Positions 1-64,000 of a stretch of 64,000 bases of DNA are shown here, in pieces. A program made the translations under genes and the position numbers. Source of the stretch: Ulva prolifera (lineage: Eukaryota; Chlorophyta; Ulvophyceae; Ulvales; Ulvaceae); NCBI GenBank assembly GCA_023078555.1, contig CM041196.1, positions 6,273,658 to 6,337,657 of the forward strand, given 5' to 3'. Below the pieces are notes generated by a model, which ran no database searches, was not told where the DNA came from, and worked only from the letters and a program-made list of their open reading frames with translations. Numbering within the stretch: the first letter of the stretch is position 1; every line of letters begins with the position of its first letter.

Positions 1-2257
1 AAAACGCTGACGCTGGGGGTTTGGAGGGGTCTCAAGTAAATTGCGTGCCAGCAGCAGATCGTGTATGTGTGTGGTCTGGGTCCAAGATATGCAGGAAGTT
101 TAACAAGTGCATGACCAGCTCTGTGGCACATTCTCACATTCGTGGCATCGCGCTGTGCGTCGGTACACGGCCGCATGACATAGCTTCACAGTCAGACTGC
201 TTGATGCAACCGGGATCTAACAGTCAAACTACTCGGGATAAAGAGTCGAGAATCTGAGTCAGAATACCTGGCTGACGTGTGGTGGCAGCCCTATATACCT
301 TTGATGCTCCGAGGCAAAGCAATCTGTGAGTGCCTGGAACACAACGGCACAGCGCTGCAACTCTCGAGATAACGAAATATGCTTACAGCTGCAGCGAATT
401 GCATCACTGCTGTGCTGATGTTGATCAGCCGGCTTGGTGCTATCGTGTGCACCTGCTCATTGCACCACACAGATCATCTGTGTGCGGCTTGGTTTTGGCC
501 TGGACTCGATCTAGATCAGATTGTGCCCCAATAGGTGGCTCTCTCTGTAAACAGCAGACCTGTCCCTTGTTTTATATTGCATACCCATCAGTGGTGTGGT
601 GTGATCTCTGGCCACTGTCCTACCATGTAGCACTCCACCAAAAGACTTGCCATTGCATTTGTTGTGCACACATTTGCGAGACACACCCACCCGCCCTGAC
701 GGAAGTACGTTATGGATGTACATGCTCTGCATGTCTTGGCTGATCTTCCCTTCCACTTGAATCAGATGCTGCGGTCAAGTGGAAGATTGTGAGGCTGGAG
801 ACACAAGCCCAAAAAGACTAGCAGGCTTGTCTCGAACCATTGCCGACTCAAGGATGCGTGCAGTGGGTCGTGCCATGGCCACACCTTTGACGATTACATG
901 TCGGCAGCAGCGGTCGTAGTGCACCATGTGTACACCATATTTGCACCTTTGACAAATGCATGCCTGCATCGGTGGTTGTGGCGACATGAAACAGTGCCTG
1001 AGGATCAGGCCACAGCTCCATCATTTACACTGTCCAGTCATGTCGCATTGATCTCCAATACAACAAGGCTCATCACGATATGTACACTAGATTGGGTACT
1101 CCATCGCGCATATCAACAGCACCCCCGGCCAGATGGCTGGGCTGCGCACACTCAGAGAGGTTACATCAAGCAGGCAGGTGTCATGATGATGTGTCCGTGT
1201 AACGCATGAAAAACAGTGGGCAGTGTGACAATGAGTTCCAGCAACTCAGCTGTAGTGTTTGAACCCTTTGATCAGGTTCGAGGCGTTTGATGCCTCGACA
1301 TCCTGTGACCGCAACATCGTGTGGTCTGCGAGACACCACACAGGCGCAGCCTGCATCGTGCAAGACTTATGACATGACATGATTGATTCAGCGACACAGA
1401 TTTACAAATACGCAGATAGCTGTCACATGATTGCTTCTGGTTTGTGCCATCTCAGCAGCTGCAGCATTTTTGGCTCACGGCCATGGCAGTGCTCACCCCA
1501 CACACCCAAAATTGGCCAACCATCGCCTTCCCAATCAATAGCTCAATGCGGCTTGAATCATCATCGCGCACACGCTGAACTCATTATCAAAATCACTTCA
1601 TCACCATATACAAGCCGATACCAGCGGCAGCAGCCCGCGTTGCCTACACACCCCTCCTGTCCCACGAATTGCAAGCATTTCAACTGCATGTTCACCAAAA
1701 AAGATGCGGTGGCTTCGCACCCTCAGCACTTGCTGCTCGAACCTGCCAGAGCGCAAGCGCCGAGCATGCAGACAGGGTGCACACGAAGATTGTGTCTGTA
1801 CCGTGCCCGCCGTGGTCACCCGAAAGCAGCCACGCAGGAGGTAGCACACCATGAATGTTGCAGACCGAAAAAAAAGGCCGTACAGTACAAGAAACACCTC
1901 CGATGCTGTTGCCAACGCCCAGCCTCAAAGTCTCCACCAGCCCACGAAAACCACATCTCTCCTGTCAGGACGATCGTCATCGAGAGGCAAGAATGTGGCC
2001 CTCGGCAGGTCCCTTGCACGACAGCGGTGGGCTGGGTTGAGAGCTCGAGCCCAGCCGGACGGCGAGCCTCCACCACACACATTCAGCAGCTTGCCATGAC
2101 CATAACAATCATGGTTTTGTTTTTGTTCTTGTGCGTCGGCAGGAGCACGTCCACGTCTGGCCGCCTCTGGACTCCAGACGTGTGTTGTGTGGAGAAGCAT
2201 GCACAGAGGCAGGCATGCACAGAGGCATGCATGCATCACATGCATGCATGTGGGCGC
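1..2257. other. Spacer downstream of transporter copy 1, no supported gene
   Basis: This stretch lies 3' of the last exon of the first SLC6 gene (minus strand) and runs to the window edge. A 364-codon plus-strand frame (1379-2473) crosses it, but it runs antisense through the real final exon at 2258-2332 and has no recognisable domain. At 2213-2250 there is a run of TGCATGCA-type palindromic repeats. I see no RNA gene. Confidence 0.6.
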
Positions 2258-5200
2258 CTAGCTGCCCCAGCCATCGTCCTCCGGCAACTCGAACACTGCC
2301 CGCTTTGGCCCGGCCTCCACATCCTTTTCTTTCTGCACACCGACACGTCTCCAGTCGTTGCCATCGGAAGCAGGAATACCCGATTCCAGATGTTGCGTGG
2401 CAGGCAGTACGTGGGGCACGATAGATCGACTTCTGATACCGCGACCGCGCAGTGCTTCTCGGTGCAACATTGATCCAGAGGACAATTGACAACAGGCAGC
2501 TACAGACGTTGCCGTGCAGGCGCATGGCCACGTGTAAAGAGCTTGCAACCACACACTCTAATCGCGCCAAAAACTGTCATTTTCTACATGATGGTGTACT
2601 CCTCTGCATGACCGATTCGTGAAACTCGGGAGATATTCCAATACATCAGAATGCCAGAGCTGCGCTGCACAGACAGAGACATCAAAGTCAAGTCACAAAT
2701 GCAAGGCCCCGGAAGCGCACCGCAGGCTCCCACATCGCGATCTGCTTGCCCGCATCCGCATCGACGCCCATGACGTCCCAGAAGTCAGGGTAAACGGCAA
2801 AGAGGATGAGGCTGCCAAACATGAGGCCGAGCACGAGGGTCCCGGCGAGGGCCTGCAGCCAGTTGGGGTAATTCCCGTAGCCATTGTCGTATGCCGTGGC
2901 GTCGAAGATCGCCTGGTTCACAAACAGCCCGAGCAGCGCCGGCGGGCAGATGTACTTGATCGGGACGTCAAAGGTGATGATGTGGATCATGCGGTCAGTA
3001 TTCGTTGGGTTGACCTGCAGGCAAACGCACGGCGCTGAGAGTGAATGAGAGTCAGCTTCTAGGGTAGCACCTGACATCCGTTCCGGCAGTCGATTCTCAG
3101 GCGCAGATGCAGATGGGTCCGTCGGAACTGCTGTCAGCGAAAGTGCATGCCGGCGATGCTGATTTGGCCCCCCTTTGCAGCACCTGGCTGACCGCTCGAC
3201 CACACAGAAACCACCTCTGATCCCTGTTTCTGCCCCGGCACAGCCGGGACAGTGGCAACGCAAATCGAGTGCGACGCAAACATAACATGTAACATGGGTC
3301 CAATGGGTTGAGGACGGATTAAAAGCTACCCCCTCCGTTTCAGGAGGTCGTGGGTTCGATTATGCGTGCGCTTTGGGGAATCGAAACGGCCGTACGTGAC
3401 CACCTCGCTTAGCACAGGAGGAGGCCCTGTGAGTTGCGTACGGTCGTCTGAGGGGGGTTTCCAGGTGGTTTACCCCTTCGGCATATGTGGACCCGTTAAC
3501 TCGGAGTTGTCAATGTCCAATAGAATACGGCTCAGTAAATTCGGATTTACTTTACTTTACATGTCAACAGAGACACAGAGATCTCTATTGCGCGTTGTCA
3601 TTCGGGGCAGCAAGTGCACGCAGTCGTGGGGTGCGGGTGGGAATGATCGGAATCTCATCTGATTCTGCATGGCACAGCACACAGCACAGCGCGCAGCATG
3701 GCGCACCTGGAAGGTGTTGCGGAGGTTGCGGGTGCCCGCGAAGCCCCAGACGTCGAGCCAGCCCTTGAAGCCCATCTCCTTGTCCGACCGGGTGACAAAC
3801 GCGGCGCCCGCGCAGCAGCAGAAGACGAAGACCCCGATGGCCACGCCGATGCCGACGTTGACGCCGGTGTCGACCTCGTAGTGCAGGCCCCCCGCGACGC
3901 AAACACCGAGGGCACACGCCGCGAGGAAGCCGTACGTTAGCAGCGCCGCACTCCTGCATGCATTTGGTTCAATCAGTGCAGCAGGGAAACACAATGTCCT
4001 CTTCGGGATACGGCTCAGTCAATTCAGATGTACTCGACTCTACTTCACAATGATCAGACAATGAGAATCTGCTTCAGCGAGCCCTGTCAAGCGTAGTCCA
4101 CGTTGCTGCGAGTAGGGATTCGTGTTATTACTCCGGCTCTGCAGTTCGCCGCCGCCGTCCCAAATGCGGTGGTGCCAGAGCTGAACAGCGGAGGCCGTCC
4201 TATGCATGCATGCATGTCTACAAAAAGGGGCACCGCAGTGGCTCAGCAGCCAGGCTTGGCCACACGCAAGACGATACGCAGTCCTTTTGTTTGTCTGCCT
4301 ACGCGCTTGAGGGTGGGTGGGGAGGAGCACACATGAAGCCGAGCTTCTGCTTGGTCTCCTTCCAGCCCCAGATCCAGCTCACGGTGACGGCCTCAAGGGC
4401 GCCAGTGATGAAGAGGCCATAGTTGATGATGTAGTGGTCAAACACGTCCAGCAGAGGCAGGCCGATGTCGGTGGCAAAGGCGATTGAGCAGACGAAGCCG
4501 ATGACGCACGCGACCGCGGCGACAAACTCCTTGCGCAGGTGGCGGAAGCGGGGGGTGTCCGTGATCACGGTCGAGACGCCCTCGACCATCGCAAACATGG
4601 AGTCGATGCCGAGGAGCCAGAGCATGCCGAACCAGAGGATGGAGAGGATGTTGGCACCGCCCTTGCCGAGGTACTGCAGGCTCGCTGGGTACACCTGCGA
4701 CACGGGACAACCTGGTTGGTGTAGTGAATAAACCAGGGCTCCAAGGGACAACCTGGGCTCCACAACAGCTCAGGGACTATCTGCTTGGCAAAGCGGCCAC
4801 CTGGACTACAGTGCAGGGCGACTGCACTGGTTTTCAGGCCACCCTGGCTGCGCACAGCACACAGCACACGCAGATTCATGTGCTTGACAAATTAGCGGTG
4901 AGAGACGACCACGATGTATTCAACAGGGTAGACATGCATTGAGGCGAAGTGGCACCAGCCACAGTGTCAGGTTGCGTGGGAGTCCGGAGGAGCTGCCATC
5001 ACGTCCCGCACGGGTGTGGACAAAGGCGAGAGGATGAAGTGCCGGTGGCCACATGTGGCCGGGGAGCGCTACGGCCTCACAGTACACGGACCCCTTGCAG
5101 GCCTACACTACATGTCATGGAAATCTCACATTTTACAGTTCATTTAGAGTGCGGAGCAGGGGGGGCGCGTACCGAGAACGCAAGCATGACTCCTTGTCTC

Positions 5201-7524
5201 GCCACGCTGTCAGTCATGACATTTCCGCAGCAGATCGAGTTCTCAATCGCCATCCAGTTGGCCCCTGTGCACATCGTGCAGTCAAAGACGTCCGGCGCAC
5301 ACACGGCCAGGCCGTCGCTGTTCTCTGGGTCCTGGTGGTCCAGGCAGATGTTCTCACGGAGGGCCGGGTTGGCCCCCGCGATGCCGCGCTGGCGCCACGC
5401 CATGTTGCCGAGGATGGAGAAGACGGCAAAGCCGGCCATGAATGAGGTGAAGCAGTTGATGTAGCAGATGTAGTTGTTATCGGCCCACACGTTGGTCGTG
5501 GCTGGTGCGAACGAGCCGTACGCCGACATGATGCCTGCATTGCTTCAGATCAGTGAGCCAAAGAGGGAATCATAGCAGAGGGCAAGGCGACACACGACTA
5601 CCCCAGTATTGTGGTGCTTGGCAGCATACACACACGCACACGCACACACATGCGCAGGCGGCACACGAGCCAGCAGATCAACCCAGAGACCAGGCAGCGG
5701 CAAGCAGCTGGATTACGTACCGAGGGTGGCGCCGAGGGTGAAGAAGATCTGGCCCGCGGCGTCCGACCAGATCGAGCCGACCTGCAGCGCCGACATGTCC
5801 CAGTTCCCGATGTACGCCTCCACGCCGTCCAGCGAGCCGTCGAGCGTCGCGTTGTAGATGATGAAGATCGTTAGCAGCAGCCAGGGCGTGAAGACGGTGA
5901 TCTTGGCCGCGATGCCGACGGACTGGACGCCCTTCCAGATGCAGAAGTAGCAGAACACCCACGTCAGCAGCAGGCCTGCACCGCGCAGCACCCTGTGCAT
6001 GGACATACCATCGCCGCGCAGCGCCCTGTGTTGAGAGGGGCCAAGGCGAGGAGGCGGGCAGCACCGCACGGCCAGCGCGCAGCATGGCCAGCGCGCTGCC
6101 GGTGCGGGCACGGTTGGTCTTAGACAGGAACAGGAACACCAGCACAGGACACGCACAGGAACACCACCCCACATACGCAAGCTACAGCCAGCGTGCTGCG
6201 CTGTGACGCGTTGCCCACCCTCAACAGATGTTCGGCGTGGCAGTGTGACGGGCCTGGACGGGTGGGAGAGATCTGCGTGCTGTGCGCAGACTCAAGTTCA
6301 AGGTATGCAGGGAGTGAACCAAGGGGAACACCTGGTTTTGTGACACAAGGTCATGTGGCACATGTATGCAGAGCGCAGGGAGTGGCCGCACAAGTGTGAA
6401 GCCAAGGGGGGCGCACAGCCGACGAGGGGTCCAGAGAAGATGCGGGCGACGCCGGATGCGAGGGAGTCGGCGCTGTCCTGCAGCACGGTGTCGAGGAAGT
6501 AGCTGTCGCTCGAGGGCAGCGGCAGCGCGCGGGTGGGGTCGGCCGCGCACACGTCGGGGTCCGCGGCGACGCTGCAGTCGTCCGCGGCCCACGGGAACGG
6601 CGATACAAAGGACGCGCCAAAGTAGTATGCCGCCCACGCGATGATCGCTGAGTAGTATGTCACTGCACGCGCAGCATGCATGAGGCTCATGCGCGATGTG
6701 TATGCATGGGACTTCTAGAAGCACAATGACAGCTGCGATAAGCAGGGGGGGGGGCTTTGTATCACAGTGAAGAGGAGTCAGGGTGGAGAACGGGATGCGT
6801 TCACAGCTCTCATGGCTGATGCGATGCCCTGAGGCCAGACACCTTTATGAATTGGCCTGCTGAGTGTGATAGCTACAGGTGGTTCATGCACTGGACTCGA
6901 GTGCTGCATGGCCGCAGAGCACGACGGGCGGCCGCACCGACGCCAAATCCGCCAACGACGGAGATCGAGCCGACACCGCGGCAGCGCTTGTGGATTGAGC
7001 CGAACGACTCGATGTCTCCTTTCTGGAACAACCGGCCTGCATGGACACACACTCTGCGTTGCGCAGAAGCCGGAGCACTGCCGCACGGCATACCCCCCCC
7101 CACACGCACGTGCTGGGGCTGCCACATGAATCAACAACAACGTGGCCCATATGCATCACCAAAACACAAGTCCACTGCCTCATGCGGCATAAATTCACGC
7201 AAGCGGTCTCCAGACGGCCAGGCGGCAGCGGATGCATTCGTGCCATGCATGCGGGGGCGCACCGAGCGCGAGTTCTGTCTGCAGCAGCGGGAGGCCGGTG
7301 CAGACGAGGAAGATGAAGTAGGGGATGAGGAAGGTGCCGCCGCCGTGCTTGTACATGAGGTACGGGAAGCGCCAGACGTTTCCGAGGCCGATGGCGGAGC
7401 CGACGGAGGCGATGATGAATGTCCAGCGGGACGACCACCGCTCGCGCTTCGGCCCTTCGTCGCCCTTTGCGGCGCTGCTCACGGCAGCGGGCCCCGCCTT
7501 CTCGGGGGCTGCGGGTGCGACCAT
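2258..7524 (-). CDS. SLC6/NSS family Na+/Cl--dependent transporter, copy 1 (9 exons)
   Basis: Integral membrane symporter of the neurotransmitter:sodium symporter family, expected to import amino acids or related solutes with Na+ and Cl-. Exons, in gene order: 7263-7524, 6938-7036, 6417-6662, 5721-5975, 5173-5534, 4333-4694, 3707-3953, 2721-3014, 2258-2332. All phases agree and give 733 aa. TM1 carries [12 protein letters not shown] (residues 43-54). The Gly where amine carriers have Asp points to an amino-acid-type substrate. TM2 has IPY, TM6 QIFFTLG and TM7 NCFTSF, so the Cl- ligands known in SERT (Tyr, Gln, Ser/Thr, Asn, Ser) are present. TM8 has GIDSMF. EL4 (about 345-395) carries a Cys-rich insert. 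The start is the ATG at 7524; the frame upstream opens only with GTG. The tail ends [10 protein letters not shown]. The substrate is unknown. Confidence 0.9.
3300..3562 (+). repeat. Possible tRNA-derived SINE in intron 7 of copy 1
   Basis: Positions 3323-3360 look like the 3' half of a tRNA: an anticodon-arm-like CCTCC...GGAGG hairpin, then GGTCGTGGGTTCGATTA, which matches a variable loop plus a pol III B box in 9 of 11 positions. An A-box-like stretch precedes it near 3303-3317. It does not fold into a complete tRNA. About 200 bp downstream is an AT-rich tail (3526-3562, ATACGGCTCAGTAAATTCGG then repeated TTTAC). A related string recurs at 4013-4052 in intron 6. This layout suits a degraded SINE. 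Confidence 0.35.
5627..5651. repeat. CA/CG dinucleotide microsatellite
   Basis: A short run of CACACACGCACACGCACACA lies in intron 4 of transporter copy 1. It is a simple sequence repeat with no coding content. Confidence 0.7.
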
Positions 7525-10500
7525 CTCGCTACCGCTGTGCCACGTCACAGAGCTCTAGGTTGACTCAAACCGTCACCTGCACCGCAGCGTTGGGATGGTC
7601 CTTGTGAGCCCAATCACATCGGACTGTTCCATGTGTTCGGGGCGATCACTCGATGGCAGGCGTACAGAGGCTGTAAGACGACCAAACACCGCTGCATAGT
7701 TACCGCAGAGTGATTAGGCCGTGACTTGAATGCGATCTGTTCCTGTTGCAGTGGTACGTGCGATTGTTATGGTGGCACCTGACTCTCCGACCCGGTCTTT
7801 GTACCACAGCTAGTGGCGCTCATCCTGAGCGGCCATGTAACAATGCCCGGTCGGAACATGCCCTATAAATACCAATGCCCACGAGAAGAACATGTAGGTG
7901 GTAGCTGCTGTAAGGAACATTTGGCAGCGGAATGATGTCCAAATTGTGCAGGTGTTTGTGCAGGATAGTGGTGCGATTGCATGGCAGCGCCCAGCGCCTG
8001 CTGAGGCGCACGATCTCGACAACCCGCCGCAATTTCGGCCGCAGTACTTACCCATCGGCGATGTTCACAGCATTGGCGACCTGGTACTGGGCACAGATGA
8101 TTGAGGCACGGACGGCATGGACGGACACTGACCCACTGGTTTTCCAGTTGCACGGGAAGCGACTGCCCCCGAATAGAAAAGCCAGTCTTGGAACAAATGA
8201 CACAGACCGTCAGTTTGCATCCTTGTTTCACAGCTGCGAGTCGAGAGCCGTCATGTCTCAGCTTGACCGAGCATGCAGTCGCGGCCCAGCAGACAAGGAA
8301 AGACGGCACGCTCACCGGTACCCGAAGCAGCAGCCGGTAAGGATCATGACTTGCAGAATCGTGTCCCAGGAGCGGTCAGCAATGCATGTGCGATCACACG
8401 CATTCGGAACAGCCGCAGTGCTACTCCGAGTCTCCACCGACACACACCACACATCGCCGCGCATCGTGGTGTCAGACAACATAAACAACGCCAACGTGTA
8501 CAACTTCAGAATAAGACATTGCATGTGCAGCCCATATTACTTGGGCCTGAGCCCAGACGCTGAGAACTGCGTATGGCTGGCGGTAACATTGTCTGTACAG
8601 GTGCCGCTGTTGATTTAACAGCCTGCATCGACAGCCATCGCCCGGGACGAACAAGCAGCCGTGCAGACTTTCAGCGAAATATGAGCTACATAAGCTCTGC
8701 AGGAAACCAGCATCTACCACAGCTAAACCCCGCATCGGCATGCCGCGCATGACTGAGCGCATGCTACGTCACAGTCATCGTTTCGTCAGTCGAGGCATAG
8801 AACATGAGACATCACTGCCATGGCGTCACAGGGCCACGATATCATCTAGGGGGTAACAATGAGTGTCCGGAGAGTTGATTTTGATGATAGACGGCACGAA
8901 TTTTGTACATCAAGGAATGCTGCTGCGTCTGTGGAGGAGTGAAACCATGGCGACCCACTGACAATACAACAGAGCTGTTTCGAGACGCTGTCGGGTGCTG
9001 CTGTTTTTTGAAGCCGTTGTCACTTCGCAATCACAGCGCAACCGTGCAAACAACGTCGCACCAGTGCCGACCTGAATAGCAGGCCTCAACGGTGCACAAC
9101 AACTATCCCGCCGCATTCATCAGTCAGGACAGCATGTGAACTGGGGAAAGGGATAATGCTCAGCGTGTCTGGCGATACTGAACCGAAAGTTCAATGCGGC
9201 AGCACCGACAACTGTGTGCGTCACGTGCACACAGCCAGACCGATCGTCGTACGGAGCCTGCGACACCTGTACACATCGTCACGGGCAGCCGAAACCCCCA
9301 GCTTTCGCTTATGGCTCCCTGCGAGTCACATTGTCTTCCTAGACGTCTGTGCAGTAGCAGCGTTCCGCTGAAGGAGTGGCGTCGTCAGGGCTAGCCCGCC
9401 ACTCGCTGTGACACGTCACCGTCGACACGTCGCTGCGTGTGCGCGTTGACTGGCATATCATCAGGCCGATCGACGTCAGAGCTTTGTCACGTCGTGGGAG
9501 GCGCCGCAGTTCCGGAGCGAAAGAAAAAAGGGCCGACGCAAAATGATCAGCGTATGGACAGATGGCGGGGTCAGGCGCACCTGTGTCGGTAACAGTGGTG
9601 GTAGTCTGACGCTGATAAAATATAATGTCGCACCGACACGCGCTGAGAAACCTGTTACGCACGAGGAGCGGCCCGGCTGCAGATCAAACATATGCTGGCG
9701 TCAAGCCACGCAGAGAGGCATAAGGGTATGGGCAATCGAGGCGATTTGTGATGGGCCAGGTGATTTGTATGTCTCGCGTAGTGTTTGCGCGTTCGCATTC
9801 GGCAGCTTCGGTCGATCTGTTCATGCAGGCGAATCGTTCCGCCATGCATGGCTGCATATGTGGCGTCGCGATGTCTCGGAACACGCCGCGGCTGATTTCC
9901 ATTCTCTCTGTGGCGTGTCACGTTGCTGAACTATACAGAGAACTTCCAGTGATCTAAACTCGAGATGTAGCAAGCTCACAGCGCTGCATTCTCGTGGTCA
10001 CGGCACACAGCGTTACGCGCGCGTTCGCATCGTATCTATTCAGATATGGGATCAATCAATTACTAGCGGAGATGTAGACTGGGTGCATCCCTCGAATGCA
10101 GGGTTAATACGCCCACGCCGCTCATGTACAGGCGCCTCGCCGCGGTGACTAGAAGGGTCAACTTCAACAGCGCAGCGTGGTTATCGGGGTACGCTCGTCG
10201 CGGAGCTGCGCCTCTGTACACATGCGTGTGAGCTGTAACTTGCGACAGACGGTAGAGCGCTCTACGTTTCTGGCTGCTCTCGCCACAACTGTGGGTTGCA
10301 CGATCTACATAATTCATTAGCTGGGTCTGCCGAAAGGCTCAGTGGTTGGTGGGAGGCAAGTTTGGACAGTTGTCGGCTTTGCTGCAGTGCATGCCGCGCA
10401 TGCGCGCGCGTGTAGTAGCACATGCCGCGTTCTTTAACGCATGTCGTGCAGCGCATGTTACGCTGACGAGTGGCGTAAGCTGCGTGGACCACGGCGGCCC

Positions 10501-12995
10501 ATATCTCCTATAGAGATACCTGAAGACACAAGTGTTAGATGTCTGCCGAAAACCCAGAGCCCTGCTACGTGGATGACCGCAGAGCTGCCAGACATATGTG
10601 ATGCGTGAACTCGGCCTCCGCGGGATGGATCAGCGCATAGACACCAGTATGTTGTTGCTCGCAGGTACATGTGAAGACATCACGGATTATGGTAGCTGTC
10701 AAGTGATAGTCTGGGTAGACAGTAGCCAGCGCAATGGGTTGATGGCCTGGCGAGGGCTTGCAACTTTGACCGTTGTCACCGTCGTATGCGCTTCTATGCA
10801 TCGAATAACGCACTCCCGCAGGTGGTTTAGCTTTGCGATCCACAGTCGCTGTGAGGACAGAACTTGGCATATCGGCTGGCCTGGTTGAAAACAGGAAGTG
10901 TGTTCAGTGTGCAGGTGCTGTTTCAGGGCCTCAAATGCGAGCAAATGCGACGGGCCGGCGCGTGTGTTACAGGCAGCTCTAAGGCCCGGTGGGCAACAAC
11001 ACCATCGCCAAACAGCCCTTTCCTACATCTTCAATCGATCGTTGTGGCATTGCTGCTGGTATTGTAGCCGTGTTGAGCACCGGATCGGAGGATGTCAATC
11101 TTCAGGAACACGATTCCTGGCTTGCTGCGAAGCAGCAGATGCTATGGGAATTGCATCGCCAACATGATATTCCATTTCACTTCTAATTGGTGCATCAAGA
11201 TCATGGCAGAATACGGTGTCGATATGAGAGCACCAGTGGTGCTGTGATCTGGTGCAATTCCTGTTGTACTGCCTGCCACTCCGACTTTGTTTTCTCAACA
11301 CAAATGGTGCAGAGGTCAACGCCTCACGTATGGAGCCGATGTCCATCAAGGAGTTGATGTCCATCACGAAAAATGCCGCTAGATCCCCATTTACTTCACC
11401 GTACCTCACAGACCACACAGCCCACGGTGGGGCAGCGAACAAGTGTGACGGCTCACAGCATTTCGGATTGTGCTACTTCCTTGGAGCTGGATCAGACTCA
11501 TATAGAAACGGCGTCGAAAGCGTCACACTCAGTGCCTACAGTGTACATGAGCTGGGCCTGCAACTAGTCAGTGACGTTCAATGAGCAGATCCTCTCAGAT
11601 GAAGGCAACTTGTTGTGAATATCCAATGCGGATTATTTCAGTTCAATTCCTTCAGAAAACTCAGTTCACAGATTTGGAGACAATCATGTGGTTCAGTGGC
11701 GTCTGTGCACGTGGCCCCCCGAACGCTACTCAGGCTCAGTATAAGACTGTGCACTTGCCATCTGACTGGATGACACACATCTATATAATTGAGTTGGACT
11801 GACTGACACTGCAACTTCTGAATTCTACAGATCAAATAAAGCCTGTCATTGGTTGAGCCACTGGTCCAGTCGCCAGCAGTCAACTCGCGCAGCGCGGTTC
11901 ACATGTTACAATCTCATGCGACAGGGACCACTGCTGCGGCAAACACTACTACCCACAAAACACCCACTACTCTCCCCAGGTGTAGCCATCCCACCTGCAT
12001 TGCTCGCCTCAAGTCGGTCAGGATCGGGAGGCTCACGGTCATACCTCTTGTCCTCACACCTGTGGAGGCAACTTAATTCAACCAGGCGGATGGAGTGGCT
12101 GCCTGGCTGTCGCCACTCAAGCCACCAACCCACCCTCCCACATGGTGTTGGCTACTCTGCCTATCTAGGTACACACCTAGCATGGTACACCTATGCACAT
12201 TACTACCTTGGTCCTATACCTTGTGCAGCATGCATAACAGACAGGCACCTGTCGCCTTTCACAGTACTGATGCAGCTACGTATACCCAATTCCAGCAGAC
12301 ACACTGGCAGCAACCCTTGCCAGCTGGGGCAATGCAGATAGCAGTGCACCTGCAGACTGGCCACACAGTCATAACTACAACATACTGTGCTCCTAGCACT
12401 GAACGAGCTTAAGGCCCGGTCATCATCATTGTGTGTGCACATCCATGGCGCCCTGGCCATGCAGGACGAGCACCGGACTAAGCAGGAGGGGAAACGCAGC
12501 CATGCATACAGCACAGCACCATGCCCTCCTCCTGGACATCCTGCGTGAAAATCGTGCACAAAGGGTGAAAACCGTTCACGAAGCACGAGCACCAGGGAGC
12601 CTTCTGTTGATGGATCCCAAAAACCGCTGGCTGCACACTCATTCCTGCCTACTTGGCACGCGGTGGTATCATAATGATGCTGGCTGGCTGCGCCGTTCCA
12701 AAGCAGCGCAACCAGTCCGTGTAAATTGATGTGTACTGATGCACAAAGAGATGTGCGAACAGGGATAGGTCATGTATCCTGGCCGAGCAGAAGCGAATGT
12801 AGATTGCAGTATCTGATCAAGCCGGACGCATGCTATCGGTGGCGCCTGCATCCAGAAGCCTGCATCCAGAAGCGCCTAGGCCTGCCATGTGCACGGTGGA
12901 ATCTACACATAGATCATCTATGGTAGCTGTGCACATTGCCACAACACCGGCGGCATGGGGTATTATGGCAATGGGGTGTTGTATGCCCTTCAGGA
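7525..12995. other. 5.5-kb spacer between transporter copies 1 and 2, no supported gene
   Basis: The left end is the 5' flank (promoter side) of copy 1; the right end is the 3' flank of copy 2. Open frames here are short (under 230 codons), overlap on both strands and show no recognisable motif, and I could not chain them by splice sites. A 15-bp tandem duplication (GCCTGCATCCAGAAG) lies at 12846-12875. No RNA gene was recognised. Small-exon genes cannot be excluded by eye. Confidence 0.5.
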
Positions 12996-15900
12996 TCAGT
13001 CAGCTCCCCAGCCGTCATCTTCTGGCATCGCAAAGAGCGGAGCGGGCTGTGCCAGGGCCTCTGGGTCCTCGTCAACCGGCCGTTCCCCCTGAAGCCACCA
13101 CCAGCTTCACTCCTGGCTCAACACTGGTACCATGTGTTACAAGGACAAAGGCAGCAAGGCGGGCAGCAGACTGGTACCATGTGCACACGGTTCAACTCAA
13201 GTTGAGCACATGGGGTTCACCTCAAGTTGAGCACATGCGTCTGCAGACACGTTCAGGCACATGCACGTTGGCTTCCTTAGCACATGCAACATTGATTATC
13301 TCAGAGATACACAAACCAGCGATCAGAACAGGTACCTTGCTTGACATTCGAGCAAGTGGACTGGTACCGCCTGCCTGTGATACACAGACTGCCACAGCGT
13401 GCATCAGATGCATGCTTTCGTTCGTCAGCACCGGTGCTACCTCGGCCATTCGCAATGAGACACGTTTCTCACAGTCCCGCAGCTTGTCGGCACGATCATG
13501 CTTCGTCGTAGAATACACAGCTGTGAGCATCCGCCCAGGTCATATGCATACCCATACACACATAGCTACGCACGAGAGCCTCAGACTTCGGATGCAATGG
13601 TTAATAGGTCGTTTTGCACTGCATTTGAGAGGCTGCATGATCCTGCAGTCTGACGTCACAGGCGATCGCAGCTGCTGCCAGGGCAGGCGCACCACAGGGG
13701 CATAGTTCGCGACTCGCTGGCCCGCGTCCTCGTCAATACCCAGAATCTCCCAGAAGTCAGGGTACACGGCGAAGCCGATGAGCGCGGCGAACATGGCGCC
13801 GAGCACGAGGACGCCCGCGACGGAGTGCAGCCAGTCGGGGTAGTCCTCGTAGCCGTTGCTGTACGCCGTCGCGTCCACGATCGCCTGGTTCACAAACAGC
13901 CCAAGCAGCGCGGGCGGGCAGATGAACTTGATCGGCACGTCAAACGTGATGGTGTGGATCAGGCGGTCCCGCGGTGACGGCGCGACCTGCACCCCACGGT
14001 GGCCGGTCAGCCCGGCGGCCCGGAGGAGTCCAGAGCGGCTTTTTTTCTATGTGTGAGTGTTAACAGGGCAGACCCACAGGAAATTGTTTCATCTGGCACA
14101 GCACAGCACGCGGCATAGCACATAGCACATAGCACAGCACGCAGCGCATACAGCATGCGCAGCATAGTGCATGTAACACAGCTGCGATATCACAGCGTGC
14201 ATTTTGGCACAGCACGCAGCACAGCACAGCATACACAGTCCAAAGGGCAGCACGCAGCGCGGCGCACCTGGAAGGTGTTGCGAAGGTTGCGGGTGCCGGC
14301 GAATACCCAGACGCCGAGCCACTCCTTGAGGGTTTGGTCGGCCTTGTCACGGCAGACGAAGCCAAGGGTGGCGGCGGCGGCAAACATGGCGATGCCGATG
14401 GCGACGCCGATGCCAACGTTGACGCCGGGGGCTGTGGCGTAGTGGAGGCACCCTGACACGCCGACGCCGACAGCGCACGCGGCGAGGAAGCCCCAAGTTA
14501 AGATGATCGCACTCCTGCAGTATGGGAAAGTCAGATGGACACACTCCGATTGACCTAGACAATTCCCTTGCTGTGCTCCTGTGGAGCTGGCGCCACAGGC
14601 CTGTGATAGGTTGTGGCAGTACCTGCCAACATGGATTTCCAACGATCATGCATGAACTATATATATATATATAGTGCATGCGGCCTGGGCTGCACTACCG
14701 TCTAGCCACATGGGCGCTGTGGCACCTGCAGCTGTCAGTACAGCTAGATGGAAGTGCACTGGCTTACAATCGTGAGACTGTCAGGGGGGCGCACGCTCGG
14801 CCACACTTGTCTTTCGTCTCCTTGAACCCCCAGATCCAGCTCACAGAGAGAGCTTCCAGGGCGCCTGTGATGAATAGACCATAATTCACGATGTAATGAT
14901 CAAACACGTCCAGCAGCGGCCGCCCGATCTCGGTGGCAAACGCGACGGACCCGACGAAGCCGAGTGTGCAGGCGACGGCGGCGACGAGCTTCTTGCTGAG
15001 GTGGCGGAAGCGGGGGGTGTCGGTGATGACCGTGGCGACGCCCTCCACGAGCGCAAACATCGAGTCGATGCCCAGCAGCCACAGCGTGCCAAACCAGAGG
15101 ATGGACAAGAAGTTGCCTGCGCCCTTGGAGATGAATTGGAGTGATGTAGGGTATACCTGCACCCAGGCAAACTGGTGTAGCATTGCATGCCGGTGCTTGC
15201 TGTCGCTCCGCAGCACACGCAGCATGCCGGTGTGGAGTGTGTTGGTGTGGAGGACATGTCACATGCCCATGCATGCTGAAGAAATCTGAACAGCATTGGC
15301 GGATCCGACACACACACACGTCGCCATATGCATGCGGCGGGCAGTATCAACATATACCGCGCGCCGCGAGGGTGCGCGGCGTGTATATATGAATATTCAT
15401 GTGCAATGGGGAAATTCAGGGTAAGCAAGTGAGTCAGTGCGGATGTATTCAGCCATATCCTTTTGAGACGTTGATGAGTCCGGATGTCCTGGACCACATG
15501 CCAAAGATTGGTATACCAGCTGAGTAACCCCTCAAGACACCCATACTCAATTCGCTGCGCATCCTCCTAGCTGTGCAAGAGTAGCGCACCGCAAACGCGA
15601 GCATGACGCCTGCCTCCGCGACGCTGTTCGTCTGAAAGTCGCCACAGCACCCAGCGTAAGCCTGCGCGCTCCAGCCGGGGTCGGCGCAGAGACCGCACGC
15701 AGCCGGGCACACGAGCTCGAGGTCGCGGCTAGGGTTCATCGAATGTGCGGCGCAAAGGTTGACGCGCAGGTCAGGATTGTCACCGGCGATCTCGCGCTGC
15801 CGGAACGCGATGTGGCCGAGGTTTGAGAAGACGGCAAAGCCGGCGATGAGGGAGGTGAAGCAGTTGATGTAGCAGATGTAGTTGTTGTCCGCCCACACAT

Positions 15901-18347
15901 TTGTGGACGCTGGCGCGAAGGAGCCGTACGCCGACATGATGCCTGCACGCACCGCGTGTATATCTGTGAATGTGCTGCATGGCCCATGCAGCATGGCACG
16001 TGTGCGTCCATACTCACGAGCTGCCGCTGTGTGTGGCAGGTCATGTGACGCCCCGCGCGCCACAAAGCTGCGTCGGAGTGGATCCTCTGCAGCCACAAGC
16101 ACAGCCAGCTACTGTACACTATTATAGCATAGCTCAGCCAAGAGCATGTGCAGCGGCACAGCACAGTGTCTCAAACGTGCCCAGGGCCAGGTGTGACAAG
16201 GGACGCATGCATATGGTTGTGTGGCAGGCGTGCCTTGCGCTGCGCCGAGGGTGAAGAAGATCTGGGCAGCTGCATCGGACCACGCCTCTCCGTTCTGCAG
16301 GATGGACATGTCCCATTCGCCGATGTACGACTCCACGCCGGCACGCGAGCCCTCCAGCGTGGCGTTGTAGATGATGAGGATTGCGAGGAAGAGCCACGGC
16401 AGCGTGACCGTGAAGCGCGCGGCCTTGCCGACGGACTTCACGCCCTTCCAGATGCAGAAGTAGCAGCACGCCCATGTGATCAGCAGGCCTGCACCGCGCA
16501 CCGCCGTCAATGTACATGTGAAGAAAAGCCGATCTGGGCAGACTACGAACTTTGAATTGAATGTGCCGGCAGGGCGCCCACGGCCGCACGGTGACGGATG
16601 TGTATAGGTGCAGCATCAGAAAGCCAACATGCACGGAAAGCGGAGCACATTGATGTGCGGGCGGGGGGGAGCGCACAGCCAAGGAGGGGCCCTGAGATGA
16701 CATGTGCGACTCCGTCGTTCAGAGAGTCTGGGGTCTCATTGAGGACAGATTCAGTGAAGTAGGCGCTGGAGGAGGGCAGGGGCAGCGCGCGGCCGGGGTC
16801 GGCGGCGCACTCGGCGTCCGCGCCACAGTCCTGCGCGGCCCACGGCAGCGGCCACGTGAAGGAGGCCCCGACAAAGTACGCCGCCCACGCGATGATCGCC
16901 GAGTAGTATGTCACTGCATGCGCACCATGCGTTTGACGCTGCGGGTGTTTATGCCAGCTCCACATGCATCACTGTGCATCATTGGTGCGGTGGCCAGCGC
17001 CTAACTGCAGCGGGGCGGCCTGGCGGGTATTCGCACGGCCGACAGGGCCATGTATTTGCACTCACATTTGAGTAAGCTTTTACAAAGGCGTCGGGGTCGT
17101 CATCGCGGATGCCCGAGTTCAAGGGATGCGTGCATACAACATCACGTGTTGCAGGACATGTGGCAGCCTGGACCCATATGCACAGTGCGGATCACCGGGC
17201 TGAGCTCAGTTACTCTTTTTGCAGCATGCGAATGGGAACCGAGGGGAGTGTGTTACATATAGAGCAGCACGTACCGAGCCCAAAGCCTCCGACGACAGAG
17301 ATGCCGCCGACACCGCGGCAGCGCTTGTTAATGGAACCGAAAGCCTCGATGTCACCCTTCTGAAACAGCCGGCCTGCATGCATGCGCTGTTGGGCGGATG
17401 CTGCGGGGATCTCACGGGAGAGGCTGGGCACCTGACTGAGGACAAGGCGGCACCTCCACTTTGCTGAGTGAGCGCTCTACAGCTGCGGCGTACACGTAGG
17501 GCCGAAGGATCTGTAGCCAAACGCTGGCAGGGCAGTCAGGCACAAGTGAGGCAGGACGCTGACCCCCGAGTGGCGCGGAGAGCGGGAAGTGAGATCAATC
17601 TAGGTAGTTACAAAAGAGCGAACGGGAGAAAACAAACACCGAAACCGAATCGCATCCGAATCAACTGCAACATACACTCACAAAGATCAATCTAGGTGAG
17701 GTCGGGCCACCGCTGCCAGGCGTAACAGATTATTATGAATGGAGTGTGAAGGCATGGTCGTATGCGTTTCTGGCGAGCCTGAGAGCATGCCGCGCCCGGC
17801 CGCAGCAGCGCATGCATATGCGCGATGGTCGCGAATGCAGCATATATATCACACCGCACGCAGCGCACACCACACAGCGCACAGCTCACGGTACACAAAG
17901 CACAGCACAAATCGCAGAATGCATGACGCGTGACACATCACGCAGAACACGTCACGCAGCACGCATCACGCGGAGTGCAGCACACATTGCAAATGTCCGC
18001 AGTGGGTGCTTTTGGGGGGGGGGGGGTTCATGTGCATGCATGTATGCACATGCTGGGGGCGGGTTGGGGGGAGGCGTACCGAGTGCGAGCTCCGTTTGCA
18101 GGAGCGGCAGGCCCATGGTGATGAGAAACACGGCGTAGGGGAGGAGGAAAGCGCCGCCACCGTGCTTGTACATGAGGAAGGGGAAGCGCCACACGTTGCC
18201 GAGGCCGATGCACGAGCCGACGGAGGCGATGATGAACGTCCAGCGTGACGACCACCGCTCGCGCTTTGCTGGTGCGACGGGCGCGGCTTTGGCTGCGGCG
18301 GCGGCGACCGCCGCGCCGCCTACATTGCCTGCTACTGGCAGTGCCAT
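12996..18347 (-). CDS. SLC6/NSS family Na+/Cl--dependent transporter, copy 2 (9 exons)
   Basis: Paralogue of the copies on either side. Exons: 18080-18347, 17275-17373, 16677-16913, 16234-16488, 15590-15942, 14795-15156, 14268-14514, 13693-13986, 12996-13088. The spliced frame gives 735 aa. All eight introns match copy 1 in position and phase (1,1,1,1,0,2,0,0). Two oddities are visible. TM1 reads [13 protein letters not shown], with Cys where the family and the other two copies have Ala; in LeuT this residue (Ala22) lines the Na1/substrate site. Intron 4 starts with GC (CAAG|GCACGC) and no in-frame GT lies nearby. EL4 contains CPAACGLC and a CC pair. The last exon ends FAMPEDDGWGAD and is recognised by its likeness to copies 1 and 3. 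The start is a true ATG. The N-terminus is Ala-rich and cytosolic. Confidence 0.9.
13119..13237. repeat. Short direct repeats in intron 8 of copy 2
   Basis: ACTGGTACCATGTG occurs twice (about 13125 and 13171). CTCAAGTTGAGCACATG also occurs twice in tandem (about 13195-13236), and its core CTCAAGTTGAG is an inverted repeat. The repeats lie inside an intron, and I see no function. Confidence 0.5.
14092..14265. repeat. CAGCACA-type short tandem array in intron 7 of copy 2
   Basis: Irregular repeats of CAGCACA, CATAGCACA and GCAGCACA fill most of intron 7. The same intron of copy 1 (3668-3698) and copy 3 (25250-25345) carries shorter arrays of the same strings. The array was therefore probably present before the transporter gene was duplicated. 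Confidence 0.55.
17592..17697 (-). mobile_element. Short retroposon-like element, copy 1 (with 14-bp target duplication)
   Basis: A 78-bp insert (17606-17683) in intron 1 of transporter copy 2 is flanked by the direct repeat AGATCAATCTAGGT at 17592-17605 and 17684-17697. Read on the minus strand (sense of the host gene) it contains TGATTCGG, GTGTTTGTTTTCTCCCGTTC and ends CTCTTTTGTAACT. Copies with the same 3' end occur at 43.9, 45.1 and 46.5 kb. It is the longest copy with clean ends. The long target duplication suggests target-primed reverse transcription. Confidence 0.7.
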
Positions 18348-18810
18348 TTCCGGTGGTGTGGCTTGAGGTGTTGGTCAGCTGAGTATTCCGCACAGACAGG
18401 TTTTGTGAACCTGCATGTGTGAAGGTCCCGTGATGCGTGCTGCGTGCTGCGTGGCGCGCGCACGTTCCTGCACCATGGTGCATGTGTGGCATGAAGACAG
18501 GCGGCGAAGCGGGCAACACAGCGAATGACAACAGTATAGCAAGGATACGATCGCCAAAAAGCCCAGCACACGCACACGACAGCACATGTCTGTGTACACA
18601 GATGTGGTGCATGCATATCCAAATACGATGTTGTGTTTGCTGCAGTATCTGAGATACATGTATGCATGCTGAACACATGCAGATACTTGTTATATACCTA
18701 GTAGCCCCCAAGACATGTACACGTGATCTTGCAAAATTGCAATGTCCTTACATGCATGCATCTCATAGCATATCACATAACATGGCTCCACAGTTGCCAC
18801 ATGGTCAAAG

Positions 18811-18903
18811 TCATGATGTTGATCGAAGTTGCGTTGGCTAAGTCATCATGTCGATCAGTTGCTTTGGCTAAGTAATCATGTCAATCGAATCTGCTTCGGC
18901 TCA
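18811..18903. repeat. Imperfect tandem repeat, three units of about 30-33 bp
   Basis: Three successive units share the pattern TCATGTtGATCgAa...GTTGCtTTGGCTAAG with scattered substitutions. The last unit is the most diverged. The array lies about 0.5 kb upstream of the start of transporter copy 2. Confidence 0.6.
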
Positions 18904-19861
18904 ACCTATCATCAATGAAGTCATTCAGGTCACAAGCAAATGTACAGGTTCGGAGTCACATAGCTGGTGCTGCCATATGCATGTGGTAACTGCAGCGCCA
19001 GCCACACTCAGTTGGAATAAACAATGTAAACTAACCACAATTGCGGTGCCTGTGCTATCTCGATATAGGTTGTGCACAGTGTAATGCACCGGTTGTGAAG
19101 CAGTGTGAGGGGCGCAGGCAGGTGTGCAGCACGTAGCACACGTGCCTTTCTCGATGTTTCAGGATCATTGAGGCTCAAGTGGCACCGTGTCCACAAGGCA
19201 CACCTTGGGCTCGTGGGTAAAACGAGGTGGGAGCTGTTGATCCCAGCGCAGGGTCAAAGGACGGGATGGCCGATTGACACTGATTCACATCCACGCCGCT
19301 ACGAAGTCACCTTAACTGATCCAATCACGCGCGATGCCTTGTCCTCCACAGTTCAATTCAAAGAGGTGCTTCACAAGCACGCGACCGAGCGGAGAGAACA
19401 ACCGTCGCGTTGGCTGCACACAATATCGAGACAGGTCCTCTTCGGCAGTGGTGTGCTTGTGCACATGCGATACAGATTCAGCATGTGGTGCTAGTCAAAC
19501 TCAGAAGGTTGGATCATATGCTATGTAATCAAATAATCAGCTGCATCAGCCTATATACTGCTTCACCAAGCATCGTTGAAGTTGGCAAGTCGCTTGCAAT
19601 TGCATCGTCGGTCGCGAGCAAGCGGTCCAAATCCCGTAGCCTCGTACGCGGTGTGAGGCACAAGCTGGACCGGAAACGTGCTCAACTGAGGTCACACATT
19701 CACTGCACCGCTTGCAGCAGCTCGATTCCGTGTTGTCGATGACTAGCGGCTGTCAACCATGACTACCGTGGTGAGCCAATGCTGTGGTGTGATCCGCCGG
19801 AGACGATGTTTTTGCTTGTCGTGCTGTTATTTCTCACCGTAATCATGACTGTGTCGACACA

Positions 19862-20090
19862 TCGCATGCTGTGGCTACTCCGCAGTTATGTTTCGCGTCG
19901 AAAGGGGCCCAGCAGCCTGCCAGCAGCCCCCAATCGCACCCAAACCACCAGGCTGCCAGCCTGCCAACTCCGGTGGCCAAACTCCAGCCTGAAACTCGCA
20001 TGTGCCATCATGCACCACACAGCCTCAAACTTGACACAAGTACCACTCTATATCTGCAGATTATGTCTACTCATTTTCAGCTGCATCGAA
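19862..20090 (+). repeat. Left arm of a diverged inverted-repeat pair
   Basis: This stretch matches the reverse complement of about 22605-22830 along its length. Shared blocks include GTTATGTTTCGCGT, AAAGGGGCCCAGCAGC, CTGCCAGCCTGCCAA, CGGTGGCCAAACTC, CACAGCCTCAAACTTGACAC and AAGTACCACTCTAT, with substitutions between them. The arms enclose about 2.5 kb. Similar peptides on opposite strands at these places come from the repeat and are not evidence of coding. Confidence 0.7.
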
Positions 20091-21030
20091 CACCTCTGCG
20101 TGACCTCGGCTCTGGTAGCTGTCGGCCCACCGTGATTGTGTCCGTGCCACCGTTCTCTCGCAAATTCTGTGCCTGCGATGACACAGTATGGCTTCATTTG
20201 ACTAGCTGCTGTGCCATACGAATGATATCATAGCAACGTGCTGTGTCTGACGTACAGCACCTGTATCCTCGTGTCGAATACGGCTTCTTCAGAGCGCAAG
20301 TAACGCGCAAGAAACCGTACCGTCGCATTGCCGGCTACATGAAAGCTTTCAACAGGTGCCTTACAGCGGTGCTCATGGATGCCATGTCAATGCCGCGCTG
20401 CGTGCGCACACAGGTCCTACAAAAACGTGCATGTCGTGTGGGTGAAGGATCGCAGCCCGTCTTTGAACACACATGCGAAGGAGGCTGCAGCCGATGTCTG
20501 TCCGAAACTGTAGCTGTAAGCGTGGATCAGGAACACGGGATATCTTGTTGCCAAACGGAACACCACCACAGTTGCCGTACAGGCGGTGTGTGCCTTACAG
20601 CCCAACTGCTGCAGCAGCATTGGTCCCCACGCTTGATTGCACTTGTTGCAATGGATTCATCGCTGCCTCGTTGCGGGAATTAATGTACTGATCGCGAAAG
20701 ACCGTGCCAGCACGCTGTCTTAACATAACTGCTCCACATCAAGGGCTGCAGATCTGCAGAAACATTGCAAACATGGCTGCCTATCCACCTCGCTGCATAC
20801 AGCTGCACCTCGCTACACATAGCTCGACACAACCACCAAAACAAGAGGTCCAATTCGATCATCGCTCAGACATCGTTGCAGAGCAAGAACATGCCTCTGC
20901 AACAAACTGGCAGTCATCAGCAGAGCAAGTGCAACACGCCCACCATTGATACTTGAGCGGGGTCTTAATGTACGTGCAAAGGTACCGGAGTATGTAATCT
21001 CTGCAATGGAATGAGTACATGTCAACACGG

Positions 21031-21505
21031 GTGTGCTGTGCGAGAGTCTGGTGCGCACAGCACAAGCACGGCCCATCAACATGCATGCAATGTGCAGCAG
21101 CTGCAGCTGAATATTGGCAGCCATACTCCTTGATACAGGTGCATCTACATATTCAAATGTCAGAGATGTGTGATCTCCAGTTCCAGAGCAGTGAGCTGGG
21201 GTGTGCTGTGCGAGTGCCGTAAATTTGCCGTATTGTGTGCCAGCACAAGCGCAGACCATCTCCATGCACGCAATGTGCAGCAGCTGTAACTGAATATTGG
21301 CATCCATAGTCCTGGAGATAGGTGCATCCACATATTCAGATTTCAGAGCTGTGTGATCTCCAGTTCTAGAACGGTGACCTTGGGTGTGCTGTATGAGTGC
21401 CGCAGATGTGCCGATCTGCGTGCCGGCACAGGCATATACCAACATACTGCACTCAATGTGCAGCTGAAGCTGCAGGTTAGTCGTCACAGTCCTTGTCATG
21501 TGCAG
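21031..21505. repeat. Tandem array of two full and one partial unit of about 170-183 bp
   Basis: Units begin at about 21031, 21201 and 21384 with GTGTGCTGTgCGAG. They share AATGTGCAGCAGCTG, CTGAATATTGGCA and TGTGTGATCTCCAGTTC. Identity is moderate. A minus-strand frame of 276 codons runs through the array with a repeated peptide core (IQLQLLHIACM). I see no known domain and no splice support, so I treat it as a noncoding satellite-like array. Confidence 0.65.
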
Positions 21506-21915
21506 AAAAGCTTGGGCCTCTATTGATGGAAGCAAGAATGGACAGGCGGTACATGATTCTGGGCTCTCTAGAGCTGAACTGCATTGCTCAGCACCAGTGC
21601 CTCCTGATCCGGCTGAAGGACAGCAGCTGCACTCTTTGTCCATTCGAAATTATACAACAGCTGCTCCTGTAGCTTTGTAGACGGTGCATGTCAGCTGGTG
21701 TGTGCAAGCGGGTTGCTGAGTTCTGCTGAGTTCTTCTTGAAACAGTCGTCGCAGCACATCCATTGCATCAAGCCAAAGAAGTCTACGCAAATGTAAGTAT
21801 ATTCTGTAAACTAATATACAAACTGCAGCCCGCAATGATAGGCTGGACACCGATCAGGCAGAAACAGTTCTGGATGGACCTCCACCACTGGAGGATATCA
21901 TGAATTTCTATTGCA

Positions 21916-22186
21916 TGATATGTGGCAATCCAGTGATATGGCCGCTATACCACTGGACCCTTGCACGTCGCGACGTGCAAGGGTCCAGTGGTATAGCGGC
22001 CATATCACTGGATTGCCACAAAAGCTGGGTCCTCTGAGATCTGAGGCTGGCCAGTCCTCCAGCTCCCCCGGTCCCAGCTTTTGTGGCAATCCAGTGATAT
22101 GGCCGCTATACCACTGGACCCTTGCACGTCGCGACGTGCAAGGGTCCAGTGGTATAGCGGCCATATCACTGGATTGCCACATGATA
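21916..22186. mobile_element. Palindromic MITE/foldback element with double 100-bp palindromes and 5-bp TSD
   Basis: Two identical, perfect 100-bp palindromes lie at 21921-22020 and 22082-22181. Each starts TGTGGCAATCCAGTGATATG and is centred on ACGTCG|CGACGT. They flank a 61-bp core (22021-22081) whose ends are inverted (AAAGCTGGG ... CCCAGCTTT). The 261-bp block is bounded by TGATA at 21916-21920 and 22182-22186, which fits a target-site duplication; it could be read as up to 7 bp. There is no coding capacity, so any transposase must act in trans. The lack of decay between the arms points to recent insertion. Confidence 0.85.
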
Positions 22187-22604
22187 GGATAAGCTAGAGA
22201 TTTTCTCACCGAATGCAGATCGGAGGCAACTGCATTGCTTTTGCTCTGCACTCAGCTGGAACTGCATACTCCACATATGAACGATGGAATCTACGTGCTG
22301 AAGTACAGATGCAGCGATGCCACTTGCAAGACCAGATTAGCCATACACAGGAAGTTTTGTACATACTGGCGTCCTTGGGACGTTCAGTGAGCGGCAGCGG
22401 TGCAGCAACGGTGTTGCCTGGCGATCACCACACCATCGACCATTTACGTCGCGTACAAAAAGCATCAGGTGTAGCAGCGAATCAAACTAATCTATGCTGT
22501 ATCATCACCAGCACAAGCTTGTGGAGAGACAGGTTGCACGGGCACCCCCACGCTGGCGAGCGGGGCCTATAGCTACCAGTGGCGAGATCACTCATAGACG
22601 CTCG

Positions 22605-22830
22605 ATGCGGCTGGAACTATGCAGTAACAATATTGAGACATAGAGTGGTACTTGTGTCAAGTTTGAGGCTGTGTGGTGCATGATGGCACACGCAGGTTTC
22701 AGGCCTGAGTTTGGCCACCGGACTTGGCAGGCTGGCAGCGTGGTGGTCTGGGTGCGATAGGGGGCTGCGGGCATGCTGCTGGGCCCCTTTTAACGCGAAA
22801 CATAACTGCTACTCCGTGGCATGCTTGGGC
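22605..22830 (-). repeat. Right arm of the inverted-repeat pair
   Basis: This is the inverted partner of 19862-20090. It reads, on the minus strand, GTTATGTTTCGCGT, then AAAAGGGGCCCAGCAGC and on to AAGTACCACTCTAT. The two arms differ by substitutions and small indels. The pair could be the ends of an old foldback element or two independent insertions of one repeat family. Confidence 0.7.
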
Positions 22831-24412
22831 CATGGACCAGACATGTCGAAGACAGCGCGCGCCAGAGCCTGCACATCCAAGTATGTGCACGCTGAGCGTG
22901 GTTCTGAATGATTATGGCTCCTGGAGTGCGTACTATTTGAGGTAGAAAGTGCACTGCCTGCTGGTTGATGGCTCCTGGACTGTGGCCTGTGGAGATATGT
23001 GTCGATGTTGCTCATCGATTGTGTTTGCGGCAGTTCAGCACAATTCACAAACAGGCAAATTTGCTATTAAGCACATGGGCTGACATCTATCCAGTGATGC
23101 ACACTTTGATCTTCAAGAGCTGCATGATGGGAAGATGGCAGTATCTCGAGACATAGGGCATCAGTAGAGCCCCAGGGCCAATGCAGCGATCGTAAAACAC
23201 ACTCAAGGAACATGACTTTTCTACAGCAGCCGATCTGAGACATATTCCGCGAGGTGGTGTCCAGATTGCGGCCAGGTAGCCATGCCACATCAGTGTTCGT
23301 GTTCAAAGCAGTCAAACAGTACAGCAGCTTGAGGTGGTCATTCAACAGGCATCGCCTGTCAAGAGCATGACCATAATCACAGTGACAAAGACTCATTTTG
23401 GCAGCATCGGAGCATAGTAGCGGCCTGCACAGCTGGGCGACAACTTGCAGCAGGCTGTGTCCATGCAAGCTGTGGCGTAAGCATGCAGTGAGTGGCACAT
23501 GTGGTTGTGGAGAACAGAACAGAATTTTTCAGTCCTGGACTGTGCATTTTCAGTCAGGTCGCGGGTGAAGAGCTAAAGAGTTGTGCCATGTAGCCTGCCA
23601 TGTTGCAGATGATTTACACTACCATCAGTATTCCTCTACAGTACGAAGCAATCTTTCGCCATCATCTCCTTCTGTCATATCCAAAAAAAACCTATCTGGC
23701 CCTTGCCTGAACATGTCTGACCTAGGACATGCTGTGTCCCCAGCAAGTCAAGCAATACCTCCTCGACCTCCCTCTCCATGCACGTCTGCAGCACAGACAC
23801 GGGCTTTCCTGCAAGCAAATCATCACACGTAATTTTGTGCTGCTACCATGTCCCTCCAATGTTATACAGGTTCTGCTCTTGCAGCAGCAGCTGGCCCTAG
23901 GGCACATCCCTCTGAGGGCCTGACTCCCATCCCAATGTCCACTCCAGATAACCATTGCCAGAGGGATGCTGCCAGCACAGAAGCAGGGGCACCTGAAAAT
24001 CCGAGTCCAAAACATCGCGTTGCCACACGGAAATGCCATGATGCATCAGTGAATCCTGCTCTGGCCAGTCTCCCCACCCGCTGGCGTGCAACAAGCACCA
24101 GACACACACTCACATGCCACAGCATGTTGATCACTGCGATTGCTACAAACGGACTCTACCTACGTCCTGCGATACAATCCACATGCCTCTTGAAGTTCGC
24201 TCAAGAAACTAAACGCCACATCACCACACCACCTGACACACCCTTGCGGAGGTCAGCCTTCTGGCAGCCTGCCGATGCCCTGCAGGGCAACGCACTGTGT
24301 GCTCAAGCGAGACCCATGTCCTCCGCCACTGCAGCTGTCGTGCATGTCCATCGAGAGGCTAGCAGCTGTTCGAAACGGCTGCTGCAAGGCCTGCGTCGGT
24401 CGGCCGCAACGC

Positions 24413-25853
24413 TCAGTCAGCCCAGCCGTCCTCCTCAGGCATCGCGAAGAGGGGTGCAGGCTGTGCCGGGGGGACCCCAGCCTCCATGCCATCAGCAGCC
24501 TGTTCCACCTGCAGCCACATCTGCCCTCACTCGAGCACATCGGGGACGGTGCCACCGCTGCCCATGAGCAGCAGCGATCACTGCGGCGGAAATATGTAGT
24601 GCCACTGGCCGGCAACTCTCCACAAGGACCGCATCAGGCACAAGAACCGCCAGGAACGCTTCACAGACACTCGTAACTATAGTCGCCGTCGTGTAATCGC
24701 GCAATTTTATGACTGCAGGCGCTTGTCTTTAGCATGCTTGGCTCGCTCTGTCTGGCATGCATGGCTCAACCGTGTTCCTTGACTGCTTTCACAGGATCAG
24801 TCATGCTTTGTGGACTCTGACTCGATTTTTGTTTTAATCAGTGTGCAGAGAACTTTTTTTGGCAATACCACAGCTGCAGGATGTAGGCAGAGCAGGCGCA
24901 CCTGCTTCACGAGGTCGTAGTTTGCGACGTGCTGGCCCGCGTCCTCGTCGACACCCATGATGTCCCAGAAGTCAGGGTACACGGCGAAGCCGATGAGCGC
25001 GGCGAACATGGCGCCGAGCACGAGGACGCCCGCGACGGAGTGCAGCCAGTCGGGGTAGTCCTCGTAGCCGTTGCTGTACGCCGTCGCGTCCACGATCGCC
25101 TGGTTCACAAACAGCCCGAGCAGCGCGGGCGGGCAGATGAACTTGATCGGCACGTCGAACGTGATGGTGTGGATCAGGCGGTCCCGCGGCGACGGCGCGA
25201 CCTGCACCACACGGCGGCCGGTCAGGGGTGGGGGACAGCGGGTAGGATGCACAGCACACAGCACACGACACGAGTTCTATAGCAAGTAGACCGCATGACA
25301 CATGTCAGCAAAATACAGAACACAGCACACAGCACAGCAAGCAGCATTGCGTACCTGGAAGGTGTTGCGGAGGTTGCGGGTGCCCGCAAATACCCAGACG
25401 TCGAGCCACTCCTTGAGGGTTTGCTCGGGCTTGTCGCGGCAGACAAAGCCGAGGACGACGGCGACCGCAAACACGGCGATGCCGACAGCGAAGCCGATGC
25501 CGACGTTGACGGCGGGGGCGGTGGCGTAGTGGAGGCACCCTGATATGCCGACGCCGACTGCGCTTGCAGCCAGGAAGCCCCACGTCAAGAGGATCGCACT
25601 CCTGCAGACCTTCACAGATTAGCAACATATCTGTATGCTACGTCGTATGGATACAGCATAGAATCCACACAAGCTGAAGCCACTGCAGGTGGTGCGCACC
25701 ACAGCAGAGTACACAGTATTTCCAGCTGGAGCAAAAAAAAGTCACATGCCTTAGGCTGAGGGTAACGCACATGAGAATGTACATGTGAGCTACATCTGTA
25801 GTATACCTCACGAGTCCCCGAGGCAACAGCAGTGTTTTAAGGTCGCAAAAAAG

Positions 25854-25890
<37 letters not shown>

Positions 25891-28800
25891 GGCGCACGCT
25901 CGGCCACACTTCTCCTTCGTCTCCTGGAAACCCCAGATCCAGCTCACAGTGAGAGCTTCAAGCGAGCCGGTGATGAAGAGGCCGTAGTTGATGATGTAGT
26001 GGTCAAACGTGTCCAGCAGCGGCCGCCCTATGTCCGTCGCAAAGGCAATTGACCCGACGAATCCGAGGATGCACGCGACGGCGGCGACGAGCTTCTTGCT
26101 GAGGTGGCGGAAGCGGGGGGTGTCGGTGATGACGGTGGCGACGCCCTCCACGAGCGCAAACATCGAGTCGATGCCGAGCAGCCACAGCATGCCGAACCAG
26201 AGGATGGAGAGGATGTTGGCGCCGCCCTTGGAGATGTATTGGAGTGCTGCAGGGTACACCTGCACACACCCGTAGCCACGTTAACAACTGATTCGCGACA
26301 GCTGTAGGCCAAGGCTGGAGGCGTGGTGCTTCCCGATCGGTGCGTCTTCCTGTCACAAATTCACATCCTTGGTCAACCCGTACTCATCAAGTGCATGCAG
26401 GGCTCACACAGCTTCCAGTGTGGTGATTTTGAAGAGCGTCTCAGCCTGCAGCAGCGCACCGCGAACGCGAGCATGATGCCGGCCTGCGCGACGCTGTCAG
26501 TCTTGAAGTAACCGCAGCACGCAGCATATGGTCCCGACGCCCAGTCAGGGTCCGCGCAGATGCCGCACGAGGCCGGGCACAAGACGTCGCTGTCAGGGTC
26601 CGAGAGGTACGTCCCGCAGAGATTGACGCGCAGGTCGGGGTTGTTGCTGGCGATCTCGCGCTGGCGGAAGGCCATGTTGCCGAGGATGGAGAAGACGGCG
26701 AAGCCGGCCATGAGGGAGGTGAAGCAGTTGATGTAGCAGATGTAGTTGTTGTCTGCCCACACGTTGGTTGTCGCCGGCGCGAAGGAGCCGTACGCCGACA
26801 TGATGCCTGCACAGACCACGCGGGATCACCGAGCGGACTCAAACTGCGGATGCTGTAGGCGTTGCAAGAAAGTACGCATCTCCAGATGTATGGCTGTCGG
26901 CAGTAGGGTTCTCCGGAGGCGGGGGTGCGACACAAGATGCATGCAGAGGTTAAGCTGGCTGCCAGCCCCGATGTGAATGCATGGTTTTTGGGGGTCCGTA
27001 GTGCCGATGTGCGGCGGACCTGTGTGTGTGAAGTTTGGCCGCTACAACAGCCACACCTTTTCTGTTTCATGCACAGTCCCGGACGCCCAGCGTGACATGG
27101 GCACTCCCGCACCAGATCAGATGCCGTGCCAGCACTGCTTCACTACGGTGATCCAAAGGCCTCAGGCAGAGTCATGTAGCAGCAAGTCCCCTCCACACAC
27201 TGCGGAGCATTGCGTACATACAGCTCGAGCTCGGCAACAGACATGCAGCAGTTATAAACTGTTTAATTAATTAATTAATTAATCAATTATGGACTAATTA
27301 AGCCAGCGGGCGTGTGCGCCGCAGCCACTGCGGTGTACAACAGCAGCCGCATATGCATGGGGTGGGGTGGGTGCGCACCCCAGGTTGCCCCGAGGGTGAA
27401 GAAGATCTGGCCCGCGGCATCCGACCACGCCTGACCGTTCTTGAGGATGGACATGTCCCATTCGCCAATGTACGCCTGGACGCCTTCGCGCGAGCCCTCG
27501 AGCGTGGCGTTGTAGATGATCAGCACAGTGAGGAAGAGCCACGGCAGCGTGACCGTGAACTTCGCGGCCATGCCGACGGACTTCACGCCCTTCCAGATGC
27601 AGAAGTAGCAGCACGCCCATGTGAAGAGGAGGCCTGCACTGCCGCCTGCTGTCTAGACCTTCACTGTTGTAACTGAACACAGAGTGCAAGCGCAACGCGT
27701 GCGCTGAGGTGTCAGCTCACAAAAAACATTCAGCTTATGGCAGGCACTTGGGTGGGGGAGCCCGATGAGAACACAGTCTGACCCTCTAGAGCTGCGCCGC
27801 AAATCTACTTTGATAGGGGTAACGAGGGGCGGAGGACAGGGGGGGATGCGTACAGCCGAGGAGGGGGCCAGAGATGATGCGCGCGACGCCCTTCTCCAAC
27901 GAGTCAGGGTTCTCATTCAGTAGGGTGTCAGTGAAGTAGGCGTTGGAGGAGGGCCAGGGCAGCACGCGGGCCGGGTCGGCGGCACACACCTCGTCCGCGC
28001 CGCAGTCCTGCGCGGCCCACGGCAGTGGCCACGTGAAGGAGGCCCCGACAAAGTACGCCGCCCACGCGATGATCGCCGAGTAGTACGTCACTGCATGCGC
28101 ACCGTGCATGTGCCGCCACTGTTCTTAGTATGCATTGAAACAAGACGAGATCACATGAGGGGGCTGGGGCAATGGGGGCGAGGGCATGGTTAACCAATTG
28201 CAGCGTAGATTGCGCCGACGCTTGCACCCGACGTAGGCTGGCACGCTAACGCCGGCAGGTGACGGGGATCCCATGTTAATATATCGCCAAGACAGGTCGG
28301 CAATGTGCCACGGATCATGCAATATATCGCCAAGACAGGTCAGCAATGTGCCACGGATCATGCAATATCACACAAGGCATGACACGCTTGCGAGAGTGCA
28401 TGCACCACCAGCCACGTCTACGCCGAGAGGAGCTGCAGGGGTCTGCATCACTTGTGCAGTGGAGGTGGAGGGGCGCACCGACACCAAAGCCGCCGACGAT
28501 CGAGATACCGCCAACGCCGCGGCAGCGCTTGTTGATGGAGCCAAAGGCCTCGATGTCACCCTTCTGGAACAGCCGGCCTGCATGCATGCGCGCAGGGGGT
28601 CACCCCCATTGCGGCGAGAGCGATCGCCCGCTAGGACCGCCGCAGAGGGTACGCCTCTTCGACTGAGCTCCGAGTCTGTCAACCGAAATGCAGCCGGTGC
28701 GGCATGCAGTCACTTTCATGACGTGCGAAGAGTATCGAACGACTGCGCTGTATGGCAACCCTGTGCCACTTCTGGACGCAGCACAGCACAACGCGCGGAT

Positions 28801-29233
28801 TGGGGGTTTGTGGGGAGGAGGGGGACCCTGCCGCAATATGCATTGGTATAGGTACGGCCATTGGCACGGGCCCATGCACGGCAGAACGCCAAGTTGGAAG
28901 ACGCCTTGGACGCTCTGGGCAGCTCGAAGCTGCAGGTCGAATGGGAAGGAGGAGATAGGGCGGGTGCGCACCGAGCGCGAGCTCGGTCTGGAGCAGCGGG
29001 AGGCCGGTCGTGAGCAGAAAGAGGACGTAGGGGATGAGGAAGGCGCCGCCACCGTGCTTGTACATGAGGAAGGGGAAGCGCCACACGTTGCCGAGGCCGA
29101 TGGCAGAGCCGACGGACGCGATGATGAACGTCGAGCGGGACGACCAGCGCTCGCGCTTCACGGGTTCGGCGGGCGCGGCGGCGGCGACGGCGCCACCGGC
29201 GCCCTCCGCCTTGCCCTCAACTGGCATGACCAT
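24413..29233 (-). CDS. SLC6/NSS family Na+/Cl--dependent transporter, copy 3 (9 exons)
   Basis: Third tandem paralogue. Exons: 28972-29233, 28479-28577, 27854-28090, 27379-27633, 26460-26806, 25898-26259, 25355-25601, 24902-25201, 24413-24508. The product is 734 aa. Key motifs are TM1 [14 protein letters not shown]2 IPY, TM6 QIFFTLG and TM7 NCFTSLMAG, which keep the Na+ and Cl- ligand pattern of eukaryotic SLC6 carriers. EL4 contains CPASCGIC followed by ACCG. Exon 8 is almost identical at DNA level to that of copy 2. The final 31-residue exon (ends [11 protein letters not shown]) lies 393 bp beyond exon 8, across an intron with a GTGCGC donor. The ATG at 29233 is used because the frame upstream begins with a GTG. 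Intron 6 carries a 34-base C run (sense strand) nine bases after its donor. The substrate is unknown. Confidence 0.9.
25856..25889. repeat. Homopolymer of 34 G
   Basis: An unbroken G run (C run in the sense of the host gene) lies in intron 6 of transporter copy 3, nine bases from the splice donor at 25897. Its length in the assembly may be uncertain. Shorter G runs occur at 18014-18026, 36270-36287, 38277-38296 and 59818-59839. Confidence 0.8.
27262..27283. repeat. TTAA tetranucleotide microsatellite
   Basis: About five repeats of TTAA lie in intron 4 of transporter copy 3. It is a local AT-rich island in otherwise GC-rich gene sequence. Confidence 0.7.
28278..28363. repeat. 43-bp direct tandem duplication in intron 2 of copy 3
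   Basis: Units 28278-28320 and 28321-28363 begin AATATATCGCCAAGACAGGT and differ by one base (GGCAATG versus AGCAATG). The near identity implies a recent local duplication. Confidence 0.8.
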
Positions 29234-31971
29234 CACGTGGCTTGTGAGTTGAGCAGGCCTGGTTGGAACTGCGCTTGGGGGTTGTGGAGGGCTGCTACGG
29301 CACTAGCGTTCCTGCAAGCTTGAGCGGTGGATTTGAGCAAGTGGTGAGAGTTCTGTGGCATTTTGGGCACTGGTGTTGGTGTGGTTGGAGTCTGCAGTTG
29401 GTGCAGTTGCATGAGGTTGCGCTGTCCGAAGGGAGATGTATAACACAACTTGTATAACACACCTTGAAGGACATCGTCGGAGAGGCTGGCAACACCGCAG
29501 GCGCAACACAGCAACCATAAGTAGAACAATAATTACTTAATTATAGGCAGACGCATGCGTGGTGCAGGGTGCTGCAGGGCGTGCATGATGATCCAGATGC
29601 ATTCGCTTGCACACAACATAAATATTTGTGTAGCCACACTCAGCCGAACATGTGATTACATGTTACGTGGTGATCAGTATTGGCTGTCCTAGGACATGGG
29701 GATGGAAGGTCGCTGTGGTGCACCATCATGTAACCTTCTTAGGGTCCTTGGCCATTCGGCACACTTGCATGTGATGTCTTTCTGACAAGGGTGCGACGCA
29801 ACACTTAAGCCAGATGTGCTCGCTCTGCACAAGCTGTTTAGGGAGACAGTCATTGATGGGGGCCGGGCGACATGTACAGCACTGCCAGTGCCACGTGTCA
29901 AGGTGCGTAAACTGCGACTGTGGACTGCATCTGTAGACTGTAACCACATAGCACTGGGGAACGGCAACAGCCTCGCAATAGTCTCATGCATGCTGCGGAG
30001 GCCGCCACACCGAGATAGATGGACACAAGCCATGCAAAGCAGAGCTGGCCACTGGCGCAAAAGTGCATGAGGACGCCTCAGGCATAGGTCTGTGGCAGCC
30101 ACGGTGGTATGCCTTGCTTTGAACCCGGCACAGGATTGTGTCGCTGGAAGGTACGCAGCAGGTGTCCGGAACCTGTAATGAAGCTGACGTGGAACAGTGT
30201 CTAGAGGCACACCTCAGCTGGTGGATGCAGGTCCGCTACCTCACTCCACCAACGTGCGTGTCTGCCGCTGTAAGAGGAGCCTAAAATTGAATTATAGTGC
30301 GCCTACTAAGGCTATTCCACTGCTACAGGAGCGACCAAGCTACGGGCGTGTATGCTGTAATGTTTCCAATTGAAACGAGGGTACATACGCTAACTGATAA
30401 AACAAGCCAACGATTGACACTTGGTGCGTTGGAGACTACCAGCAAGCTCGGTCAATACATAGCGTTGGCTTTGCGGTGCCTGCTGCATATGTACCGGCTG
30501 CGCACCGTGTGCTTGACGAAAGCGTGCACGAAAGCCAGGACCGGCACAAATCGCGCAAATTCGAACGCGGTGTGAGCCGTGCGCAAGTGTTCCACGACGC
30601 TGTATTCAGTGTACATTCCACGTACCGCTGCGATAGACGCGATCATGAGCGAGATTGGTCCTTTGCCGGCGATACAGGCAAGCAGGTGGCCATGGCACGC
30701 TCCAGCGTATACGTAGGCGACGCTTCAAGCATCTAACGACCGATCGATGTCGGGATAGCGCATGCCTGGAAACCTTACGGCACCAAGACTGCTGCCGTCA
30801 ATTCGTGCTCTACCGCATTTGGAGTTCCGTGGATATGCAGCGGTACGCATCTGCAGACGGGTTTTAGTCGAAGTCGAGCTGCAGGATGCGCACACCTGCA
30901 GCGGCACCGGCCACAGCGGGCAAACCTCAACGCCTGCACAAAAGTCGGCAGCGGGGAAACTGTCGCTGTATATGGCATAGCACCATCGTCTGAGTCGGAG
31001 ATGTGCGGAGTCCTGACCTCTAAGCTCCATGCGACTTGCCTCGTTGAGCATGTGTGGCCTTTCCGGTACTCACTAGTCTCGGAGCAGCGTGTTACGTGTC
31101 ACCTTCGTGAGGTGCTTGAAGCATTAATCTCGGAGCATGTTTGCTTGATCGCTGCCAGGAAGGTGCCCGGCTTCGCGCACCTGCACACACGCCTGGTGCG
31201 CCCAAGGCGGCATCTGCAACGACTCTCAGCAAACCTGTCGTGCAGGCGTGCCATGGGCCCGTTCGAGACTTACAAACAAGCCTGCAGCAGATTTGTGCTC
31301 TGAATATGCTCCGCAGTCAGTGTCACCTAGACAGGTCTCACCTGCAGATGTTGATAGCTGTGTTGTGTGCTCGTTCTGGGCGTTCACGACGGCATGCAGC
31401 ATGGGCCCTGATCAGCCGGGAACGATGCTGTGCGTCGGAAAAATAGCAGTTGTCATTCCGCTCGACACCGACGGATGAGGCCGTCCATCCTATCGCATGA
31501 TGGGTCACCACGTGCAAGTGCAAAACTGCAGTTGCCTGAGCTGCAGCAGTCCATGCGAGCGGAGAATAGAAGCACGGTCGCCAGATGTCGTGAATGTCTG
31601 TCCTCCCCTTCAAGAACCACCATCAGTGACCACCATCAGTGACCATCAGTGCATATTGCAGCCACTCCGCCGCGCATGTGTGCGCTCTATATTGCAGCAG
31701 GCACAGGCTGTGTTTCGAACATGTTTCAGCACTGCATTGCTGATGCAGGACACCAAGAACAACGTGCTGCTCTACTCGCCTATGTCCACATGTCTGGATC
31801 GAGGACCGCTGGCAGAGCTGGCAGAGATGGACTGCTTTCAGGCGAGGCTCTGTGGAGGCACAGCCACATGGATCGTCACCATCACATCTTACTCCAGTGC
31901 ATGATCTGCTTTACAAAACGTCATCTGCTAACATTGTTTCGCCTTACAGTGAGTATCCTCGTCGGGTTTTG
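29234..31971. other. 2.7-kb spacer, no supported gene
   Basis: The left part is the 5' flank of transporter copy 3 and the right part is the 3' flank of the rhodanese gene. Frames are short and unconvincing. At 31616-31649 ACCATCAGTG recurs in three close copies. I recognise no RNA gene or mobile element. Confidence 0.5.
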
Positions 31972-32415
31972 CTATGTCCGAGCAGGATCACCGGATACAA
32001 TCTCCGCTTCCATGGCACTGGCTACTGCCTCAAGGGTCACACCATTGAAAGCATTGCTGTAACCAACCTGCTCCAGAAAGTTTTTGGCTAACCCGGATCG
32101 CTGGCCAACACGGCAAAACAAAACTATTGGCGTCTCGAGATCGGTTGGGAAGTCGTCTAGCCTTTCCGGAATCTCTTGCACGGGGATCAACTTTGCTTCA
32201 TTGATTCGTGCTTCGTAGTGCTCTTGCGGAGTTCTCACATCTATTACTACAACGTTTGGTTGCTGGAGGAAGAAACGCAGGTCGGAGGTGGACGAAGCCT
32301 TGGCGCTGGAGCTCCTCATGTGGACAGCCGGCCGCTGAGAACACAGACGGAACGTCGCTGGAATATGAGTTCTCATGATACCAGCGCATAGGCGTGACAT
32401 CACGGACGAGTTCAT
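31972..32415 (-). CDS. Rhodanese-domain protein, probably organelle-targeted
   Basis: Single-exon gene for a 147-residue protein. Residues about 45-140 form a rhodanese homology domain: VVVIDVRTPQEHYEARI, then IPVQEIPERL, then the active-site loop CRVGQR with the catalytic Cys, then SGLAKNFLEQVGYSNAFN. Rhodanese domains transfer sulfane sulfur through a persulfide on this Cys. The first 35 residues (from MNSSVMSRLC) are rich in Arg and Ser with almost no acidic residues, which suggests a mitochondrial or plastid targeting peptide (inference). The frame is open further upstream, but only from a GTG, so I use the ATG at 32415; the ATG at 32400 is also possible. The gene is divergent from the hydrolase gene, 610 bp apart. 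The physiological sulfur donor is unknown. Confidence 0.85.
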   Translation of the reverse strand: MNSSVMSRLCAGIMRTHIPATFRLCSQRPAVHMRSSSAKASSTSDLRFFLQQPNVVVIDVRTPQEHYEARINEAKLIPVQEIPERLDDFPTDLETPIVLFCRVGQRSGLAKNFLEQVGYSNAFNGVTLEAVASAMEAEIVSGDPART

Positions 32416-33025
32416 CAAGATATCCACCTGCGCCCCCGCGGCGATACCCCCCTCTTCGAATAGCCAGAGCGCGATACAAAAGCAACGCGAGTGCTTCGAA
32501 CAACAGATCACACCACGGTCTGGTGGAGAACGGACACATGCATTTTCGAATGGTTTGTAGCGCAGTCTATCTAAGACATTGAGCAGCTGTTGTCGATTCT
32601 TTTGCACCGGCACCCTTCAAGACACGGGCTGCACATTTTGGTTGGAGGGACGCGATGTGACGAGGACGACGAAGGCTTGATGCGCGGGTAGTGCGCTGAT
32701 CAGGAATTGCACCTTCACGTGACAGAATACTTCTGGCACAAGGCCTGCGCATGATGCTTACCTACGGAATTTCTTGCTACATGATCCATCGCACCACGCA
32801 TGCGCCGTGACGCCGTTCCTCATCGCTCTCAGCTATCTCCACAAGTGCAACAAAGCCAGCCTCACGCGGAAGCAAGCTGCGTCATATATCAACGTATTTG
32901 AAAGCTGTTCTCTGGCACGTTTGTATTTCGGATGCACGTAGCCTGAGTTCGTTTTGGCCTTAGTGTTTGCACCGACCGCCTCGCTCACGCGGCGACGTGA
33001 TGACCTATCGGATGCTTGAGAAACG
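32416..33025. promoter_or_regulatory. Divergent intergenic region between rhodanese and hydrolase genes
   Basis: This 610-bp region separates two oppositely transcribed start codons and should hold both promoters. I see no TATA box or repeated motif that I could assign. The N-terminal coding part of either gene might extend into it through an unseen 5' exon. Confidence 0.4.
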
Positions 33026-35261
33026 ATGATTTCGCCGTCAGAAGTTTCGTTTACGTGTGAGAGCAGGTCCACCTCGACCTTGTGCCTCAACCGGCCTCGC
33101 GCGCTCAACGCTCTGACGCTAGGCATTATAACAAGCATAAGCGATGAATATAAACGCATCCTCGAGACCAAACCTAGACCACCGCAGATTATTGTGCTGA
33201 AAGGCTCGGGAGGCAAGGTATGCCCTTGCGAGCGTGCTGAGTGCGCGCAAGATGGCCACGATGTCGCAAACAGTGAATTGCAGCGTCCAGTGCAGCACTG
33301 CCTCCCATATGCGCGACTCCATGCAAGTCGCAAATACAGCACAATGTCCAGGCCTTCTGCGCTGGTGGAGATGTGAAGAGCGTGGTCCGGGATGCGGTGT
33401 CGGGAAACTGGCAAGCAGGCGTGGACCTGTTCAGGGCAGAGTTCCAGCTCAACTACCTCATCTCCCGGCTCGCCGAAGCCTCACCCAGCATCATTCAAGT
33501 CGCACTCATGGACGGCATCGTGATGGGCGGAGGTGCTGGCCTGTGTATGCATGGGCCGTTCCGTATTGCCACAGAAAGGTGCCCCCTCCCCACACGCCCC
33601 AGAACCGAGGCCACAGCATCTCAAGCCTGACCCAGCTACCCCCGCTACGTCTTCATCCAGACCACCACCACAACAGCCCTTCTTGTGCGCTCACGGAGGA
33701 GCACAGAACCCCGCTACGCTTGATTAGCCACTCCCCCAGCATCACATCAGGCCTCGTAGTGTCACCATGTGAATCACATTCTGTACATACGTATGCATGA
33801 TTTCATAGCCATATCCACTTGAATATTGACAACACCGGACTCCGGGACGGAGGTGTGATCCGCGCAGTCCTGCTGCAGGACGGTGTTCAGCATGCCGGAG
33901 TGCGGCATCGGCCTCTTCCCGGACGTCGGCGCCTCCCACTTCCTGCAGCGCCTGCCCGCCGGCCTCGGCCTGCTCCTCGCGCTCTCCGGCCTGCGCCTCA
34001 AGGGGCCACAGCTCCTCTGGGCCGGCCTCGCGACCCACTTTGTGCGCTCGGAGCAGCTGCCGGTGCTCGAGGCCGCGCTCGCCGCCCCGGCCGCCACCTC
34101 CCCTCCCCCGGCCGGGCACCGCGCCGGCGACGCTGCAAGTGCCCCCGACGCCACAGTCGACCTCGCGACGGTCAGCACCATCCTCACCTCCTTCCAAGAG
34201 GTGCTGCATCCGCACGCTGGGCCTGCTGCGTGCTGTGCGCCGTTCGAGACCGGTTTGCTCATCTGTACCTACCCCCGGACACGGGGCCAAAGAACTGTGT
34301 GGTTAGATCTCGGAAAAGCGAAGTAGCCGGGCAGCGGCAAGGGGGCTGATGTGTGGGGATCCGTCAGGTGGCGTCGTTGCTGCAGGGCACTGTTCTTTCC
34401 GGCTGCAATGCATGGCTGCCGCCGCCGCCGCGCGGCGAGCGCAGCGCATGGCAAGCGGAGGAGCAGCGCTATCGGAGCCTCGTCGCCATCGCGGAGCGGC
34501 ACTTTGTCGGCGTGACGGACCTGTCGCAGCTTCTCCCCGACCTCGTGGCCGCACAGCGTGCCAGCGCAGCAAACGTGGCCACAGGTGCAGCTGCGCCTGG
34601 CGTCGTGCCGCTCCCCGCGCCGGAGCAGTACGGCGAAGTGCTTCAGGCCCTGCAACAGTGCGTGCCCCTAGCTCACCTTCTCACTTGTACCTACAGTTCC
34701 TTGTAGATCAATAATTCAAGACAAATCAAATGTATATTTCATGCATACGATGCGCGGTGCTGCCGTCCTCGGCGCCCCTCCGTCAATGCCCGCGTGGCCA
34801 CCACCCCACCTGCACGGCTTTCGCCATCGCCGTGTGGTCTCGAGCGCACGCTCTGTGGTGTCCAGAGGTGGCACTACACGCGCAGCACGCACAGCAACGT
34901 CTGCGGCGCCACGTGCAGGTGCTCCCCGATATCCCTACGCATGACGATGTGCGCCATGCATGCCGGCGCGACCCGCACGCTGCGCGAGGTGCTCACCGCG
35001 GACTTCCGCGGTGTCTCCCACTGCACACGCCACGGCTGGGACTTCTGGGAGGGCGTCACCGCGCGGCTGCTGGAGAAGCGGGCCCCGCGGTGGCGCCACG
35101 CCGCGGTCGCCGACGTGCCGGACAGCTACCCGGAGAAGGCCTTTGGGCCGCTGGGGTTTGTGGAGGAGATGGACTGGGGTCCGGTCGAACGCCTGTTTGG
35201 CGACCCGCAGGCGGCCGGTGCGCCTGGTAGGCAACGGCCGGAGCCACACGCCAAGCTCTGA
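33026..35261 (+). CDS. HIBCH: 3-hydroxyisobutyryl-CoA hydrolase-like protein (crotonase superfamily, 5 exons)
   Basis: Predicted thioesterase of valine catabolism, splitting 3-hydroxyisobutyryl-CoA, normally in mitochondria or peroxisomes. Exons: 33026-33217, 33352-33578, 33879-34200, 34386-34657, 34919-35261; all phases agree and give 451 aa. Splicing exon 1 to exon 2 creates the oxyanion-hole motif KGSGGKAFCAGGDV. Next come MDGIVMGGGAGL and MPECGIGLFPDVG; its Glu and Asp match the catalytic pair known in human HIBCH. The C-terminal half has SPISLRMT, LREVL and GWDFWEGVTARLLEK, the usual HIBCH landmarks. The protein is longer than human HIBCH (about 386 aa) because of Ala/Pro-rich insertions in exons 3 and 4. 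No clear targeting peptide precedes the domain, so an upstream 5' exon may be missing. A related plant-type CoA hydrolase role cannot be excluded. Confidence 0.88.
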
Positions 35262-38136
35262 GCAGAGTGTAGGCTGTGCGGCCTCAAGGTGCAGCAGCTC
35301 TGGGCAGCTGTGTGTGGCGCAGCTCCGTGGCGGCCGGCACCTCGCACTGTGGTGACAGCGGCAGCGCCCCCCTGCATGCGTTACGTCGGCACGCAACCGT
35401 CGGCAAGGGAGTGCGCTCGGCAGGGGCCGGCGAGGCCTGGCAGCAGGCCGGCAGGTGCAGCAGCTGCGCCGGCCCGACACCAACTTGTCCGTGCGCTGTG
35501 GGCACATTGCAGAGAGTTCTCAAATCAGGGAGTCTCGCTGGTGCGGCCCCTGCACGACTGCAGCGCCCCTGCCACACGCCCGGGCCTCTCGGCCACCCCG
35601 GGCCCCCCCTTGCACGAGGTGTTTGCAGTCGCGGGCCTCACGGCCACTGACTGGTACGCCGATCGCCCTTGGGAGGGGTGAGCTACAGTCAGTTGGGGTC
35701 AGCAGGGGCGAGGCCCCGAGCCCTGCCGAAATCTCCTGCTTTTAGGAGAAGTGTCTACAGCTGTGCTGCCGATGAACTGTCTGCATTGCCGGCATTGGCT
35801 GCATGCTGCGCGCGCGCGCGCGTGCAGCCTCGGCAGCGCAGCAGGTCGGACAGGGGCTTCACTGTGTCCGAGTGGTAGGTGGGATGCTGGTGCGGTGTGA
35901 GGGACTTTGCTCTGGTAGCATTGGCCGGAGCTGCGGTGCGATCTTCAGGCATCGTCAGGGACGTGTGGGCAGTGCCCGGCGTGGCCGCAGTGCTGCGACC
36001 AAGCATGCAGGGCCGCGACGCGCGCAGCAGTGGTTGTAGCTGTACCCCCATAGCCAGGGCGCCTGAGCGCCGACAGCTTTACGCACTTGCACGATTGTAA
36101 GGTCCCCTGTGGCCACTCGGACACTCACGTCTGACTGGTTTGTACAGAAATTTTGATTTACTCAGCCGTATCCTGATATTTGTTTGTGCTGCTGTGTCTG
36201 TGCAAAGGCTGCACACTTTCAGGGCGAGCGGTTGGCGGAGTTCAACACATGTGCATGCCTGTCGCGGGAGGGGGGGGGGGGGGGGGGAGAGGGGGGGAGC
36301 CTTCGATGGCGCGGCTTGTGCTGCAGCGCCTGCGGCACCTTGTGCGGCAGGCGGGCGCGGCCCGAGGGTGGATGTGGGGTACCCACCGCAGCCGGCGCGG
36401 CGTGGGGGGGTGGCCGATGGATGCAGGATGGACGCAGGGGGCCTGCGCCGGACACCGTCGTGGCGTCACAGGAGGATGCAAGGGCGGCGGCGATGGCGGA
36501 TCTGCGCATGCATTGCTGGGCGACAGGCGGCAGCGGGCCGCGGTCGCGACCTTTGGCGCTGACAGCCCGTTCTCAGCCACGAAACCCATCGGCTGTTTCC
36601 AGTCCTGGCGGCAGTTATGAGGGCATCGTCTTAGTCAGCAAGAAATTGCCGGGGTGAATGTCTAGAGAGTGCACTGTATGCGTGTCTCCTGTGGACATCA
36701 TCACGGTAACATCCATTTGTCAACCATATATATAGACAAGCCTGCCACAACCACACGCGTCCTGCTTACTCCTGCTTACGGATCCTGCTTGCAAAGGCAA
36801 TACGGATCTCAGATCCGCGCAAATGTCCCCAGAGTGCCAACAATAGCCAGTCCCAATGTCGCCCCAAAATTTTACTAACACAAGACTCTGGCCTTTAGAT
36901 TTGGTACTCTCTTGAGGACTGCCGACCACAGTCACAGTCATGGTGTCAGAGTATCAGGTCAGCATTGTCCATGCGACTCATCTGTGGTCAATCTCATGAC
37001 TACGTACACCGACACAATTTCAGCACCTTCCTCACCGTATCTGAGCCTCGAGGCTGAGCATGTAAAGCCTGCTTCATCAACCTCTGCAAATCTCGTGCAC
37101 CCATACATGCGCTGCAAGTCTGTACACCTGCTGACGCTATTGCAGTCATGCAACATAAAGCATTTAATTGCATGCGTATGTAATTCGTATGCTATGGCAT
37201 AGCGCGATGCATATGCCCGTCTCGGAATTGCGGAAGTACTAGCTACAGCAGTGCTGTACAAAATATCTTTGTTGTCCCCGAGCTATCGGGACCACTCTGA
37301 TTTTCACATCGGAGCATCCGCTCTGTCTTTCAATCTGCTCGGCGTGTCGGGTGCATTTTTCTTTTGTGCGCGCGCGCGGGGTGAGAGGAGCTCCTCGCAT
37401 ACGCCGCGCATTTGCTCGTCGCGTACGATACACGGAAGAAACGCTGTCACATGCAACAACGGGAAAAGCAGAATTTCATATATGCTTGACCCTTACGCCA
37501 GCTCTAAGCGCTGTGCATCACACTCGACTTGCAAGCAGTTCAGTGCAGCGGTCCGCTTCAGCCTCCAGCTGGATCCAGCTCAGCCCTACCGGCACGTGCA
37601 CATGTCACATCATTATATGCAGAGCAGAACATTCTTGAATCACTCCAAAATTTCGCGCTCCGCGCAAATTGCTCGGACGGCGCGGGGCACTCCGGTGGAG
37701 CTCTTCGCAAACGCGCGGCTTGCGCCGCGCTTGTGCTCGTCGCGCACCGGAGCTGCGCGGAGTATCTCCGCGCCGTCCCAGCAAATTGCGCGGGATTTCC
37801 TCCAAAAAATTTTCGCCCGACTTTCGGCCCGACTGCAGAGCACTGAGTACTAGTGCCCGTTGCAAAATCTGATTTACAGCAAGTACAGCCGGGCTGCACA
37901 ACGTGAGCACGCGGCCGTACGGGCATATCAGCTAAATTTTAGGTTGACCATCGAGAAGCCAGAGAAAGGGGAGCACAGCTTCCGAAAGACGTGCACAGCG
38001 CATCCCCAGCCACCGCAGAGCAGGGGTAAACTTCCAAACACCGCGTGAGAAAGGCGGGGGCTCGATCCACGACGCGACGATGGCTGGAGCGGGTGGGTGA
38101 ACGGTGATGTGCAAATTTAAAGCGGGCCCCAATCTC
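35262..38136. other. 2.9-kb spacer, no supported gene
   Basis: This is the 3' flank of the hydrolase gene followed by low-information sequence. It has an 18-base G run at 36270-36287 and a GC-rich patch with CGCG strings at 37640-37850. A 200-codon plus frame (37251-37853) has no motif and unusual composition, and I do not support it. Confidence 0.45.
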
Positions 38137-38144
38137 ACAGAATT

Positions 38145-39760
38145 TTGAAAAGAGTGAGATGTTGGGCTATAGCTGCCCTTGTAGCACATGGCAGGCATTC
38201 CGTGTCGCTGAAATCTAGAAGCAACAGCTCTTGCGGTCGCGGCCGCTGTGGTGCCTCGCGAGTAGTGCTCTACATTGGGGGGGGGGGGGGGGGGGGATTT
38301 CTCCTGTCCTGGGCCAGCCACAAAACTAGGAAAGAACTGGAGGATGTTCTCGGTGATGAGCAATGGGAGTTGTCATCAGAACAAGTGGCAGCAATCTGCG
38401 AGTGTCTTGCTAATCTGCTTGAGGTCTTTGGGGAACCATGGAAAAGGTCCAAGCCGTGTATCTGAGGAATTCAGATACATTCAATTCATTCAGAGAACGG
38501 ATGAGACTAGAGATGAACGGCTTCGCCGCAGCTGACAGTACAGGGCCGGTGTGCCGTGTCCTCACCAAATGATGCAACAGATTTTGATTGCAACGGTTTG
38601 TCAGGAACACCTTGTTTCCTGCAGGGGTTCGGGCTCTTATGATTGTATGGTCTTGGACTCTGAAGGACGACACAACCCTCACAGACACCGGTATTGAGGC
38701 TGCAGGTCTACCACAACCAAAGCTTGACTTGGCTACAATTGACAGTATGGTTTCATGGCCACATGAGAACAGGGGCCTCCTCGCAGACAACAGCGAGGAG
38801 TCATGGTGCACCATTTGCCATTGTCCACATCACCGGCAGACCATATAAGAAACCACAACGCCAGCGGGACAAGACACTCCTCCACGTCAAACAACAGTTC
38901 ACCATGCTCAAGCTGTTCCAAGCATCCGGTGAGTTATCCTCTTCCGGGCTCCAGTTTTTCCAGAGGTACCACAAACTTCTTATTTGGAAAGTTCCCATCC
39001 CAGACTATGAGCCAGCGACTGAACAGTGTCCTGAGGACGATGCCACGGAGGCTGAAGACAGCCCTGTGATGGAGGACCAGGCCACCGCTGCAGACAATCA
39101 TACAGATGTTCGTGTCGCAATACCTCGTCGAGGGTACCTGAATGTGGCAGGGGTGTTCATGCTCAATCAGATCGTACCCTTCATGGTATGCCCAGCTCGA
39201 CGCATCTACCAACAGTGACATCACAGCACCAATGCAGCACCAAAGTGGGCCTTGCGCAGACCCACAGAGACCATTGTGTAGGAGGTCTTGTTCAACACGC
39301 ATGGCGTCCCGCCCCCCACCAACTTTGCAGCCTTTGTGGATGCCGTCACCTCAGTCGTTCCAGTGAAACAGGTGCAAGATGAGCAGCATGAAGCAGATGA
39401 GGATGACGCCGTTGTACCATCAGAAGATGAGTTCCAATCAGACAATGAGGCTGCTACGCGTCTTGTCAAACTACCTCACGCGAAGGGTGAACATGACAGG
39501 GCTGAACGCCTGCGCAAGAGAACATCAGCTCCCAAGCGTGCGGGAGGTCAGGTTGCATCCACATCTGGCTCAGTGCCAAGCAGCGAACCCCTCGACTGCA
39601 GAGCATATCCAGACAGTGGTCGAGACAGACGCACCCCACGGTGAAGTCACCGTTGCAGTTGACATGGATGTACCGGTACGCATACCAGCTTTCCAGATCT
39701 TTCCAGTACGAACGGATGACCAGTTTTGCAGTGACACCTTCATGTTAGCATGTGTGTAGG
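38145..39760 (+). pseudogene. Frameshifted unrecognised coding relic
   Basis: Protein-like segments follow one another on the plus strand but in different frames and broken by stops. One lies at 38310-38462 (KELEDVLGDEQWELSSEQVA). The next is at 38470-38570 (FRERMRLEMNGFAAADS, then a stop). A third is at 38600-38800 (LFPAGVRALMIVWSWTLKDD), which shifts frame near 38800 into a run up to 39218 (GELSSSGLQFFQRYHKLL). An acidic stretch follows at 39288-39644. Composition is even and protein-like, yet no single frame or plausible set of introns joins all parts. I do not recognise the family. A decayed mobile-element or multicopy gene is a reasonable guess, not a finding. A 20-base G run sits just upstream at 38277-38296. 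Confidence 0.35.
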
Positions 39761-42700
39761 CCCCAAAACAGGGCCACGGCCAGACGTCGGGACAGGGGCT
39801 CCCATTACCTGCCCCAGAAGCTGCAGGTTCAGCCAAACGCCCAGCTCGGAGCCAGAGGAAGTGCCAGTCTGCTTACCGGAAGAAGTCGCGCATTTGACTT
39901 GGTGAGAGCTGCCTTATCCACATGTCTGCCTGTGTGACTGCAGGCCTCAGTTCATCAAAGGCCTGGCCATGCCACCTTCTGTGATGGCTGTGGTTTTTGG
40001 TTTTGCATGTATGGCATCTTGTCAATTGCAGTGTGCAAGTGGATTATGCAGTAGATTCATGTGTGCAGGCCACTCGATTATGGGCATGGGAATGGGTCTA
40101 TGCGAGAGTGGGCCGCTACCGGAGGTACTGACTTGTGGTGGTCGGTGCTGTGAAGTGCTGCACCACAGGGCCGTAGGCAGCAGCAGTGGGGTGTGGATAG
40201 GCCAGCGGGCCAGGATGGGTTGTGAGGGCCAATTGTAACCCATTTGCATGTCTACGGTTGTTGATAATGACTTTTTGTGGCAGTGTATCAGTGATTTGGT
40301 ATATGGCACAGCGCAGTACACTGTTTTGCACACCCTGGTTGCGCACCCGCTAAAAGGTCGCGCGCCTTCCATGGTGCACCCGGAGGGTGAGCCACAAAAA
40401 AGGGCGTGAGCAACTAAGATGGGTGCGTAATACGGGGGTGAGCAAGACGCCAACGCTTCGCATTGGACGCATACACTGCTGCAAATATCGAGCAGGCGCA
40501 GTTGCAGATCGTATGCTTAAACGTGCGTATGATGTGGAGCAATTGTTGCCAATACACACTGTCGCCAGGCAGGTGTGCCCGGCGACGTACCCAAATCACT
40601 GCTTTGAGGCTGGTAATCACGCAGACTGGAAACACATGACCACACAGGATAATTAAATAGCCTGCGTAGTCGTTTTGCAGTCCGGCGCACATTGCTGCGC
40701 GCAGCAGACTCGAAATGGGTGCCGCGACCGCAAGTGATGACAACTCAACCAAGTACCATGATAACAGGCACAAAATCACAAGCATGACAGTTGTGGAACA
40801 TACTTTACGAAACTGTGCGATCTTACGGCAAGTCTGATGATCCTTGCCACCCTCCCCGCCCTTCCCGGAAGCAGCTGAGCCGCACACCGCATTCTCCTTG
40901 CTGATGTTTCGAGCCCGATCCCAGCCCAGAGATACACCAGATGTTGAAAGACAACATCTAATCCAGTGCATAGCGTGGCAGATCGCAGCATACGCAGAAT
41001 AATTGCTACATACGAGCATGTCTGCACCGAGCTGCGGCATGACACAGGAGCCCATTGGCACAGGCATAGACATGTTACGGGACAGCAAACGACACAATGT
41101 ACATGTCAATCGAGTAAACAAGTCATATCGACCTCCGGGCGGTGTCTAGTGTCTACCGCGCCAGCGACACGGGGCCTCGCAAAAGGCAACACTCTCAAGC
41201 CCACGTACGCCAGACGGCCCCGATCACGTCGTTACGTATCATTGGCGCGCAGCAGAGCAACAATGTAACATTTTTGTCCATTGAAAGTGCATCGGGAGAG
41301 TGGTTTGTGCCAAGCGCGGGCCCAACCAGCCCGATTCGCCATGATACCTCCCATGCAAGGACACTCGCAGAGGAGCCAAAATGCGTCCGATCTTGCCCAG
41401 AACGATGAGGCTCACTTCAGCACAATGTGAACTACCTTACAGACTGTTCAGAGCAGCTTTTGGAGCCGTTTCGACGATTTATTACATCGCGAATCCGTGG
41501 CTCACCCAAGTTGCTCACCCACGGGTGAGCAACCCTCTCGTTGCTGCTGTGTCACACGTGTCGGGGGTTTATTGAGTCTTGCACAAGTGCACGATCAGGC
41601 ATCACATTGGAGAGGCAGGAGCAGGTGGGACTGCTTGTCAAGAGGTCTGGCAATTCGGGGCAGCGAGCAGCGAGCTGCTATACGTCTCACATATGTGCTG
41701 CCGGCCATGCATGCTGCAAGTCTTGGGCGCCCTCCCCAATGCACTGACAATGGGCCATTTGGAGGGCCATCAGTACTGGCATTGCACACATGTGTGCACC
41801 CGCAGGCCATGAGAAAGATAGCACAGCCTCAAAATTATCACTGAATGATATTGGAACGGGCGAAGCATATCAACTGTTGCGCAGCTGCTCTAGCTCCGTT
41901 TCTCGATGGTAAGCATGCAATGTAGCCGATATGGAGTCATATGCATGGTTCAAAAACAGCCACGTCCACCACGAAGTTCACTCTCCGCGGAGCTCCGTAG
42001 CATGCATTTGTACGCTACATGTGTATCATGCATACGCAGAGGGCGTGACTGCAGACCCGCTCAAGCCCGTCAGGCTGTCGCCATGCGGCAGAAAATATAT
42101 TTCCTGTCATATTCTCCAGAGATGGCTTGAGTTCTGGAAGTCTATGGTGCAGGCTTCCATCCCATGAGGACAAGTTGTTTCCTCATGCATACGAGGACGC
42201 ATGATCGGTCATGTTAACGGGACAGTAGTGGCTGTGCATAGAACCGCGGCTTCGCGACAACACCTCCGCCACCCTAGACGGTCTTCTCCACGCTGCCGGC
42301 TTCCTCGCCATCTGGCTCGACGCGTCGCATCTCGGCTATTCAATTGCGCACACGCGCAGAGCAATACTGGCCTTCCACCCTGGCATCCTGGAGGATGACT
42401 TCTACGCGGGCAGGGATCTGTTTCTGCGCCTCTTAATGGCTGTGTGATGTAGTGGCTGTGTGTCTCTCATGCAGCTGTTTTGTAGTCTACTGTGATTGTC
42501 TGTCATTGTCACTGATAAGTTTGTTGTGTTTGGCTGTCCTCCTGACACGGACATAGCCATCTAGGCTTTTCTTTCTTTTCCTGCGTTTTTTGGACAATTG
42601 GCCTAAATTGTCGTGCGGCTGCTTCCGCACGAGCTGGAGGTGCTGCGGAGGTGCATTTGCGTGCCTCTGCATGCATTGCCCACATTTGCGGGCGGCGTGA

Positions 42701-43257
42701 TGTGCCTTATCTCGTTATCTTATCTCGTGTCGGTTTTTCTGGGTTCTGGACTTTTCTTCCAGTCTCAGTCAGTCTCGCTCTAGAGGACTGAATATTAGGG
42801 AATTTGCGAGCTGGTTCGGTGTTGGTTGCTTGACTCACGTAGGTGTCTGATGAGGCCCTTTGGCAAGGCCGAAACATGTTATGCCGGTCCGTGATGTTCA
42901 TGTAATACAGCATCAACCAGTGAACTTTCTACCTCAGTTAGTACATAGAACCAGCTTCGCGCAGAATGCAAGGCGGCCGCTGCCACGTCACGTACGCGAT
43001 CTCACCCAGCGTCATCATTATCATGTGATGCTCGGCAATTGTTCGATCCTTGATTATACGCGTAGCTCCGCGGAGCTCCGGCGCGGAAAAACCGTGATTT
43101 CACACCTAATTCGAAGCAGCCAACGCCGGCTCGAATGCACCGACCTGACACTCGAGAATCACAGGCCAGTGTCTATATTCAGCCACTTCACTGCCTACAC
43201 CAACTTTCTGTTGAATTGGCGTTTCAGAGATCCAGACGGCGACTCAAGAGTTGAATC
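39761..43257. other. 3.5-kb spacer upstream of the first propeller gene
   Basis: No supported gene. Frames are short and antisense-overlapping. The perfect palindrome AGCTCCGCGGAGCT occurs at about 41985 and 43064. The right end is the 5' flank of the propeller gene. I see no RNA gene. Confidence 0.45.
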
Positions 43258-46200
43258 ATGTACAAGGCTAAGCGGGTACTGTTGTCCACCGCGGCATGCG
43301 CTGCCGTGCTCTTGGCGAGCTGCTGCGCTATGGCTATGCCGGTACACAATTTCAGCGGTTTCATGATGGTTGCTAACCGTGGTGAGGGCACGGTCTCGTT
43401 CATCGACCCGGAATCACTGGAGGTGACAACCACGTTCACCATGCCTGACGACGGCGAGCCGATGTACATCGCCTACGATTACTCCAGAAGGTCACGTATT
43501 CTGGTGGCAGATCGAGCGAATAGCAGGCTCGTGGTCGCACAGCTGAAGGGCGACGAAGTGAGCCTGATTGGCCGAGGCAAGCGCTTCATTCCGCTGCCCG
43601 AGGGTGCCTTCCACACCATGAGCACCCAGTTCTTCGTCAACGATGTACGTCTCCACTCGCTCATGATATGTTTCAGCAGCTCGATACGTCGATATGGCCG
43701 CGGCTCCCCTGGCTGAGCATTGGCTACCTCTACAGTAGCTCAAGCTCTATGCGCATGCTGTCATTGCATCGACATGCCAACGTCTTGGGGATGGTGTCTG
43801 GACTGGTCCAGACAGGTACCGATGCCAACGGTTTCGTTCCGGAACACCTGCACTGCGGGTCCCTTTTTGTTTTTTTTTTTTTGTGTGTGAGTGTATGTTG
43901 ATGTTGATTCATGTGATTCGGTTTCAGTGTTTGTTTTCTCCCCTTCACTCTTTTGTAAAGCATCAGCTATGTTTTTTTTTTAACCATGATTGGTCGTCGA
44001 CTTGCGCGCGCAACTGGTGGTACTGTGATAGGTGACGGCACCTCAAACCCAAACCATGTGATCATTGAGGGTATCACAAAGTCGCTTTGATGCAATGTGT
44101 GTGGGGTAGGCCGCACGAGCGATGCGGGGTCCCGGTAGTGTATGCATGGGCTGCGGCCAGGACGCCGTGCCCAGATGGTGCACCGTCGCAAGCCCGAGAG
44201 CCACCGCTTCAAAGCTGGCGTCCTGTTTTTGAGCTGCTTGCACGCTTGCCGAGGCCTGTCCGTAATTCGGTGGCTCACGTTGCCGCCTTGCTTGTGACGT
44301 ACCGGGCTTGAAGAAGCTCTATAGAGCTTATATATGCACTGACGCACCGGACTTTTTGGGGTCTGTGGGCGGAGCTGGTGAGGCGGAGTGGCGCTGTGTG
44401 TTACAAGGATAAAGCCGGAGGGGCAGGTGGCACCGCCAGGACAACGAGGAAGCACACGAAGAATGCAAAGCACACGTGCCAGGAGAGCAACAGCCACCTC
44501 GAATCCGCCCACACTCAGGGCCATGGCACAACAATCGCCCGCACACGGCACCCCGCCACAGCCCGACCGGAACCCATCGAACGCGCACCCACACACCCCC
44601 ACACCACACCCACCCCGACACCCGCGTCCCCGCTCAATCCCCCACCACACGCACCCCCACGCCCGCATACAACACCACCCCACCGCCCGCGTGGCTGCGG
44701 CGTCCCAAGCTGGCAGCCCGGCCGGCGCTGGCGCCGGCCCCATGCGCAAGCCGCCGGGGGGGTTCGCCCCCCCAGCCCCCCTAACCCCCACGCAACTCCC
44801 CAACCGCACCTGCCCCCCGCTGCAATCCCGCACCCGACCAGTTTGCCGAATAGACAGTGGCGTGTGCGTGATGCCGTATGTCTCACTGGCAATGTGCATA
44901 CGTCCACAGCTGGTCGCATGCGGCGACGGAACTGCAGCAGCAGACACAGCAAAGGGCTGAGTCAGCACTGAAAGAAACATAGTTTTAAAGCAAGCGTCAG
45001 CAGTGGAGGCTGAGATGGTGTGCTGTGACAGCATGCGGTGGATGTGGGTGCAGCTGTCCCGTGCAGGCCATGCATATGCTAGCATATGGTTTCAGTGTTT
45101 GTTTTCTCCCGTTCACTCTTCAGAAAGCTTTTGTAAATAATGCTAGCATATGGTCAGTTTGAATGCCGCATGTGCGGTGCAGCTGTCAAGCAAGACACAC
45201 CCCAGATGCATTGCAAAAGAGTGAAGGGAGGAAGACAAGCACCACAAAAGAGTCTCAGCCGAGACAGCAGCGACACACACACCCCAAATCGTTTCACAGA
45301 TGACGCATGCAGTCCCGATAAGCTTGCACTGGGGTCACCAGAGTTCCGGAAGTGTTCGTCAGCGACGAGTACACGGGGTTCGGAAGTGATAGTGATGTCA
45401 CAGGTCAGCGAACGGGCACAGATGAACACAGCAAAAGAATGTCTTCCGAACAGTGATGTTTGACGTGTGCGCATTTGCCGTGCAGCCGGAGACTTTCGAT
45501 TCTATCCGCCCCGTGGCAGTCACATCCTCGGATATCGACAACGTCACCACCATCCACGACCTCGCGTCGCTGCGCCTCGTTGACACGCTGCCGCTGCCGC
45601 CGCTCGTCATGGAACTGGGCGGCAAGCCGCACGACCTGACCATCAGCGGCTTCTTCGCCTTCGTAACCTACCTCGGCACCTCGGACGGCAAAGGCTACGT
45701 CGCCAGCTACATTCGCGCCCGTGGCCACTACCGATTCTTCAGGCTCCTCGAGACCGCCGCTGACCCCCACGTGAGCCCCTCTCCCCCCCTCGTGATGGCG
45801 CTGTACACACCTCCGTCCACATGGCGTGAGGTGACCGGGTGTCGTTGTGTGCGAAATGCCGTTGCTGCCTTGTGTCTTCGGTGTCCCTAATCTTGTCATG
45901 TGCGCGGACTCGCGACTCTGTGGTGCAGGTGCATAAGTAGCACAGCAGCATGACACGCCGCTGCACTTGCGCTGCAATACATGTACTCACACGGCATCCC
46001 CGGCCATCATCAGTCCAGGCACGCGCTTGAACTCCACCGCTGCAATGCAGGTGGCCATCCGCGATGGCACGGAGCTCGTGATTGCGGCACAGGGCCCCTC
46101 CGACGGCGATGGCGAGGTGCTGTTCGTGCGCGCCCCTGAGCTCACCGTCCTCAAGCGCCACGTCCAGCCCTCCCCCCACGGCACCTCCATCTCTTTCGAT

Positions 46201-46515
46201 GCCTCAACCCTCTACGTCACCAACATCGCCGAGGGCGGAGCAAACGCGGTCATCACATATGATATGACCACCCGCGAGGAGCTGCCCGGCTGCGCGGCAC
46301 TCACCACGAGCGAACCGGTGCCGCACAACCCCGCCGCGACACTGGACCAGGGGAAGCTGTTCATCACGCACAGTGGCGCGGAGGCGACGGTGACGAGCGT
46401 GTTTGACATCGATGAGAGTGGCTGCCCCGTGCAGAGCAGCGAGGTGCTCATCACTACCGGCCTCAATCCCTTCGGCATCTGTGTCGTCACGGACACGGTG
46501 GACCGAATGAAGTAG
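43258..46515 (+). CDS. Secreted YncE/lactonase-like beta-propeller protein 1 (3 exons)
   Basis: Exons 43258-43644, 45486-45770 and 46051-46515 join in phase 0 to give 378 aa. Residues 1-27 are a classic signal peptide (Lys/Arg, then LLSTAACAAVLLASCCAMA), so the protein should be secreted or lumenal. The rest has propeller-blade signatures: VANRGEGTVSFIDPESLEV, GEPMYIAYDYSRRSRILVAD, ELGGKPHDLTISGFFAFVTY, HGTSISFDASTLYVTNIAEG and QGKLFITHSGAEATVTSVFD. These resemble YncE-type and lactonase-type seven-bladed propellers. The family often binds or senses small ligands, but no catalytic residue can be named. Intron 1 is unusually long (1841 bp) and contains two short retroposon-like inserts. A third such insert starts right after the stop codon and duplicates the last codons. 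A tandem paralogue follows 1.4 kb downstream. Confidence 0.85.
43865..43991 (+). mobile_element. Short retroposon-like element, copy 2
   Basis: Homologous to the insert at 17606-17683 for about 75 bp: GTGTGAGTGTATGTTG, TGATTCGGTTTCAGTG, TTTGTTTTCTCC, TTCACTCTTTTGTAA. It lies in intron 1 of propeller gene 1 in the gene's sense. Poly-T runs (TG plus 10-14 T) border both sides (43868-43882 and 43970-43981) and may be the target duplication, though low complexity makes this uncertain. Confidence 0.55.
44560..44830. repeat. C-rich low-complexity block in intron 1 of propeller gene 1
   Basis: The stretch is dominated by CCCACAC, CCCCAC and CACCCC strings on the plus strand, giving G-rich runs on the other strand. 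It is probably a simple repeat; G-quadruplex potential is possible. A 372-codon antisense frame crosses it but is a by-product of the composition. Confidence 0.5.
45076..45154 (+). mobile_element. Short retroposon-like element, copy 3 (5'-truncated, 15-bp target duplication)
   Basis: A 49-bp insert (45091-45139) starts TTCAGTGTTTGTTTTCTCCC and ends CTTTTGTAAATA. It is flanked by ATGCTAGCATATGGT at 45076-45090 and 45140-45154. It lacks the first half of the element seen at 17606-17683. It lies in intron 1 of propeller gene 1, sense orientation. Confidence 0.7.
45213..45247 (-). repeat. Degenerate antisense copy of the same short element
   Basis: The minus strand reads GGTGCTTGTCTTCCTCCC then TTCACTCTTTTGCAA, a diverged match to the 3' half of the element. 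No target duplication is evident. It lies in intron 1 of propeller gene 1. Confidence 0.4.
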
Positions 46516-46587
46516 CTCGGATGAGATTCGGTTCTGTTTTTTTTTCCTCCCGTTCACTCTTTTGTAACCACCGAATGAAGTAGCTCG
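46502..46587 (+). mobile_element. Short retroposon-like element, copy 4 (18-bp target duplication covering a stop codon)
   Basis: A 50-bp insert (46520-46569) contains GATTCGGTTCTG, a T run and CTCCCGTTCACTCTTTTGTAA. ACCGAATGAAGTAGCTCG flanks it at 46502-46519 and again at 46570-46587. The left copy is the end of propeller gene 1 (Arg-Met-Lys-stop plus 4 bases), so the insertion lies four bases after the stop codon and duplicated it. Confidence 0.8.
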
Positions 46588-47954
46588 CCTGCTGACCGCT
46601 GACCTGCAGACGATGGGATTCCTCGGGAGGCCTCCCTAGGGTGGGGCGGAAGGGGCCTCGCAAGTCTGCTTCAGCGCTAGCTGGCGCTACCGGCGGTGGA
46701 ATGATGCGGGACGTGGGGTGTCGCCCCGCTGCTTGGGTGCGTTGGTGAGATGGGCAGGTCGCGTCCGTGGCTACCAGAGTGTTCGAACATGCCGATCGGG
46801 GCGCTGAGAGCAGGGGGCGGAGGAGAGGAGATGGGTTCTGGCAGCAACAGCGGTCTGGTGCGATCTGTGTGACCGCATGCGGATGTTGGAGGGTGCTGCC
46901 CCGACTGCCCAGGCGTTTTCTGACGTGTGCCAGCGTGGATGCCTGTCGATGCCGCTCTTTTGTGTTACTCAGCAGTGTTAGTTTTCTCATCGTGGCACCT
47001 GTGCCGTGCATCTACCGCATAACAAAGTAAAGTTGCGGCGGCGAACTGATAATAATGATTGAATCACGTCGCCGTGCTTGGGCTGCTTGGGCGCAGCGCA
47101 TGTGGGTGCAACGTGTGTGCTGTCCAGCTGCCGCCGACCATCACGCTCTACGAGTGTGGTTCAATCAATATTGAGGGAAACCTGGAGCTGCAGTGTGTGA
47201 GCGAATTTTCATGCGAATTTGAAGTGCCGTTGAAGAGAGTGTTGTCAATGATAGAATTTTGTGGAATCTGTCAACCCATTTGCCACATGTTCCATTCCCG
47301 AGATGACTCGATTGACTTGCAAGTCAATGGCCCAAGCTAGATCGTCGATGGCAACATATCTGCAGCTGTATGCCAATGTAGACGTTCACGCCAATGTCGC
47401 GGCGATCAACCACACGGTGCACCGCGGTGGAGGCGTCAGCAGCGGCGCTGGCGCATGCATGATGGTCGCACTTTCGATCTGTTCACGTGGTATAACGTCT
47501 TGACCAGCATGACGCAGGCTTGACGCGAGCCAGCGGAAACGTTGCGGACAGCCAACACGGCCGAGCACACGTACTCACTGTCCATTGGGAAACATTGATG
47601 CCTTTGCCTGCTGATATGCATACTCGAGAATGTCTTTTACTGGACGACAACAATCTGCCCTCAAGTCACAAGTATGCGCATGCAGCCATCCACGCGCCAC
47701 CGACACGTCATGGCGACGTTTTTTACGCTCATGCGTTATCGAACGTGCGCCGCGCTCACTTGCAAGCTTCACCGCTGGGACGGTCTTCTACGGAGGCGTG
47801 CTCGTAGCGTCGACCCATGCCCACATTCGCTGGCCACATATAGGTCCGGGACACTATTCGAATGCCATATCCACTCTGTGAGCGCGATCGACTCGAGTGC
47901 CCCATATTTACAGTATTGCTTGCCGGTCGGGAATCGTTCGGATCCAAGTCCAGC
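46588..47954. other. 1.4-kb spacer between the two propeller genes
   Basis: This is the 3' flank of propeller gene 1 and the 5' flank of propeller gene 2. No supported gene or RNA was found. The frame of gene 2 is open from an ATG at 47862, 31 codons before the start I choose. Confidence 0.5.
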
Positions 47955-50148
47955 ATGCAGCGCTTCGCACGAGCCTGGGCTTCCGCGGCTGCGCTTCTCA
48001 CTGCAGCCAGCCTCGCCTCAGCTTCTCTCGTTCATGAGTTTGGTGGCTTCGTGACTGTCGCCAACCGTGGTGAGGGCACGGTCTCCTTCATCGACCCGGA
48101 CACACTCTCGGTGAGCCACACTTTCAAGCTGCCTGACGATGGTGAGCCGATGTATATCGCATACGACTATTCTTCAAGGTCTCGGATTCTTGTGGCGGAT
48201 CGCAAGAACGAGCGCCTCGTGGTTGCGGAGCTGCGGGGCGGGGAGATCAAGCTCATCAAGCGGAAAAGTCGCCGCTTCCTTCCACTCCCGCCGGGGCCGT
48301 TCCATACCATGAGCTCCCAATTCTTCGTCACTGAAGTATGTCTCTATATTCACACTTTACCGAACCATGTAGTTGAAGCTTCTCGCTGTTTGAAAGGCTT
48401 GGCCCAGCCGGTTTGCATATGCATGCTAGCTCAGGCCTGCGGTGCCGGCTGGCCACATGTTGAACTTGAAGCAAACTTGTAGACTGGATCATCGCGAACA
48501 TTCATGACGCATTGGATCTCGTCTTGATCGCCATGTCATGACATGACATGTCACAGTCGGGCGATCCCGCAGTGTGCATGCATTTGCATGTTGTCTATCC
48601 TCGGATGTGTTGCTCAGTTCGACCGCTGCAGCGCGCTGCTGTGCTGAGACCCACGCCGCGCTGACGCCGTGCACACTCCAGGTGAACGGATCCGCGTACG
48701 CGTGCTGCGGTGTCGCTGTGTGTGTTGATGCTATGTCTACAGCTGTAGACAGTCTCTAGAGACTGTCTACAGGGACTGTATGCAACGTTGTATGTTTGCT
48801 CAGGCCATTCACATTTCTGGTACTTTAATTGCAAGATCCGTGGGCCACCATCGCCTGGGAAAGGTTCTTGCCATGGCATAGCGGCTGAATTGCCGCGCGC
48901 CAGCTGCAGCTACCGCGCAGGTGTCCGTGCGCATGCTTCACCGTGTACACCGACGACGCTCGACCCTTATGGGCCCCCGAGCTCACCTCTGAATATACAG
49001 GCAGAGTCTTTTGAGAAGGTATCACCTGTCGCTGTGACATCGTCTGACATTGATGGCTCATCGACGGTGCACGACCTGAAGTCCTTGAAGCTGCTGGACA
49101 CGCTGCCTCTGCCACCACGGATAAGCGAGCTCGGTGGCAAGCCACATGACTTGACGGTCAGTGGATATTTCATCTTCATCACATATCTCGGCACTTCAGA
49201 TGGCAACGGATACGTGGCGAGCTTCATTCGTACCGGTGGCAAGTACCACCTCTTCCGCATCCTCGAGACGAAGGCGGACCCGCATGTATGTTCTAACCTC
49301 CGGGGCAGCTTTTTTCTGCAAGCGAAGTCCAGGTCTCAGTCGCCAAGTGCCCGAATTAGGTCAAGGCGACAGCGCGGTCGCAGTCCTGCGCAGGAAGTGC
49401 CTTGTACACGGACCTGACTAGCTGCCATAACTGCGAGAGTACATCATGCGCCTGTATGCACTTTGGCTTCGGAACAATGGTTGTGGAAGCTCCAACCGAT
49501 GGGTCAGGTGTCCCGCTCTTGAGATGTGCCCTGCATGCCAGAGTCTCTCTCGATCGTTGCTGTGGCCACAAAGGCAACACAAGCTGGCCATCTGCAGTAT
49601 GTACATGTCTTCAGAGACACATCACTGACAGCACTGCTCCGGTTTCAACCCACTCAGTTCATAATTCTGCTCTTTGACTGCAGGTGTCTATCCGCGATGG
49701 CACGGAGCTCGTCATTGCGGCGCAGGGCCCCTCCGACGGCGACGGCGAGGTGCTGTTTGTGCGCGCCCCCGAGCTCGTCGTCCTCAAGCGCCACCCCCAG
49801 CCCTCCCCCCACGGCACCGCCATCTCGTTCGATGCCTCAACCCTCTACATCACCAACATCGCAGAAGGCGGCGCAAATGCGGTTATCACGTATGATATGG
49901 CTACCCGCGAGGAGCTGCCCGGCTGCGCGGCACTCACCACGAGCGAGCCGGTGCCGCACAACCCGGCCCCGACACTGGACAAGGGGAAGCTATTCATCAC
50001 GCACAGCGGCGCGGAGGCGACGGTGACGAGCGTGTTTGACATCGATGAGAGTGGCTGCCCCGTGCAGAGCAGCGAGATGCTCATCACTACCGGCCTCAAT
50101 CCCTTCGGCATCTGCATCATCTCTGAGGCGGTCAACCGAACAATGTAG
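47955..50148 (+). CDS. Secreted YncE/lactonase-like beta-propeller protein 2 (3 exons)
   Basis: Tandem paralogue of the gene at 43258-46515. Exons 47955-48335, 49001-49285 and 49684-50148 give 376 aa; exons 2 and 3 have exactly the same lengths as in gene 1 (285 and 465 bp), and intron positions match. I choose the ATG at 47955 because it is followed by a signal peptide (MQRFARAWASAAALLTAASL); an ATG at 47862 would place 31 polar residues before it. Blade motifs are VANRGEGTVSFIDPDTL, GEPMYIAYDYSSRSRILVAD, ELGGKPHDLTVSGYFIFITY and KGKLFITHSGAEATVTSVFD. Exon 2 is about 69% identical to gene 1 at protein level. The first 143 residues of exon 3 are about 93% identical (counted by eye). The C-terminal nine residues diverge again. 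The ligand or reaction is unknown. Confidence 0.85.
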
Positions 50149-52125
50149 CTACCCTGCTCACTTGTTATATACAGGCGGTGAAGCGCCGGGGCGGATTGTT
50201 TCAGCAATTCATGGCGTCGCCAGTGGTGTGGCGGAGGAGGAAGGATGCCGGCAGCTGGGGCCGCAGGGCAGCGCCCAGCTGACACGGCGCGTCGGCGAGG
50301 TGGGCAGGCGGTCGCAGTGGCTAGAGGTGGTCGCTGCCGTGGCTACCAGTGTGTGTCCGTCGCGGTAACAGTGACTGGCGGAGGAGAGGAGTGGTGCTTG
50401 GGGACGAACAGTGGTCTGGTGCGATCTGTGCGGCTGGTGCGATTTCGGCAGGACGTGTGCTCGACTCGGAGTTGCAACATGCCGCCCATGCGGCGGTCCA
50501 TCAGTGCAGCACGTTTGTGTTGCCTGCTGGGAGTGTCGGCGGCACCTCAGCCACATATCTGCAGCGTACTAATAAACGGCGTCCTAGATCACGACGTGCT
50601 GGTAGGCCGCGGTGTGTGCCATGGTGTGGATGCCCTTTGAGTGCTCTCCAGTTCGTACGCTACCGGTCTGGCCCCTTTTGCGCTGGAGTTTGCAGATGGT
50701 GCAAGCGACAGGCTGCTAGTCTTGGAGGCGGTCACAGTAGCAGGCTGTGCCGAGCGCTACCTGGTATGGGTTGTATTCATGGTACCATGTATTTCTTGCG
50801 TCCTGCCTATGTGAACAGGGTCCCGTTTTCTGACCAGCAGCCTTTCAAATTACCACAATTTCAGGTTTGCACGATAGATAATGCCGGATGTCGATGTGTG
50901 GCGCTCAGTTGATTTTGTGTAGTTGCCGATTGATGCCTGTCGGCTGCAGGATGTGCTGTGTGCATTGACCTTCGTGCACACCATTTGTGCTATCATGATA
51001 GCACGGATGGTGTGCCGCAAAGGCCCCTTCATACCACACATGTGTTCCGAAGATATCTTTGGAAGGCAGACAGGCGGGCAGCACCACGGGCAGGACAAAC
51101 GCTTGCAGACACCACATGCATGAACCAACCCAGAGCATCCAACGCGACCAGGCAGTCCAGGCAGTCCTCCCACGGCCACCATGTGGTACCACCCCACAAC
51201 ATCACCACCTCTGCTTTACAACGTCACAACGGGTACCCATCGGTTTCCCCGCTGAAATAGACAATATTTTTTCCAGAAATGCCGCCAGCCTGGGGATTTG
51301 ACCACAATATCAAAACCGACAGGATTCGCTGCTGGAAACGGGCTGCCAGCGCCAGAATTGCGGGCGCAGCCCACTGGAACCTGCCCCCCTGCGGCACAAC
51401 GCCGCTCGGTTTTGACTAAAAGCGGCGAGATCCCCTGCGAGACATAAAGGTCCTGTTGAGCACTGACCGCCACTTTCACCAACAGCCTGTCCCCATACGT
51501 GCACGCACAAGCTTCTGCCATCATAACTGCACCCGTACCCCAGCTGCCTCGCACACCCTGATGTGCAGATCCACAAGCACATATGATCTTGCTGTTTTGA
51601 GCAAAGGCTGTTTTGAAGGCAATCCTTTGCACCTGGACGACTAAAAATTAACAATTTTGGTACCGGGAACGGTTGCAATCAAAACACAACGCCACCATGC
51701 GGGCTCTGCACCACCAGCCCGAGGTCCCACAACAACCTGTGAGTGCCTCGGAAAATCTGAGTTGAGGCCTACATTGGTGCCGCATGTGTGGCACCAGAAC
51801 ATGTACACACGACGGACCGCAGTGATACACACACACACGTGCAGTGTTGCGGGATGCTATGTCTCAGGTAGGATCATGCTACAATCAGCCCTTGGCCATG
51901 CACATGCACACCACCCTGATCCAAGGTCAAACAGACAGCTCCATGGCCAGTAGCAGCATCGTGCTGCGCCATTCTGAAAGAGTGCAACACTTGCTCCCTG
52001 CTTGGTGCATCGACCCATGCACGACCTGCTGCAGCCCAGAACAAGCACAGCCTGCGCTGCTCAATCGCATGAAGCTGAGTGCCACACGCCTCAGAGAGGG
52101 CTACACACCTCCCACAGACACCCAC
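50149..52125. other. 2-kb spacer between convergent genes
   Basis: This region lies between the 3' end of propeller gene 2 (plus) and the 3' end of the membrane-protein gene (minus). It should contain both 3' UTRs. There is no supported gene. A short CA run is present near 51827-51839. Confidence 0.5.
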
Positions 52126-55100
52126 TTACAGCTCCGGCACAGGTGCAGCTCCACCTGGCTGGGGCTCCTTGCTCGTGAAGCGCTCCACACACAAGCTGCT
52201 CTGCAGGGCTGCGTCGTTCAGCGAATTGACTGCAGACCCCATCCGATCAATCGTGATGCCGCCCAGCACAGCGCCCTTCGCCTGGACCGGTACCCACAGC
52301 CGCCGCAGCACTGAGCTGCGCTGATTCAGCAGGTGTCCCCCTACACCTGCCACATCCACGCCGCCGCTAGCCGCAGAGCTCAGCGATCTCTCCGCAGCCG
52401 CATGTATGATGCTACTGCTTTGCGATAGCAAGTCTGGCGGCAGGCTCAGTCCTGGCAGCCGCCAAACCCGACCGTTGCGCATCTCGCTAGCCGATGTCAC
52501 AGTGGCCTGCAGGCCCGTCGGAGCCTGTGGGCGCGTAGGGGCCTGGACGGGCGCGTTCGGCTGCCGCTCATGGGCATCCCCCGCATGTACATCAGGATCT
52601 GCCTGGCAATGCTGCGCCTGCGCAACTGCAGCCGGGAATACGGTGCCACGGTGAATGGCCCCGCCGGCTTGCAGGCGGAGCTGCGCCACCGCAGAGCTCA
52701 CCTGCGACCTCTCGCAGCTCCCCTCAAGTGGAAGGGTCATCGAACCGCCCCCGCCATGCACTGACAGCGGCAGATCTGCAGCGCCCGCCGGCGGCAGGGT
52801 CGGCAGAGAGGCGGTCGCATCGGCGGCGCCTCCAAGGCTCCGCCGCGTGCTGCGCATGCTCGGGCTGGGCAGCACGAACTGCATCGGCATGGCCGATCTG
52901 CTTGAGTCGCAGTCGCCGGGGCGGGCGGTGAGGGGAGTGAAGTGGAACGCGACGGCCGCAATGAAGATCGCCAGCGCCACATCGAACGACCATGCCAGGC
53001 CGTGGTTGATCCAGTTCTTCATCGCGCACGTATCCGGAGGGACTCCGTCCAGGTCAAATGGCTCCAAGCACCAGAAGCCCATTCCTGCAGCCGCACGCTC
53101 CCCGAGTCTCTGGACCTTGCGCCTGTGGATGTATCCGGCTGTGGCGCTCCCATGACGCTCAGTGCACAGGCTGCGCCACGCGCTCCCGTTTGAATCTAGA
53201 TGGAGGGAGTCAACAATCGATCCGATCGTCTGCGCCACGGCGTATCGTACGACAACACAGCGTCCTGACCCGCTCCAAGTGATTTGGGCCGGATCGTGAC
53301 CGCCAGCATGTGAAGCGATTTGGTGCAGATTCACATACAGCACTGACGGGCTCCGAGACAGAGTGAAAACGGGTCAAGTCAACAATTTGGATAAATGCGG
53401 TATGTGTACAGAAGCTACTGCATGCATGTTGTGATAGGGGCAGCGGGTTTACCTGAGGCAAACGCCGAGGGCAGTTTGATTAGCATGTATCCTGTGAGCG
53501 TGTCGAGTGACAATTGAGCCTCAGAGCCCTGCTGGCAGTTCAAAACCAGCGCAGCGGCGACAAAGACGAGTTGGGCTGCCGCTTGAATTGCAAAGAGCCA
53601 CTTTGATACCTTGAACGTGCTGCAGGCGGTCCCACGGTCGTCAGGCCACTGCTATCAGCTCTGGCATGTTGCCATGCTGTGCACCAGCTGCACTGCAAGC
53701 ACCACAGCATGGACAGGCACAGCCTCTGTGCCAGGATCTGAAGACCACTGTAACAGAGGCCTGGTCCCAGAGTACATACAGGCTGAGCCAGGGTGGCATG
53801 GCGCAGGTCTGGGGAGGCAGGTTTGCATTGCAAACTTTGCAGTGGGAGGGGTGGTGCGCAGCAGACCTAGCCAGGGACGCCAGCCCGTACGCCACGCTGC
53901 AATCTTTCACCCAGAAGATCAGGGCGTGTACAAAGCAGCGCTGCCACTGTAGTGCTCTGGCGGCTGGTGTCGCAGACGCTATTTCATGCCTGGTCGCTGC
54001 CTCCAGCAGAGCCATGGGAACTTGCATGCCGGCGACGATTGTCATCGAAAATTGTGGCAACAGCCAGGACATTGGATGCTGCAGCAGGAGAAGGATGAGC
54101 CACACGATGTGGAGCACGTGCTTGAAAGCAGATGTTGCAAGGGTTGACAAAAACAGCTTCAGCGCTTTCAGTTCCCACAAAGCCTGCATGGTGTACATGA
54201 TGAGATGTTTGACTGGAAACTACCTGGCCTATACCTTAATTGTGGACTCTGGAGTTGCTTTGCAAGCGCACAACAGCTATAAAGCCTCATCTGCATTTGC
54301 AATCCATTTTGGGTGGGGAGGTGGTCCAGTCTGCCGGTATGTCCAGCCAAGATTCACTTCCAAATACCAGCCACGGGCAGATGGCAAATGTTGTGAACCA
54401 GGTAGTGATATCCGTAAAGGATCGCAACCTCATGTATAAACCATGGTTTGGGAAAAGCCTGAGGCGTGCCAGATCCATAGAGTGGCAATGCTCTGGGTCA
54501 CACTCGCTTTCTACATTACACAGCTGGACAGTGCTCACCTGCAGAAGAGCATATGTGGTTGTCCCCGGTGGCAGAGTGTTTCGATAGTTCGTTATACTGA
54601 AATGAATTGAAGCTTTTGCCACTGTCACAGCTGCAAGCAGCACAAATATGGGATGTAAGAGGTGTGCTGCTTTGCCAGACTTGAACAGTATTTCATCTGC
54701 TGCAGTGCCGATCAAAACGAGATGATGAAGCACAACGGGAGACCACAGCCATAATTGTGAGCTGCTGAAGTTCAGGGATTTTCCGTTTTGCGTGGTTGCA
54801 GTCTGCGGCGAGCTCACACGATCTGGTGGACTCTGCTGGACATCATGTTCGCTTGTGGGCCCATCAGACACAGCTTCGTTTACGTGATACGTTTCGGGGT
54901 TGACTAGTAGGATGCCTTGGAAGTATACCTGCTTCTTTGGGATACTTGCCTGCAACCCCGGTCCCTGCTGAAGGCCTCCGAAGGAACCAATCACGCCCAG
55001 ACTCCGAGAGCGTTGCTTCCACCAGAAAGCGTCAAAGCCACACCTGCTCCATCTCAAAAGTGTCAACATCATTTACAGCGACAGCGCTGTGCTCGGATTC

Positions 55101-55764
55101 CTTGGCTGAGCATCCACCGTGCTCGAGGCTTCCATGAGAATGCTCTGGGTCTTCAGCAGACCAGAACACTTGAGATCAGAACGTGTACACCATAAACGGC
55201 GTTTGTCATTTCCGTGTTGCAATATTGGTGTAGAGAGAGGATCACATGCCGAGCTGGATACCGACGCCAGAAATTGGGGCAACAATGCTTTCCCTGCGCC
55301 CCTGCGTCAGCGACGAGATACGCTTATACAATTCATTCCAGGCAGGAGGTATCTTGAAATACTTGATAGAGCTTACACATCGAGCACAAGGATGCAAGCA
55401 ACCTGTGTAACGCTAATCACCTGAAACATGTGTGCGGCCATGCCAACATATTTCAGCCGACATGGGTGCACAACAATCCACACTTGTGTTGCACGCTGCA
55501 ACTGTGCATCGTGATTGTCCTCCGTTTGAGTGCTGCATGCGCTTGTCAAGCGCATGCATGTTGCACAGGTATGCGCTGCAGGCATCGTACGGATCCCACG
55601 ACGCTACTTGCCTCGTCGATCTGGACATACGCACCCTCTGCCTTGCTTGTCATACACCTCGGCTGTGTTCTTGCTTCATCAGAGGGGCCAAAACGGTGCA
55701 AGTGGGTCTTCAGGAAACTGTATCTCTGGGACAGGACCAGCAAAATCAATTCATATGGGTACAT
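52126..55764 (-). CDS. Uncharacterised multi-pass membrane protein (up to 7 exons)
   Basis: Best chain of exons: 55591-55764, 55377-55420, 55191-55301, 54539-55043, 53867-54183, 53453-53619, 52126-53342. All junctions are GT-AG and in phase, giving 844 aa from the ATG at 55764. Joining exons 2 and 3 makes ACILVLDVGAGKALLPQFLA, like motif I of SAM-dependent methyltransferases, but no second methyltransferase motif is evident. From exon 4 onward there are about six hydrophobic segments, including LHPIFVLLAAVTVAKASI, VLHIVWLILLLLQHPMSWLL, LFAIQAAAQLVFVAAALVL and DVALAIFIAAVAFHF. A long Ser/Pro/Ala-rich tail of about 240 residues follows. A shorter alternative begins at the ATG at 55072, directly after an in-frame stop, and keeps only the membrane part (744 aa). 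I do not recognise the family. The membrane exons are more certain than the 5' exons. Confidence 0.45.
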
Positions 55765-55800
55765 CTGCTTTACGCAGAACCTTAGATTCACTCAGGAAAG

Positions 55801-56064
55801 CTGAAAGGAGCTGCCCATGACCTGATCCAGTAATGCCAAAAGCTTGTGACAATCCTCCGGTGATACAAGGTGTGTCTGTTCACTCAAGGTGTGCACTGAG
55901 GGATCGTGGGTGTGCCTCGGGTCGCTCATGACCCCCAGCAACGTTCGAAACATCAGAAAGGCATGTGCTTCAGTAATCGAGCAGCTGTTTTTGGAATTCG
56001 GAATCATGCTGTTCGGGGTGTGGCTGTCTAATTCAGCTGGGTGGTCACAACGTCTATGCCTCAC
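55801..56064 (-). other. Protein-like open segment, possible 5' exon
   Basis: The minus frame encodes AHAFLMFRTLLGVMSDP, LVSPEDCHKLLALLDQVMG and ends at a TGA. It is in the same frame as the first exon of the membrane-protein model, separated only by that stop. A 57-bp intron (donor GTCATG at 55821, acceptor AAGCAG before 55764) would join them, but the donor is unusual here. It could equally be a separate short gene or chance. Confidence 0.25.
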
Positions 56065-57695
56065 ACGCGCCGAGCATGTGGCTGCTTCGGCTTCGGCAAT
56101 CCGTTCTAACGGATCATTTAATGCTACCCATCACTGCGAGGCTGGCTAGGCTGGACACATGATGAGCACTGAGGGCCAGTGCCCACTGCAGACATCCTTG
56201 CAGTGCTTTGTGCCAGAGATTTACAGATAGCATTGAACACATCTCTCAAGCAGGGAATGCATCGACAACACGCCTCATCAGCAATGACCCTTGAAATACG
56301 TACATGTCAGCCCGCATCTGATTGGTCCCCAGCTGTGCACAAAGATTGCAGCGGCTGTCAGTGTGAGAATCTGCCGCACAAAAAATCATTTTTATGCTAT
56401 TTATGAAATACCTACTCTATCTCAGGGACGATATCCATATACTATAAACTCAAGCTTTTTGCAACACCAGTTCAGGTAGTGATGCTATACGCCGAATCAG
56501 AGGGTTTTCTAGATATTGAGCTGGAGCCGTTGTGAGCCGGCACCAAGAGGACAGGGACAGCAGTGCTGGGTGCTGAAACTAGTTGATCAGTGGAATGGCT
56601 ACTGATTGCCAATAATGGACTCTGTGTGCGGACGTCCTGTGGCCACTTTGTAAACACACAAAGCAGTCACAACCTCTGCAGAGTGGAAGCGCCTGCACTA
56701 GAGGCAGGTGCAGGGGTCCAAAAACACCTTTCACTGCCACCCCTCAATCCAGCCATCTATCAAGCAGCCTTGGCAAAACGGCGTCCGGGATAAGCTGGAT
56801 CCGCATCATACAACTTGCCTGCTACTGCTCTTGCCACTCCAAATGCTTCCATGTGTGGATATATTCATGTATATGATGACCTGTTTTGCCTCCCTCAGGG
56901 GATGCGAGTGGCTGCATGGGAGGAGCTGTGTGAGCTGACGGTGGTGGGACAGGGCGCACTGAATACCGTTTCACTTCACCATTCTTTTTTTATACCTCGA
57001 TGCTGTGAAAAGTGCTTGGACACATACCAGAGTGTCGTCCTCGTCGATGATAACTGGGTGTTCCACTCGCACACAAGCAGTGAGACGAATGTGAATGGAT
57101 GACCAGCCCTTACATGCACAGAATGATGATCACAAACTGCACGGCTCACCACCCACACACATACACCAGGCCGCCGAAGCTCCTACTCTCATTCCAGTAC
57201 ACATCAGCCGGCGACCGTTTGCACTCTCCACAGTGCAGAAGCACACTACACTGGCGCGCTGAAGCTCACGCCGTGCGGACGCCAGCGGGCAGGCAGGCAA
57301 CAAAATCAATGAATCTGGCATAGCAAGAATGCGCTCAATAAATATCACAGACCACTCCACGGTCTGTTATCGTAATGTCAACAAGGCGCCTCAGCCTGCC
57401 CGCGTCCGCAGCCGAAACCACTCCACGAACACCTGCCTCCTCAGCGCTCGCGTAATGCATTCCATCATTCTACACGGTGCTCATCACAAAATTCACCTGC
57501 TCCGACCCCAAGGCCGCACCGGGAGCGGCTGCGCCACAGTCACCCATCCAACAGAGGCATGGCGCAGCCGAGTCGGCCATCAGCAAAGTAAAACGGAACA
57601 ACCGGGCCCAGGGATGCTCGTCGCGCGCGGGGGCGCTCAGCCCAGCCGGCCACGCCGCGTCGCTTCTCACCTCAACACCAAGCGCACGTGAGCGC
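56065..57695. other. 1.6-kb spacer, no firm gene
   Basis: This is the 3' flank of the MED15-like gene and the 5' side of the membrane-protein gene. A 95-codon plus frame (56815-57102) looks mildly protein-like (GMRVAAWEELCELTVVGQGA) but has no partner exon and no recognised domain. Confidence 0.4.
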
Positions 57696-60113
57696 TCAGA
57701 TGATGCCGCCCTTCATGATGTTGGCATTCACGAGGAAGTACACCCGCTGCCAGATCGACACGAGGTCCGCAAGCTGCGGCGGCCGCCCGCACTCCACGAG
57801 CTCGACATCCATCAGCGTGCGCAGCTCCATGCGCGCGGCGGCCTCACGCTCCACCGAGCTGCCCCGCGGCAGCATGCCGCTTGGGGCGGGGGGCCACAGA
57901 GCCGTCGCCTCGTCGATGCCCTCGTCCCAGGACCGCCGCCGCAGCAACACATCCATTGCGTACCACGGGCTCAGCAGCCCGCCGTGGCTCTCCGCGGCCG
58001 CCGCGACCGCCGGCCGCACCTCGACGACGTACGACTCCGCCCCTGCGACCTCGCTGCTCGCGAGCGCCGGCTGGAGCGAGATGCCAAGCCGGGCCTCGAG
58101 CTCGTCGCACACCGCGCGCAGCGCGGCTGCGGCACGCGAGTTTGGCAGCGGCAGCAGCGCCGGCGGCTGCGCCGCCGCCGCCGCAGCGGCAGCCGCTGCC
58201 GCTGCGACCAGCCCGCGCCCCGGCATTGACACAAACGGCGCCGCCGTGTCGTAATGGTACACCGTCGCCGCGGCGCGGTTGCTTCCGGACGCGTCCGGGT
58301 CGACAATTGACAGCACCGGCGCCACCGGCGTGCGCAACGGCGCCGACAGCATCTCGCCTGTGGTCTCGCTGTTCAGCGAATCCACCCCGGACGTTGGCGG
58401 CGGCATCGGGTGGCCGACGGGATTCAGCAGGGTGGACACCATCGCCTTGTGCAGCGTGTCCGGAACGGCAGACAGCTGCATCATCGGCTCCCCCAGGCGG
58501 TCACCCCAGTCCGCAGCCTGGCGCTGTGGCGCCTGCTGCCGCACCATCGCCTGCTGCTGCGGCTGAGCACGGCGCATCGCCTGCTGCTGCGCCTGCTGCT
58601 GCGCCTGCGGCACTCGCGGTGGCGCCTGCATCGGCTGCTGCGATTGGGGGCCCCCGCGCTGTGCGGGCTGCTGGTAGACCGGGGGCGCCTGCGCCACAGC
58701 AGACATCGGAGCGGCCCGAGCGGGTCCTGCCTGCTGGCCGTAGCTCGGGCCTCGCATCCCTTGCGGATGCGCCTGGCCAGCCGCCGCACCCCCCTGATCA
58801 TTTGGGCGGCTGCGCTTTGCCGCCATACCCACTTGCATGGGAGTCTGCACAGCTGTGCCATACCCGTCACTGCCCCGGCCACGCTTGCCGGCCGGGTCGG
58901 CCGGAAGTGCCTGCGGCGGCGACGCAGCCGGCGCGGCCATACGCGGCGACGGCATGCTGTGTGAGGGTGCACCCTGCTGGGGGACAGGCTGCGCGCTGGC
59001 GGCAGCGGCGGACGCCGGCGTCTGCGGGCGGCGGATCTTGATGCTGCGGGCGCGCCGTGCCGGCGGCTGCTCTGCGGGACGCGCGGCACCCTGGGCGGCA
59101 GCGGCCGGGGCCGCTGCCGCGGTCTGAGGGGTGTTGGGAGAGTCATGGGAGGCCTGGCCCTGGGACACGGCCGCGTGCGCGGGTGGTGTCCGAGCGGGTG
59201 TGGCGCCTTCCTGTGCCGCTCGGTGGCCGAGAATCTGGTCCGCGAGAGCCTGATGCTTCATCACGCGGTCCGCGACCCCCTGCATCTTTGTGTACAGCTC
59301 CTGCAGGTCTTGCTTCACATTGTGCGCCTGCAAGGTGAACGCCGAGTCAGCCGCGGCGCCGGGTGGCCGTTGCAGGGGAGGCCCAGAACCTCACGCGCTG
59401 GGGGTGCCCATTCCGGCGGCAGCAGACTCAGCAGCACAAGAAGCAGCAGCGGGCCAAGCAGGTGCATTCGAACCACGCTGTAGGTGGTGTAGGGGTGCAG
59501 CTCACCTTGACGCCGGCGGGGTCGTTGCGGTACTTCTTCAGCACGGCATCGTATTTGCTGTACTCGCGCACGAGAGCCTCCGCCTTCTCTGGCCAGCCCA
59601 TGCTCGCGAGGCGGCTGCGGGCCTCTGGCGCTATCGTGGTGCCGGTCTTGAACGCCTTCAGCAGGGTGTACATCGGCCGCACGATCCCGCTGAAGGCCTC
59701 CCACACCTGCTTCCGCGACTGCCCTGGGGCCTGCTGCGGCTGCTGCTGCACAGAGAGCGGAGTGGGGACTGGAGCAAGGCAGAGGACCCCGCACGTGAAT
59801 CAGGTGGTCAGAGGCAGGGGGGGGGGGGGGGGGGGGGGGTGCAGGGGACGTCACCCACACAGGGCTGGGGTACGTATGCAAAAACACTGTAGGTCGATCC
59901 GCCATGAGGCTAGACCATAAACGATATTGGATGACTCTGATGTTGAGTGCATTAGTATGGAGATCAAGATGTATAATTGGAGCAACAAGGAGCTCACCTG
60001 GTGTGTTCCAGCAGGAGGCTGCTGTTGGCGCCCTTGAGACATCTGCTGCTGCTGTTGTTGTTGCTGCCACTGTGACATGTGAGATTGCTGCTGCTGCATT
60101 TGGGTCTGCGCTG

Positions 60114-60151
<38 letters not shown>

Positions 60152-63100
60152 ATCTGCTGCTGCTGCTGCATCTGCTGCTGCTGCTGCATCTGTTGCATCT
60201 GGTAGCGCTGCATCTGCAGCTGCTGCTGCTGCTGCATCTTTTGCTGCCCGTGGCCAGATTGATGGGCCAGCGGCTCAGCACTCGGCATCTGCTGTTGCTG
60301 CATTGCCGGGGGCTGCGACGGCCGCTGCGGAGCCGAGACGCCCACTCCCGCGCCGGCGTGCTGCTGGTGCTGTTGTGTGTAGTACTGCTGCTGCTGCTGC
60401 GCCTGTGTGTAGTATTGGGACTGCTGGTGAGAATGGGTCTGCTGCGCCTGCTGCTGCATCTTGTGCTGGTTGACCTGCTGCTGCTGAGCATGCTGCTGCT
60501 GCTGCTGTGCATGCTGCTGCTGTGCATGCTGCTGCTGTTGTGCCTGCTGCTGTGCCTGCTGCTGCTGTGCCTGCTGCTGTGCCTGCTGCTGCTGTGCCTG
60601 CTGCTGTGCCTGCTGCTGTGCCTGCTGCTGTGCCTGCTGCTGTGCCTGCTGCTGTGCCTGCTGCTGGGCCTGCTGCTGGGCCTGCTGCTGCTGTGCCTGC
60701 TTCTTGGCTTGCTGCTGGGACTGCTGCACTGCTCGCTGCTGGGCGTGCTGCTTCTGCTGCGCAGCGCGCTGCTGTGCCTGTCGTTGCTGCTGCTCCAGGA
60801 CAGTCATGCCGGCAGCGGGGCTGTTCCCAGACCGCACGCCAGCAACACCCCCTCCCTGCTGCGGCTCCCCTTGCTCGTACCAGTACTGCCCTGTATCCTT
60901 GGCGACGCCGGGCTGCACGCCCGGCGGCTGCTGCTGCATCGGACCACCGACCTGTGACTGCGGGACAGGGCTGCCAGCATGAGGCCGCGGGATCTCACTG
61001 GCGTACGGGGCGCGCGCCTGCTGGGCCCAGGCCTTGTTGGCCTGCTGCTGGCCAGCGGCGTGAGGCGCACTGTACGCCGGGGCACTGCCATCCTGCTCAG
61101 CCCCCGCACCGTAGCCCATCAGCTGTGCAGCCTGGCCTGGCTGCTCCTGCAACGGCGCGTTCTGTCAGCCTGTGCATCGGATGAGCCTCGGCTACCCGAA
61201 CCTCACACACACTCCACGGTACCTGTCCAGGCTCACAGGGGCCCATCACACATGGCCAGGCACTCGACCACAACCGTTCATCACAGCCTGGTGCCAGCGG
61301 CTGGTAGTGCGCTCCAGGAGCAAAGCATGGCGGAATTCCACACCAAGCGTGGCGCAGGGCGGGGATCTGCCACAACTTTCGAGAGGGGGGGGTTGGCGGC
61401 GCACCGTGGGCCGGCCCTGGTCGACAAGCAGCACTGAGCTGAACTCGGAGTAGTCCTCCCCGGCGTAGTCCTGGCCAATCTGATCGATCGGCGTCGGCTC
61501 GAAATCGAGCAGGGGGTCGCTCTGCGGCGCCGTGACTGGCGCCGCCGCCGCCGCGCCCGCCAACGGCGCAGCGTGTGCCGCCATAGCGCCCTGCCGGCTG
61601 CCCGGGGCCATCGTGCGCTGCTGCGCTACGTGTAACGCGCCTCCGCCGACCGACCGCACGCTGTCAGATCGTGGGTGCGCGGTGCGCAGCGTCGCAGGCG
61701 GCTCCATCTGCAGGCTGCCGCTGTAGGGCATCTGGTCGGAGGGTGCGGCGCTCGCCGTCACGAGCGGCGCAGGTGTCGGCGAGAGGTCAAACGGTCCGGG
61801 CGCAGCTGGCTGGGCCGCCGCCCCAAGACCCGGCTGGCCGTGGCCTCGCGCGGCGGATCCTGCGCCGCCTGCGGAGGTGCGCATGCCTGGCGTCGAAATG
61901 TGGCCAGAGGCGCCACTAACACGCCCGCCCGCGGGCGTCCCGCGCATGAAGCTGGTCTTGAAGGCGGTTTCGTGAGCGCCGGTTCCCGCTCCGGGCTGCA
62001 TCTGACCCATCGGCATCGACGCTGTTGGCACCGCCGCCCTACAGCATGCACAGCTCTTGCACGTTCGATCACCGCGTCATGCATGGAGATACAGCAGGTA
62101 GTGAGGGCAGCACTGCAGAGCAGCCGCATGACACAGCAGGGGAAAAACCGGGAGCGATTCTCATCACAAGCTCGAGGAGGTCGGCGCACCGCTCTGGGCG
62201 GCTCATGGGGTACATCACATACTGCTGATTGCTGTGAGAGGCCCCGTGCATGTACTGCTGCTGAGGTGCACGCATCTGCGGGGCTGGGGCTGCATGAGGC
62301 CTGCTGCCCTCGTAGGCTGCATGTACCCCCGGGCCATCATAGGCTTGGTGTGCATAAGGCCTTGCTGTTTGTGGCATAGCAGCACTGGGATTCATGTGGG
62401 GATCCATCGTGGTGTATGGGGATGGAGAGGCATCACGGGGGCTGGCTGAGGCCACATGGGCGGAGGTGTTGGCGTTGCCTGCTGTGGGACCAGCTGGAGT
62501 ACCCGCCTGCGGGCGCCTGCTGCTTGTCTTGCTGTTCTGCTGAAAATGCCACAACAACTTGGATATCTGCTCCCGCCAAGCATCCGTGTACTGCTTCTGC
62601 ACAGCTTGTCGTGGGCATTATGAATCATATTTGTAGAGGTCAGCCAAGGCATGGACACCTGACGTGATGGTTGCAAATAATTCAAACATGGTTGTCAAGT
62701 GCAGATGAAGGCCAACCTGAGTAGTTGTCTTGTTGAAAATATTTTTCTCAAAAGCTGACAGCTTTGCAGGTAGGTTGGACACTGCTGGCGTCAACTTGCT
62801 CTGAATATGGTTCAGCCTGCAAATCCGAAAGGTGATTGCAAATGCTCTGTATGGACGATATTTGCCGGCACTGATGTATCTCGCGCACAGTCGCACATCT
62901 CGGTTCTGTGCCATGAGTCAAGTCGACAATGTATCTTGCGGGAACGTCGCCCTTGGTGTTCAGGTACAACATTGGTACGACAGCGAAACGCTACAAAAGA
63001 TACCTAAGTCGCAAGTCACCGTCGAGTCGCAAAGGCTACGTCCTGTCTCCGCGACAGCCTGCTCAGCATGCCATGGCGCACGCTGAGCTGCAGAGCTCCA

Positions 63101-63837
63101 GGTCGTCACGACGACGACACGGTGCACAGACACTGGACCAGAAAATACAGCCGAAAACGTAGCAGTCCGTTGGCTGGCGTGCGTCCACGCAATTCCAGGC
63201 ACACGCGACGGTCGACCTTGTCAGCAGACGCATGAACAGAGTGCTCGAGCTCCCTGCGTGCCGGGTGTCAGGTAGAGAATGTGCACATCCAGCTATGCCG
63301 TGACCACGAAGAGTTCTTTGCAGTTCAACATACGCATGGTCATGATGTAGTTATGAAGTTTGGGACTGCGGCTGTGTGGCACTAATCACGAGGAGAGCGG
63401 ATCCGTACGACTGACCGGCCTTAATCATCATACACCAAGTACTCAATTGAAGCATGTTGAAACAATCAAAAGGAGAAGTGCAAGGCACGGTGATCCGCGT
63501 GAGTGCACCTGCGACCTGGAAACCGGCTGCTATCGCGGAGCAGCCTCAGACGCAAAGCTCTATAGAACGACGAAAAGCAATCGTACAGCATTATTGACCT
63601 GATGATGTGCCGCGGCTATACAATGTAATTATTCTGAAATACCTGATAACGATATGGATGAGATTCGTTTGATAAACTTTTCGCACAAATACAAACCTAG
63701 CCTGAAGGCATACAAAACATATTTCATAAGCACTGGTACCGGTTCAGGTTGAAGGGCGTTCACGGAGAGCCGGCAGCAGCGCACCATTTGCGGTAATTCT
63801 CCTTCCGGATAGAGTCGGTGACATCGGTGTTGCCCAT
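57696..63837 (-). CDS. MED15: Mediator subunit 15-like coactivator with N-terminal KIX-like domain (7 exons)
   Basis: Exons: 63785-63837, 62717-62816, 62190-62596, 61405-62038, 59998-61146, 59506-59745, 57696-59327, joined in frame to 1404 aa. Residues about 9-70 match the KIX pattern of plant and fungal MED15. They read IRKENYRKWLNHIQSKL, then AFEKNIFNKTTTQ, then KQYTDAWREQISKLL; plant KIX has RFEEKIY...TSQSDYLRKISLKML. The domain is split over three exons, including a 53-bp first exon recognised only because splicing restores the Trp. A Gln/Ala-rich activation-type region follows (exon 5), then a coiled-coil segment (EALVREYSKYDAVLKKYRND). A basic patch (RRARSIKIRR) and a C-terminal folded region come last. 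MED15 is a Mediator tail subunit that binds activators in the nucleus. Assignment rests on KIX position, Gln content and size; a CBP-like or other KIX coactivator is less likely. Confidence 0.75.
59818..59839. repeat. Homopolymer of 22 G in intron 5 of the MED15-like gene
   Basis: An unbroken G run (C run in the sense of the gene) lies inside the intron 59746-59997. Length in the assembly may be uncertain. Confidence 0.8.
60110..60800 (-). repeat. CAG-rich repeat coding poly-Gln and (Gln)nAla arrays
   Basis: Within exon 5 the sense strand is a near-pure CAG tract (60117-60190), then a run of CAGGCACAGCAG-type units (60535-60700). They code for QQQAQQQA periodic sequence. Such tracts are prone to length change. 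The complementary strand gives a spurious Leu/Cys-rich frame. Confidence 0.85.
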
Positions 63838-63901
63838 GAATAGACTCAAAAGCTGATTCAAGTCTAGTTAGTAGCGTTTTTCGTATCGATGTGTCGTTGT
63901 G
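63838..63901. promoter_or_regulatory. 64-bp bidirectional intergenic region
   Basis: Only 64 bp separate the start codon of the MED15-like gene (minus, 63837) from the ATG of the next gene (plus, 63902). The 5' UTRs and core promoters must be very short, overlapping or shared. No clear TATA box is visible. Confidence 0.45.
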
Positions 63902-64000
63902 ATGGAAACAGGTTTCTCAGGTCTGGAAGCCACGCTGCGGTCGCTCCTTGCCCAGGATCCCCATGACCTCGAGATCGTTCCCCAGCAAGTGGACAGAAAT
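63902..64000 (+). CDS. 5' end of a divergent gene, truncated by the window edge
   Basis: From the ATG at 63902 the frame is open for 33 codons to the window end. It begins METGFSGLEATLRSLLAQDP and is followed by an acidic, amphipathic stretch. GC content jumps to the level of the coding exons at 63930. There is no stop and no splice donor before the edge. Too little is visible to name a family. Confidence 0.55.
   Translation, partial: METGFSGLEATLRSLLAQDPHDLEIVPQQVDRN

Follow-up and report, generated by a model that had tools for sequence, protein, structure and literature searches.

Short inserts in a green-algal genome are cut-off 3' ends of a LINE

Introduction

Dualen, a LINE of green algae, carries both endonuclease types, RLE included. 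It occurs in relatives of Chlamydomonas (PMC8226300), and the described LINEs of the RLE type include the clades CRE, R2, R4, NeSL and HERO (PMC4640811). Copies truncated at the 5' end are usual in R2 (PMC7650587), duplications of 20 bp accompany Utopia, an RLE LINE of reptiles (PMC4640811), and strict site specificity is missing from HERO and from BLAG of the German cockroach (PMC4640811, PMC7650587). Some HERO families are specific for microsatellites (PMC4640811, PMC7650587), and the Togen LINEs of fish are specific for (TG)n (PMC4640811).

Here we analyze a window of 64,000 nucleotides of the Ulva prolifera genome (the whole stretch under study), in which a first-pass annotation had described four short inserts as a retroposon family of their own. 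We find that the short inserts are the cut-off 3' ends of a LINE, which has left about 2,000 tails genome-wide, mostly shorter than about 130 bases. In searches of the open PMC literature we recognized no published account of this LINE.

Results

Comparison of a long genomic copy of the element with the window by BLAST recovered all four inserts, with E values from 7e-29 to 8e-9 and a common TTTTGTAA end. The matches span 17608-17682 on the minus strand for copy 1 (96%) and, on the plus strand, 43882-43958 for copy 2 (90%), 45088-45120 for copy 3 (97%, the end being separated by extra bases) and 46517-46567 for copy 4 (87%). The features are as follows.

17592..17605, minus strand: copy 1, 14-bp target duplication, 3' member (ACCTAGATTGATCT)
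17606-17607, minus strand: copy 1, 2 extra bases after the LINE tail
17608..17683, minus strand: copy 1, 5'-truncated LINE tail of about 76 bp, end CTCTTTTGTAA
17684..17697, minus strand: copy 1, 14-bp target duplication, 5' member
43882..43958, plus strand: copy 2, LINE tail of about 77 bp, 90% identity, T-rich on both flanks
45076..45089, plus strand: copy 3, 14-bp target duplication, 5' member (ATGCTAGCATATGG)
45090..45136, plus strand: copy 3, 47 bp comprising about 37 of LINE tail and about 10 extra just 5' of the TTTTGTAA end
45137-45139, plus strand: copy 3, 3 more extra bases after the TTTTGTAA end
45140..45153, plus strand: copy 3, 14-bp target duplication, 3' member
45211..45280, minus strand: possibly an older copy, now decayed (71% identity across 70 bp, E 0.002), end CTCTTTTGCAA
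46502..46519, plus strand: copy 4, 18-bp target duplication, 5' member
46520..46567, plus strand: copy 4, LINE tail of about 48-51 bp, starting 4 bp past the stop of an ORF
46568-46569, plus strand: copy 4, 2 extra bases after the LINE tail
46570..46587, plus strand: copy 4, 18-bp target duplication, 3' member

The three target duplications that had been claimed are exact, with lengths of 14, 14 and 18 bp in place of 14, 15 and 18, the 15 bp of copy 3 being reached only when a shared T is counted. A clear duplication was not seen around copy 2 (43882) when its flanks were inspected by eye, and an ORF has its final codons and its TAG stop (46513-46515) within the 5' duplication of copy 4. The constant 3' end is modified in copy 3, where about 10 extra bases interrupt it (CACTCTTCAGAAAGCTTTTGTAA). 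The sense orientation of the copies within introns or a 3' UTR agrees with the ORFs, on gene models drawn by eye; four of four is weak support (chance 1 in 16).

The exact 21-mer CTCCCGTTCACTCTTTTGTAA occurs at 869 genomic sites (446 plus, 423 minus) and has no match in a collection of viral contigs. With a 23-mer and up to 3 mismatches we counted 1996 3' ends in the 88.9 Mb genome; reversed-pattern controls gave 0 for both patterns. The copies grade continuously in length from about 21-22 bp up to about 3.8 kb, and genome-wide pattern counts give 329 copies of at least 127 bp, 121 of at least 520 bp, 49 of at least 1520 bp and 31 of at least 3.58 kb; these patterns are 23-32 bases long and tolerate 2 or 3 mismatches, so that old copies can escape them unequally. 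For individual copies we took the first 100 exact matches out of 869, in the order of the contigs; all 100 lie on contig C1, and at least 3 pairs among them duplicate one locus each (2553/1254793, 4338127/4507869 and 4349416/4363386). Fifteen were excluded from the duplication count because they exceeded the fetched flank in length, were nested or had aligned to a neighbouring copy; since these exclusions favour short copies, length is better judged from the genome-wide counts. The median insert among the 85 usable copies is 58 bp, and the earlier remark that the inserts are unusually short is supported.

Their sizes would suit a separate, non-autonomous (SINE-like) family with a borrowed LINE 3' end, close to what the first-pass annotation had proposed: few of the 1996 3' ends reach 127 bp (only 329), and the window copies all measure about 47-77 bp. 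Such a family is nevertheless very unlikely, as there is no common 5' end (52 different start positions among the 85 usable copies), the longer copies pass unbroken and collinear into a LINE 3' UTR and ORF, and no other head was seen in the flanks read for the 100 copies. Hot spots of 5' breakage are weak (p 0.02 for shared positions, p 0.39 for the maximum).

The parent element measures about 3.8 kb, with a single ORF of 1199 aa and a 3' UTR of about 106 bp ending in TTTTGTAA; the ORF reached by the longer copies ends in GLEDAILPD and a stop. Long copies are 98.2-98.6% identical across 3.3-3.8 kb, and open frames of 1199-1201 aa were found in 10 of 25 reverse transcriptase (RT) matches with at least 94% identity along all or almost all of the query. 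The protein (L037+L041, 1199 aa from the first ATG) matches RVT_1 in Pfam at 6.2e-11. In the PDB, a profile of four families has R2 proteins as its top hits (5.7e-15, 9.2e-15 and 3.7e-13), with L1 ORF2 following from 1.4e-6; a single-sequence PDB search placed an unrelated synthetase (0.0061) beside R2 (0.0063). The motifs RH[DN], [GRA]D[IV], DV and K-x3-[YFW] follow in that order in 7 of 7 ORFs tested, and a C-terminal zinc knuckle pattern is present in 6, a Y replacing one knuckle C in L112; an eighth ORF, L117, was excluded from this test as the block is absent from its frame. Alignments of the RLE part to R2 keep the expected order but all stay far from significant (domain i-E of 2.8e2 at best), and a phmmer search of the PDB with the C-terminus alone returned no RLE, its two matches being unrelated proteins.

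The layout here, a single ORF in which a zinc knuckle follows the RT and RLE-type motifs come after the knuckle, is that of R2 and other RLE LINEs. On these sequence features, the window inserts are very probably 5'-truncated copies of an R2-like LINE of the RLE type that is active now or was so recently. Truncated copies link it to R2 and long duplications to Utopia. The family differs from R2 and other RLE LINEs in being dispersed, in its mostly short inserts (under 127 bp) with a 3' end on TGTAA, and in its knuckle spacing, which is C-x1-C-x8-10-H-x3-C here and C-x2-3-C-x7-8-H-x4-C in the published description (PMC5678591). It differs also in its N-terminus: Pfam (E up to 1) and pattern searches found no C2H2 or CCHC finger in the 1199-aa ORF, and Pfam found no Myb. 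R2 proper was rejected on this ground and because the 100 copies lie in varied flanks along C1 and not in 28S rDNA. Dualen was also rejected, the ORF having no apurinic-endonuclease domain in Pfam (E up to 1). In its loose site choice the family resembles HERO and BLAG, a likeness in traits; the host here, in contrast to theirs, belongs to the green lineage.

Duplications above the threshold, set at the 99th percentile of 420 permuted pairs, flank 52 of the 85 usable copies against 5 of the 420 pairs, the tail of this null containing same-locus duplicates; 33 copies have none above it. Lengths and target bases were read from the 50 duplications that exceed the threshold and have no more than 7 extra bases; these duplications are 8-22 bp long, and 0-7 extra bases separate them from the LINE end. 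Of 41 exact duplications, 26 show a 5' overlap of at least 1 nt, the assumed rate being 27% (p 1e-6). Where extra bases are missing, the target base just 5' of an exact duplication is A in 8 cases out of 11 (p 5e-4 against 22%). The earlier argument from a fixed 3' end, variable 5' truncation and long target duplications to LINE machinery is supported.

That the sequence is a poly(A) signal or regulatory motif of the host, recurring without insertion, has next to no chance of being right; a conserved regulatory motif at sites without insertions was a finding that the first-pass annotation had named as undoing its reading. The element does end in TGTAA, a chlorophyte poly(A) motif (PMC1868727), but 21 exact bases recur at 869 sites against 0 in the control and come with truncation and duplications; most sampled copies (52 of 85, against 33) have a duplication above the null, and the motif is refuted for the family as a whole.

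Fish UnaL2 and UnaSINE1 have TGTAA-repeat tails. The window family shares TGTAA at its 3' end with them, and a parallel had been suggested; the likeness is superficial, since 0 of 100 copies run on directly into further TGTAA and the tail shows no unusual RNA folding (z 0.23), and a TGTAA-repeat LINE was rejected. A sister tail showed no unusual folding either (z 0.97).

Three other families that we read also have 3' ends at or near TGTAA. Two of these sister families combine weak N-terminal zinc-finger patterns with CA- or ACAT-type 3' flanks (few ends read). One group (L116, L118-L120) has CA-type sequence 3' of the element, with a long CA run in 1 of 3 ends, and thereby recalls Togen, by its flank only and unlike the window family. 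A more tentative idea is that the window family is dispersed for want of an N-terminal DNA-binding zinc finger, the two sisters with finger patterns having simple-repeat flanks. L114, apparently a repeat-anchored sister, is strongly truncated as well; 42.5% of its copies reach about 130 bp and 9.7% reach 1520 bp, against 16.5% and 2.5% in the window family.

Discussion

Human L1 has an apurinic-type endonuclease and a poly(A) tail, and its typical truncated copies are far longer than these inserts. The window family is nonetheless similar to truncated L1 insertions in its duplications of about 15 bp, its truncation and its junction microhomology (PMC2912911). Going away from the 3' end, the stop hazard is 1.73, 0.25, 0.09 and 0.022% per bp, a drop of about 80-fold in the per-base chance of stopping, so that synthesis looks abortive first and processive later. 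The best reading is an RLE LINE whose target-primed reverse transcription (TPRT) is mostly abortive. The LINE protein would nick DNA with little sequence preference, weakly A/A then CC; priming on the nick would begin at the UAA end of the LINE RNA; cDNA synthesis would usually halt before ~100 nt are copied; and the resulting short end would be joined through slight microhomology, usually of 1-3 nt.

Short RNA fragments or later loss of long copies, in place of early abortion, may underlie the lengths. If reverse transcription were not abortive and its templates were short 3' fragments of LINE RNA, inserts of identical structure would be predicted. We consider this somewhat unlikely, since the 3' end must survive in the fragments and RNA decay must mirror the steep fall of the hazard with length. 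Ordinary lengths at birth, with long copies later purged by selection or recombination, are quite unlikely. Insertion into genes could eliminate long copies, and L114 retains more of them, but in 52 of 85 copies the truncated 5' end directly adjoins a duplication, so that these must have been born short, and the 869 copies that are exact over their 3' 21 bases are probably young.

Abortive TPRT could also be tied to the host poly(A) signal. UGUAA is a published signal of chlorophytes (PMC1868727), and the element ends in it, so LINE tails may carry such a signal. The TGTAA of copy 4 is the sole one within 1.2 kb past the stop at 46513-46515, and none lies within 1.2 kb in the tandem paralogue of this host gene. 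Across the window TGTAA is in slight excess (76 against a permutation mean of 64.5, several permutations being higher). It lies 236 and 465 bases past the stop of a first LHC gene, which has AATAAA at 395, and 485 bases past that of a second. The LHC genes have 38 genomic matches, and their best PDB matches are chlorophyll a/b-binding proteins.

It is unlikely, though conceivable, that the LINE RNA ends on the host signal, gains a target-derived tail and, in a dispersed family, sprays poly(A)-signal cassettes. Cleavage would then fall about 15-20 nt beyond the signal, inside flanking target DNA; in repeat-anchored families the target-derived tail would pair with the next repeat and anchor TPRT, whereas the fingerless window family would land anywhere, leaving the tail unpaired and TPRT to abort early. 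Against this stand the strong truncation of the repeat-flanked sister and the putative status of TGTAA use by the host. If it is true, duplication-flanked cassettes of 20-100 bp can end or redefine host transcripts, for example behind 46513-46515.

Each tail insertion of 20-100 bp brings a possible poly(A) signal. Repeat finders tend to drop pieces of 20-80 bp, and such tails may thus be a hidden source of insertions of 20-100 bp. Finally, related LINE families of the RLE type, some with N-terminal finger patterns and some lacking them, some repeat-adjacent and some dispersed, coexist in a single genome, which makes target choice in RLE LINEs, and the abortion of TPRT against its running on, open to test.

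The short inserts are tails of a young LINE

BLAST of a long copy and reading of the flanks bore out the positions of the four inserts that the first-pass annotation had proposed in the window (C1:6273658-6337657, from a genome of 88.9 Mb in 44 contigs). The target duplications it described are exact at three of them, and none is visible by eye at copy 2. Copy 3 carries about ten additional bases within its 3' end.

17592-17605/17684-17697: exact target duplication of copy 1 (minus strand), 14 bp
43882-43958, plus strand: copy 2
45076-45089/45140-45153: exact target duplication of copy 3 (plus strand), 14 bp
46502-46519/46570-46587: exact target duplication of copy 4 (plus strand), 18 bp
45211-45280, minus strand: fifth, degraded match to the LINE (71%, E 0.002)

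The exact 3'-end 21-mer matches 869 times in the genome, about equally on both strands, and its reversed pattern never; a 23-mer with up to 3 mismatches matches 1996 times. Many copies share one sequence upstream of the tail, a ~106-bp 3' UTR preceded by an ORF ending ...GLEDAILPD*. The inserts, first described as a short retroposon family, are thus real and truncated but are the tails of a LINE. Three loci were read further upstream: at one, a single ORF runs for 1199 aa from its first ATG; another stays open over 1107 aa; in the remaining copy the frame is broken, with 294 aa open. Two long copies are 98.2% identical over a shared length of ~3.8 kb; with another long copy the identity is 98.6% over 3.3 kb. 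Among the reverse transcriptase (RT) matches listed, 25 have ≥94% identity and cover the query wholly or almost so. In ten of these the frame stays open for 1199-1201 aa; judging from these frames, the family is young and probably active. Our literature searches, confined to an open-access library, turned up no published report of the element.

On the minus strand, copy 1 lies within what we take to be a sodium:neurotransmitter-symporter-like gene. On the plus strand, an intron of a presumably beta-propeller-like gene harbours copies 2 and 3, and copy 4 lies behind the stop of this gene (ORFs by eye). Copy 4 begins 4 bp 3' of the stop codon, which sits inside its own duplication. The sense orientation noted earlier holds for all four inserts of the window on these by-eye gene models. 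The beta-propeller-like gene (43255-46515) forms a tandem pair with a similar one at about 47.8-50.1 kb (47844-50145; by eye), and LINE tails found by BLAST are confined to the first of the two.

Relationship to RLE LINEs

Pfam returned RVT_1 alone for the 1199-aa ORF (6.2e-11). A single-sequence search of the PDB gave three R2 proteins at 0.006-0.008, with an unrelated synthetase alongside at 0.006, while a profile of four families of the same genome placed R2 proteins at the top (5.7e-15, 9.2e-15 and 3.7e-13) and L1 ORF2 behind them (1.4e-6). C-terminal to the RT, RH[DN], [GRA]D[IV], DV and K-x3-[YFW] occur in 7/7 ORFs tested and C-x-C...H-x3-C in 6/7; an eighth, at locus L117, was omitted since its frame lacks this block. 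The motif order matches that published for LINEs with a restriction-like endonuclease (RLE), namely zinc knuckle, RH and a PD-(D/E)xK variant whose catalytic K falls within KX2KY, whereas the knuckle spacing differs (PMC5678591). The RLE part alone had no significant match in the C-terminus search of the PDB or in the four-family profile. By motif and RT relationship we class the family as an RLE LINE with a putative endonuclease fold. R2 is excluded by target, 100 sampled copies sitting in varied flanks, and by the N-terminus, where neither Pfam nor pattern search found a finger in the 1199-aa ORF.

Truncation and junctions

The inserts are a real feature, well observed in the first-pass annotation, and belong to a known kind: an RLE-type LINE leaving 5'-truncated copies. 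Their extent of truncation is unusual, and the shared TGTAA end is suggestive. Genome counts fall from 1996 at 23 bp from the 3' end to 329 (127 bp), 121 (520 bp), 49 (1520 bp) and 31 (3584 bp), and the hazard per base drops with distance from 1.73% to 0.25%, 0.09% and 0.022%; pattern length varied and so did stringency, 2 mismatches being allowed at 127 bp and 3 at the other distances, and old copies were possibly missed to an unequal degree. Among 100 of the exact 21-mer matches, the first listed, 85 were usable, with a median length of 58 bp (≤30 bp, 12; 31-60, 34; 61-109, 18; 110-200, 18; longer, 3); this set leans short because several of the longest copies were among the 15 dropped.

Direct repeats exceeding the 99th percentile of permuted pairs flank 52/85 usable copies, against 5/420 permuted pairs. 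Repeat lengths, extra bases and target bases were tallied for the 50 with at most 7 extra bases. Here the repeats measure 8-22 bp, and the extra bases between TTTTGTAA and the repeat number 0 in 14 and 1-7 in the other 36. A is preferred at the base preceding the repeat and at its first base (54% each), and C at its second and third (42% and 40%). Among exact repeats without extra bases, A precedes the repeat in 8/11. This preference looks as if a primer T paired with the final A of the LINE RNA. For R2, an RNA whose 3' end is homologous to the target can pair with the nicked strand, and target-primed reverse transcription (TPRT) can also start without homology (PMC10499050). At the 5' junction, element and repeat share one base or more in 26/41 exact repeats (p 1e-6, with 27% assumed), and junction microhomology is known for L1 (PMC2912911). 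Breakpoints common to several copies are in weak excess (p 0.02; maximum, p 0.39), and RNA folding of the 3' UTR showed nothing unusual (z 0.23).

Tails also cluster, 13/99 adjacent gaps in the sample being <500 bp where uniform spacing predicts 0.44. By eye, two tails at L102 (C1:10886177-10886916) meet 5'-to-5' across 2 bp with no visible duplication, L003 has two head-to-head tails whose duplications are 1 bp apart, and L008 one tail nested within another; L092 is a further such locus. Clusters could reflect targeting of the element's own copies, or a single break at which TPRT started from either end. Three tail pairs with the same flanks (L001/L013, L018/L019, L077/L078), each on one contig, are later locus duplications or assembly duplicates.

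Sister families

The genome holds at least 141 RT matches (140 of 318 first-look candidates scored), and members of four further groups were read, at ~50% (L112, L113, L115), 46% (L114, two copies), 44% (L117) and 42% (L116). No C2H2 pattern was found in the ~50% group, whose 3' end TGTGTAACTT lies in three unlike flanks. In the 46% group a single C2H2 pattern lies at the N-terminus, and the 3' end is CCTTTGTAA, followed in 15/15 ends by CTACAT or CTATAT, possibly in part element sequence; together with a CATA repeat in the one L114 5' flank examined, this suggests targeting of ACAT-type repeats. Two C2H2-like patterns occur in the 42% group (L116, L118-L120), whose 3' end is CTTTTTCCTTTGTAA; CACACA or CACATC comes next in 3/3 ends, with a long CA run in one, L118. 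Pfam scored the finger patterns at 0.52 and 0.0063, below its cut-offs. Across four groups, including the window's own, finger patterns thus accompany repeat-like flanks and their absence accompanies dispersal. Published parallels are HERO, with many non-specific elements and some microsatellite families, and the (TG)n-specific Togen (PMC4640811).

The L114 family is strongly truncated too, yet less than the window's family: with 1127 copies at 26 bp, 479 at 136 bp and 109 at 1520 bp, 42.5% vs 16.5% reach ~130 bp and 9.7% vs 2.5% reach 1520 bp. In several places its members stand head-to-tail at 4.1-4.3 kb spacing (L114, C1:9393100-9402600; pairs such as C1:4493260/4497516), with additional short 3' tails lying between the copies or after them. 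RVT_1 also matched at least 150 other places in the genome (150 of 452 candidates scored). Many of these have frames that stay open for 1300-1700 aa, and several further RT-bearing families look intact.

The TGTAA end and a possible role in polyadenylation

TGTAA lies at, or immediately before, the 3' end of the window's family and of the L114 and L116 families, and within about five bases of it in the L112 group. In all chlorophytes of one study but Pyramimonas, UGUAA ranked first among poly(A) pentamers, generally 15-20 nt 5' of the cleavage site (PMC1868727). LHC genes in the genome place the host in the green lineage. The TGTAA of copy 4 is the sole one in the 1.2 kb 3' of the stop codon. 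As a poly(A) signal of this host the motif is only a candidate: it shows little enrichment in the window, and the tandem paralogue has none within 1.2 kb. Provided that the host is a chlorophyte, cleavage of the LINE RNA could fall in flanking DNA, and each insert would carry in a poly(A) signal.
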